NCBI GenBank assembly: GCA_019745975.1
Contig: JAIESQ010000168.1
Location: 1-43,872, forward strand
Length of the DNA: 43,872 nucleotides
Direction: 5' to 3'
DNA from: Pirellulales bacterium
GTDB taxonomy: Bacteria > Planctomycetota > Planctomycetia > Pirellulales > JAEUIK01
Shown: piece after piece, positions 1-43,872 of the stretch
Numbering within the stretch: position 1 is the first letter of the stretch
Layout of the letters: the number at the start of each line of letters is the position of its first letter
The notes under the pieces: generated by a model
Seen by the model: only the letters and a program-made list of their open reading frames with translations
Database searches by the model: none
Told to the model about the DNA's origin: nothing
Program-made: the position numbers and the translations under genes

Positions 1-176
1 GTTCGAAGAAATCAATCAGCCTCGACCCAATCTACCCTGCCCCCGCAGCTAGCGCCAGAGACTAATCGCGCACCCGCGCGAAACGCCGGCGATTTGCAGC
101 CGCTGGCACGCACAACTAGGCTAGCACCGTCGCTGACCGGCGAACCGATTTCTTCCCACCTTGAGAGTTCACACCC
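1..176. other. Upstream flank, no gene seen
   Basis: The window opens in GC-rich sequence with no convincing coding frame. It runs up to the GTG start of the CocE-type hydrolase. A purine-rich GAGAG lies about ten bases before that start and could serve as a weak ribosome binding site. I see no clear promoter hexamers or terminator here. Confidence 0.4.
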
Positions 177-2093
177 GTGTCATTCGCCAAATTCCGCCGC
201 GTGCGCGTGCGGGCTACCATGATTTTGTTGCTGCTCGGAGCGCCGAGTGCTTTTGGCCAGGCGACCTCCAACAAGCCCGACGGCGCGGAGGTCAACCAGG
301 CGTATATCCGCGAGCACTATACGAAGTACGAATACCGCATCCGCATGCGCGACGGCGTGCGGCTGTTCACGGCCGTTTACGCCCCGAAGGACACGGCGAC
401 CACCTATCCGCTGCTGCTGACGCGCACCCCTTATAACGTGAAGCCCTACGGGGTCGATCAGTACCCGGCGCCGCGCGGCCCGATGGCCAACTACGCCAAG
501 GAGAAGTTCATCTTCGTGCTGCAAGATGTGCGAGGGCGGTTCGGCTCGGAAGGGGAGTTCGACCACCTGCGTCCCCATCGCGCGAACAAAACCGGGCCGA
601 CCGACATCGACGAGAGCACCGATTGCTTCGACACGATCGACTGGCTGGTGAAGAACATCCCCAACCACAACGGCCGCGTGGGGATGATGGGCATCTCGTA
701 TCCGGGCTTCTACACCTCGGCCGGCATGATTGACTCGCATCCGGCGCTCAAGTGCGCGTCGCCGCAGGCGCCGGTCGCCGACTGGTTTATCGGCGACGAC
801 TTTCACCACAACGGCGCGTTCTACTTGCCGCACGCCTTTCATTGGCTGTCGTTCTTCGGGCAGACGCTCGAAGAGCCGACGCGCGAGCAGTACAGGCCGT
901 TCGACTACCGCACGCCCGACGGCTACGAGTTCTATTTGAAGATCGGCCCGCTGGCGAATGTCGAGAAGCAACACTTCAAGGGCAAGATCACGTTCTGGAA
1001 GGAGTTGATGGAGCACGGCACGTACGACGACTTCTGGAAAGCGCGGAACATCCGCCCCCACCTGAAGAACATCAAGGCGGCGGTGCTCAACGTCGGCGGT
1101 TGGTTCGACGCCGAGGATTTGTTCGGCACGCTGCAAACTTACGCCGAGGTCGAGCGGCAGAACCCCGGCATCACCAACACGCTGGTGATGGGGCCGTGGG
1201 CACACGGGGCCTGGTCGTCGGGGCCGGCCGATCACTTGGGAAATGTCAATTTCGCCGCCAAGACGGGCGAATACTATCGCGAGCAGATCGAGCTGCCGTT
1301 TCTGAAGAAGTTTCTCAAGGAGGACGAGAAGGCCGACCTGCCCGAGGCGCACGTGTTTGAAACGGGCACGAACCAGTGGCGCAAGTACGACCGCTGGCCG
1401 CCGCAGAGCGTGAAAGAAGTAGCGTTCTACATGCATCCCCAGGGGCGGCTGGCGCTTGAGCCGACCAAAGACGGCGCCGACGCCTTCGACGAGTACGTGA
1501 GCGACCCGGCCAAGCCGGTCCCTTGCATTCCAAACATCGCGGTCGGCATGTCGCGCGAGCACATGCTCGACGACCAGCGGTTTGCGTCGTCGCGCACCGA
1601 CGTTTTGGTGTATCAAACCGACGTGCTCGAAGAAGACGTGACGATCGCCGGGCCGATCAGCGTGCAACTGCAAGTTTCGACCACCGGCACCGACTCCGAT
1701 TGGGTCGTCAAGTTGATCGACGTTTACTCGGGTGATTTCCCGAATCCCGATCCCAACCCGGCCAGCTTGCAAATGGGTGGCTACCAGCAACTGGTGCGCG
1801 GCGAGGCGATGCGCGGCAAGTTCCGCAACAGTTTTGAGACGCCCGAGCCCTTTGAGCCGGGGAAGGCGACCGCGATCAAGTACGTCATGCCCGACGTTTA
1901 TCATTCGTTTCGTCGCGGGCATCGCATCATGCTGCACGTGCAGAGCAGTTGGTTCCCGCTGGTCGATCGCAATCCGCAAAAGTTCTGCGATATTTACCAC
2001 GCCAGCGAAGCGGACTTCCAGCGGGCGACGCAGCGGGTTTATCGCGCGGCGGACGGCGGTTCGCAGATTCGCGTTATGGTGCTGACTCCCTGA
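177..2093 (+). CDS. CocE/NonD family X-Pro dipeptidyl-peptidase-like hydrolase, secreted
   Basis: A 638-residue alpha/beta-hydrolase of the CocE/NonD (peptidase S15-type) family, whose members hydrolyse esters or amides such as acyl-amino-acid bonds; the substrate cannot be read from sequence. Catalytic residues are visible: the nucleophile motif GISYPG with Ser174, an acid at Asp311 or Asp314 in GGWFDAEDL, and His343 in GPWAHG. The C-terminal part (about 370-638) matches the jelly-roll domain of the family. The GTG start at 177 gives a basic n-region (RRVRVR), a hydrophobic stretch and a cleavage site near SAFG-Q, so the enzyme is probably exported. ATG 219 is an alternative start but loses the basic n-region. 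The next gene follows after about 210 bases on the same strand. Confidence 0.92.
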   Translation: MSFAKFRRVRVRATMILLLLGAPSAFGQATSNKPDGAEVNQAYIREHYTKYEYRIRMRDGVRLFTAVYAPKDTATTYPLLLTRTPYNVKPYGVDQYPAPRGPMANYAKEKFIFVLQDVRGRFGSEGEFDHLRPHRANKTGPTDIDESTDCFDTIDWLVKNIPNHNGRVGMMGISYPGFYTSAGMIDSHPALKCASPQAPVADWFIGDDFHHNGAFYLPHAFHWLSFFGQTLEEPTREQYRPFDYRTPDGYEFYLKIGPLANVEKQHFKGKITFWKELMEHGTYDDFWKARNIRPHLKNIKAAVLNVGGWFDAEDLFGTLQTYAEVERQNPGITNTLVMGPWAHGAWSSGPADHLGNVNFAAKTGEYYREQIELPFLKKFLKEDEKADLPEAHVFETGTNQWRKYDRWPPQSVKEVAFYMHPQGRLALEPTKDGADAFDEYVSDPAKPVPCIPNIAVGMSREHMLDDQRFASSRTDVLVYQTDVLEEDVTIAGPISVQLQVSTTGTDSDWVVKLIDVYSGDFPNPDPNPASLQMGGYQQLVRGEAMRGKFRNSFETPEPFEPGKATAIKYVMPDVYHSFRRGHRIMLHVQSSWFPLVDRNPQKFCDIYHASEADFQRATQRVYRAADGGSQIRVMVLTP

Positions 2094-2304
2094 CGCTGAC
2101 TTCTAACGGCGGGCCGATGGGCCTGTACGCGAGCCGCGTTTTTCCGCGGATCATCGACCCATCCGCCGGCGCGCAGCACAGGGCGGCGGCCGCGTCGCCA
2201 TTTCATCGGTGAAGGTCTCACGCGGCACTCGCCTTGGGCAAAATTGCCGGCGCCGGTAGTCTTTCCAGCAGCCCAACGGCGATGGTCTAACTCGGAGGCG
2301 CGGC

Positions 2305-3183
2305 ATGTTGCTTTGGGGACGATTCTGGCTCTGGCCGGCGCTACGGCGCACCTACTCGCATTGGCAAGAGGACGAAGGATCGATGATGGCCGCGGCGATG
2401 GCCTACTACGCCGCCTTCTCGATCTTCCCACTGTGCCTGGTGCTGATCGCCGGGCTGGGCTACGTGATGCGCTATTCGGCGGCGGCCCAGAACGAAAAGC
2501 AGCAGCTATTGCAGGTCGTCGCCGAGAACACCACGCCGGAGCTGGCCGATCAGCTCGGGCACATGCTCGAAGGCGTGCGCACGCGGGCGGGGCTGGGTGG
2601 GCCGCTGGGGTTAGTCGGATTGCTGTTGGCGGCGATCGGCATTTTTACGCAGTTGGAGTTTGTCTTCGCGCGGATGTGGAACGTGCCCGATCGCGAGCCG
2701 GCGAGCTTTTGGAAGGCAGTGCGGCGGGCGCTGTACGACCGGCTGCTGGCCTTCGTGTTGCTGGTCGGACTGGGGAGCCTGATGTTCGTGGTGTTTGTCG
2801 CCAATCTCGCATTAGCGAGCGTGCGGTCGTACGCGGTACAGTTGCCGGCTGGTCAGACCGCCTGGGGGGCGGTTCAGGTGGTGGCGAACCTGGCGATCAA
2901 CATCGTGGCGTTTACGATCATGTACCGCGTTTTGCCGAGGCGACCGGTGCGCTGGAAGTCGGCTCTGGGGGGTGGGATTCTGGCGGCTCTCATTTGGGAA
3001 GCGGGACAGCAGCTCCTGGCACGTGTCATCATTGCCGATCGCTATTCGGCATACGGCATCGTCGGGGCGTTCATCGCGCTGATGCTATGGATGTACTACG
3101 CTAGTGCCGTGGTGCTGTTGGGTGGTGAGTTCGTGCGCGCGATCAGCGGCGACACACAGGTGGAAGAGCTGCGGAGCGATTGA
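2305..3183 (+). CDS. YihY/virulence factor BrkB family membrane protein
   Basis: A 292-residue polytopic inner-membrane protein of the YihY/BrkB (UPF0761) family. The family hallmark lies near residues 28-45, where AAAMAYYAAFSIFPL precedes the first membrane helix; about six helices follow, ending near residue 280. The biochemical role of this family is unsettled: it was once annotated as RNase BN, which is no longer accepted, and transport roles have been proposed. The start is well supported by GGAGG seven bases before ATG 2305. The gene converges with the minus-strand gene ending at 3185, with essentially no gap and no hairpin terminator between them. Confidence 0.93.
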   Translation: MLLWGRFWLWPALRRTYSHWQEDEGSMMAAAMAYYAAFSIFPLCLVLIAGLGYVMRYSAAAQNEKQQLLQVVAENTTPELADQLGHMLEGVRTRAGLGGPLGLVGLLLAAIGIFTQLEFVFARMWNVPDREPASFWKAVRRALYDRLLAFVLLVGLGSLMFVVFVANLALASVRSYAVQLPAGQTAWGAVQVVANLAINIVAFTIMYRVLPRRPVRWKSALGGGILAALIWEAGQQLLARVIIADRYSAYGIVGAFIALMLWMYYASAVVLLGGEFVRAISGDTQVEELRSD

Positions 3184-3184
3184 G

Positions 3185-5929
3185 TCACTCGGCAACGTAG
3201 GCCTGGCGATTGCGATAGAGCTTCAGTCGAGCCTCGAGCGCCATGGCGAGCTCATCGTCTTTCGCCGTGCGGGCCGCCGCGAGGGCTTCTTCGGCAGTAG
3301 GCACCGCCTTGTCAAACTGTCCACTGGCCGCTTGCGCAGCGGCCAACGTGTCGAGCCAGCTGGGCCGTGTGGCAGCACGATCGGCGCAGGCGAATTCGGC
3401 CAAGCGCAGGGCCTCGGCCGGATCGCGGAGTTTTTCGTCCGGTGCCGTCGCCAGATGCCAGGCCAAAGAATTGGCCAATTCGCGCGAATCGGGTTTGAGC
3501 TGGTACGCACGGCGGTAGGCATCGAGTGCTCGGCGATGATCGCGCAAGACGCTCGCGCATTGGCCAAGCTCGAACCATAGTTCGGGCTCAGCCGGAATTT
3601 CCGCGACGGCGGCCTCGAGCACGCGACGGGCCGCCGCGTTATCGCCCTCGGCACGCCAGGTGCGCGCCAACAACAAGTGAGCCTTGGCACCGTGCGGCGC
3701 TAGTTCGATCGCCCGCGCAATCGCGACGCGCGCAGCGACGAAGTCGCCGGCCCCGCCATGCACCTGGGCCAGTTGCAACCACGTTGTGTACGACTGGGGA
3801 TCGCGGCGCAGGACTTCGTCGAATTGGGCAATCGCGTCCAAAATGCGTTTGTCGGCTAGGAATAACCTGGCCAGTGCAAGGCGCGCGGTCCGATTGGCCG
3901 GAGCGTCGTCGATCAGGCGCTGGAGCTCGGCGATCGCGGCGGGCGCTTGCCCGAGTTCTTCGAGCAACAGGGCGTAACGGAGCCGCAGATCGCCGCGCAT
4001 TGGTTCGGTAGCCAACGCCCAGCGGCAAAGCTCGACCGCGTCGGCGAACTGTCGTCTGTTAGTCAGCTCGTCGAGCCGCGCGATGAGATCGTCGGCCGGA
4101 AACAGCCAGGCCACGAGCGCCGCGTGACGTTCGGCTGGCGACAACCGCGCGCTCGACCTGGCGGTTGGCGCCACGCGATGCGCGAAGATTGCCAGGCTGG
4201 GGATCGTTTCGCGATCGGGATCAAGCTTCGAGTAGTGCAACAGCTCATCGCCATTCGCCGGGTCGGGCTGCAGTAACCGACAGTTGACGATCGGGGCGAA
4301 GCGGTTCGCCACCCACACCAGCAACGGGTCGCCCGCCGATGTGTCGCCGCGAAATTCCTCGATGGGCGGAAAGGTCGGCGCGCGAAAGGTGTTGGCGGCA
4401 TAGCCAGTCAGCGGCTTGCTCACGTAACCCAACCGCGGTAGCGCGAGAAAGTGCACGAAGGGATTGGGGGCAATGATGGGGCGCGAGCCGGCGTTGTCGG
4501 CCAGGTACTTCACGGCGGCGAGATTCGCGCGGTGATCCTTGAGATACTCGCGGCTGCGTTCGAGCAAGGCGCCGGTGCGCTGGTCGAACTCGTCGATACC
4601 GGCGATCGCGGGGAAGAAGCGACCGTCGGCGTTGAGCAGATTGAAGCCGATGACGGCGCCAGCCGCCACAACGCCGAAGCGCCGCCAGGCCGGATTGGCG
4701 AATAGCACCAGGCCAAGATTGACCCATAGGAAGGTCAGCGGCAATAGCAAGTAGCGCGGGATAGTGTAGATTTGGGCCAGCGCCGCGATGGTCGCCAGCA
4801 GAATCAGCCAACCGAAAAGCGTGTCGCGGTCCGCGAGCACGACGTCGAGCAGTCGCGACAGCAGCGCCGCCGTGCGGCCGCGCGGCGGTGCCTGCGGCCC
4901 GTCGTTAGCGCCGATACTCTGCGGGCGAGTCTTGTGACGGGGTTGCATCATGTCGCGCCAGCATGTGCCGCTGACGATGACCGCGCCCAGCAGGGCGACA
5001 GCAGTCAACAGCAACAGGTCGGGGCACCAGTAGCGCACCTCGGCGAGCGACGCGAGGCCGGCCTGGACGTCGTAGACAAACCGCTCTTGATCGATCGTCG
5101 TGTGCAGGCTGTTGACCCAATCCATGACGGCCATTTCGATCGCCAGGACCACGAAGAGCAGGCCCAAGCCGACGAGTCGCCGCGCGAGCGCGACGCGGTC
5201 GCCGTGCAGCATGGCCGCGACCACCAGCAGCGTTAGACATCCGAAGGCGGCCACCAGCCAGAGCAAACCACTGAGCTTGATGAAATAGGCCGCGAGCGCG
5301 GCGACGGCCGCGGGCAGATAGCGCTCGCGGAGGAAAAGTCCTCCGGCGACGAACGCCATCAGCGTCATGGGCAGGTCCATACCGATCATGTCGACCTGGG
5401 CCGCGAAGAGGGGAGTGGTCAACAGCGCGGCGGCAGCCAAGGTAGCACCCATGCGCCCGGTTCGCGGAGCCAACGCGGTGTAGACCAATAGCACGAGCGC
5501 AGCGGCGACCGCTAGGTTCGCCAGGTGCCCGAGTACGATAACGACCTTGGTCGAGGGGACTAGCCACATCAGGGTGGCAAGTAGCGTTGGCATCACGCTG
5601 ACGAGATAGATGCCGGTTCCTCCTTCGATGAAGCGGCGCTCTTCGTCGATAAGACGGCGATAGCTGAAATTGGTTTCGGCCAGGAAGTTGGCTTCGACGA
5701 ACAGTCCCATGGCCGAATCCCAGTAGGGGGGCGAGGCAATGATCTCGCGGCGCCACGCAACCAGCGCGAGCCAAAGTGCCACGAGCGCCAACGCCGCGTT
5801 GCGCCACGGTTGCTTGCCGAAGGGGGTATCGCGATCGCGCCTCGGATTCGCAGGCGAGCGCCGGATGCGCGCTTCGCCGCGGTGCGGGGGCGTGGATTCT
5901 GCAGGCTGCGAGCCGCGACGTGCATTCAT
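3185..5929 (-). CDS. GT39-like polytopic membrane glycosyltransferase fused to TPR domain
   Basis: A 914-residue protein. An N-terminal basic, Pro/Arg-rich tail (1-42) precedes a GT-C-type membrane region (about 45-450). After the first helix comes a loop with PPYWDSAMGLF; Asp71 sits where GT39/ArnT-like enzymes carry their catalytic aspartate. These enzymes use lipid-linked sugars on the outer face of the membrane. A soluble segment follows, then about seven TPR-like helical pairs from about residue 610 to the end. The last 80 residues carry a cap motif (LDTLAAA then an LY..RQ ending) shared with two other large proteins of this locus. There is no good Shine-Dalgarno at ATG 5929. It diverges from the SGNH gene. 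The assignment as glycosyltransferase is by fold and motif; donor and acceptor are unknown. Confidence 0.85.
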   Translation of the reverse strand: MNARRGSQPAESTPPHRGEARIRRSPANPRRDRDTPFGKQPWRNAALALVALWLALVAWRREIIASPPYWDSAMGLFVEANFLAETNFSYRRLIDEERRFIEGGTGIYLVSVMPTLLATLMWLVPSTKVVIVLGHLANLAVAAALVLLVYTALAPRTGRMGATLAAAALLTTPLFAAQVDMIGMDLPMTLMAFVAGGLFLRERYLPAAVAALAAYFIKLSGLLWLVAAFGCLTLLVVAAMLHGDRVALARRLVGLGLLFVVLAIEMAVMDWVNSLHTTIDQERFVYDVQAGLASLAEVRYWCPDLLLLTAVALLGAVIVSGTCWRDMMQPRHKTRPQSIGANDGPQAPPRGRTAALLSRLLDVVLADRDTLFGWLILLATIAALAQIYTIPRYLLLPLTFLWVNLGLVLFANPAWRRFGVVAAGAVIGFNLLNADGRFFPAIAGIDEFDQRTGALLERSREYLKDHRANLAAVKYLADNAGSRPIIAPNPFVHFLALPRLGYVSKPLTGYAANTFRAPTFPPIEEFRGDTSAGDPLLVWVANRFAPIVNCRLLQPDPANGDELLHYSKLDPDRETIPSLAIFAHRVAPTARSSARLSPAERHAALVAWLFPADDLIARLDELTNRRQFADAVELCRWALATEPMRGDLRLRYALLLEELGQAPAAIAELQRLIDDAPANRTARLALARLFLADKRILDAIAQFDEVLRRDPQSYTTWLQLAQVHGGAGDFVAARVAIARAIELAPHGAKAHLLLARTWRAEGDNAAARRVLEAAVAEIPAEPELWFELGQCASVLRDHRRALDAYRRAYQLKPDSRELANSLAWHLATAPDEKLRDPAEALRLAEFACADRAATRPSWLDTLAAAQAASGQFDKAVPTAEEALAAARTAKDDELAMALEARLKLYRNRQAYVAE

Positions 5930-6005
5930 CGTGATGGCTGGCTCGCTTGATTCCTTGAACGATCCGACCCTGGCGACTGGTCGGCGGCATGCCGGGCCGC
6001 GCTAG

Positions 6006-6064
6006 CCCCTCGGGCGGCTATCAACAATACTGGAGTTGAGTTCGGCTGCGTTGTCGCCGAGGGG
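6006..6064 (+). promoter_or_regulatory. Inverted repeat whose 3' arm covers the SGNH gene Shine-Dalgarno
   Basis: CCCCTCGG at 6006-6013 is exactly complementary to CCGAGGGG at 6057-6064. The second arm contains the GAGGGG that serves as ribosome binding site for ATG 6074. If the transcript begins upstream of 6006, the arms could pair across a 43-base loop and limit translation. A chance match in GC-rich DNA is possible. Confidence 0.3.
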
Positions 6065-6073
6065 TTTGGCTAC

Positions 6074-7330
6074 ATGACATGCTATCTTGCCGGACTCTGG
6101 AGCTTCAATCCGATGGACCGCTCGGTGACAGCCAGCATCGCGGATCGTCCAGCGACCGCGTTGCCGGGGAAGCAGACCCCTTTGCCGCGCACCGGTCGGG
6201 GGCGGTGGTTTCGCGCCAGCGCGCTGTTGCTAGGGCTGGCGCTCGGGATGGCGGCTACAGAAGTAGCGTTGCGGGCGCTCGACATCCACCCGAGCAAGAT
6301 GCTCATCAAGCGTTACTTGATGGGGAACGATGTGGGGAGCATTTACTGGTGTTACCCCGACAACCCGCATGGGGAATTTCGGCCCGTGCCCGTCGTGAGC
6401 TACGGCAATTGGGTACTAAAGATCATGAAAATGCCACGGATGGTCGAGATTCCGCTGTCGCGGCTGCGTGAAACGCCCTGGTGCGTCGAGTATCACACCT
6501 CGCCGCAAAAGCTGCGCGACCGGGAGTTCGGCCCGCGCCCCAGCGGCGTGCTCCGCGTGGCCGGCGTGGGGGATTCGTTCGCGGCCGGCGAAGGAGTGCC
6601 GATTGAGCGGTCGCTGTTTAAGCGAATCGAAACCGAGCTGGGGACGGGCTACGAGGTAGCCAATGCCGCCCAGCCGGGACATGGCACTCGCGACGAACTG
6701 GAGCGTTTGCGGTTCCTGGCTAGCAAGCTCGATTGCCAGCGCGGGATCGTCGTCTGGATCGCCAACGACGTCGGTCGCACGCCAGAGCTCGAAGCGCGTC
6801 AAGACTACGTCAACGACCTGGTCTTATTGCGAGACGAGCGGCTGCAGGATGATGACCAGCGCTGGTATCGCGGGCGGTCGCGGCTGATCGACCTGGTCGA
6901 TTCGCGACTGCACTTGTGGTCGGCGCGCGACGACTTGGCCCGCGTGACGGCCGACACGATCCAGTGGTACCGCGATTGTTACGATCCAACCAAGAACGGC
7001 GAGAACTTGCGCCAATTCGAAGCCGACCTGGCCGCGATCGCAGCCGTGCCTGGCTGCCAAAGTGTGCTCGTGCTGTACCCGATGCTGGAGGGGATTGAGT
7101 CCGGCTATCCGTTGGCCGACGTGCACGCCTATGTCGCACGGGCAGCGACGCGCGCGGGGCTGCCCGTGCTCGATCTGGCGCCCGTGTTTCGCGGCGAGCG
7201 GAGTAGCGACCTATGGGTCCATCCGGTCGATCATCATCCAAATGGCCACGCGCACGAGTTGGCGGCGGCGGCAATCGTCGACTGGCTGCGCCGCGATGTG
7301 CCCGGCTTTCTCGAGCGACCGGCGGATTGA
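6074..7330 (+). CDS. SGNH/GDSL hydrolase-like membrane-anchored protein
   Basis: A 418-residue protein with one N-terminal membrane helix (about residues 47-62) and an external SGNH-hydrolase-type domain. Block I is seen as GVGDSFAAGEG with nucleophile Ser168; block V is DHHPNGH with Asp386 and His388 as the likely acid/base pair. SGNH proteins of this layout often deacylate or acylate polysaccharides at the cell surface. GAGGGG nine bases before ATG 6074 supports this start; an internal ATG at 6113 lacks such a site. It lies between two large membrane-TPR genes on the opposite strand and ends three bases from the converging one, suggesting a part in the same surface-glycan or glycoprotein pathway (inference). 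Confidence 0.85.
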   Translation: MTCYLAGLWSFNPMDRSVTASIADRPATALPGKQTPLPRTGRGRWFRASALLLGLALGMAATEVALRALDIHPSKMLIKRYLMGNDVGSIYWCYPDNPHGEFRPVPVVSYGNWVLKIMKMPRMVEIPLSRLRETPWCVEYHTSPQKLRDREFGPRPSGVLRVAGVGDSFAAGEGVPIERSLFKRIETELGTGYEVANAAQPGHGTRDELERLRFLASKLDCQRGIVVWIANDVGRTPELEARQDYVNDLVLLRDERLQDDDQRWYRGRSRLIDLVDSRLHLWSARDDLARVTADTIQWYRDCYDPTKNGENLRQFEADLAAIAAVPGCQSVLVLYPMLEGIESGYPLADVHAYVARAATRAGLPVLDLAPVFRGERSSDLWVHPVDHHPNGHAHELAAAAIVDWLRRDVPGFLERPAD

Positions 7331-7333
7331 CCA

Positions 7334-9907
7334 TCACGGCTTGTCGAGCGCGCGGCGAACGACCTCGAGGTTGCCGCGGGCTTCGGCGTAGCCAGGGCTA
7401 ATCTCAACCGCGCGGGCCAGGTGCTCGGCGGCTTTGCCTGTATCGCCCGACTTGTACAGCAGCACGCCGAAATTGTTGTGCAACACCGCGTTGTTTGGCT
7501 GCAACTCGAGCGCGGCGCGGTAGTGCTCGGCGGCTTCGGCCGTGCGCCCAAGGCGATCGCAGAGCGAGGCCAGCGCCGCTTGGGCGTCGGCTAATCGGGG
7601 ATTTTGAGTAACCGATCGGATGTAGAGCGCGTACGCCTCATCAGAGCGTCCCTGGCGATTGCGAATTTCGGCGAGGTTGTACAAGGCGTCGGCCTGCTTG
7701 GGATCGGCGCCAAGTAGCCTATCGAAATAACCGGCCGCCGCGTCAAGCTGATTCAACGAAAGTAGCGCCAACCCGGAATTCCTCAAGGCGTGCGGATTCT
7801 GCGGCTCGATGTCGAGTGCTCGGGCGTAAGCGGCTACCGCTTCGTTAAGTTGACCGGCCTGCCACAGGGCGGTCCCCAGGTTGACGTACGGCGCTGCTTC
7901 GTCGGGCACGAGGCGTAGCACCTCGCGATAGGCGGTGATGGCGCCCTCGCGGTCGCCGGTGCGTTCAAGCGCCTGGGCGAGCGTATTCCAATTGCCGGCA
8001 TCCTCAGTTTGCAGGCGCAGTGCGGCGCGGATTTCGGGAACGGCTTGGGCCCAGCGGTCGGCGCGTCCCAGCGCGGCCGCCAGACTCAGGTGCGTCGGGG
8101 TGGAGTTTGGATCGAGGCGGACCGCCGCCTGGTAGTGCAGCATGGCGGCATCGTGGTCGCCCTGGTTGCGGAGCGATTCGGCCATTACATGGTGGCACGA
8201 CGCGTTGTTTGGCTGCAGCTCGAGGCCGCGGCGGAAGCAGGCCATTGCTTTGGCGCTTTCGTGGCGGCGCGCGTAAGCCATGCCCAGCAGCAACTGCCCT
8301 CGCGCGAGTCGATCATTCGCCGCGGCGCGTTGGTACTCGATCAGCGCCGCGTCGTCTTGGCCGCGCCGCGTCAACTCGACGGCCAGAATTTGCCGCAAGA
8401 GGGGGCTGTCGGGGTTTGTCGCCAGGCCGGCGACCGCCACCCGTTCGCTGTCCTTCCACGTCAGGCACTGCCGATGTGCCAGGACGCCAAGCACGATGGT
8501 CAACACCGCGACGGCGGCCGCGGTACCCTTCAGCCAGGTTCCGCCGCGATTTGCCATCACGGCAACACCCCAGGCGACGAGCAACGCCGGCCCGATCATT
8601 GCCAGATACATGTAGCGATCGGCAACCGTCGAATTGTCTTGATAGCCAAAGGGAATGAATCCAAGCAGCGGCGCCAATCCCGCGAGAAATAGTCCCAGCG
8701 CCACCCGGAGCGTCCGCTCGGTTCTCAAAGGACGCAGGACAACCAGGAGCGTCAACACGACGGCCGGCGCCAGCCAGGTGGTGTAGAGCAACCCAGGACG
8801 CTCAACAAGCCAACGGGGGGAGCGGCCGTAGTCGGTCGAGAGTCCGACTGGCCAAAGCAACTTGCCGAGATAGAACGCAACGGCGTCGCTGGCGATGAAA
8901 GGGCGTGCCGACCAGGGCGCTACGAACTCAAAGTCCTCGCTCTGCTGCTGTGTCTTGGTGATCGCAGCGAGGGCTAGGGCCAACAACATCCAGACCGCCA
9001 AAGGGGCAAGTTGCCGCCAGCCCGGCCGGTACCACCCGATGGCAATTACGGCAGCCATGATTGGCACCGAAACCGCCATCGGTTTCGACAACAGCGATAA
9101 TGCAAAACACAGGGTGGCTGCGGCGAGGTACACGATCGCGCCGCGCGATTGTGATGATCCGCGCGCGCTTTCGACGAAACGCAGGTAGCCGAGAATTGCT
9201 CCCCAGGAAAATACGGCGCACAGCAGCCCTTTGGTCTCGGTGACCCAGGAGACGGACTCGACCTGCACCGGATGGATTGTAAATAGCAATGCACCGGCCA
9301 AGGCACCGATTTCGGATCCGGTTACTCGGCGCAGCAGTAGCAAGACACCCAGCGCCGACACCACGTGCAGTAGCAGATTGCCGACGTGAAAGACGCGTGG
9401 ATCGAGCAACTTATTGGGATCTGGCGGCGGCTCAACCAGGGCCTTCGTCGCGGCCGCTCCATCGGCCGGCGATACCGGCGACGGCTTGCTTGCGCCTCCC
9501 GTAAGTGCCGTTAGTTCAATCGTCGGCGTGGCGGGCTTCGTAGCCTCGACGACCGGCGTGAGCGATCGCGCGATCGCCACTTCCGCCGCCCAGAACATCG
9601 ACGTGACGGGCACGTACACACCACTGTAGGGGCGCAGCCAGAGTTGGCGGATGTTGCGCCAGGTGAAGGGGCGGTAATAGGTGTTATCGGTGATATTCGG
9701 CGGATCGTCGTAGTTGAGAAATTGGTGCCCCACGACCGGATAGTAGACAGCCACTGTGGCGGCCACGACTACCGCAGCCGACGCCAACCCGCGCGCCGGC
9801 TTCGACCACGTCAGCGGTGACCAGCCGCGTCTCCGCGACAGCGATTGCTGAGCCACGGCAGCAGCCGAGGGAGGTGTCGAAAGCTGCTTGAAGGTCGAGC
9901 CCGCCAT
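7334..9907 (-). CDS. TMTC-like GT-C membrane protein with C-terminal TPR array (A)
   Basis: An 857-residue protein resembling the TMTC family (transmembrane and TPR-containing). After helix 1 (about 41-58) comes FLNYDDPPNI, with the Asp67-Asp68 pair typical of GT-C enzymes. The diagnostic HPVQVESVSWVTETKGL block lies further on. About ten to twelve membrane helices extend to about residue 475. Roughly eleven TPRs then fill residues 485-855 and end without the cap motif found in three neighbours. Compared with protein B it carries an extra Pro/Ala/Thr-rich insertion of about 45 residues between the first loop and helix 3. It is second in a minus-strand pair with protein B, 46 bases downstream, so they are probably cotranscribed. 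Animal TMTCs O-mannosylate cadherins; the substrate here is unknown. Confidence 0.87.
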   Translation of the reverse strand: MAGSTFKQLSTPPSAAAVAQQSLSRRRGWSPLTWSKPARGLASAAVVVAATVAVYYPVVGHQFLNYDDPPNITDNTYYRPFTWRNIRQLWLRPYSGVYVPVTSMFWAAEVAIARSLTPVVEATKPATPTIELTALTGGASKPSPVSPADGAAATKALVEPPPDPNKLLDPRVFHVGNLLLHVVSALGVLLLLRRVTGSEIGALAGALLFTIHPVQVESVSWVTETKGLLCAVFSWGAILGYLRFVESARGSSQSRGAIVYLAAATLCFALSLLSKPMAVSVPIMAAVIAIGWYRPGWRQLAPLAVWMLLALALAAITKTQQQSEDFEFVAPWSARPFIASDAVAFYLGKLLWPVGLSTDYGRSPRWLVERPGLLYTTWLAPAVVLTLLVVLRPLRTERTLRVALGLFLAGLAPLLGFIPFGYQDNSTVADRYMYLAMIGPALLVAWGVAVMANRGGTWLKGTAAAVAVLTIVLGVLAHRQCLTWKDSERVAVAGLATNPDSPLLRQILAVELTRRGQDDAALIEYQRAAANDRLARGQLLLGMAYARRHESAKAMACFRRGLELQPNNASCHHVMAESLRNQGDHDAAMLHYQAAVRLDPNSTPTHLSLAAALGRADRWAQAVPEIRAALRLQTEDAGNWNTLAQALERTGDREGAITAYREVLRLVPDEAAPYVNLGTALWQAGQLNEAVAAYARALDIEPQNPHALRNSGLALLSLNQLDAAAGYFDRLLGADPKQADALYNLAEIRNRQGRSDEAYALYIRSVTQNPRLADAQAALASLCDRLGRTAEAAEHYRAALELQPNNAVLHNNFGVLLYKSGDTGKAAEHLARAVEISPGYAEARGNLEVVRRALDKP

Positions 9908-9953
9908 GGGGAGCGCCGGAACGAACTGGTAAAAGCGCCTGACTGGGGTATTG

Positions 9954-12509
9954 TTATCTGTTGCCAGCGCTGATTCGCTCGAGATTCGCCCGCGCTTCGG
10001 AAAACATAGGGTCGATCACGAGCGCGGCCGCAAACAGTTCGGCCGCTTCACGCGTTTGCCCGCGGCCGGCCAACAGCACTCCGAGTGCATTGTGCACTTG
10101 GGCATTGCGCGGTTCCAGCGGCAGTGCTTGTCGATACGCGGCGATCGCGGCCTCGACTTCGCCCAATTGCGTGGCGACACCTGCCAGCCCGACGAGCGCG
10201 GCGAACGACTGTGGATCGCGCTGGATGGCGGCCCGAAACCAGGACATCGCCGCCCGCGTGTCGCCGAGTCGCTGGTACGTCGTACCCAAATGAAACAGTG
10301 CGTTGGCATCGTCAGGTCGTTGTCGGACCTCGGCCTCGAAGCACGGTAAAGCCTCGGCGGGACGGTCCAACTTAAGTAGCGCGACACCGACATTGTGCTG
10401 ATTGTCGGCGTTGGCAGGATCGAGTTCGAGTGCCAGGCGGTATTCGACGAGCGCTTCGGCCGTGCGGTTCAAGGCGTCGAACAGGCTACCCAGGTGATTG
10501 TGCAAATAGGCCGGTTCGGCGTCGCACGCGATGGCCTCGCGGTAAGCGGCGATGGCGCCCTCGATGTCGCCGGTCTTAGCCAGCGCCGCGGCCAGGTGGT
10601 CCCACATTTCGCTGTCGACTGGGCGCCGGGACAGCGATTCACGGTAGATCGGAATCGCTTCGTCGGGCCTTGCCAGATCGCACAACGTGTCGGCGAGTTC
10701 ACGGCGCGACACGCGCGACGTGGGATCGATGCGTCGCGCCGCGTCAAAATGGGTAAGGGCCTCAGCCAGCGCCCCGCGACGCTTGAGCAGCGTGCCAAAG
10801 GCCAGATGCGCCGCGGCATAGTTCGCTTGCAGCGCCAGGGTCTCGCGATAGACGCATGCGGCGTCGTCATCGCGACCGCGACGCTCGTAGGCTCGACCGA
10901 GATTAAGGCGAACCATGGCCGATCGCGGTGCCGTGCGGGCCATCGCTTCGTACTCGACCAAGGCGGCGTCTCGCTGGCCCGCGTTCTCCAGCGCGGCCGC
11001 GCGAATGCTGCGTAGTTGGGCGCTGTTGGGGCTGACGCGCAAGCCTGCCTCGGCCAGCGTGTGATCGTCGCGCCAGAGCCGAGACTGTCGATGGGCCAGC
11101 AGTCCCAAGGCGGCCGCCAGCAGGATCACGGCGCCATAAGCGTACCGTAGTTCAACCAGGTTCGACGTTGCCTGGGCGTGCGTCCGGAGCCGCTCGAATT
11201 GCCAGGCCACCGCCACAGCCGGGCCGATCAGGGCCAGGTATGCATAGCGATCCGCGACAGTGGAGACGCTCTGGTAGCCGAACGGCACCAAGCCTAACAC
11301 CGGTAGCAAGCCCGCGACGAACAGCCCCGCGGCCACCCACATTTCGCGCCGCGCCCGAAACACGGCGAGCGCGATGACGACCCCTAGCGGCACGATCCAA
11401 TTGAGCGTGCCCCAGCCGGCATCCAGAACCGCGCGCGCCGAATGCGCGTAGTCGGGCGATAGTCCAAGCGGCCAGACAAGTTTGCCGAGGTAGAAGCCGA
11501 TGCCGTCCAGCGCGATCAGTGGACGCTCGGACCAGGACGGAACGTAGTCCAAAGCGACGTCGGGCTGCTGCTGCTTGGTCAAGGCGGCCAGTGCCACGGC
11601 CACTAGCAACCAAAGTGCCAACGGGGCAACTTTGACGGCGCGATTGCGCCAGGAGCCAGGCCAGTACCAACCGACCACGAGCAGCGCCGCCATGAATGGC
11701 AGCGCCGCGGCTGTGGGCTTCGACAGCAAAGCCAGCAAGTAGGCTGCGCTCGCCAGCAGCAGCCACCCACCGCAGGTGGCGGCAAGCCTTCGATCACTTG
11801 GCCGGCGGACCGCCGACGGTGACGATGTGCGACCTTTGGGTCGGGGCGACGAATCAAGTGTTGTGCCGCCAGAGTTGTCGGTCGCTGCCAGCCTATCGGT
11901 CGCGCGCAGATAGCCTAGGTAAGCGACCAGGGCCGCCACACCAAACACCGCGCAGAGCAAGCACTTGGTCTCGGTGACCCAGGAAACCGCTTCGACCTGC
12001 AGCGGATGCACGGCAAACAGGACAGCGCCCATGCAGGCTGCCATGCGACTGCTGGTCAATCGCGTTAGCAGCATCAAGACAAGAAGAGTCGCCAACAGGT
12101 GCAACAGCAAATTGCCCGCATGGTAGACGCGCGGGTCGACATCGAGCGGGACATCGCGCGGGGTTCGTTGGCGTTGTGCGAGCCAGGTTTCAGCGGCAAA
12201 TGCCATGTTGGTCACTGGGACATACACGCCGCTGTAAGGCTGTCTCCAGACCTGAACAACATTCTTCCAGGTCAGAGGATTGAGGTACGGATTGAGCAGG
12301 ATGTTGGCGGGATCGTCGTAATTCAGAAGCGTGTGGTTCAGTACCGGGAAGTACGTGGCGATGACAGCAAAGGCAAGCAGCAGCGCGGTGGCGACGCCAG
12401 GCGCCCGGCGAGAAAGCCGATTGTTGGTCTGCAGCGTGCGCGGCAAACCGCGCGCGGGAGTAGGCAAGACAGATGGCTCTCCACGCTGCCGATTTCGGTT
12501 GGCACCCAC
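9954..12509 (-). CDS. TMTC-like GT-C membrane protein with C-terminal TPR array (B)
   Basis: The closest relative of protein A within the window. It has the same order: helix 1, the NYDDPANI loop (Asp65-Asp66 from the start chosen here), the HPLQVEAVSWVTETK block, further helices, then TPRs over roughly the last 370 residues. A Ser/Arg/Pro-rich loop of about 45 residues interrupts the membrane part. The frame is open back to a TTG at 12635, but the extra 42 residues are Cys-rich and unlike a signal region. I prefer GTG 12509, giving about 851 residues; no strong Shine-Dalgarno decides it, so the start is uncertain. It is first in the A/B pair and diverges from the PEP-CTERM gene. The shared architecture suggests duplication, probably with different acceptors or sequential sugars (inference). 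Confidence 0.86.
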   Translation of the reverse strand: MGANRNRQRGEPSVLPTPARGLPRTLQTNNRLSRRAPGVATALLLAFAVIATYFPVLNHTLLNYDDPANILLNPYLNPLTWKNVVQVWRQPYSGVYVPVTNMAFAAETWLAQRQRTPRDVPLDVDPRVYHAGNLLLHLLATLLVLMLLTRLTSSRMAACMGAVLFAVHPLQVEAVSWVTETKCLLCAVFGVAALVAYLGYLRATDRLAATDNSGGTTLDSSPRPKGRTSSPSAVRRPSDRRLAATCGGWLLLASAAYLLALLSKPTAAALPFMAALLVVGWYWPGSWRNRAVKVAPLALWLLVAVALAALTKQQQPDVALDYVPSWSERPLIALDGIGFYLGKLVWPLGLSPDYAHSARAVLDAGWGTLNWIVPLGVVIALAVFRARREMWVAAGLFVAGLLPVLGLVPFGYQSVSTVADRYAYLALIGPAVAVAWQFERLRTHAQATSNLVELRYAYGAVILLAAALGLLAHRQSRLWRDDHTLAEAGLRVSPNSAQLRSIRAAALENAGQRDAALVEYEAMARTAPRSAMVRLNLGRAYERRGRDDDAACVYRETLALQANYAAAHLAFGTLLKRRGALAEALTHFDAARRIDPTSRVSRRELADTLCDLARPDEAIPIYRESLSRRPVDSEMWDHLAAALAKTGDIEGAIAAYREAIACDAEPAYLHNHLGSLFDALNRTAEALVEYRLALELDPANADNQHNVGVALLKLDRPAEALPCFEAEVRQRPDDANALFHLGTTYQRLGDTRAAMSWFRAAIQRDPQSFAALVGLAGVATQLGEVEAAIAAYRQALPLEPRNAQVHNALGVLLAGRGQTREAAELFAAALVIDPMFSEARANLERISAGNR

Positions 12510-12901
12510 GCTCTCGATGGTACACGAAGCGGGCGGGGTAGAGCTCCGAGTCGCGCAGATAAACTGAGCGAATGGAACTTGGCTGCAAATCCCCTTGGCG
12601 CCGAGCCTTAAATAACCGTAACATCTGTACCGCAAGCAGGTTAGGGATAATGCTGGGGAGTAGTCTTAGCGGGGCTGTCGTCAGCACCTCGGCACCCCCC
12701 TTATGGGCGAGGTCCTAGTGCCCAGTGCGGTTATAGCGATTTCGCCAAAAAGTCAAATTTTTTAGTTGCAAGAGTTGGCGCGTCAGATAGTATGGCGTTC
12801 CGATCCTGCCCACATTGGGGGGCCAGGGGATTGCGCGACTTTAGGGTCGATTGGGTTTCGTTGACTTCCGCACCGTGACAATCGTTCATAGGGAAACGGG
12901 A
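12510..12901. other. Divergent intergenic region between TMTC-like B and PEP-CTERM gene
   Basis: About 390 bases without a gene. It must hold promoters for both directions. A plus-strand candidate is listed separately. On the minus strand the AT-rich stretch around 12605-12635 (TTATTTAAGG on that strand) could be a promoter for the B/A pair, but the hexamer match is poor. No repeat or RNA gene was recognised. Confidence 0.4.
12766..12793 (+). promoter_or_regulatory. Possible sigma70-type promoter for the PEP-CTERM gene
   Basis: TTGCAA (12766-12771) and TAGTAT (12788-12793) are separated by 16 bases. They lie in a locally AT-rich island just before the GC-rich leader of the PEP-CTERM gene. 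The start of transcription would fall near 12800, leaving a leader of about 100 bases. Confidence 0.35.
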
Positions 12902-14692
12902 ATGACATCTGGCAAATTTACCCGTTCGGGCCAGTTGGTGAGAAGCATCGCGACACTCGCATTGGTCGGTGCCCTGCTGGAGTTCATCACGCCCCTCGCG
13001 ACGGCAGACGTCACCGGTAGCATCGGCCAGAATTTCTTTAACGGCTTCACAATCAACGAAGGCTCGTCGGGCTCGGCTGTTCTGCAGTTGTTCGTCACGC
13101 CGGCGAACTCGTCGGGCTTTGCCGGCACCACGACGCACCGCATCAATGCCGGGAATCCGCTGACGTTTAGCGCGCCGGGCAGCACGGGCGGTGCGACGCC
13201 GACTACGGGTGGTGACTTCGGCAACGGCACGGCAAACTGGTCGGCGTCGTTTCAGTACAACCTGCCGGGAGTTTACAACGTCTCCTATGGCGGCACGGTG
13301 AGCTGGTTGCATAGCGCCAACGGTTCGTACAACCCCGTTACTGGTAACTATAGCGGTACTGGCTTCCAAGGCGTGGGCAGCAACATCAACGTTACAGTTC
13401 TGAATGTAGCGCCGACGATCACCAGCGCGAACCTGAATGGCACCAACGGTGGACTCTCCGTCGGCCAGGGAGCGAGTGTCACCGCCAATATGACGGCTAC
13501 CGATGCTGGCTCGGACGACTCCTTCTTCACAATCAATGGTGCCGGCGCCGGTTCCGCGAGCGCTGCCCCTGGCGGCACCAGAACGTCGAGTAACGTGGGG
13601 GTCAACACAGTACTGGCCCCGGGTATCTACACTCAGACCTACGTCGTCGCAGATACCTTTGGTAGTGGAAACATCACGACAACCCGCAATCTAACGATTA
13701 CGAACGTCGGCCCATCGATCACAGCCGCTCGGGTCAATGGGGTCAATGGTGATCAGACGATCGCCCAGGGCAACGGTGCGACACTCAATATGTCGGCGAC
13801 TGACCCGGGCGGCGATACGATCAACTACACCATCAACGGGGCCGGGGCGGGAAGCTCGCCGAGCGGCGGTAATTCGTCGAATGTTGCTACGGGAACGTTC
13901 CTGGCTCCGGGCGTCTATACGCAGACTTACCAGGCAGCGGACACGTTCGGTGGATCGTCCGGTACGTTGACACGCAACATCACCGTGACGAACGTAGCCC
14001 CGACGATCACCAGCGCCAACCAGGATGGCACAAACGGCAACATTACCGTGCTACAGGGCGCTTCGGTGACGTTGAACCTGACAGCGACCGACCCGGGCAA
14101 CGACACCATGTCGTTCACCATCAATGGTGGCGGCGCCGGTTCGACCGGGGTTCAGGCAGGAGGTTCGACCCGCACGTCGGCCGATAACGCGGTGCAGTAT
14201 TTCACGCCAGGCGTGTTCACGAACACCTTCCAGGCGACCGATCAATACGGCGCGAACGCCTCGAATGGGCCCGCGACACGCGATGTGACGGTGCTCAATG
14301 TTGCCCCGGTTATCACCAGCCTGTTGGCGACTGACGTTCCGAATATTTTGGGGAACGGCTGCCTGATGTTCTTCACGGCGACCAGTACCGATCCTGGTAT
14401 CCTCGATTCGGCGATCTACAGTTGGGACCTCAACGGTGACAACATCTTCGGTGACTACGTCAGTGTCGATCCGGCTCCGCCGTGGAGCTCGACCACACCG
14501 ACCATCCTTTATGGGCTTGGTACGCACACGATTGGCGTGATGGTCACTGACAATTGGGGAGGTTTCGACCCAATTAACGGAGTTGCCTATCTGACGTTCG
14601 AGTGCTTGCCAGAACCTTCGACCTGGGTAGCGATACTGCTCTCAGGTGGTGCGCTGGCCTTCTTCCATCGGCGGAAGAAGCGGAAGACTTGA
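12902..14692 (+). CDS. PEP-CTERM sorting-signal protein with tandem Ig/cadherin-like repeats
   Basis: A 596-residue exported protein. The N-terminus has a signal sequence (basic start, then SIATLALVGALLEFITPLATA). Residues about 168-465 hold three tandem units of 96-102 residues, each opening with NV.P.IT.A and containing NMTATD-, TINGAGAGS- and PG.YTQT-like blocks; a fourth, diverged PKD-like unit follows. The protein is rich in Ser, Thr, Asn and Gly. The C-terminus is a textbook PEP-CTERM signal: PEPSTW at about 570-575, a hydrophobic helix, then RRKKRK. Family knowledge says such tails are cut by exosortase and the protein goes to the surface; no exosortase lies in this window. GGGAAACGGGA before ATG 12902 supports this start over the upstream frame opening at 12851. 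A strong terminator follows. Confidence 0.92.
   Translation: MTSGKFTRSGQLVRSIATLALVGALLEFITPLATADVTGSIGQNFFNGFTINEGSSGSAVLQLFVTPANSSGFAGTTTHRINAGNPLTFSAPGSTGGATPTTGGDFGNGTANWSASFQYNLPGVYNVSYGGTVSWLHSANGSYNPVTGNYSGTGFQGVGSNINVTVLNVAPTITSANLNGTNGGLSVGQGASVTANMTATDAGSDDSFFTINGAGAGSASAAPGGTRTSSNVGVNTVLAPGIYTQTYVVADTFGSGNITTTRNLTITNVGPSITAARVNGVNGDQTIAQGNGATLNMSATDPGGDTINYTINGAGAGSSPSGGNSSNVATGTFLAPGVYTQTYQAADTFGGSSGTLTRNITVTNVAPTITSANQDGTNGNITVLQGASVTLNLTATDPGNDTMSFTINGGGAGSTGVQAGGSTRTSADNAVQYFTPGVFTNTFQATDQYGANASNGPATRDVTVLNVAPVITSLLATDVPNILGNGCLMFFTATSTDPGILDSAIYSWDLNGDNIFGDYVSVDPAPPWSSTTPTILYGLGTHTIGVMVTDNWGGFDPINGVAYLTFECLPEPSTWVAILLSGGALAFFHRRKKRKT
13403..14296 (+). repeat. Three tandem ~100-residue coding repeats in the PEP-CTERM protein
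   Basis: Units begin at 13403, 13703 and 13991 (100, 96 and 102 residues), and a diverged fourth begins at 14297. Units 1 and 3 are closest: both begin APTITSAN and repeat near-identical DNA at their starts. Shared blocks include TATD or SATD, FTINGAGAGS or close variants, and PG[IV]YTQTY. The likeness at DNA level suggests fairly recent internal duplication. Confidence 0.8.
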
Positions 14693-14728
14693 TCGTCCGC
14701 CACGCGATGGAACGGTAGAGAACATCGA

Positions 14729-14760
14729 CCGCCGGTTCCTTGGAGCCGGCGGTTTTTTTT
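14729..14760 (+). terminator. Rho-independent terminator after the PEP-CTERM gene
   Basis: The arms CCGCCGGTTCC and GGAGCCGGCGG form a stem of about ten pairs with one G-U wobble and a tight loop, followed at once by eight T residues (14753-14760). It lies 37 bases past the PEP-CTERM stop codon. It is the clearest intrinsic terminator in the window. Confidence 0.88.
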
Positions 14761-14837
14761 GCGCTCGATCTGAGGTTAGCCACCATCCTTTTATCGATCT
14801 TGAGTTAGTCGGTTCGCACTAGTCTAGATATCGGTTT

Positions 14838-14865
14838 TTGACAGTTTCTGGCATACGCCTATACT
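14838..14865 (+). promoter_or_regulatory. Near-consensus sigma70 promoter upstream of TMTC-like C
   Basis: TTGACA (14838-14843) matches the -35 consensus exactly, and TATACT (14860-14865) matches the -10 at five of six positions, with 16 bases between. Transcription would begin near 14872 and leave an untranslated leader of about 230 bases before the TMTC-like gene. This separates the 15103-20384 gene pair from the terminated PEP-CTERM unit. Confidence 0.6.
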
Positions 14866-14910
14866 GAAACTGGCTTAACGTAAGCATCAGCTCGACTTTG
14901 AGTTTCTTCT

Positions 14911-14935
14911 AATCGTGCCACTTCGTGGTACGATT
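14911..14935 (+). promoter_or_regulatory. Leader hairpin downstream of the 14838 promoter
   Basis: AATCGTGCCAC and GTGGTACGATT pair over 11 positions with a single G-U wobble around a TTC loop. It lies about 40 bases into the predicted transcript. It has no U-tract on the plus strand, so it is not a terminator in that direction. It could be a binding site or a 5' stabilising structure. Confidence 0.4.
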
Positions 14936-15102
14936 CCATTGGACCGATTTCGCCAGCGTCATCGCGGGGGCCTGCAATCTCCGTCGCTGACAGTCTGTCG
15001 GACTGGGGTATGTCGCCAAGCTTGTCATGCCCTGGCACGCTACCGTGAGGTTGTGGGCCGCGTCTCGTCTACTTGCCATGCCCTTTGTGCCGCTGTCGCC
15101 GC

Positions 15103-17670
15103 GTGCTGACTTCCCAAGACAGAATCCTGAGCGCCTTCCGTAAGCAGGTCTGGCCGCGGCTCTCGGCAGGCTGGGGTGGCGCACTGATTCTCAGTGCGTT
15201 GCTGGTCGCCGTCGTCCTGGTGATCTACGGGCGTGCCTGGGGGAATGAATTCCTCGAGTATGACGACCAAGTCTATGTCACGCGAAATTACAATCTCGAT
15301 CGCGGCTTTACGCGCACGCAGAATTCATCGGGATCGGGGCTCGCGTGGGCGTTCACCACCCAAACAGCGCACAACTGGCATCCCATCACCTGGCTGTCGC
15401 ACCTGCTCGATGTGCAATTGTTCGGCCGCGACCCGCGTTGGCACCATGGCGTCAACGTCTTGTTGCACGCGATCAATTCGGCACTGATGTTTCTGGTGTG
15501 GCGCAGTCTGACCGGACGCGTTTGGCCGAGTGCCCTAGTGGCGGCGCTATTCGCCGTGCATCCGCTCAACGTGGAGTCGGTCGCCTGGGTCGCCGAACGG
15601 AAGAACGTGCTGAGCATGTTCTTTCTGCTGTTGACGCTGCTGGCTTACGGTGCGTATGCCCGCAAAGGCGGCCTTGCCCGCTATCTGTTGGTGACGCTGT
15701 TCCTAGCGTTGGGCTTGATGTCGAAGTCGATGCTGGTCACGGTCCCTTGCGTCCTGCTGATCCTCGACTATTGGCCGTTGCACCGCCTGCAATTCGCCTG
15801 GACCGGCCAGCAGCTTGCGCGATCAACTGCCCCGTCGGGAGGGTCGGTGACCGCGGTCGAGGGGAAAGAATCGGCGCGACGCATCGCTGACATGCGTCGC
15901 GGCGCTCCGACTAGGGCGTCCAGCTCCGCATCGGCGACGGCGGCTCCGGTTGCACCGCCGGTCAAGCGTTCTCGAACTACGGCGGTGGATAATGCACCAG
16001 GAGCGCACTCAAAACCCGCGGGGCGGCAGCCATGGTGGTGGATACTGTTGGAGAAGCTCCCCTGGCTGGCGATGGCGGCCTATGTGTCGCAGAAGACGTT
16101 GCAGGCGCAGGCGAGTTTGCAGGCCGACTATGCCGACCTGCCGCTCGGTGCTCGAATTGCCAACGCCCTCGTGTCGGACGTCGTTTACCTTTGGCAGATC
16201 ATCTGTCCGCTGAGACTCTCGCCGATGTACTTGCATTCGCAGGCGGGCTTAGCGCGGTGGCAACCGTTGGCCGGCGGTGCAATGCTTACGGCGATCACGG
16301 CGGTGGTTGTCTGGCAGATGCGCCGACGTCCTTATTTGCCCGTGGGTTGGTTCTGGTACCTGGGCACGCTCGTGCCAGTTAGCGGTTTCGTCCAGGTTGG
16401 CTTGCAATCGCGGGCGGATCGATACCTGTATCTGCCGGCGATCGGCATCTTTGTGGCACTGGCTTGGCTGTTGGCCGAACTCGTGCGCCGCTGGCCGTCG
16501 ACGTTGTGGCCCGCCGGGCTGGCCAGCGGTGCGGTGCTTATGGGCTTGAGTGGTTTAACGGTTGTGCAAGTAGGTTATTGGCACGATCTTGGCACGCTCT
16601 TTGGGCGAGCCTTGGAGATCGACCCCGACAACTCCTACGCGCACTACCAACTGGGGGTGAGCTTGCGGGAAAAGGGGCGAAATGCTGAAGCGGTGCCACA
16701 TTTCGAGCGAGCGCGCGAGCTCGCTCCGATCGCCGTCGAAGCGCAATTGGCCCTAGTCGGCGTGCTGGCGCTCGACGGTCGAATCGCCGAAGCGGAGAAG
16801 ATCCTCGACGAGCAGTTGCGCTCCGATCCGCGATCCGAGCAATGTCTCCTCAACCGGGCGCTGGTGTTGATCGAAAAGGGAGACTTGCCCTTAGCTTCGG
16901 CCGACTGTCGCCGCGTGTTGGAGGACATCAATCCGGAAAGTTCGCGCGCATTCATTTACAGCAGTGTCATCGCTGCTCGGCAAGGCAAGCTTGAAGAAGC
17001 CGCCGAGTACCTAGACGAAGCCCTGCGGATGGATCCACAAAATGCCGAGGCGCGATTGAACGCCGGTCGCGTTGCGCAGGCGCGCGGTGATTTGCCGGGG
17101 GCACTGAAGTTACTGCGCGAGGCCATTGCCATCGAACCGGGGAGCGCGCTGGCCTGGTATACCTACGGCATGGCCCTAGCCGAGGCGAAGGATCGCCCCG
17201 CCGCGATCGAAGCCCTGGAGCACGTGGTTGAACTGAATCCGCAGCGTGCCGGCGTGCATTTTCAGCTCGGTAGGATGTTGGCCGAAGAGGACCGTGCCAA
17301 TGAGGCCCTTGGCCATTTTCGGGTTGCCTTGGAGCAGACGCGCAATACCCCCGACTGGCCCTTGGTAGCCAACAGCGCCGCCTGGCTGTTGGCAACCCAT
17401 CCGAGCTCGGCGGTACGCAACGGCCCCCAAGCGGTCAACCTGGCACAAATGGCTTGCCAACAGACGGCCTTTGGAGACCCAAGCTACCTCGATACGCTGG
17501 CCGCCGCATATGCGGAGGCCGGGAAGTTCGCCGAAGCCGTGGCCTACGCCAACAAGGCTTACGACGTCGCGTTTGACGCCAATCAGCTTGGATTGGCGGC
17601 CGACATCAAAATGCGGTGGCGATTCTACGAACACCAGCGGCCGTATCACACTCAGCAGACGCCGCAATAG
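15103..17670 (+). CDS. TMTC-like GT-C membrane protein with TPR array and C-terminal cap (C)
   Basis: An 855-residue protein from GTG 15103. The frame stays open back to TTG 15073, and neither start has a clear ribosome binding site, so the start is uncertain. Helix 1 spans about 25-42, followed by EYDDQVYVT with Asp54-Asp55, then NWHPITWLSHLLD, HPLNVESVAWVAERK and further helices, as in the common bacterial TMTC-like family. A low-complexity, Ser/Ala/Arg-rich loop of about 85 residues (roughly 245-330) interrupts the membrane part. TPRs fill residues about 498-760. The last 90 residues carry the cap motif PSYLDTLAAAYAEAG, also seen in the GT39-like protein and in the following acyltransferase fusion. 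Its stop lies two bases before the next start, so the two genes are almost certainly cotranscribed and probably translationally coupled. Confidence 0.87.
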   Translation: MLTSQDRILSAFRKQVWPRLSAGWGGALILSALLVAVVLVIYGRAWGNEFLEYDDQVYVTRNYNLDRGFTRTQNSSGSGLAWAFTTQTAHNWHPITWLSHLLDVQLFGRDPRWHHGVNVLLHAINSALMFLVWRSLTGRVWPSALVAALFAVHPLNVESVAWVAERKNVLSMFFLLLTLLAYGAYARKGGLARYLLVTLFLALGLMSKSMLVTVPCVLLILDYWPLHRLQFAWTGQQLARSTAPSGGSVTAVEGKESARRIADMRRGAPTRASSSASATAAPVAPPVKRSRTTAVDNAPGAHSKPAGRQPWWWILLEKLPWLAMAAYVSQKTLQAQASLQADYADLPLGARIANALVSDVVYLWQIICPLRLSPMYLHSQAGLARWQPLAGGAMLTAITAVVVWQMRRRPYLPVGWFWYLGTLVPVSGFVQVGLQSRADRYLYLPAIGIFVALAWLLAELVRRWPSTLWPAGLASGAVLMGLSGLTVVQVGYWHDLGTLFGRALEIDPDNSYAHYQLGVSLREKGRNAEAVPHFERARELAPIAVEAQLALVGVLALDGRIAEAEKILDEQLRSDPRSEQCLLNRALVLIEKGDLPLASADCRRVLEDINPESSRAFIYSSVIAARQGKLEEAAEYLDEALRMDPQNAEARLNAGRVAQARGDLPGALKLLREAIAIEPGSALAWYTYGMALAEAKDRPAAIEALEHVVELNPQRAGVHFQLGRMLAEEDRANEALGHFRVALEQTRNTPDWPLVANSAAWLLATHPSSAVRNGPQAVNLAQMACQQTAFGDPSYLDTLAAAYAEAGKFAEAVAYANKAYDVAFDANQLGLAADIKMRWRFYEHQRPYHTQQTPQ

Positions 17671-17672
17671 CT

Positions 17673-20384
17673 ATGTCGAGCGCCCATGTGCCACGGCCAG
17701 AGTACTTTCCGCAATTGACGGGGGTGCGGGCGCTGGCCGCCTGGTCAGTCTTCAACTACCACTTCAACCTGTTCTCGCCTGCACTGGTCGGTGATTGGGT
17801 CTACCGATTCACCGAGGAAATGTACTTGGGCGTGAACGTCTTCTATGTGCTCAGTGGATTTCTGATCTATCAGCGCTACGAGGCACAGCTCGTGGCCGGC
17901 GGCCGTTTGGCATTCTCGACCTACGTGCTGAACCGCTTCGCCCGGATTTATCCCGTCTATTGGTTGCTGCTGTTATCGGGTTATGTGGTGCGCGGATTCC
18001 CGGATCCGCTGACTTGCCTGGCCACTATAACGCTAACGCACGCGTTCTTTCCGACGCTCGTGCACGCAGGTATTCCACAAGCCTGGACGCTAACCATTGA
18101 AGAGACCTACTACTTCACGGCGCCATTGTTGTTTCGCAGCGCGCGGCGCATCGGCTTGTTGTTGACCTGTCTCGGCGTCGCGGCGCTGGCGTTGTTGTTG
18201 CCGGCACTGGGTGTCGGCAACACCGATCATCTCCTCGGGCGAACACTCTGCGGGGCAATCGGCTGTTTTGGGTGCGGGATGGCGCTAGCACGCGCGTTCG
18301 CCAGGCGGGACGCGCGCCCTTTGTTCGGCGCGCGCCCCTGGTTGACTTATGGCGGGCTTGTGCTCACGGCGCTGGTCGTCTTGACGATGTCGCGATTGAG
18401 CCTGCTTGCCGAGACTGGCCGTCCGAACGGCGAGCTGGCACATGGTCGCGACCATGGTCTGGGCGCGCTCATGATGTTCACACTGTTTCCGGCCCTGGTG
18501 GCGGTAGTGTTTTACGGCTTGTTGACCGAACCAAGCCGCTTGGCACGCTGCCTGGCGACGCGACCCATGGTGTTGCTAGGAGGCGCTTCGTATTCCTTCT
18601 ATCTGCTGCACAAGGGAGACTTGCAGGAATTGTGGTTCGAATATGTTAGTGCGAATTACCTGCTGGCCTTTGTCGCCTGCAATCTACTGGCGATCGGAAT
18701 CTTTCTACTGTATGAAACACCGATCGCGCGGTGGATTCGGGGCGCCGCGGGGCGAAGCAACGCCGAGACTCCTGTTTATGCAGGTGTTCTGTTTGGAGAA
18801 ACCGTGAATCCGTCGCAACTCGCGGTCACTGACGGTGGGGCTGCGGTGCCGTCAGGCGTCTCGCGGCGTGGCCCGATCCACTGGATTGCCTACTGCGCGC
18901 TGACCCTGGTCGTCCTGGCTGTCGAGCTTGTGCCGCGCGTCGTGGCGTCGCGAGGGGCTGAGATGACCGCGGCGCTGTGGACGGTCGAAGATGGGCCATA
19001 CGAATCGCTGGAAGCGATCCTTTGCGCCGCTGCAACGGCCATGTTTCTAGCGTCCGCCTGGTTCACGTATCGAAACTCCCGCGTCCAACCGCCAGGTCCA
19101 GAGGCCGCCAAGGCGACCGGGCACGCTCGCTGGCGTTGCGGCTGGCTTGTCGCGCTGGGTGTGATGTCGGCCGCCATGCTATGCGCGGAATTGAGTTTCG
19201 GCCAGCGCTTATTGGGCTTTGAAACTCCGCAATGGCTGCGCACCAGGAACTACCAAGGTGAGTTCTCGTTTCACAACCTGCTCATCTTTCAGTCGAGCGA
19301 CGAAGGCAATCGACTGGAGAATACCTGGTTAGTTTGCCTGTTGCTCTATCTGGGCGTGCTACCGATCGCCGCGCGTCTGTGGCCGCGTTTGGGGGCGATC
19401 ATCGCACGAGTCGCGTTACCGCTCGCGAGCGTCACGGTTGCGCTACTATTTCTCGGTGAACTCCTGCTGTTCATGAGCCTGCCACCATACTCCAGCGAGA
19501 CACTGGAACTGGCGATCGACGTGCTGCTGACAGTGCTGGCCGTAGAGACGCTGCTGGCGACGGGCGATGGTGAGGTCAAAGTGTCCGTGCGCCGCTGGGG
19601 TCTGGGTGTCGCCGCCTCCGTAGCAGCGCTTTTGGCGATCATGATTTTCGCGCTCGGGGGTCGTCACGCGTTGCCCACGGCGCGCAGCCGTGACCTGGTG
19701 ACCCAAGCACTCCGCCGGGCTAGTGCCAACGATTTTCCTGGCGGCCATAGGCTACTCCTCCAAGCGCTCGAGCTCTGGCCGCGCAATGGCGACGCGCATT
19801 ATCAACTGGCGCGCGTGCTGGCCACCGAAGGGGACTCGCACGGGGCGCTAGCGCACCTTGAGCAGGCGGTCGAATTACGCCCATCCGAACCGGAGTGGCG
19901 GCTGGCGCTGGGGATGATGCTGACCAAGGAAGGGAGGATCGCCGACGCGGCTGTCAGGTTGCGCGAGGTGCTTCGTTACGCGCCGAATTCTCCCAACGTA
20001 CAAACCTATCTGGCGTGGCTGCTCGCGACCGCGCCGGACGAAGCCGTGCGCGACGGCAACGAAGCGGTGAAGTTGGCCGAGGCAGCGGCGCGACAGACAG
20101 GGGACTCCCAGGTCTTCACCCTCGATGCACTGGCTGCTGCCTACGCCGAAGTGGGGCGGTACGACTTGGCCTCGCAAACTGCTGCCCGCGCAGTCGACGC
20201 TGCCATTGCCACTCAAAATGTCGCGCTTGCCGCCGAGATTCGCCAGCGGCAGCGACTGTATGAAAGCCGGCAGCCATTTCGCATGCTGCGCCAGGGGACG
20301 CCTCGGCCGGCGCCAAATCCGACGCCGGCTCCACGCGCGGACGACAGGGTTGAAGGGTCAACGGAGAAACCCGGCGACAGGTAG
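17673..20384 (+). CDS. Acyltransferase-3 / second membrane domain / TPR triple fusion
   Basis: A 903-residue protein from ATG 17673. Residues about 1-365 are an acyltransferase family 3 (OafA/YrhL-like) membrane domain: GVRALAAWSVFNYHF carries the expected Arg19 and His30. These enzymes O-acylate sugars at the membrane. Residues about 400-665 form a second polytopic region with ELSFGQRLLGFETPQWL (near 509) and a following QGE-FSFHNL block, a pattern I associate with an uncharacterised bacterial membrane family. Residues 668-880 are TPRs ending in the shared cap motif (LDALAAAYAEVG then LYESRQPF). A Pro/Arg-rich tail follows. Immediately downstream of TMTC-like C, so acylation and glycosyl transfer are probably linked (inference). 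Confidence 0.86.
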   Translation: MSSAHVPRPEYFPQLTGVRALAAWSVFNYHFNLFSPALVGDWVYRFTEEMYLGVNVFYVLSGFLIYQRYEAQLVAGGRLAFSTYVLNRFARIYPVYWLLLLSGYVVRGFPDPLTCLATITLTHAFFPTLVHAGIPQAWTLTIEETYYFTAPLLFRSARRIGLLLTCLGVAALALLLPALGVGNTDHLLGRTLCGAIGCFGCGMALARAFARRDARPLFGARPWLTYGGLVLTALVVLTMSRLSLLAETGRPNGELAHGRDHGLGALMMFTLFPALVAVVFYGLLTEPSRLARCLATRPMVLLGGASYSFYLLHKGDLQELWFEYVSANYLLAFVACNLLAIGIFLLYETPIARWIRGAAGRSNAETPVYAGVLFGETVNPSQLAVTDGGAAVPSGVSRRGPIHWIAYCALTLVVLAVELVPRVVASRGAEMTAALWTVEDGPYESLEAILCAAATAMFLASAWFTYRNSRVQPPGPEAAKATGHARWRCGWLVALGVMSAAMLCAELSFGQRLLGFETPQWLRTRNYQGEFSFHNLLIFQSSDEGNRLENTWLVCLLLYLGVLPIAARLWPRLGAIIARVALPLASVTVALLFLGELLLFMSLPPYSSETLELAIDVLLTVLAVETLLATGDGEVKVSVRRWGLGVAASVAALLAIMIFALGGRHALPTARSRDLVTQALRRASANDFPGGHRLLLQALELWPRNGDAHYQLARVLATEGDSHGALAHLEQAVELRPSEPEWRLALGMMLTKEGRIADAAVRLREVLRYAPNSPNVQTYLAWLLATAPDEAVRDGNEAVKLAEAAARQTGDSQVFTLDALAAAYAEVGRYDLASQTAARAVDAAIATQNVALAAEIRQRQRLYESRQPFRMLRQGTPRPAPNPTPAPRADDRVEGSTEKPGDR

Positions 20385-20391
20385 GCCAAGG

Positions 20392-20946
20392 TCAGTCGAT
20401 CCGTTCGAGCATGAAATCGTCGAGATCGACGGATACTCCCTGCTGCAAGAATCGCACGACTACCAGCAATCGCGATTCGCGGCGACGAAAGAGGATCGTG
20501 CCTTCGAGACCTGCTAAGGCACCGGCGCGAATCCGCACATGCTGCCCTGGCAATAGTCGCTTTTCGACGGTCAGCGGAGCTCGACTCGCGATCAACCGCT
20601 CAATTTGCTTCAAATCCTCGACTAGCTCGGCGGCGTTCTTGACCGGGATGGCCTGCACCACGCGATTCGTGGTCAGGCTCGCCAATCGCTGCTCGTCGGT
20701 GCCGCACAAGAACAGATAGCCGGTGAACAGAGGGACGTACGATTCCCGCCGGCTGCCGCGATAAAGGCGGGCACGCGGCACCAAAGGCAGGAAGAACGGA
20801 ATGCGCGCCTTCAGAAGCTGCCGGGCCAGGCTCTTCTCCTGACGCGGCTTGGTGTAGAGCGCCCACCACGCGCTGTCGAGGCCATGGGCCGAGTGGCTGA
20901 GCAAGTCGTCAGGATAGATTGAGGTTTCGGCAGCCAGAATCGGCAT
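20392..20946 (-). CDS. NusG/RfaH/UpxY-type transcription elongation factor
   Basis: A 184-residue NusG paralogue. The NGN domain is recognised from WWALYTKPRQEKSLARQL (about 27-44) and the following FFLPLVPRARLYRG, PLFTGYLFL and VVQAIPV blocks. A C-terminal KOW segment follows from about residue 127 (LPGQHVRIRAGALAGLEGTI). Specialised NusG paralogues (RfaH, LoaP, UpxY) bind RNA polymerase at leader elements and help it through long polysaccharide or surface-structure operons. This copy is unlike a housekeeping nusG, which normally sits beside secE and ribosomal genes. It converges on the acyltransferase fusion with only seven bases between stops. A short hairpin in its own leader may be regulatory. 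The targets are probably the long neighbouring genes, but that is inference. Confidence 0.87.
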   Translation of the reverse strand: MPILAAETSIYPDDLLSHSAHGLDSAWWALYTKPRQEKSLARQLLKARIPFFLPLVPRARLYRGSRRESYVPLFTGYLFLCGTDEQRLASLTTNRVVQAIPVKNAAELVEDLKQIERLIASRAPLTVEKRLLPGQHVRIRAGALAGLEGTILFRRRESRLLVVVRFLQQGVSVDLDDFMLERID

Positions 20947-20977
20947 GGCGGTCCAACCTTTGCGCCACGCAGGCTCG

Positions 20978-20995
20978 AGAGCCCAATGCGGCTCT
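20978..20995 (-). promoter_or_regulatory. Small hairpin in the leader of the RfaH-like gene
   Basis: AGAGCC and GGCTCT pair perfectly around a six-base loop, 32-49 bases before the start codon of the NusG-like gene. Short hairpins presented on the non-template strand are typical of recruitment sites for RfaH-like factors, so autoregulation is possible. The evidence is only structural. Confidence 0.25.
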
Positions 20996-21186
20996 TCTGC
21001 TTACCTACGCGGTAGCTCATTAGCTAGGATGGCGGCCTGTGATTGCAGTGTCAAATGACGCGCGTGCCGATCGGTGCGAATGGAGCGATTGCGAAGAGCC
21101 GCCACTCGGCAAATGCATTCCAACGCAGCTCGATCGAGATCTCTGGGCGAGCTTGCGCAATTGAAGCACCCGGGCCGCGACCTGCT

Positions 21187-21483
21187 TCAGCCGGCCCGGC
21201 GCGTTTTGGTGGCCAGAAGCGCCTTCGAGCGGCGAACCGCCTCGAATCGCATTTCGTCGGCGCGATCGAGCAAGCACTCTAGCTCGTGTAAGTTCTCACC
21301 TGCCTTGAACATACGCGCCTGCACCTGGTCATGAGTCTCGTTCCATGACAGCCACAGTTCGAGGATGTCTCGCCAGCATTCCTCAGGCACGTCAGCGCTA
21401 CTGCCGACAGCGGCGAATTCCGTTGCAGGAAGTGGAAAAGGGCCGGTAATCGGCGATGCTGAAGGCGTGGTGGAAAGGGTCAT
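21187..21483 (-). CDS. Small helical protein of unknown function
   Basis: A 98-residue protein I do not recognise. The first 30 residues are Ser/Thr/Pro-rich and likely disordered. Residues 32-95 (ECWRDILELWLSWNETHDQ then ENLHELECLLDRADEMRFE) look strongly helical with heptad-like hydrophobic spacing, suggesting a coiled coil or small helical bundle. No signal peptide or membrane helix is seen. The start is well supported by AGGAG eight bases before ATG 21483, and a plausible promoter lies about 60 bases upstream. The gene diverges from another small gene at 21702. Confidence 0.7.
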   Translation of the reverse strand: MTLSTTPSASPITGPFPLPATEFAAVGSSADVPEECWRDILELWLSWNETHDQVQARMFKAGENLHELECLLDRADEMRFEAVRRSKALLATKTRRAG

Positions 21484-21543
21484 GGGCGAGACTCCTGCGC
21501 GATTCCATGCGCTGCGAACGGCTCGAAACCGTTATCCACGAGA

Positions 21544-21572
21544 ATCGTAGACCTCGAGTTTCCTACGGACAA
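21544..21572 (-). promoter_or_regulatory. Putative promoter for the 98-residue gene
   Basis: On the minus strand TTGTCC (21572-21567) and TACGAT (21549-21544) are separated by 17 bases, the ideal spacing. The -10 matches five of six positions. The predicted start falls about 50 bases before the start codon. Confidence 0.4.
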
Positions 21573-21626
21573 CGGCAGCTTTAGGGCTTCATCCCGCGGA
21601 GCTTGGGAAAGAAGCCGACCGGATAG

Positions 21627-21654
21627 TTGACATTTGTACATCAGTCGCTAAAAT
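21627..21654 (+). promoter_or_regulatory. Near-consensus sigma70 promoter for the 79-residue gene
   Basis: TTGACA (21627-21632) and TAAAAT (21649-21654) are separated by 16 bases; the hexamers match at six and five positions. It faces away from the minus-strand promoter at 21544-21572. The transcript would start near 21661, 40 bases before GTG 21702. Confidence 0.5.
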
Positions 21655-21701
21655 CAAGAAGTAACGAACGCCTCATAACGCGACCCCCCGGATCAGCTAA
21701 C

Positions 21702-21941
21702 GTGACCCGTCTCAGTTGCGACGCACACGAGAACCGACTGGATCGCCTCCAATCGCTACGCGATCATGGCGTATGGCGCCTCGACGAAGTGTTACCAATG
21801 GCCGTTGCGGACCTCTTGGCCGGCACCAGCACGCGTCCCAGGGAAAAGCAGCCATTGGGCTTGGTCGCTCCGGCCGTCGTTCTCCACAGCGGTGTTACCG
21901 GTGATTTCGGCGCCGTTGTGGTAGCCGAGGCTCTTGGCTGA
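21702..21941 (+). CDS. Possible small protein of unknown function
   Basis: A 79-residue frame from GTG 21702. The segment ENRLDRLQSLRDHGVWRLDE is well formed, with a helical leucine-rich part followed by a WRLDEVLP block, and looks like real protein. The remaining 40 residues are less convincing. It lies 40 bases downstream of a strong promoter-like pair, which is the main support. The start codon has only a weak GGA upstream. The frame could instead be non-coding sequence with another transcript in it. Confidence 0.35.
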   Translation: MTRLSCDAHENRLDRLQSLRDHGVWRLDEVLPMAVADLLAGTSTRPREKQPLGLVAPAVVLHSGVTGDFGAVVVAEALG

Positions 21942-22255
21942 GCGACTCGAGTCGCGCCTTTCCAGACGCGTACTGACGCCGATTCGAGCCCACTGGCAAC
22001 CCTTACTCATGGGTCGCATTGCGGTCGCGCGACGTGGCTGCCTCGTGGATCACGGCGGCTAGCCCGGCTGAGTTGGCGTTCAGCCCGCGCCGGCGCTGAT
22101 TTCTGCGGCAATTTGCTCCCCTGAGGTCCTGTTCATGGGGGGCGGGATACGGTATGCTCCTTGGCTTTAAGTTTGGACAAAACGCGAGTCAAGTCGTTGG
22201 GCCGCCGCCGGATGCGGCTGGCGACGCAAAACCAAGAAGCAGGTCGGTGAATCCC
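21942..22255. other. Intergenic region before the pyrophosphatase gene
   Basis: About 310 bases without a gene. TATGCT at 22153-22158 could be a -10 element for the pyrophosphatase gene, but I find no matching -35 at a good distance. No RNA gene or terminator with a U-tract is seen. Confidence 0.35.
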
Positions 22256-25030
22256 ATGAGGCGAGCTTCGAATCTCTGGTTGGCGGCACTTCTCGTTGGC
22301 ATCCTCGGTGCGCTGGGATGGCGTACCCTCGATCCGTCGGCGGGTACCTTGTTGGCCCAGGCTGATACCCAGGCGACCGACTCCGCGGGGGCCGACGCCG
22401 CACCGACGACTCCGCCGGAAACGCCGGCACCGAATCTCGATGACGCCCCTGCCGGCGGCGAGGTCTCCAGCGACACGACCACCCAGGGCCACGCCGCCAA
22501 GCACGAAATCAAGCTCTGGGAACCGCTCACCAGCGAAAAGTACGTTTGGTGGGAAAAGGCCGCGCTGCTGGTCAACGTGGCCGTGGCGATCGCGGGCTTG
22601 ATCTATGCCTTGATGCTCGTCCGGCAAGTGGTTGACGCTCCAAAAGGGACGCAGCGCATGCAGGACATCGCCAAGGCGATTCGCGAAGGGGCCAATGCCT
22701 ATCTGTTCCGGCAGTTTCGCGTGGTCTTCATCCTTATCATCGCGATTACGGCCCTGCTCTATGTCGCGGCGACGTCAACTGGCAACGTCGATTCGAAGAT
22801 CGCGATCGGCCGAGCCGTGTCGTTCCTCGTCGGCTCGATCTTTTCGGCGACGGTCGGTTTCGTCGGCATGCGATTAGCCACGATCGGCAACCTGCGCGTG
22901 GCAACCGCCGCGCAGACCAGCTTCGGCAACGCCCTGCAGCTTGGTTACCGGACCGGCACGATCACCGGCATGTTGACCGACGGCCTGGGCTTGTTGGGCG
23001 GTTCGATCATCTTCTTAATGTACGGCGAGCACGCCTACGAGGCCCTGTTGGGCTTCGGCTTCGGCGGCACGCTCTTGGCGCTGTTCATGCGTGTCGGCGG
23101 TGGTATTTACACCAAAGCTGCCGACGTCGGCGCCGACCTGGTGGGCAAGCTCGAAGCGGGCATTCCCGAAGACGATCCGCGGAACGCTGCCACGATTGCC
23201 GATAACGTCGGCGACAACGTCGGCGACTGTGCCGGAATGGCCGCCGACATTTTCGAAAGCTACGAAGTCACGATCGTCGCCGCGATGATCCTGGGCATCG
23301 CCAGCTTCGGTCACAAGGGGGTGATTTTCCCCTTGCTGGTCCGCGCCATCGGCGTCATCGCCAGCATCATCAGCACTTACAGCGTGCGGGCGGGGGACAA
23401 GGGGACCGCCGGCGAAGCCATGAAGAGCGTCAACCGCGGCTTCGTGCTCGGGTCGGTGATCAGCGTGGTCGGCTTCATCGTGCTGGGCTTCAGTTATCTC
23501 CGTTTCGACGACAAGTACGTCAAGGACTATCCGGTTGCCCTCGACGGCTTCGTGCTCACCAAGGAGTTCTCCGAGGCGCGCGAAGCTTTGCCCCGCGAAA
23601 CGCGCAACAACTCAGATCAATTTCAAGCTTGGGTGCGAGCGTATACAGGGCCGATCCTCAGCCCGGACCAGCCGAAGTGGTCCAGCCTGGGGATGACAGG
23701 CCTCGACATGCGGGCCGCCTGGACCTGCTTAATCGGCATTATCCTGGCCGTCGCTCTTAACAAGTGCACTGAGTACTACACCGGCACAGAGTATGAGCCG
23801 GTCCGCAGCATGGCCAAGGCATGTACGACGGGGCACGCCACGAACATCATTCAGGGCTTCGCCGTTGGCTACGAAAGCACCGTGGCTGCCGTGCTCATTA
23901 TCGCCGGCGCCATTATCTCTAGTGCGCTAGTCTACTCGGGCACCACGCCCACCTTTGTCGCGTTTGGTGTGGCGATGTGCGGCATCGGCATGTTGACGTT
24001 GACTGGCAACACGATCTCGATGGACGTGTTCGGTCCGGTGGCCGACAACGCCAACGGCATCGGCGAGATGGGCTACGACGAAAAGGAAATGGGCCCTGCC
24101 CGCTACAAGGAGGCCCGCCAGACTTTGGCCGATCTCGACGCGGTGGGCAACACGACCAAGGCGATCACCAAGGGGATTGCCATCGGCTCGGCAGTGATCG
24201 CGGCCGTGTCGCTCTTCAACAGCTACGTGGTCACGGTCGGCTCGGGTGGCGAAGGTGAGACGGCCAGCATTACGCAAGAAGCCTATGAGTCGGTGGCGTC
24301 GGCCTTGAAGATCTCCGATCCGACGCTCTTCATCGGCATGCTGATTGGCGGCGCCGTGCCGTTCTTGTTCAGCTCGATGACGATCCGTGCGGTCGGCCGC
24401 GCGGCGTTCTTGATCGTCAAGGAGTGCCGCGTACAGTTCCGCGATAAGGAGATTTGGGCCGGCACCAAGAAGCCCGACTACGGGCGGGTGGTCGATATCT
24501 GCACGACGGCCGCGCAAAAGGAGCTCATTGGCCCAGCCCTGTTGGCAATTCTCGTGCCCGTGCTGATCGGCTTTGGCCTGGGCACCGTTGCCTTGGCCGG
24601 CTTCCTGGCGGGGATGATCGTCAGCGGGCAGCTCCTGGCTGTGTTCATGGCCAACGCCGGTGGCGCCTGGGACAACGCCAAGAAGACCGTCGAAGACGAA
24701 CCGCGCGACGCGGTGGCCAACACCGGCAAGGGGAGCGAGAAGCACAAGGCTAGCATCACTGGCGACACGGTCGGCGATCCATTGAAGGACACCGCCGGCC
24801 CGGCCATCAATCCGCTCATCAAGGTGATGAACATGGTGAGCCTGCTGATCATCGGTTTGATCCTGCCGTACGACAAGACGATGATCGAACGCCTGCAAAG
24901 CCACGGCGTGAGTGTCAACGTCAAGGCGATCGATGGCATGTTCTGGATCGTGGTTGCCGTGTGCGCCGTGGGCTTGCTGTGGTCGATCTGGCAGAGCAAG
25001 CGCGACACGCCCGAGATGGCGCAGTCGTAG
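22256..25030 (+). CDS. hppA: Membrane-bound H+-translocating pyrophosphatase, K+-independent type
   Basis: A 924-residue ion-pumping inorganic pyrophosphatase that couples PPi hydrolysis to proton transport across the membrane. The active-site signature DNVGDNVGDCAG begins at Asp316, preceded by the DVGADLVGK loop. The potassium-dependence signature reads GNTTKAITKG, with Lys635 and Thr638 in the positions that are both Ala in K+-dependent enzymes, so K+-independent proton pumping is expected. It is longer than the usual 650-800 residues because of an N-terminal signal-like helix and an acidic Ala/Pro/Thr-rich linker (about 1-85), plus a loop insertion near residues 425-480. ATG 22256 or GTG 22247 may be the start; AGGTCGG lies upstream. 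The C-terminal VNVKAIDG then a final helix is normal for the family. Confidence 0.95.
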   Translation: MRRASNLWLAALLVGILGALGWRTLDPSAGTLLAQADTQATDSAGADAAPTTPPETPAPNLDDAPAGGEVSSDTTTQGHAAKHEIKLWEPLTSEKYVWWEKAALLVNVAVAIAGLIYALMLVRQVVDAPKGTQRMQDIAKAIREGANAYLFRQFRVVFILIIAITALLYVAATSTGNVDSKIAIGRAVSFLVGSIFSATVGFVGMRLATIGNLRVATAAQTSFGNALQLGYRTGTITGMLTDGLGLLGGSIIFLMYGEHAYEALLGFGFGGTLLALFMRVGGGIYTKAADVGADLVGKLEAGIPEDDPRNAATIADNVGDNVGDCAGMAADIFESYEVTIVAAMILGIASFGHKGVIFPLLVRAIGVIASIISTYSVRAGDKGTAGEAMKSVNRGFVLGSVISVVGFIVLGFSYLRFDDKYVKDYPVALDGFVLTKEFSEAREALPRETRNNSDQFQAWVRAYTGPILSPDQPKWSSLGMTGLDMRAAWTCLIGIILAVALNKCTEYYTGTEYEPVRSMAKACTTGHATNIIQGFAVGYESTVAAVLIIAGAIISSALVYSGTTPTFVAFGVAMCGIGMLTLTGNTISMDVFGPVADNANGIGEMGYDEKEMGPARYKEARQTLADLDAVGNTTKAITKGIAIGSAVIAAVSLFNSYVVTVGSGGEGETASITQEAYESVASALKISDPTLFIGMLIGGAVPFLFSSMTIRAVGRAAFLIVKECRVQFRDKEIWAGTKKPDYGRVVDICTTAAQKELIGPALLAILVPVLIGFGLGTVALAGFLAGMIVSGQLLAVFMANAGGAWDNAKKTVEDEPRDAVANTGKGSEKHKASITGDTVGDPLKDTAGPAINPLIKVMNMVSLLIIGLILPYDKTMIERLQSHGVSVNVKAIDGMFWIVVAVCAVGLLWSIWQSKRDTPEMAQS

Positions 25031-25160
25031 CGAGCGAAAGGTGTTCTCGCGGGCGTCGGGCCGTTAGCGGCCGGCCCTGGGCAAGCGTGGTAGACGGAAG
25101 TTGTCGGCGGTCGGCGAGCCAAGGGCATGGCTCGCTTGGCCTGAGACCTTGGAGCCGCGG

Positions 25161-27086
25161 ATGAGCCCCAACTCCGTCTTTCGCAAGAAGAACCTCGAAA
25201 ACCTGCTGGCCGAAATGGCCGGCGAGCACCGCCTGAAGCGCGTGCTAGGCCCCGTCTCGCTGACGGCGCTGGCGATCGGCGCGATCATCGGGGCGGGTAT
25301 CTTCGTGACAACCGGTCGCGTGGCGGCCGAGGACGCCGGCCCCGCGATCGTGCTCTCCTACACAGTCGCCGCGATCGGTTGCGCTTTGGCGGCGCTGTGC
25401 TATGCCGAGTTCGCGGCAATGGCCCCCGTGGCGGGGAGCGCCTACACCTACGCTTACACCACGCTCGGCGAGATCTTCGCCTGGATCATCGGCTGGGACT
25501 TGATCCTCGAATACGCGATGTCCTGCGCGACGGTCGCCTCGGCCTGGCCGAATTACCTCAACGAACTGCTGGGGTCGCTGGGGTTGCCGACAATTCCCGG
25601 GGCCTGGTGCACCGACCCGTTTACTTATGTTCCTGGCACGGAAACCAGGGGAATCATGAATCTCCCTGGTGCGCTGATCCTGTTTGTGATCACCGCGCTG
25701 TTGGTGCTGGGCATTCGCGAGAGCGCTCGCGCCAATGCGGTCTTGGTGCTCATCAAACTCGGCGTGGTAGTGTTCGTGATTGCCTTGGGTATCAGTTATG
25801 TCAGTCGCGATAACTGGCTCGGTGTGCCGGTGAGCGAGCGTGTGTTGCCCGAGGCGAGTGTCGTCCCTGATGTGGTACGCGACGAACTGGCTCGGCTTCA
25901 TCCCGAATTGAAGCAGGATCCGGCCGCATTTGCCGAACGGGCGAGTCAAGTCGGGCGCGAGCTGCGCGCCGCCCATCGCTTGGAATCGGCCCGCGCCGAG
26001 ATTGCCGGGCGACAGGAGCAAGGGACGGTCTCCCAGGAGGAGGCCCAGAAGTTACTCGCCGCCGCCGAGCAGCGCGCGGCGCCCGATCTGCCCCAGACCG
26101 ACGCCGATCGCCAGATGGTCGACGACTTGCTCCCCCCGTTGCGCGAGCGTGGCAAGAGCGCCGCGCGCCGGAAGTGGGGTTTGTTGGGTGTCCTGGGGCT
26201 CGATCGCTGGTTGGCTCCGCTGGACGATGCGACCCGCAGCCCGTTCTTTCCCTACGGCTTGTCGGGCATCATGGTCGGCGCGTCGATCGTGTTTTTCGCT
26301 TACATCGGCTTCGACTCGATCTCGACCAACGCCGAAGAAGCTATCAACCCGCAGCGCGACCTGCCACTGGGCATCATCGTCTCGCTGGTGGTCTGCACGG
26401 TGCTCTACATCGGCGTGGCCGCGGTCATTACGGGAATGGTCCCCTATCCCGACATCGACATCAAAGCGGCCGTGGCGGTCGCGTTCTCGCAAAAGGCGGA
26501 GCACGCGGATAGCTCGGCGTTGCGCTGGGCGGCCGGGTTGATTGCGGCGGGGGGCGTGGCCGGCATGACGAGCGTGCTGTTGGTCACGTTCTTGAGTCAG
26601 GCGCGCGTCTTTTTGGCGATGGCCCGCGACGGCTTGATGCCGCCGATCTTCAAGCACGTTCACCCCAAATACGGCACGCCACACCTGGCGACGATGCTGA
26701 CCGGCGCGGTGATTACCGTGGTCGCCGCGGTCAGTCCGATTCATTTGCTGACCGAGATGGTCAACATCGGCACCTTGATGGCGTTCGTGATGGTCGCGGC
26801 CGCTGTGCTGGTGCTGCGCTGGACTCGGCCGGACGCCGAGCGGCCGTTCCGCTGTCCTGCGGTGTTCGTAGTCGCCCCGGTAGGGATCGCCGTCAATCTG
26901 CTGATGATGCTTTTTCTGCCAGGGGATACTTGGCTACGGCTGGTGATCTGGCTGGCGATTGGGCTGGCGATCTACTTCTTGTACGGCTATTGGCACAGCC
27001 ACCTGGGGCGCGAGCTGGTGCGCGAATTGGCCGAGCACGGGCTGTCGCCGACCGACGCCCCGCTGCCGAAGCCGAAGCAAGACTAG
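25161..27086 (+). CDS. APC family (cationic-type) amino acid permease with soluble insertion
   Basis: A 641-residue permease of the APC superfamily, close to the cationic amino acid transporter group. GAIIGAGIFVTTG in helix 1 is the classic substrate-binding segment. IFFAYIGFDSIS- and STNAEEAINPQRDLPLGI-type blocks (here VFFAYIGFDSISTNAEEA) mark helix 6 and the loop after it. About twelve to fourteen helices are expected. Between helices, residues about 221-360 form a charged, Ala/Glu/Arg-rich and probably helical insertion; relatives have only about 15-20 residues there. GGAG before ATG 25161 supports this start; the frame is open upstream to 25101 but the added residues are not membrane-like. 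It follows hppA by 130 bases on the same strand. Confidence 0.93.
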   Translation: MSPNSVFRKKNLENLLAEMAGEHRLKRVLGPVSLTALAIGAIIGAGIFVTTGRVAAEDAGPAIVLSYTVAAIGCALAALCYAEFAAMAPVAGSAYTYAYTTLGEIFAWIIGWDLILEYAMSCATVASAWPNYLNELLGSLGLPTIPGAWCTDPFTYVPGTETRGIMNLPGALILFVITALLVLGIRESARANAVLVLIKLGVVVFVIALGISYVSRDNWLGVPVSERVLPEASVVPDVVRDELARLHPELKQDPAAFAERASQVGRELRAAHRLESARAEIAGRQEQGTVSQEEAQKLLAAAEQRAAPDLPQTDADRQMVDDLLPPLRERGKSAARRKWGLLGVLGLDRWLAPLDDATRSPFFPYGLSGIMVGASIVFFAYIGFDSISTNAEEAINPQRDLPLGIIVSLVVCTVLYIGVAAVITGMVPYPDIDIKAAVAVAFSQKAEHADSSALRWAAGLIAAGGVAGMTSVLLVTFLSQARVFLAMARDGLMPPIFKHVHPKYGTPHLATMLTGAVITVVAAVSPIHLLTEMVNIGTLMAFVMVAAAVLVLRWTRPDAERPFRCPAVFVVAPVGIAVNLLMMLFLPGDTWLRLVIWLAIGLAIYFLYGYWHSHLGRELVRELAEHGLSPTDAPLPKPKQD

Positions 27087-27139
27087 TTGTCCCGGCACCG
27101 AGCTTTGCCGCTTCATGTGTCGTTATCGCGCGTGCGAAC

Positions 27140-27895
27140 ATGCCGGTTACCGAGCCACCGAAATTCTTCTACGCGGTCGAGCCGCGGGCGTTTACCGCCG
27201 ATCGCACGTATCGCGTTTACGTGAGCGAGCAGCAATTGGCGGGTGCCTGGATCGCTGGCCAGGTGCGCGATGCAGACTCGGTTCGACGCGTGTTGGGCCA
27301 ATATGGCTGGCTGGCCGGATTCTTCGAGACGTTCGTCGCTCGCAAGCTCGGCGCGCGTCGAGCGCGCGAGACCTTCTATGACAGCGTCGACCCCTTTGAG
27401 GCGGGCTTTCTCGCGCAGGACGCGAAGAATTTTCTCGTTCAGCGCAGCGATGTGCACCGAATGCGATTTCGCTTCAAAGCGACGGTCCAGATGCCGCTCG
27501 ATGTCGGCGTCGTCGAATATCGATTGCTTGATGGTCACAAGCGGAAACTGATTCTCGCGGGTAACCACGATCCGCAACACGTCGTGGAATCGCTACGCCT
27601 GTTCTTCCCCGCGATGGAAATATCGGGTGGAGCTAAGTTTCATTCCAAGGAAGAACGCGAGACACCGGAATTCAAACGCCGCGGATTGGTCCTGGTGGGC
27701 AACCTGATGTGGGTAATTGCCCTAGTCCTGGGCGCGGGCTATCTCGCGTTTCCCGGCGAGCCTGTTCTCGCGCTCGCACCGATTTTCTGTGCCGTGCTCA
27801 GCGCCGCGGCGTTTTTTCAGGCCTGGCGATTACGGTCGGCGATTGCGGAGCGCGAGGCATCGCCCGACGATTCACCTTCGAATCGCTGTTTTTGA
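27140..27895 (+). CDS. Unknown protein with two C-terminal membrane helices
   Basis: A 251-residue protein I cannot assign to a family. Residues 1-180 are soluble with mixed alpha/beta character (FFYAVEPRAFTADRTYRVYV, then RFRFKATVQMP and VEYRLLDGHKRKLIL). Two hydrophobic helices follow at about 185-205 and 210-230, with a short charged tail, so the main domain is probably cytoplasmic and tail-anchored by a hairpin. The frame is open upstream into the permease gene, but ATG 27140 begins a sensible protein and the upstream residues look like out-of-frame sequence. It follows the permease by about 50 bases and may be in the same transcript. Confidence 0.8.
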   Translation: MPVTEPPKFFYAVEPRAFTADRTYRVYVSEQQLAGAWIAGQVRDADSVRRVLGQYGWLAGFFETFVARKLGARRARETFYDSVDPFEAGFLAQDAKNFLVQRSDVHRMRFRFKATVQMPLDVGVVEYRLLDGHKRKLILAGNHDPQHVVESLRLFFPAMEISGGAKFHSKEERETPEFKRRGLVLVGNLMWVIALVLGAGYLAFPGEPVLALAPIFCAVLSAAAFFQAWRLRSAIAEREASPDDSPSNRCF

Positions 27896-27930
27896 GCCTC
27901 CATCAAGAAAGCGATTCGGTGGGATTGATC

Positions 27931-28374
27931 TCAGGCCGGTGCAATCAGCTCGTCGCTCGGCTCGTCGCCGGCCACGATGTAGGCTTCGGCCACTTCGGGC
28001 GGAATCCGCACCACGCCGCCGTTGGCGAAGTTCACAAACGCCCACTCGGTCGCGGCCGTGGCCAGCACCGCGCCGTCGCGAGGGCGGAGCATCCGGTAGC
28101 GACGTAGCGACGAAGCGCGGCGGGTGTCGGCCACCCAGGTGCGGACGAGCACCTCTTCGTGGACGAAGGCGGGGCGCAGGTACTTGATCTCGTGGCTGCG
28201 CACGATCCAGCCGGCGCCTAGCGACTCATAGCGCTCGGCCGGCCAGCCTTGTGCGGCCGAATGGGCCAGCGCCGCGCGAATCATCCACTCGAGGTAGACC
28301 AGGTTGTTGGCGTGCCCCAACTGGTCGATTTCAGCCGGCGTGACGGTCAACGGATAATGAAAAACGGCAGGCAT
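27931..28374 (-). CDS. 4HBT hotdog-fold acyl-CoA thioesterase (YbgC/FadM-like)
   Basis: A 147-residue single hotdog domain of the 4-hydroxybenzoyl-CoA thioesterase class. The active-site motif DQLGHANNLVYLEWM has the catalytic Asp17 and the conserved GH.NN. YLRPAF and RRYRML-type blocks fit the second half of the fold. Such enzymes release fatty acids or related acyl groups from CoA in the cytoplasm. Length is typical. It converges with the unknown 251-residue gene. No strong Shine-Dalgarno is seen before ATG 28374. Confidence 0.9.
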   Translation of the reverse strand: MPAVFHYPLTVTPAEIDQLGHANNLVYLEWMIRAALAHSAAQGWPAERYESLGAGWIVRSHEIKYLRPAFVHEEVLVRTWVADTRRASSLRRYRMLRPRDGAVLATAATEWAFVNFANGGVVRIPPEVAEAYIVAGDEPSDELIAPA

Positions 28375-28560
28375 CGTCGGCGACTCGGAGCTTGGTCAAG
28401 AATGACGTCCTGCAGCCAATTCTGGTCGCAGTTGGCTGCTGGCGAAAGATGAGAATCGATGGCTGCTTTCCCGGCCGAAGCACGCCGCTTACACTGGAGG
28501 CTTTCGTCCACCTGCGATTCGACCGCAAAGACTTCTGCCCCAGCCCACGGAATCGGCTTG

Positions 28561-28800
28561 ATGAAACCACTCCGCAAACGGTTACTGCGTGGCGTGCTGG
28601 GCGTGGGAATCGCCCTGGCAACGATTGGAGGCGCGCCGGCACTCGGGCAAGAGGCGGCGGCACCGGCCGCGCCACCGAGCAGGAAGAGTTACGTCTATCA
28701 GTACTTTCTAGTCGGGTTGTGCGTCGCGCTGGGAATGGCGTTGCTGTGCAAGCCGGCCAATCGCGACACGCACATCGAAAAGCACTCGGACCACGTCTAG
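28561..28800 (+). CDS. Small membrane protein of unknown function
   Basis: A 79-residue protein with a signal-like N-terminus (KPLRKRLLRGVLGVGIALATIG, cleavage near ALGQ), a short Ala/Pro linker, then a single membrane helix (YFLVGLCVALGMALLC) and a charged tail. Small proteins of this layout, signal peptide plus one helix, are frequent in planctomycetes. ATG 28561 has GGAA about nine bases upstream. It is convergent with the aminotransferase gene and stands alone on its strand. Confidence 0.7.
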   Translation: MKPLRKRLLRGVLGVGIALATIGGAPALGQEAAAPAAPPSRKSYVYQYFLVGLCVALGMALLCKPANRDTHIEKHSDHV

Positions 28801-28820
28801 CCGGCTCGTATCAACTCAGG

Positions 28821-30068
28821 CTATCTGCCGTGCTCTTCTGAACTGGCCGAGCGCTGCGTGCGATCGAGAAACTTCGGCCGCTTAAGGCCGTGAGTGGTCG
28901 CGGCCTTCGCGCCGTAAAACGTCCCGATCGCCTCGACGACCTGCTCCTGCTCGTCAGCGGTCAATTCCGGAAAGATTGGCAAAGCCAACGTCTCCTTGGC
29001 GGCGCGCTCCGTTTCCGGCAGCATGCCGGCTTTGTAGCCCAGCGAACTGAAGCAGGGCTGCAGATGCAGCGGCAGCGGGTAGTAGATTTCTGTGCCGATG
29101 CGGTTGGCTTCGAGATGTGTCCGCAGGGCGTCGCGTTTTCCCTCGGCCACGCGAACGACGTACTGGTTCCAAACGTGCCGGCGTTGCGGCGCGACTTGTG
29201 GCAGTTCGAGGTAACACTCGAGGCCGCGATCTCGCATCAACCGTGCATAGCGGTGGGCGTTGATGTCGCGGTCGTTCGTCCAACGTTCGAGGTGCGGCAG
29301 TTTGACATTGAGCACCGCAGCCTGCAGCGAGTCGAGCCGGCTGTTGATGCCCACGACGTGGTGATAGTAGCGGGGTTCCATGCCATGGCCGCGCAGCAGT
29401 CGCAGCCGGGCCGCGAGCAGGGCATCGTTGGTGGTCAGCAGACCGCCGTCGCCGAAGCCACCCAGATTCTTCGTGGGATAGAAGCTGAAACAGCCGATGT
29501 CGCCCCAGCTCCCGGCGGGACGGTCGGCATACTGGGCACCAATGGCTTGGGCCGCATCCTCGATCAGCGCGAGTGAATGGCGCCGAGCCAGCTCGACGAG
29601 CGGTTCCATGTCGGCGCATTGCCCATAAAGGTGCACGGGGATGATCGCCTTCGTGGCCGATGTGACGAGCGACGCCGCGTGTCGCGGACAGAGGTTGTAG
29701 GTGAGCGGTTCGATGTCGACGAAGACGGGCTTGGCGCCGAGGCGCCAGATGGCGGAGGCCGTGGCAAAGAACGTATAGCTGGGCAGCAGTACCTCGTCCC
29801 CAGGCCCGACTTCAATGGCCATTAGCGCCAAGAGCAGGGCATCGCTCCCCGACGCACAGCCCACCGCGTGCTGCACGTGGCACACGCTGGCCAAATTGTC
29901 TTCGAGCTCGCGGCAGTCGGGTCCGAAGATGAACCGCCCCGATTGGCAAACCCGATCGAGCGCTTGGGCAATCTCATTGTGCAGGGCAGCGGTCTGGCGG
30001 CGCATGTCGAACAAAGGAACGCCAGGCGCGGGGCCGGAAGCTGAACCTTCTGAGCGGGTTACAGTCAT
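28821..30068 (-). CDS. DegT/DnrJ/EryC1/StrS PLP-dependent sugar aminotransferase
   Basis: A 415-residue aminotransferase that makes amino sugars, typically converting a nucleotide-linked keto sugar. Visible active-site parts: CASGSDAL (Ser74, Asp75), IEDAAQ with Asp171 binding the pyridine nitrogen, and SFYPTKNLGGFGDGG with Lys200 forming the internal aldimine. YTFFATASAIWRLGAKPVFVD is the usual family block. The N-terminal 18 residues and the C-terminal RTQRSASSEEHGR tail are extra. It lies 169 bases downstream of the SNF2 gene on the same strand. It probably supplies an amino-sugar precursor for surface glycans, but its partners (dehydratase, transferases) are not adjacent. Confidence 0.93.
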   Translation of the reverse strand: MTVTRSEGSASGPAPGVPLFDMRRQTAALHNEIAQALDRVCQSGRFIFGPDCRELEDNLASVCHVQHAVGCASGSDALLLALMAIEVGPGDEVLLPSYTFFATASAIWRLGAKPVFVDIEPLTYNLCPRHAASLVTSATKAIIPVHLYGQCADMEPLVELARRHSLALIEDAAQAIGAQYADRPAGSWGDIGCFSFYPTKNLGGFGDGGLLTTNDALLAARLRLLRGHGMEPRYYHHVVGINSRLDSLQAAVLNVKLPHLERWTNDRDINAHRYARLMRDRGLECYLELPQVAPQRRHVWNQYVVRVAEGKRDALRTHLEANRIGTEIYYPLPLHLQPCFSSLGYKAGMLPETERAAKETLALPIFPELTADEQEQVVEAIGTFYGAKAATTHGLKRPKFLDRTQRSASSEEHGR

Positions 30069-30237
30069 GAACCACTCCGTTGATTCTCGAGCGACTGGGT
30101 GCCACTTTCGGGATTGAAGGTCGGCGAACAGTAGGAGTTTTCGGCAATGGGGTCAAGGTCGGCGCGGAAAGTTGCACAGACGGGGCAAGTTGTTGGTATC
30201 TCGAGCGGACCACCTCGCGGGCGATACTTTGGATACG

Positions 30238-32094
30238 TCAAGCGGCTTGTGTGCCCGCACTGCCAGTCGGGCAGCGGAGACGAAACAGCCCGAAGATCTC
30301 CTCGCGCGACAGCCCGAGATCGAGCGGGGCACTCGCTTCGGCCCCCGAAAGGACCATGTCGAAGATCGAGCGCTTCTCTTCGAGGACGCGGTTGATGCGT
30401 TCCTCGATCGTGCCGACGGCGAGAAAGCGGGTGACCGTCACCGCGGCTTTGGCCCCGATCCGATGCGCGCGGTTGATCGCTTGATCTTCGACCGCGGGGT
30501 TCCACCAGCGATCGAACAAGAAGACGTAGCTGGCGAACTGAAGGTTCAAGCCGACGCCGCCGGCGCCGTAGCTCAACAACAGCAAGTGTGCTTGGTGGTC
30601 CTCTCGAAAGCGCTGCAACACGTTTTCACGCTGCGCCGCTGAAACGCGGCCGTGAAACACGAGTGGCGCGTAGCGTGCCAACCGAGACCGCAGCTCTTCG
30701 AGCGAGGTGACATACTGGCTGAAGACGATCGCCTTTTGTCCGCTGGCAACGATTTCCTCGAGATCGGCCTCGAGGTATTCAAGCTTGACGCTGTCGCCGC
30801 TGAGCGGATCGAAGTTGCAGATCTGCTTGAGCCGCAGGATCAATTCAAAGACGTGCTGAATTGTTGCCGCCTCGCCCAGGCTCGTCAGTCGTATGACACC
30901 TTCTTCTTCGGCCAGCCGATAGCTTTCGCGTTGAGCGGGGGTCAGCTCGAGCGCCACATCGCGCACGAGGCGCGGCGGCAGATCAGCCAGCACCTTCTCC
31001 TTGGTACGACGCAAGATGTAGTCGCCCGCGAGCCGCCCCATGCGACCGGGTTTCATGTCGCTCGACAGATACCCGGGGGAGAGGAATTCGAAAATGCCGA
31101 CCAGGTCGTCGGCTCGGTTTTCAATTGGCGTACCGGTTAACGCCCAACTCCGTCGCCGCGGGAGGGCGCGCACGAGTTCGGCTGTGGCGCTGGCGCGATT
31201 CTTGATGCGCTGCGATTCGTCGAGCAGCACGAGATCGAAGTGCAGGCCCGGCTCGGCCAACAATTCGCGGTCGCGCAACAGCAGTTCGTAGTTGGCGATC
31301 TTGATCGGGCAATCGGGCAAGCGCCATTGCCACTGGCGGCGCGGCTGATCCCCTTCAATCACCAGGCTGGGGATCTCGGGCGCCCAATGCCCCAACTCGC
31401 GCTGCCAGTTGGTGACCAGTGGTTTCGGGCAAACGACGAGCACGGTGCCGATTTCGCCGGCGCGCAGCAGCAGCCGCAGCGCGACGATCGCCTGCATCGT
31501 TTTGCCAAGCCCCATTTCGTCGGCCAAGATCGCCGCCATTCGCGGATAAAGAAAAGCGATTCCCTCGTACTGATAGGGAAACGGCTGCTGGGGCAACTCG
31601 ATCGCCTGCCCCGCCATCCAAGCTTCCAAAGGAGGCTGAAGCAGATAGTACAAGCGGTCTTCGAGTTTGACGACGTCGCCCGGCGGCGCGATGCGATGCC
31701 GCGCAACGTGCCTGGCCGGGCGTTGCGGCTGAGCCGAGCGGTCAATCGTTGGTCGGCGCAGCGTTGCTTCGTCGGCGCGAGGCGCGAAACTATCGATTCC
31801 AGGGGCGAATCGCGCGCTAAAGATCTTGATGCTCGCGGCGGTTTGTTCCTGGCCCCGCCGCCAACTGGCAAGAGAGAGCGAGACAACGTCGGGCAGCTTC
31901 GCCAGGATGCGCCGCGACATCACGGTTTGCGCGTCGGGGGATAGCGCGGCCGCCCCCAAATCGGAACCGTTCATCGAACGTAGGAAGCAACCGGCCCCGG
32001 CAGGTTCAAGGCAAGTCATCGATGCGATCGGGAGGGCGTGCGTGCCGGACCAACTCCAGCCAATGGTTGGCAGTGAAGGAGAGCGACCCTTCAT
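30238..32094 (-). CDS. SNF2-family DEAD/DEAH-like helicase/ATPase
   Basis: A 618-residue SWI2/SNF2 ATPase. ADEMGLGKTM (Lys198) is motif I, LDESQRIKN (292-300) motif II, TGTPIENRADDLVGIFEFL motif III and beyond; the C-terminal RecA-like domain shows VFSQYVTSLEEL, LLLSYGAGGVGLNLQFA and FDRWWNPAVEDQAINRAHR with the arginine finger. Such proteins translocate on DNA and remodel DNA-protein complexes. The first 140 residues are a poorly conserved lead-in. Its ATG overlaps the stop of the upstream 198-residue gene in ATGA, so the two are translationally coupled. In-frame codons before residue 26 are ordinary; a later internal start at residue 26 or 41 is possible. Confidence 0.93.
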   Translation of the reverse strand: MKGRSPSLPTIGWSWSGTHALPIASMTCLEPAGAGCFLRSMNGSDLGAAALSPDAQTVMSRRILAKLPDVVSLSLASWRRGQEQTAASIKIFSARFAPGIDSFAPRADEATLRRPTIDRSAQPQRPARHVARHRIAPPGDVVKLEDRLYYLLQPPLEAWMAGQAIELPQQPFPYQYEGIAFLYPRMAAILADEMGLGKTMQAIVALRLLLRAGEIGTVLVVCPKPLVTNWQRELGHWAPEIPSLVIEGDQPRRQWQWRLPDCPIKIANYELLLRDRELLAEPGLHFDLVLLDESQRIKNRASATAELVRALPRRRSWALTGTPIENRADDLVGIFEFLSPGYLSSDMKPGRMGRLAGDYILRRTKEKVLADLPPRLVRDVALELTPAQRESYRLAEEEGVIRLTSLGEAATIQHVFELILRLKQICNFDPLSGDSVKLEYLEADLEEIVASGQKAIVFSQYVTSLEELRSRLARYAPLVFHGRVSAAQRENVLQRFREDHQAHLLLLSYGAGGVGLNLQFASYVFLFDRWWNPAVEDQAINRAHRIGAKAAVTVTRFLAVGTIEERINRVLEEKRSIFDMVLSGAEASAPLDLGLSREEIFGLFRLRCPTGSAGTQAA

Positions 32095-32687
32095 CGGGCA
32101 GCTCGTTGAGCCTCTTCGATCGCATCGCGGATGCGGCCGAACGGCTCGGTCAAATCGAAGCCGTCGACGACGGCGGCAAGTTGAGTGGCGACCGTCTCGG
32201 CATCGGTCACGCGCGAATAGCGAACGGCCAGGCGATTGCCTCCGATCTTCAGTGTGCGCAAGCCAGGCTGGCGAGGCACGGTCAGGCGTTGGCGACCGCT
32301 GGGGGCCGGCGGGGTGGCTGCATTGCCGGGGCTCGACGAGTCAGCGTTCGGTTCCACGCGGTCGCCGAGCACGAGCACTACCGGCATCGGCACGTAATCG
32401 CCAAGCTCGAGCACCGGCTCGCAATCGGTGCAAATCGCTATCGTCGCTGTTGTCGATTTCGAAACGAGTGCCCGCCCGATCTGTTCGCCATACAAGTAAG
32501 GCTTGAGAGTCGGGCCGTAGAGAATCTCTTGAGCACGGTTCGGCTTGAGCGGCGCCGTGCAATGAAACTCGATCGGCCGCCCCGCCGTGTTCAGGACGAG
32601 ATACCCGCCGAACAGTCCATGCTGCGGGTGTTCGACGACGGTGAGGAATCCAATGGCGGTGCACGTCTCCCCCAACGCAACGCCCAT
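32091..32687 (-). CDS. Unknown protein coupled to the SNF2 helicase
   Basis: A 198-residue protein I do not recognise. Residues 1-105 seem beta-rich (GFLTVVEHPQHGLFGGYLVL, then CTAPLKPNRAQEILYGP); a Pro/Ser/Ala-rich linker (108-130) leads to a second segment (RQPGLRTLKIGGNRLAVRY then LTEPFGRIRDAIEEAQRA). No signal peptide or membrane helix is present. AAAGGA eight bases before ATG 32687 supports the start. Its stop overlaps the SNF2 start (ATGA), implying matched production and perhaps a physical partner or substrate-recognition subunit for the helicase (inference). Confidence 0.82.
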   Translation of the reverse strand: MGVALGETCTAIGFLTVVEHPQHGLFGGYLVLNTAGRPIEFHCTAPLKPNRAQEILYGPTLKPYLYGEQIGRALVSKSTTATIAICTDCEPVLELGDYVPMPVVLVLGDRVEPNADSSSPGNAATPPAPSGRQRLTVPRQPGLRTLKIGGNRLAVRYSRVTDAETVATQLAAVVDGFDLTEPFGRIRDAIEEAQRAAR

Positions 32688-32969
32688 TCCTCACATCCTT
32701 TGAGACGTTCCTGACAAACGCCGACCACGCGCTGGCGCGCGGGTTTTCCACCATCGCGGTCCGAAATTCGCGGAGCACTTGGCAAACCGGGTTGCGCCGG
32801 TTGTATGCATCGGGCCGGATCGAGGAGCAACTTTAGAGTTGCCCGGACTGGAAACCATAACATCTTTCCAGGCAACAAGTTCGGCCTGAGCCATCGGGGT
32901 AATCCAAATACACCGGTTGGGCCGAATCGATCGCCGATTTGTCCTGAAATCGCCCAGATTGACTGATAC

Positions 32970-34277
32970 ATGAGCGAGTTAACGTCGCACGAATTGCCGA
33001 TTCAGAAACAAGAGCGGCGGCTTCGGCCTTCAAGTCCCGCGGTCGTCTTTCCCGCCGACAGACGCTCTGACCGCCACGCGGAAACTGCTCCGATGTTGAC
33101 CACGAGCGCTCGGCCCGCGAGCTTCTCGATTGCGCAAGCGCGCGAATTAGTCCGCGATCTCTTCGTCCCCAAACCTTGGCTCTACTGGACCGACTTCTTG
33201 ACGTCGATTGCAGTCGGTGTAAGCGCTTTCGTCGTGATGCGATTTGTAATGCGCGGGTTAGTGGTGGTTCCCGCGGCGCCGCTGGTCGCCACGATCCTGT
33301 TTGCGATCGCGACGTGCGCCTTTTATCGTGCGTCGCTCTTCACGCACGAACTGACGCATCTGAAGCAGGGCTCATTTCGTGGCTTTCGCTTGGCGTGGAA
33401 CGTGTTGTTCGGCGTGCCGTTTTTGATGCCGTCGTTCTTGTACCACACGCACGTCGATCATCACGCTCGAAGGCAATACGGTACCGAGCACGACGGCGAG
33501 TATCTCCCGCTGGCCAACGGCCCGCCGTGGCACATCGTGTTCTATTTGGCGCAAGCGTTCGTGCTTCCGGCGATCGCCATCGGGCGGTTCCTGGTGCTGG
33601 CGCCGTTGGGGTGGTTGATACCACCGTTTCGTCACTGGATCGCGCGGCATGCTTCGAGCATGGTGATCGACGTGCGGTATGTTCGACCGTTGCCGACGCG
33701 CCAGGAGGTTCGCATTTGGCGAGTGCAAGAGGTGGGCTGCTGGCTGTCGGTCACGTCGCTGACGGCGAGCCTGGCGATGGGATGGTTACCTCTGGGATTT
33801 GGCCTGTGGGCTTATGCGATTGCGTCGGCGGTGCTAACGCTCAACGCCATTCGTACGCTGGGCGCTCATCGTTACCGCAGCACCGGCGAGACCATGTCGT
33901 TTGTCGAGCAATTGCTCGACTCGGTGAACTATCCGCGGTGGCCACTGCTGTCGAGCCTGTGGGCGCCGCTGGGACTGCGTTTCCATGCCTTGCATCATTT
34001 GTTTCCCTCGATGCCTTACCATGCGTTGGCCGAGGCCCACCGTCGCTTGATGGCCGGCTTGCCTGCCGACAGCCCTTACCGGCAGACCGAGAGCGACAGC
34101 CTGTGGTCGACGATTGCCCAGCTCTGGCGCGAGGCGCGTGAGTCGAGCCGTCGCGAGGTGGCTGCCGACCTACCTCCGGAAAGTTCGCCGGTTCCGACTG
34201 GCGGGAAACCGCGACCGATTCGTAAGGCGTCGGCCTGGGATCGCCGTGAATCACTGGTTGAAGCAGGCGCGCACTAG
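32970..34277 (+). CDS. Membrane fatty-acid desaturase/hydroxylase family protein
   Basis: A 435-residue di-iron membrane oxidase. Histidine boxes: HELTH (126-130), HTHVDHH (159-165) and HALHH (339-343), with GAHRYRS (300) as an extra conserved His. Four or so membrane helices lie between them. This pattern fits fatty-acid desaturases and related lipid or carotenoid hydroxylases; the substrate cannot be told. The first 41 residues are charged and unlike a membrane lead-in, and ATG 33093, preceded by GGAAA, is a good alternative start. It is divergent from the SNF2 pair and convergent with the M50 gene, standing alone. Confidence 0.86.
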   Translation: MSELTSHELPIQKQERRLRPSSPAVVFPADRRSDRHAETAPMLTTSARPASFSIAQARELVRDLFVPKPWLYWTDFLTSIAVGVSAFVVMRFVMRGLVVVPAAPLVATILFAIATCAFYRASLFTHELTHLKQGSFRGFRLAWNVLFGVPFLMPSFLYHTHVDHHARRQYGTEHDGEYLPLANGPPWHIVFYLAQAFVLPAIAIGRFLVLAPLGWLIPPFRHWIARHASSMVIDVRYVRPLPTRQEVRIWRVQEVGCWLSVTSLTASLAMGWLPLGFGLWAYAIASAVLTLNAIRTLGAHRYRSTGETMSFVEQLLDSVNYPRWPLLSSLWAPLGLRFHALHHLFPSMPYHALAEAHRRLMAGLPADSPYRQTESDSLWSTIAQLWREARESSRREVAADLPPESSPVPTGGKPRPIRKASAWDRRESLVEAGAH

Positions 34278-34295
34278 GGGCGGCTCTACGTCGGC

Positions 34296-36566
34296 CTAGA
34301 GCTCGAAGTTGAACGTCTGCGCAAAGAGCCGCCAAGCTTGCTGCGCCAGCGTGCGATAGCCGGCGTGAATCTTCGCTTTCCCCTTGAGGCCGATGAGGAG
34401 CATGGCCTCCGAGTCGGAGAGCGGCACCCGCGCCTGATACGACGTATTCATGGGTCGTTCGATGCCGGTGTCGTCGGTTTTCGTCGCCAGCTCGCCGCCT
34501 GATTTATTTGAGAGGTTCTTTGGGCTCACTTTGAGTTCTTCGTTGGCGATTTCGACGATCTGGCCGCGCAGTTTTTTGCCAGGGCGCGAGTCGAGCACCA
34601 GGTCGACCTTCAGGCCGCGATCTGGGTTCTTGGCCTGTACGCGTGAGTGCCCTTCGACGACGAATTCCACATCCGACTGATCGATCACCAGGATGGCCTG
34701 CATCTTGGCCGGATCGCCGACCTGGCAGAACAGCTCGCCTTCGTCGATCGAGCAACCGAGATTGCGCGGCTCGAGAGGAGAGCCGTGCCAGGTGGGGAGC
34801 TGTTCATCCTCGTGGGGCGTGCGGCTCTTCTGGGGAGCGGGCAGGACCGTGCCATCGGTGGGAGTGACGAGCTCGAGTAGCGCGAGCTCGTCACGCTTCT
34901 TTTCGAGCTGTTGGCGAACCATCTTGAGATTCTCCTCGACGCGCGGTACTTGCAGGCCGGCGTCGGGGCTGCGGAAACGGACCTCAGCCAGCGAATCAAG
35001 TTCCGCTTGATGCTCCTGTTCTTGCCCCTCGAGCTCGGCGACCGCGTAAACCGCTTCGAGGTTTACCAGCCGCGCGAGCGATTGGCCCTTCTTGACTTGC
35101 TTGCCGGCCTGGACGTGGACTTTGTCGAGTCGGCCGGGCACGTCGACGTAAATCGGCGTGGCGCCCAGCGGCTGCACCTCGAACGTGCAAAAGACGCGAT
35201 TGGGCAAGGGCACCAGGCAAACGAAGGCCAGCACGCAGCCGACCAACGCGAGCGTGGTGTAGAAGCGAGCCTTTTTCACTTGATCGAGCCTCCCAGGCAC
35301 CCAGAAGAATTTACCGAGCTTCCACAGCGGCTGCACCACCAAACCGAACAGGCTGGCCATGGCGATTGCCTGACCGACGATCTTCAGACCGTACGGTTCG
35401 CCGAGTTTGTACAAGAACCACAAGATCGACAGCGCAACAAACCACTTGTAGACCGCGGCGGCCACGCTGTAGACGGCGAACATCCACTGCCGCCCCTGCG
35501 GCAAGAGCGGATTGGGTGTTTCTTCGAGTCCCAAGCACCAGGCTCCCAGCTTGCGGCCAAGGATCTCGCTCGACTTTTGCCGCAAGTTCGGGATCTCGAG
35601 GATGTCGCTGAGAATGTAGTAGCCGTCGTACCGCAGCAGCGGATTGCCGTTGAAAACTATCGTGCTCACCGAGCAAACGAACATCGTCGAAAGCGCGAGA
35701 TTGTTGACCAGCCCCGGCTCGCTGAACCACCAGAGATACGTGGCCAGCGAGGCCAGGATGATCTCGACATACATGCCGGCGGCGCCGATGAACGCCCGGT
35801 GCCACTTGTTGGGCAACATCCACGAATCGGAGACGTTGCAATACAAGCAGGGCGTGAGCACCAGCACCATCACCCCCATTTCGTGACATTCGCCGCCGAA
35901 GTGCTTACATGACAGGCCGTGGCCGAACTCGTGCAGCACCTTGGTCGTGCCCAGCGCGATGGCGAGCCAGAAGGCATTCTCGACGCTGAAGAACTGATGG
36001 AACTCGGGAAGCCGGGAGCGGAACGTATCGAACTGCACCGCGACTAGTAGCAGGGCGCTTAAACCCAACAACAACACCGCTACCATCGTCACGGGGGCGA
36101 ACAACCACCGCACGGCGGGCAGCATCCAATCAAGCAACCGATCGGGGTCGATTCCCTTGAAGCGGATGGCCAGCACGTTCGAGAGCGTCGCCCAAAGTTC
36201 GCTGCGCTTCCGTTCGTCGCGGCGTTTTTTGAGCTGGGTACCTTGCCCCGGCACATCGGCGATCACCAAGCCGCTGCCGTGCAGGGTGCCGATGAACTGT
36301 TGCAGTTCGTCGAGGCCAATCTTCTCGGGCGGAAAGCGGCGCTCGTATTCGGCCCGAATCTCGTCGAGGCTCATCTGGCCGTCGAGCATCTCCAGGATGG
36401 CGAAGACCTCCTCCTCGAGACGGAAGTAGTTCAGGCCGACCGGCTCCTTGACCACCCAATACGTGCGCCCCTGATACCGTTGGCGGCGAGCCAGCAGGTC
36501 GGGGCGTTTGCGCACGCGTAGCCGACGAGCTGTCGTCGAAACCAGGCTGTCGTGCAGAGTGGACAT
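34296..36566 (-). CDS. PqqD-like / M50 site-2-type metalloprotease / HlyD-like fusion
   Basis: A 756-residue protein. Residues about 15-105 form a PqqD-like winged-helix domain (YFRLEEEVFAILEMLDG then LDEIRAEYERRFP), a peptide-binding fold in RiPP systems. Then comes a polytopic M50 metalloprotease core with zinc motif HEFGH at 212-216 and the second motif NGNPLLRYDGYY around 335-346. After further helices, a HlyD/biotinyl-lipoyl-like barrel with a coiled-coil hairpin (about 475-750) faces the periplasm. This matches the 'putative peptide zinc metalloprotease' family. The frame extends 23 residues upstream, but ATG 36566, seven bases after the previous stop, fits the operon. Last gene of a three-gene minus-strand unit with two other HlyD-type proteins. 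Confidence 0.9.
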   Translation of the reverse strand: MSTLHDSLVSTTARRLRVRKRPDLLARRQRYQGRTYWVVKEPVGLNYFRLEEEVFAILEMLDGQMSLDEIRAEYERRFPPEKIGLDELQQFIGTLHGSGLVIADVPGQGTQLKKRRDERKRSELWATLSNVLAIRFKGIDPDRLLDWMLPAVRWLFAPVTMVAVLLLGLSALLLVAVQFDTFRSRLPEFHQFFSVENAFWLAIALGTTKVLHEFGHGLSCKHFGGECHEMGVMVLVLTPCLYCNVSDSWMLPNKWHRAFIGAAGMYVEIILASLATYLWWFSEPGLVNNLALSTMFVCSVSTIVFNGNPLLRYDGYYILSDILEIPNLRQKSSEILGRKLGAWCLGLEETPNPLLPQGRQWMFAVYSVAAAVYKWFVALSILWFLYKLGEPYGLKIVGQAIAMASLFGLVVQPLWKLGKFFWVPGRLDQVKKARFYTTLALVGCVLAFVCLVPLPNRVFCTFEVQPLGATPIYVDVPGRLDKVHVQAGKQVKKGQSLARLVNLEAVYAVAELEGQEQEHQAELDSLAEVRFRSPDAGLQVPRVEENLKMVRQQLEKKRDELALLELVTPTDGTVLPAPQKSRTPHEDEQLPTWHGSPLEPRNLGCSIDEGELFCQVGDPAKMQAILVIDQSDVEFVVEGHSRVQAKNPDRGLKVDLVLDSRPGKKLRGQIVEIANEELKVSPKNLSNKSGGELATKTDDTGIERPMNTSYQARVPLSDSEAMLLIGLKGKAKIHAGYRTLAQQAWRLFAQTFNFEL

Positions 36567-36573
36567 GCGAAGC

Positions 36574-37521
36574 TTAGCGTCGGCGCGGCAACTCCGGCCC
36601 GCGACCGGCGGCGGCCGTCGGGCGCTCAGCCACATCGGTCAGCTCGATCGCCATTTCGCCCTTCAACCCCGGCAGCAGAACCCACTGATTGTTGGCCAGC
36701 CGAGTGTTGACCACTTTGGCTTTGATGAGCACGAGCTCGCCACCGGGTTCGATCTCAGGTTTGACGAATTCAATCTTGCCGACAAAGGTCGTGTCGTTGA
36801 GCGGCGATTTGAATTCGGCCTTGCGGCCCAACAGCAGAGTAGGATTGCATTCCTTGATGCTGACGAAACCCTCGATCCAGAGCGTGTCGAGGCGAATAAT
36901 TCGGAGCACGGCGTCGCCGGGATTGGCCCACTCGCCGGCATGCAGGAGCAGCTCGACGACCTGGCCCTTGATGCGCGACTTGATTTGCCGTCGTTGAACG
37001 GCGATTCGAGCCGCGTCGAGCTTGGCGTTCTTGGCGTCGGCCGTCAGCACCATGATTTGCTGATCGACGGTGGCCTTTTCGGTTTGCAAGCGTGCTTCTT
37101 CCCACTTGTAGCGCTTGATGCGGATTTCCGACTGCGATTTGGCGCCAGGAACTTTCGTGTTGGCTTCGACTACCTGGTCGTATTCCGCTTTGGTGACTTG
37201 CGTCAGCTTGTCGGCGACTTTCACCTCGATGTCGTTCTCAGCCTGGGTGCGGGCGACTTGCGCCTCTTTTTCGGCGACCACCAGCTCCGCTTGCGGCTGC
37301 CGATCGTCGATGCGACCGAGCACCGTGTCGGGCTCGACTTCGAGGCCGAGCTTGGCTTCAAGTTCGACCAGTTCGCCGGCCTCGTTGGCGGAGATGCGTG
37401 CTTCTTCGATCAACGCCACCTGGCAGTTTCGCACCACGACGCGCGCGCTGCTCGTGTTTGCCGGTTCGCCGGGATCGCCGCCCAGGCAGACGGTGAGCAA
37501 GGTCAAGAGAGCCGCATGCAT
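36574..37521 (-). CDS. HlyD-family periplasmic adaptor protein
   Basis: A 315-residue secretion adaptor (membrane fusion protein). It has a short signal sequence (HAALLTLLTVCLGG), a split lipoyl-like domain (about 35-75 and 185-215), a long Lys/Glu/Ala-rich coiled-coil hairpin between them (about 75-185, VAEKEAQVARTQAEN), and a beta-barrel toward the C-terminus (WIEGFVSIKECNPTLLLG onward). Such adaptors bridge inner-membrane pumps and outer-membrane channels. It is the middle gene of the triad, starting about 100 bases after the GAF-HlyD stop and ending seven bases before the M50 start. Confidence 0.9.
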   Translation of the reverse strand: MHAALLTLLTVCLGGDPGEPANTSSARVVVRNCQVALIEEARISANEAGELVELEAKLGLEVEPDTVLGRIDDRQPQAELVVAEKEAQVARTQAENDIEVKVADKLTQVTKAEYDQVVEANTKVPGAKSQSEIRIKRYKWEEARLQTEKATVDQQIMVLTADAKNAKLDAARIAVQRRQIKSRIKGQVVELLLHAGEWANPGDAVLRIIRLDTLWIEGFVSIKECNPTLLLGRKAEFKSPLNDTTFVGKIEFVKPEIEPGGELVLIKAKVVNTRLANNQWVLLPGLKGEMAIELTDVAERPTAAAGRGPELPRRR

Positions 37522-37623
37522 GGCGATGATCCTTCGAGATAGCGTGAATAGATCGGCGTCAACAACTTCTTTCCAAGGCGGTAACCGTGGCGTCGGTTTC
37601 GTGCGGCGCCACGCACCACGTCG

Positions 37624-39639
37624 CTACAGTCGAAACAGTATGTGTTTGTGAACCCAGGCCAGCGCTTCGTGGAACAGCACATAACCCAGCGGTCGGCGAC
37701 CACAATGCACGCGCGCCGTCACTTCGGTTCCAGGACGCAACTCGCCTAGTTGTTCCTTGTCGATCTTGACGAGCAACTTGACGGTGTTCCCCTCCTCGGG
37801 ATCGACTTCAGCGCTGGCGTGCACATTGTCGAGTACGCCGAGGTGCTTGCGATCGGGGTCAGTGGCCAGGATGAAGGCGACCGCGAGCTGCTCGCCCAAC
37901 TTCCGCTGAGCGCGAATGAGGTGCCCCATGTACTTCTCGGGCATGAGCACTTCAATTTCCCACGGCCCCGATGGATCGGCGACTTGCAGCACAATCTGGC
38001 CGCGCGAGACGTGCCGGCGATTTAGTTTGCGGTCCACGTCCCAAGTGATGACCTGACCGGCAAGCGGGCTGCGAATAGTCAGCTCCTCTTCCTCCTGCTT
38101 GAGGATTTTGAGCTGGCGGTCCAGGCTTTCACGTTTCTTTTCCTGGGCACGCAACTGACCGGAGACGCGCACCTTCTGGTCCTTGGGTAGTTCGCGGTCG
38201 AGCAACATCGAGTTGAGCGCCAGGATTTCCTCCTCGGCCGCCAGAATCTCCCCCTGCACCCCCGCCAGGCGCACGTCGAGATCGGTATTGCTAAGCCGGG
38301 CGAGCTCCTGGTCCTTGGCGACCTTGGTGTTGTGCTCGACGGGCAGATCCACAATCGTGCCATCCTGCGGAGCGAAGACATCCCGCCGTTCGACCGGGAG
38401 CAACGTCCCGCTGGCTTTGAGTTCAAAATCCCACGGCACGATCACGAGCGCCAGAATCACGGCCACGACCGCGCCGACTGCCAGCAGTGTTTTCGGCAAA
38501 TTGCGGGCAGACACGACCACGCGCGAGCGGCCGATTGCCCGCCACAGCGGCATCAAGAACAACCCTTGGTGCTCTAGCGCGTTGGCCAGCGCGGCGGCAC
38601 TATGCTCGCCAACGACGCGCAGCCGCTGCTCGAGCCCTTCGCGCGGCCGCACCGAATCGATCTGCTCGATAATCAGGGCGCCGACGGGGGCCGGGGCTTC
38701 ATGCTTCGCATCGCTGGTGTCGGGGGGCCGTGCTAGCGGAAGCACGGCGACCGTCTTGCTGTGCGAATCGTCGACGTACGTCTGCACGGCCTCTTCAACT
38801 TGCGGCGCCAGGTCGGTGGCGTCTCCGGCATACCACATCGGATCGCCGGTGCGGACGACTGCCGTCGCTAGCTCGTTGAGCAATTTGACCGCATTGGAAC
38901 GTTTATCGAAGGTGTCCTGTCCGCTAATCGCTTCGACCCGGCAGTGGTTGCCGTAGCGAATCGCCACGCTGACACGGTCGCACTCGAGCAACCGCCGACC
39001 CTCGTTGGCGATCGTGAACGCGGTTTCGCGCGGATCGAGGCTGGCATGCGCTGCCCGCGTGAAGCTCTCGAGCCGGCTCCAGAGAACCTGGCGATCGGTG
39101 AATTGTCGGAGCTGGCGATTCTTGATGTAGTCGGCGGCCAACGCGCACATGTTCAACAAGAAGTTCAAGAAGCCGCGCTGGGTCGCAGGTGCGGTGTCGG
39201 GCCGTTGGAAGACTTCGACAACGCCCTGGGCCGACTCCTGGCTCTTGAGCGGACTGAGGACGAGCAAGTAGCGCGTGGGATTTCCGGGACCGTCGGGATC
39301 GCCCGTTCCCGACTGCGGCGCGACAAGCAGCCCCTCTCCCTGCGTCATGGCGTGCTGCAACAACCGACCGTGGCGCACGCGGTCGCGCGGGTCGTCGAGC
39401 AACTCGCGCGTCGGCAGATTGACGTGGTAAACCAGTTCGAGCTGGCCCGCTTCGGAAATGAACCAGACGGCGCCGCCGATTGCGCCGATCGCGGCCAGAA
39501 CACGATCGAGGAAGCCGGAGTAAAACTCCTGCGCGCCGACGTCCGACCGCGCAAGGCCAGCAATCTCGTCGACCAGTCCGCGGATTTGCTGGCGCGTTTC
39601 GGCGACGACTTCCGGATCGACTTGTTCGGTGCTACTCAT
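37624..39639 (-). CDS. GAF-domain / transmembrane / HlyD-like adaptor fusion
   Basis: A 671-residue protein. Residues about 35-175 and 185-355 look like two GAF-type sensor domains (RVLAAIGAIGGAVWFISEAG; LLECDRVSVAIRYGNHCRVE); a single membrane helix follows (TLLAVGAVVAVILALVIVPW, about 383-402). The rest is a HlyD-type adaptor with a lipoyl half, a coiled-coil hairpin (ILAAEEEILALNSMLLDREL) and a barrel. So cytoplasmic sensors are joined to a periplasmic adaptor. ATG 39639 gives a sensible start; the frame is open to 39681. It is first in the triad with HlyD and PqqD-M50-HlyD and probably sets the control of that complex. Confidence 0.87.
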   Translation of the reverse strand: MSSTEQVDPEVVAETRQQIRGLVDEIAGLARSDVGAQEFYSGFLDRVLAAIGAIGGAVWFISEAGQLELVYHVNLPTRELLDDPRDRVRHGRLLQHAMTQGEGLLVAPQSGTGDPDGPGNPTRYLLVLSPLKSQESAQGVVEVFQRPDTAPATQRGFLNFLLNMCALAADYIKNRQLRQFTDRQVLWSRLESFTRAAHASLDPRETAFTIANEGRRLLECDRVSVAIRYGNHCRVEAISGQDTFDKRSNAVKLLNELATAVVRTGDPMWYAGDATDLAPQVEEAVQTYVDDSHSKTVAVLPLARPPDTSDAKHEAPAPVGALIIEQIDSVRPREGLEQRLRVVGEHSAAALANALEHQGLFLMPLWRAIGRSRVVVSARNLPKTLLAVGAVVAVILALVIVPWDFELKASGTLLPVERRDVFAPQDGTIVDLPVEHNTKVAKDQELARLSNTDLDVRLAGVQGEILAAEEEILALNSMLLDRELPKDQKVRVSGQLRAQEKKRESLDRQLKILKQEEEELTIRSPLAGQVITWDVDRKLNRRHVSRGQIVLQVADPSGPWEIEVLMPEKYMGHLIRAQRKLGEQLAVAFILATDPDRKHLGVLDNVHASAEVDPEEGNTVKLLVKIDKEQLGELRPGTEVTARVHCGRRPLGYVLFHEALAWVHKHILFRL

Positions 39640-40050
39640 GTGGGCCAGATGAGAGCGTGGTCGCTTGCCCTCGCCGTCCAACCCCTGGAAGTGGAGGCGT
39701 CGACAACACGCTAATGCTTAACGGTATCTAGTTTACGTAACGTAGTCCAACCGTGGTTCGCGGCATTCGATGCCGCGCGGCCCGGGGCCGCAAACTCGGC
39801 GCAGACCGCAAAATCAAACATCGACCCCATCCCGGGCGACGCTGTAGCGCATTTCGAAGCCGGCGGTCGGCTGGCCAATCTGGCGCGAGTGGAGGAGCTT
39901 CTTCGATGCTCCGCGAGGGTTCCATCGGTAGTTTAGCCGCACTGGGTCGCGAGCTAGCCGATGGTTGAGCTTTCCCCGCGGTCCGCGGCCGTGGCGGAGA
40001 CAGGTCCTCGAATGTCACGGGGGGGTACCAGAATAAAGTTGTCCGGGAAT

Positions 40051-40192
40051 TTGCGTCCGGGTGCGTCCGGGCAGCTTGGTTTTGCACCCGAACTCGAATG
40101 GACAGCACAACTTGGGGCGCGTGTAACACCGGGCGATTTGCGTCCGGGTGATCGTCCGGTTTGCGTCCGGGTCGGCATTTTGCGTCCGGGTG
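40051..40192 (+). repeat. GCGTCCGGG dispersed repeat cluster, copy 1
   Basis: TTGCGTCCGGGTG or close variants start at 40051, 40061, 40138, 40161 and 40179. Between them lies a 32-base core (40087-40118) with ACTCGAAT and GCACAACTTGGGGC. The same core, at 29 of 32 positions, with flanking TTGCGTCCGGG units, recurs at 43406-43494. Spacing of the units is irregular. Confidence 0.75.
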
Positions 40193-40267
40193 GACATCGC
40201 GCTCGGACGCGCAAGCGGCAAGAACTCTGCCCGCTGGCTTCGCCCAGCGCGCAGATTGGCAAACGGT

Positions 40268-40289
40268 CGGGACAGGGCCGGGACAGGGC
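40268..40289 (+). repeat. 11-base tandem duplication
   Basis: CGGGACAGGGC occurs twice head to tail without mismatch. It lies about 80 bases past the GCGTCCGGG cluster in non-coding sequence. Confidence 0.6.
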
Positions 40290-40585
40290 CGTGCTGCCGC
40301 ACGAGCTGTGAAAACCGTGCAGCGTGCGATCCGCGCGCACTTTTGCCGCCTGGTTCGTTGTGAGCGGCGAGCGCAGCGACCGGGTTTTCCCCAAATCTCA
40401 GGCCTCAAGCCGCCTGCATTATTTGTTCATAGTTATGTGCATTTGTCAGGAGCAAAAAAAACTGGCCAGTTCGCCTGCGCCGCGGGTAGCAGTTCTCCGC
40501 CAAGGCCCGCCGGGGCACGACAGGCAGGTATACTGCGGCGGCCTCGCCACCATCGTTCGTTCCGTAGCGCTGCGACTGACCTCTT

Positions 40586-41791
40586 ATGCGCATTCTGTTG
40601 ACGAATCACCTGCCGTTACACGGCTCGGAATCGGGCGCGTTTACGCGCGATCTGGCAGTCGGCCTGGAGCGGGCCGGGCACCAGGTTCGAGCTCTGGTTG
40701 TCGACGAGCGCGAAGCAGGCGATGAGCCGTTCCACGTCCGGCGCATCGTTTGTCGCGGCGGAGAGACGTCGGCAGATTTGCCGTTTGCCTTGCCGAGCTT
40801 CTCCGCGCCGACACCGAGCCGCCAGTCCTTCGACACATTGAGTGACGATCAACTTGCACAATATCGAGAAGAACTCCGTCGCCATCTGGACGAGGAGATT
40901 GCGGAGTTTGACCCGCACGTTATTCATGCGCAGCACATTGGGATCTTGGGGCACCTGGCGCTCGAGGCGGGTGTCCCTTACGTGTTGGGAGCGACAGGCG
41001 CCGATCTCTTGAGTTTCCAGGCTGACGACCGCTATCGCCGTTTCGCCGAGGAAGCCGCCGAGAACGCCGGCCGCATTCTTGCCGCCAGCGAGCGCATCCG
41101 GCGCCAGGTGCTCGCCACGTTCGACGTGGCCGACGAGCGCGCGGAAACCCTCGCCAAAGCCATTGATCTTCGGCCGTATGAATCGCCGCCGACACGAGCA
41201 ATGGCCTTGGCTCGTATCGGATTGCCCTTGCCAGTTGGTCCACTCGTGACATTTGTCGGACGGCTTGCCGCGCACAAAGGCATCGACACCCTGCTCAACG
41301 CCGCGGCGGTTTATGAGTCCCATCCTGCCCGGCCGACTACGCTGATCGTTGGCGACGGCATTCAGCGAGTCGAACTGGAAGCGCAAGCACGTCGCCTCGG
41401 CTTGGAGCGTGTGCGGCTGGTTGGTGAACAACCTCCGGCATTCTGTGTGGCGGCCTACGTGGCGGCCGACCTCGTCGTGCTGCCGTCGCGCGGCGATACC
41501 TCGGGGCGCGTCGCGCTCGAAGCGCTGGCCACGGGCACGCCGGTGCTAGCCGCCGCGGCGGGCAGCCTGACGGAAATCGTTGATGACCAAACAGGCGGCC
41601 TGGTTCCGACGGACGATCACGAGTTGCTCGCGGCAGGCGTAATGCGCGCAATCGACGAAGATTGGAAACGCACAAAAGGCCCGGCCGCGGGTGCTCGCGT
41701 TCGCAAGCACTACAATATCGACGACCGCGTGCCATGGATTGTCGAGCGATACGAACGGGCGGTCGCGGACCGTGGCGGCCGCGTCACTTAG
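40586..41791 (+). CDS. GT4-family (GT-B fold) glycosyltransferase
   Basis: A 401-residue GT-B glycosyltransferase. The N-terminal acceptor domain opens with MRILLTNHLPLHGSESGAF, including a Gly-rich loop; HAQHIGILGHLAL and LGATGADLL follow. The C-terminal donor domain shows VTFVGRLAAHKGIDTLLNA and the EX7E-like segment SRGDTSGRVALEALATGTPV, where the first acidic residue is Asp rather than Glu. Family members move sugars from nucleotide donors to lipids or polysaccharides at the cytoplasmic membrane face. It stands alone on the plus strand after the repeat region; ATG 40586 begins at the usual fold start, without a clear Shine-Dalgarno. Confidence 0.92.
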   Translation: MRILLTNHLPLHGSESGAFTRDLAVGLERAGHQVRALVVDEREAGDEPFHVRRIVCRGGETSADLPFALPSFSAPTPSRQSFDTLSDDQLAQYREELRRHLDEEIAEFDPHVIHAQHIGILGHLALEAGVPYVLGATGADLLSFQADDRYRRFAEEAAENAGRILAASERIRRQVLATFDVADERAETLAKAIDLRPYESPPTRAMALARIGLPLPVGPLVTFVGRLAAHKGIDTLLNAAAVYESHPARPTTLIVGDGIQRVELEAQARRLGLERVRLVGEQPPAFCVAAYVAADLVVLPSRGDTSGRVALEALATGTPVLAAAAGSLTEIVDDQTGGLVPTDDHELLAAGVMRAIDEDWKRTKGPAAGARVRKHYNIDDRVPWIVERYERAVADRGGRVT

Positions 41792-41834
41792 CGCAAGGTT
41801 GTACTGCCGCGCAGGCTCGATAGCTCGCCGCCGC

Positions 41835-42326
41835 CTATCGCTTGCCGAGCGTGATACTGATTGCGGTGATCTTGTCCGACTTGCGCGTCAGTACGACGCT
41901 ACAGGTGCGGCCGTCCTTGTCCGACGAGATCATATTGCCGCGCTGGACGTCGAGCTCGGCTTCGATCGTCCAGCCCGACGCCGCCAGTTGTTCGCGATAG
42001 AACTTGACCACGTCGGGAATGTCGTCGCTGGTGTGCAGCGTCACTTGCTCCGAATCATCGAGCGTCACGGCCAGGACCAAAGTCGCGGCGGGGTAAAGCG
42101 GCACGTCGCTGGGGAATCCAGCCGGCAGCGCCACCCCCGTCTCGCCAGTCTCCAGATGCATCTTCTCTTGACCGCCGACGTCGGCCTGCAAGGTGTCGCC
42201 GACGCGCGAAAAGCTGATGTCGCCGGATTGCGCGGGGAGAGCCGCCTGATCATCGGTCGGACGGCCGCAGCCGAACACGCCGATGCTCAACAGCAAAGCA
42301 CTGGTTGCCAATGGTCGCAGGTACAT
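41835..42326 (-). CDS. Small lipoprotein of unknown function
   Basis: A 163-residue probable lipoprotein: signal MYLRPLATSALLLSIGVFGC with a lipobox ending at Cys20, then a short disordered linker. The mature domain has the block FPSDVPLYPAATLVLAVTLD and DIPDVVKFYREQLAASGWTI, a pattern seen in many secreted proteins of unknown role. ATG 42326 is chosen because it starts the signal peptide exactly; AAGAAGAA lies about ten bases upstream. The open frame extends to 42545 but that part is Arg/Pro-rich and overlaps the next gene. It lies 155 bases downstream of the metalloprotease-like lipoprotein on the same strand. Confidence 0.8.
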   Translation of the reverse strand: MYLRPLATSALLLSIGVFGCGRPTDDQAALPAQSGDISFSRVGDTLQADVGGQEKMHLETGETGVALPAGFPSDVPLYPAATLVLAVTLDDSEQVTLHTSDDIPDVVKFYREQLAASGWTIEAELDVQRGNMISSDKDGRTCSVVLTRKSDKITAISITLGKR

Positions 42327-42480
42327 CTGAGAGTTCTTCTTGATGGCCAGCGCCGGACGACGCCGCCGAGCGGTTTGATCGACGATTCGAGGCGCGGACA
42401 TTTGCCTGCCGCGACGAGCCCTCAACATAGTCGCGGCAATGGTCGGCGTCGACTCTGGCGGCCAATCTCGCGGTGGCCGG

Positions 42481-43278
42481 CTATTCGGCCGGCGGCTGTT
42501 GGCTTGTGCACTGGCGAATATGTTCCGCGAAGGCGTCCTCGGCATTGGGCAACGCGCGGCGAATGAGGTTCGACATCGGCGGCGCCATCGCGTCGCGCCG
42601 CAGAATGGTCAAATACTCGCGCAACAGCTCCAAGCGTTCCGGCTCGGTCTCCACGAGCAGATGCACCCAAGCCCAGCTCTCGGCGTAATCGAGCTGCTCC
42701 ATGTCGCTGGCACTCGAAAACGATTCGAGACGCCGCAAGTCGGGGTGCCACGCGCCGCCGGCCAGCCGAGCCGTGATCGCCTCAACATGAGGACGGTTGA
42801 GGCCGCGATGGCCGCGCGGCACTTCGAAGTATTCGGCGATTCCCTCGTCGAGCCAGAGCGGCAAGTTCGGCACCACGGCGTGCAAGTAGCCGTGCGCCAC
42901 TTCGTGCCGCAAGTCCTCGGCCAGGCGATCGCCCCAGTGGGCGTACACCGCGAGCTGCGTGTCGGTCTCGACGAAGAACGCGCGCCGCGTGGGAAACCCG
43001 GGATAGTGCTCATGCACATAGCGATTGAAGTGCTCAGGCGTGCCGAACAAGTAGACGTGGATCGGCTCGTCGGACGTCGGGAGCGCGAGTTTGGCGGTCA
43101 GTTCGCCGCGCTGCGCCGCGAGTTCTTCGATCAGTCGATGCTGCTTAGGCAACTGAAAGTTGCTGGTGACGATCAGTTGATCGCGAACCACGGTGTCGGT
43201 CAGTGGCAAGCCAGGCTCGCGCCCCCCAAACCGCGCGCAGGCCGACGCCCAAAGGCAACAGCTGCCCAGCCAAATCAC
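42481..43278 (-). CDS. HExxH gluzincin-like lipoprotein (DUF1570-like)
   Basis: A 265-residue protein from GTG 43278. The N-terminus is a short lipoprotein signal with ASAC as lipobox (Cys14). The zinc motif HEVAH lies at 125-129 and is followed by LPLWLDEGIAEYF with Glu145 as likely third ligand, the gluzincin arrangement. This resembles the DUF1570-type proteins frequent in planctomycetes; no substrate is known. The open frame continues upstream to 43518, but there it translates the GCGTCCGGG repeat element and is not credible. The start is uncertain because no Shine-Dalgarno is clear. It may share a transcript with the small lipoprotein. Confidence 0.82.
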   Translation of the reverse strand: MIWLGSCCLWASACARFGGREPGLPLTDTVVRDQLIVTSNFQLPKQHRLIEELAAQRGELTAKLALPTSDEPIHVYLFGTPEHFNRYVHEHYPGFPTRRAFFVETDTQLAVYAHWGDRLAEDLRHEVAHGYLHAVVPNLPLWLDEGIAEYFEVPRGHRGLNRPHVEAITARLAGGAWHPDLRRLESFSSASDMEQLDYAESWAWVHLLVETEPERLELLREYLTILRRDAMAPPMSNLIRRALPNAEDAFAEHIRQCTSQQPPAE

Positions 43279-43850
43279 GAATCTTGCAGCCCGCGGCGAC
43301 AACCCTGGCGTCCTCCCCTGGACATTCGGTTGGGGGGACGAATGGTAGCGAAAGGGGGCGAAGGCAAGAAGAGTGGTTAGGGCGGTTTGCGTCCCACCGG
43401 ACAAATTGCGTCCGGGTGTTTTGCTATCGGCCCCGAACTCGAATAGAGGGCACAACTTGGGGCAAAGGTAACAAATCGCATTTTGCGTCCGGGGCGGGCG
43501 CGAGCCCGTTCGCGCCAAGGCACTAAGAGCTCAGGCAAGGATGGGATGATCCACAGATTTCGCAGCGGACGCAGATTTCGGAGCGCAGCTTCGATCCCGA
43601 GCGTGGATGTTCGCACGACTTAGCGCACTGTGCGGCTCCGCGTGAAGATGATCACTGTCATCCTCAGCGGCCTCTGCTGGCGAGCTCTTTGAAGGATCGC
43701 GCGACAGTTGCCCCGTCCCGGGTAACGGCCGGCGCGCTCGAGCGCCCAATCCGCTGCGCGCCGACGACGCCCAATGCGATCCGTGCGATCCGCGTAATCC
43801 GGTGTGCCAGGCAAAGCTTGGTTGTTCTTGTCAGTTGAAAGGTACTGATC
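43279..43850. other. Gene-poor right-hand region with repeats
   Basis: About 570 bases without a convincing gene. It contains copy 2 of the GCGTCCGGG element and then a stretch (43515-43800) of short, self-similar phrases such as CAGATTTCGCAG / CAGATTTCGGAG and GCGATCCGTGCGATCC. This resembles the degenerate dispersed repeats common in intergenic DNA of large bacterial genomes. No terminator or RNA gene is recognised. Confidence 0.5.
43386..43494 (+). repeat. GCGTCCGGG dispersed repeat, copy 2
   Basis: TTTGCGTCCCACCGG (43386), TTGCGTCCGGGTG (43406) and TTTTGCGTCCGGGG (43481) flank the 32-base core at 43432-43463 (ACTCGAAT then GCACAACTTGGGGC). The order unit-core-unit is the same as in copy 1, about 3.3 kb away, with a shared GTAACA just after the core. 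Confidence 0.75.
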
Positions 43851-43872
43851 ATGGCACTTGCTCGTTCACCAT
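43851..43872 (+). CDS. Possible 5' end of a gene running off the window
   Basis: ATG 43851 is preceded by GAAAGG at good spacing, and the frame (MALARSP) stays open to the last base. Only seven codons are visible, so nothing can be said about the product. The ribosome binding site is the sole support. Confidence 0.35.

Follow-up and report, generated by a model that had tools for sequence, protein, structure and literature searches.

The gene cluster P0001–P0008 on contig JAIESQ010000168.1 probably decorates a surface protein or its surrounding matrix with sugars, because genes for enzymes that resemble TMTC proteins in sequence and modelled fold are grouped there with the gene for an Ig-like surface protein, and the group recurs in a related genus beside a protein-sorting gene. 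We give an even chance to the reading that this is an exosortase-linked locus for the sugar, and also acyl, modification of a surface protein outside the cytoplasm; the acceptor may be a protein or an exopolysaccharide (EPS), as both are compatible with the exosortase/EPS context. The genes were placed by ORF calls in the window, that is, the whole 43,872-nt stretch of DNA analyzed. Five encode fusions of a membrane domain to TPRs: P0001 (3185–5929, minus strand), P0003 (7334–9907, minus), P0004 (9954–12635, minus), P0006 (15073–17670, plus) and P0007 (17673–20384, plus). A first-pass annotation had put these fusions at about 850–915 residues; the ORFs span 857–922 aa, with significant Pfam TPR matches in all five. 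P0003, P0004 and P0006 carry TMTC-like membrane domains, P0004 being a tandem paralogue of P0003 (39% identity), and one C-terminal TPR cap is common to P0001, P0006, P0007 and an SGNH–TPR fusion encoded elsewhere (L076).

To assign the TMTC-like membrane domains, we modelled that of P0003 with AF2 (pLDDT 90.3, pTM 0.89); P0004 and P0006 were assigned by homology. In VIA-align comparisons the model lay nearest to STT3 (Z 21.1), Pmt4 (20.4), Pmt1/2 (19.2) and ArnT (17.9), as also seen with Foldseek. The 50 structural matches listed were GT-C-fold proteins by title, save for GPI-transamidase and translocon entries, which we take to be GT-C-fold proteins as well. Thus, the fold comparison proposed in the first-pass annotation returned a predicted GT-C fold for the membrane domain of P0003 and, by homology, for those of P0004 and P0006. 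A sequence profile of the three domains had no match among solved structures, and the best 60 of the 483 matches obtained with a 76-sequence profile were TPR proteins or were reached through the TPRs. PF08409 (TMTC_DUF1736) gave no match in this genome, the control genomes being likewise silent, and was absent from the Pfam matches of P0010–P0012 up to an E-value of 10; P0012 had no match among plasmids.

As had been noted from the sequence, P0003, P0004 and P0006 each carry a DD pair after helix 1, in the first extracytoplasmic loop. The genome contains about 20 TMTC-like genes, and the pair was present in 19/19 of the copies used, one broken copy having been left out. The expected conservation of the pair was borne out by an alignment of 76 TMTC-like sequences, in which D32 was kept in 75 and D33 in all; HP, K240 and R300 were likewise invariant (76/76), and R396 was found in 69. 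The available text of PMC7801869 gives KET(Q)xxT, DW and ERxxY as further animal TMTC motifs, and mentions prokaryotic TMTC homologues in passing. When these positions were matched by eye, the alignment containing no animal sequence, the Lys of KET(Q)xxT was present in 76/76 sequences and was mostly followed by Pro (64/76) at the position of the animal Glu, while the DW site had D before an aromatic residue in 30/76 and the ERxxY site had Arg in 69/76. Such retention of active-site residues in nearly all sequences would be unexpected for decayed enzymes, and it makes very improbable the view that the membrane–TPR proteins have lost their transferase activity and now scaffold exosortase cargo or aid its assembly, even though TPR caps are common to unrelated membrane domains and the accessible part of PMC1569441 describes the TPR lipoprotein PrsT as a companion of PEP-CTERM systems.

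Beyond the immediate relatives, a pattern scan of genome contigs gave 25 pattern matches and five loci at 26–33% identity in MAGs labelled Geobacter, Deltaproteobacteria, Acidobacteria (twice) and Nitrospina; these were excluded from the neighbourhood counts given below. An order-wide search with A4 matched 115 of 117 genomes at 1e-20. Because A4 includes the TPRs and matched nearly every genome, this search is no presence/absence survey.

TMTC enzymes were first found as animal O-mannosyltransferases. Like animal TMTC1–4 (CAZy GT105), which O-mannosylate the EC domains of cadherins, the three proteins combine a GT-C membrane domain, a DD pair after helix 1, C-terminal TPRs and a conserved Arg near the last helices, and they have a candidate acceptor built of Ig-like sandwiches. 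Unlike the animal enzymes, they are bacterial, occur in large paralogue arrays, mostly have K-P in place of KET(Q)xxT, and are encoded alongside an acyltransferase and, in a genome of another genus (G006), exosortase/EPS genes. Bacterial PMTs, such as the mycobacterial enzyme, are GT-C proteins that O-mannosylate exported proteins by extracytoplasmic transfer. The TMTC-like proteins share the fold and, we propose, this mode of transfer, but they have a TPR arm, lack the PMT-type C-terminal part and match PMT_2 in only 17/76 sequences (E up to 0.1; best 4e-10).

P0001 had been described as GT39-like, a description that was not confirmed: its membrane part had no Pfam match. A profile comparison with the TMTC-like set by hhalign was not significant (probability 5%), and a relationship to the TMTC-like domains was dropped. 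Two of the five aligned family members touch PMT_2 (best E 0.017), P0001 not being one of them, and there was no relevant match among solved structures. We refer to P0001 as a putative GT-C membrane protein of a 'PPYWDSAMG' family. The family was detected in 5/196 genomes of the order (1e-15), all five in the same taxonomic family as the present genome. At non-seed loci, P0001-type genes showed no excess beside PEP-CTERM genes (1/38 vs 3/106, p = 0.71).

P0005 (12851–14692, plus) is the PEP-CTERM protein of the cluster. It is 613 aa long when read from a TTG codon; the true start is uncertain, and the 596 residues given earlier are possible. It scored 18.8 bits against the PEP-CTERM model TIGR02595 (cut-off, 16; 24.6 bits in a second scoring) and ends in the PEP motif, helix and basic tail. 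After a distinct N-terminal part it has four repeats of about 96–102 aa, and its S+T content is 23%. A structure model with moderate confidence predicted Ig/FnIII-like sandwiches, in keeping with the tandem beta-sandwich-like repeats of the first-pass annotation; with the same moderate confidence, the repeats belong to the fold class on which TMTC1–4 act. According to the available part of PMC11292533, Ig-like EC domains are the targets of TMTC1–4 and are proposed to be recruited by the TPRs of these enzymes. PMC1569441, as far as its accessible text goes, describes PEP-CTERM proteins as rich in Thr, Ser and Asn, a composition that it took in 2006 to hint at glycoproteins. A terminator-like hairpin of 12 pairs with a T-rich tail lies 3′ of P0005 (14727–14754, plus), and a promoter-like site, TTGACA-16-TATACT (11/12 matches), lies 5′ of P0006 (14838–14865, plus). 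Two terminator-like sites were found in the stretch against 2.2 expected in shuffled sequences, the one at 14727–14754 having the long stem, and one promoter-like site ahead of P0006 against 0.8 expected. Transcription of P0005 and P0006 is probably separate.

To evaluate the grouping of these genes, we counted the neighbours of TMTC-like genes. Within the taxonomic family, PEP-CTERM genes made up 12/123 neighbours of TMTC-like genes compared with 8/408 other genes (p = 3e-4). Around TMTC blocks, PEP-CTERM genes lay preferentially 5′ (14/116 vs 3/114). By contrast with the result in the family, the excess outside the family was not significant (3/79 vs 3/192, p = 0.24), 11 loci in three genomes (G009, G012 and G017) adding, by difference, no PEP-CTERM adjacency. 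A PEP-CTERM gene adjoined or lay inside 10/60 TMTC clusters in the family and 3/55 outside it. In G006, every gene type from P0001 to P0008 recurs at 37–59% protein identity, P0001 at 40%, in a locus assembled over three contigs with exact common 127-base ends; a single TMTC gene there replaces the P0003/P0004 pair. In the tree, P0006 groups as sister to its G006 counterpart, each gene coming after a P0005 homologue. The order T− T− PEP+ T+ was seen again at L072, with two PEP genes there. The grouping thus exceeds chance, as judged by synteny and adjacency statistics, and the co-occurrence foreseen in the first-pass annotation stands for the family, together with the synteny in G006, but was not significant beyond the family. 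It could be argued that TMTC-like and PEP-CTERM genes, both being numerous, paralogue-rich and accessory, pile up in the same variable regions without a shared function, since this genome, with 150 of its 186 candidates scored, has at least 62 PEP-CTERM matches above the cut-off besides its TMTC-like genes, and the enrichment is modest and shown in one taxonomic family. We consider this improbable in view of the synteny in another genus, the 5′-side bias and the sister relationship of the two P0006-type proteins.

P0007 is the single acyltransferase–TPR fusion that had been recognized: acyltransferase-3 (PF01757) scored 7e-16, visible only when the N-terminal part was scanned alone, and 4.1e-13 in its homologue L079; a second membrane domain ('FGQRLLGFETP') and TPRs with the common cap follow. 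A longer GTG ORF of P0007, starting at 17616, overlaps P0006. P0002 (6074–7330, plus), a membrane-anchored protein annotated earlier as an SGNH hydrolase, is SGNH/GDSL-like but scored below the curated Pfam cut-off (28.6 vs 32.9), whereas its G006 homologue (49% identity) scored above it (41.8). Likewise, the RfaH-like factor P0008 (20392–20946, minus) exceeded the cut-off of the NusG N-terminal domain (PF02357) but not those of UpxY (76.2 bits; cut-off, 100) or RfaH (56.7 bits; cut-off, 144.5); its G006 homologue (59% identity) adjoins that of P0007. RfaH/UpxY factors and acyltransferase-3/SGNH pairs are typical of polysaccharide loci. As in O-acetylation systems of the OafA/OafB type, an AT3 membrane domain and an SGNH protein share one locus, but here AT3 forms one polypeptide with a second membrane domain and TPRs, the SGNH protein being encoded on its own.

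The G006 locus is continuous with genes for an exosortase (PF09721, 1.5e-57), DUF3485 and DUF3473/polysaccharide deacetylase, and at its other end with a UDPG/GDP-mannose dehydrogenase gene. The present genome has two exosortase loci (PF09721, 7.1e-61 and 8.2e-41). In its PEP-CTERM substrate and in these neighbours, the locus resembles the exosortase–EPS system of Haft et al. (PMC1569441); it departs from the PrsT and EPS genes in the accessible account of that system in that TMTC-like GT-C enzymes adjoin the PEP-CTERM gene. The polysaccharide-type neighbours of the G006 locus, the P0008 and P0007/P0002 gene types and the lack of a PEP-CTERM neighbour at most TMTC-like clusters examined all fit a different acceptor. 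GT-C enzymes of the ArnT and GtrII types decorate glycolipids, and ArnT is among the close folds. The TMTC-like enzymes may then decorate an exopolysaccharide or a lipid-linked precursor, with P0007 and P0002 O-acylating the same glycan and P0005 being a matrix component that binds the polysaccharide or has its anchor there, which would explain the shared locus without P0005 as acceptor. We regard this as possible but tend to doubt it, because a TPR arm common to three enzyme types and the L076 SGNH protein suggests a protein partner, and because the protein-glycosylating STT3, Pmt4 and Pmt1/2 outscored ArnT, albeit by no more than about 3 Z units.

If a surface protein is the acceptor, P0005 would be exported, its PEP-CTERM tail would direct it to the exosortase of this genome for sorting, and the protein would carry Ser/Thr-rich Ig-like repeats. 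P0003, P0004 and P0006 would transfer a sugar from a polyprenyl-phosphate carrier to these repeats at the DD-containing GT-C active site, their TPR arms recruiting and positioning the acceptor; P0007 and P0002 would be partners in O-acylating that same glycan or protein, and P0008 would sustain transcription across this long locus. A Pfam scan of 29 ORFs in the window revealed no GT2-type synthase of polyprenyl-phosphate sugars. The first-pass annotation had the enzymes glycosylating and acylating the repeats after export; the GT-C fold, the DD pair, the in-family co-occurrence with synteny in another genus and, at moderate confidence, the Ig-like fold of P0005 agree with it. P0001 as a GT39-like enzyme and an enrichment outside the family were not supported, and the many clusters without a PEP-CTERM gene, the probably separate transcription of P0005 and P0006 and the P0005 relatives lacking TMTC neighbours do not favour it. 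Because most TMTC clusters examined have no PEP-CTERM neighbour and relatives of P0005 occur away from TMTC genes (homologues on G005 C15 and G049 C9 have no TMTC-like gene within flanks of about 1.5 kb), a dedicated enzyme–substrate pair is likely at this locus but is not a general arrangement. A bacterial TMTC pathway, in which paralogous GT-C enzymes with their own TPR arms O-glycosylate Ig-like, exosortase-sorted proteins encoded next to them, an acyltransferase and an SGNH enzyme of a common TPR-cap design also taking part, is conceivable, although we advance it tentatively. If it exists, it would be a bacterial counterpart of TMTC–cadherin glycosylation with substrate choice residing in swappable TPR arms. 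The locus itself offers a small, genetically definable setting for questions on TMTC function, acceptor choice by TPRs and exosortase substrates as glycoproteins. In the literature covered, which lay outside most subscription journals and bioRxiv preprints, we recognized no paper on TMTC-like genes beside PEP-CTERM genes.

Related arrangements were found elsewhere. A second locus, comprising a PEP-CTERM gene, a gene of the P0001 type and four others, is conserved on C77 of the present genome and on C22 of G005, a TMTC-like gene being interposed in the latter. On G005 C11 the enzyme set occurs without a PEP-CTERM gene between. A second PEP-CTERM family (A6) provides no independent evidence, because it was built from TMTC-adjacent seeds and 0/4 non-seed members had a TMTC-like gene within flanks of about 1.5 kb. 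Near TMTC-like genes we observed 18 GT2 neighbours in 14 loci, a suggestive observation only, as the single-linkage cluster also drew in other proteins; PF00535 was present in three of them and in one more gene on C134 of the present genome. The same contig, C134, encodes an AhpC/TSA-redoxin–TPR protein.

The locus at positions 3185-20946 comprises eight genes: P0001 (reverse strand; membrane domain plus TPRs), P0002 (forward; SGNH-like), P0003 and P0004 (both reverse; TMTC-like, that is, a GT-C membrane domain fused to TPRs), P0005 (forward, 12851-14692; PEP-CTERM protein), P0006 (forward; TMTC-like with TPRs), P0007 (forward, 17673-20384; acyltransferase-3 domain plus TPRs) and P0008 (reverse; UpxY/RfaH-like). 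The gaps between them are, in that order, 144, 3, 46, 215, 380, 2 and 7 bases. From the sequence, P0006 and P0007 look like a single transcription unit. Transcription of P0005 is probably separate from that of P0006, because a long terminator-like hairpin lies 3′ of P0005 and a promoter-like site 5′ of P0006, neither class of site being more numerous than shuffled expectation. P0003 and P0004 are tandem paralogues with 39% identity. A C-terminal TPR stretch common to P0001, P0006 and P0007 can be aligned over 195-289 residues despite their differing membrane parts, and the same TPR cap ends an SGNH protein of a related genome, G005 (L076; E 1e-15 to 5e-19 against the three proteins). P0007 carries a second membrane domain ('FGQRLLGFETP', residues ~420-690) between its acyltransferase and TPRs, and a separate TPR-fused relative adjoins an exosortase gene elsewhere in the source genome (L178, 7528-8838).

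The first-pass annotation had called three of the membrane-TPR proteins (P0003, P0004 and P0006) TMTC-like, with a DD loop after helix 1, and had named a GT-C fold and conservation of the DD pair as checks; both points held, the fold through a structural model of P0003. Pfam returned no significant family match for the three domains, and 17 of 76 TMTC-like sequences matched PMT_2 with E-values no higher than 0.1, the best being 4e-10. These 76 were obtained from 90 tree sequences by removing those shorter than 560 aa, which left 77, dropping four outliers and adding the three window domains. The P0003 membrane part, predicted from their alignment (mean pLDDT 90.3, pTM 0.89), had archaeal AglB (E 4.7e-4), Pmt4, yeast OST and ArnT as its best Foldseek matches among solved structures, and VIA-align superposed it on STT3 (Z 21.1, rmsd 4.7 over 321), Pmt4 (Z 20.4, 4.2 over 344) and ArnT (Z 17.9, 5.0 over 333). 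The 50 listed VIA-align matches were GT-C-fold proteins by title, except for GPI-transamidase and translocon entries, which we take to be GT-C-fold proteins as well. D32 was present in 75 of the 76 sequences (Glu in the other), D33, H177-P178, K240 and R300 were invariant, and R396 occurred in 69. With positions matched by eye, the animal TMTC motifs published in PMC7801869 appear to recur in part in the bacterial set: the DD pair, the Lys and the Arg of the last motif seem to have counterparts there, and the Glu after the Lys is mostly absent.

In G006, which belongs to another genus, the locus is divided among contigs C47, C125 and C83, and at each of the two junctions the contig ends share an exact overlap of 127 bases. 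Read in the direction of the window, it encodes a P0001 homologue (40% identity), a cytochrome-like protein with seven CxxCH motifs, one TMTC-like protein (38-39% to P0003/P0004), the SGNH protein (49%), a P0005 homologue (40-50%), a P0006 counterpart in two pieces (37-58%), a P0007 homologue (42-52%; 70% over the first 56 residues) and a P0008 homologue (59%). The relative strands of the homologues are all as in the window; the SGNH gene precedes the TMTC-like pair in the window and follows the TMTC-like gene in G006. Past the P0001 homologue lie genes for an exosortase, a protein with a CbiA/AAA_31-type ATPase part, a large TPR-like protein, DUF3485 and DUF3473/polysaccharide deacetylase, and past the P0008 homologue a UDPG/GDP-mannose dehydrogenase gene. 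In G005, contig C16 repeats the order of two reverse TMTC-like genes, two forward PEP-CTERM genes (encoding other PEP-CTERM proteins) and a forward TMTC-like gene; on C11 two reverse and one forward TMTC-like genes recur with acyltransferase-TPR, P0001-type and cytochrome-like genes, and no PEP-CTERM gene lies between. Seven-CxxCH cytochrome c-like proteins with TPR-like ends accompany membrane-TPR genes in G006 and G005 (L176, 5271-7097; L180, 15195-17090), and the window contains no ORF with at least four CxxCH motifs. A second locus is kept in the source genome (C77) and G005 (C22), with a PEP-CTERM gene (27% identity), a P0001-type gene (32%) and four further genes at 46-75%, the G005 copy having a TMTC-like gene in between. 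At this locus, the P0001-type gene is followed by a thioesterase and a 4′-phosphopantetheinyl transferase gene (L086, 2324-3861; L182, 9326-10866), which Pfam identified in the L182 copies.

With three candidates scored per genome, 7 of 396 genomes of the order gave a P0005 match at 1e-10. Members of the P0001 family turned up in 5 of 196 genomes, all from the same family as the source genome; from this distribution, the locus in its complete form seems to be a family-level innovation. TMTC-like genes in general spread further. In the source genome (6.98 Mb), 39 match pieces represent, by our grouping, about 20 TMTC-like genes distributed over 16 contigs, and the window holds three of these genes. 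One, on C153 (L045, 4563-6371), is disrupted and has an in-frame TAG within one match piece. In relatives they often occur in runs of 2-6, and runs of four (G089 C404, L105/L106, with more nearby) and six (G040 C47, L108) in other families of the order had no PEP-CTERM gene in the stretch covered.

Co-occurrence with PEP-CTERM genes, which the first-pass annotation had led us to expect, was evident within the family, with no significant excess outside it. We called genes in 70 loci (the window and 69 others) around TMTC-like genes of the source genome and eight relatives, as well as in 40 additional loci belonging to other families of the order, all taken from the best-scoring matches of longer lists. 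The PEP-CTERM rule selected 20 proteins in the first set, and seven control motifs replacing PEP selected 0 or 1 each. Since genes within one locus are not independent and some loci overlap (L081/L083, L105/L106; the split G006 locus counted twice, as L053 and L054), the p-values are guides: PEP-CTERM genes made up 12/123 TMTC-adjacent genes versus 8/408 others in the family (p 3.4e-4; without the window 11/120 versus 8/388, p 1.1e-3), 3/79 versus 3/192 in the second set (p 0.24), and 15/223 versus 11/677 in all sets pooled (p 2.8e-4). Eleven loci of G009, G012 and G017 added no PEP-CTERM gene adjoining a TMTC-like gene. Around 128 single-strand TMTC blocks, PEP-CTERM genes stood at 14/116 5′ flanks versus 3/114 3′ flanks (p 0.005). 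A PEP-CTERM gene lay within or next to 5 of 14 clusters of at least two TMTC-like genes in the family and 2 of 14 elsewhere; the corresponding figures for lone TMTC-like genes were 5 of 46 and 1 of 41.

P0005 is predicted to consist of all-beta repeats in a moderate model (mean pLDDT 66.8, pTM 0.41; ten-residue block means 51-89 over residues 180-590), the best of five. Its structural matches were mainly Ig-, FnIII- and Ig-like-domain proteins. In Foldseek, ciliary central-apparatus proteins came first (7.5e-15), followed by receptor Ig/Fn proteins and titin; the best VIA-align match had Z 10.6, and its rmsd of 13.1 over 382 is large because several domains were superposed. Ser and Thr make up 23% of P0005, compared with 10% in 612 other called proteins and 17.6% in the 20 PEP-CTERM proteins selected from the first set of loci, a group that includes P0005. 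No TMTC-like gene adjoins the P0005 paralogue on C134 of the source genome, although P0001-type membrane-TPR genes occur within ~12 kb of it, together with one redoxin-TPR and one GT2 gene, and no TMTC-like gene was present within flanks of ~1.5 kb of the homologues on G005 C15 and G049 C9. On G006 C14, a single 2331-residue reverse-strand frame (L196, 12591-19586) carries seven PEP-CTERM signals, each with VPEPST, a hydrophobic stretch and a basic tail; the first six signals are each followed by a signal-peptide-like stretch, and similarity among most units is 55-64%. The frame thus resembles a polyprotein made up of seven exosortase substrates.

The recurrent set of GT-C enzymes, acyltransferase, SGNH protein, exosortase and antiterminator points to a predicted role in modifying a glycoconjugate outside the cytoplasm. 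A protein acceptor for the TMTC-like enzymes is favored by their TPR arms and by the Ig-like protein encoded next to them, as in animal TMTC1-4, for which PMC11292533 describes Ig-like EC domains as acceptors and TPRs as proposed recruiters; we put the chance of a protein acceptor at about even. The EPS context of the locus leaves room for a polysaccharide acceptor, a reading we hold more doubtful. The TMTC-like enzymes would probably draw on a polyprenyl-phosphate-linked sugar, by analogy with close GT-C relatives (PMC7801869). GT2 genes lie close to several TMTC-like genes at other loci, and none was seen within the window. Farther along the window, three adjacent reverse-strand genes with HlyD-type domains (34296-39681) form an export-like cluster in which one gene shows a weak M50-peptidase-like part and one a weak match to GAF.
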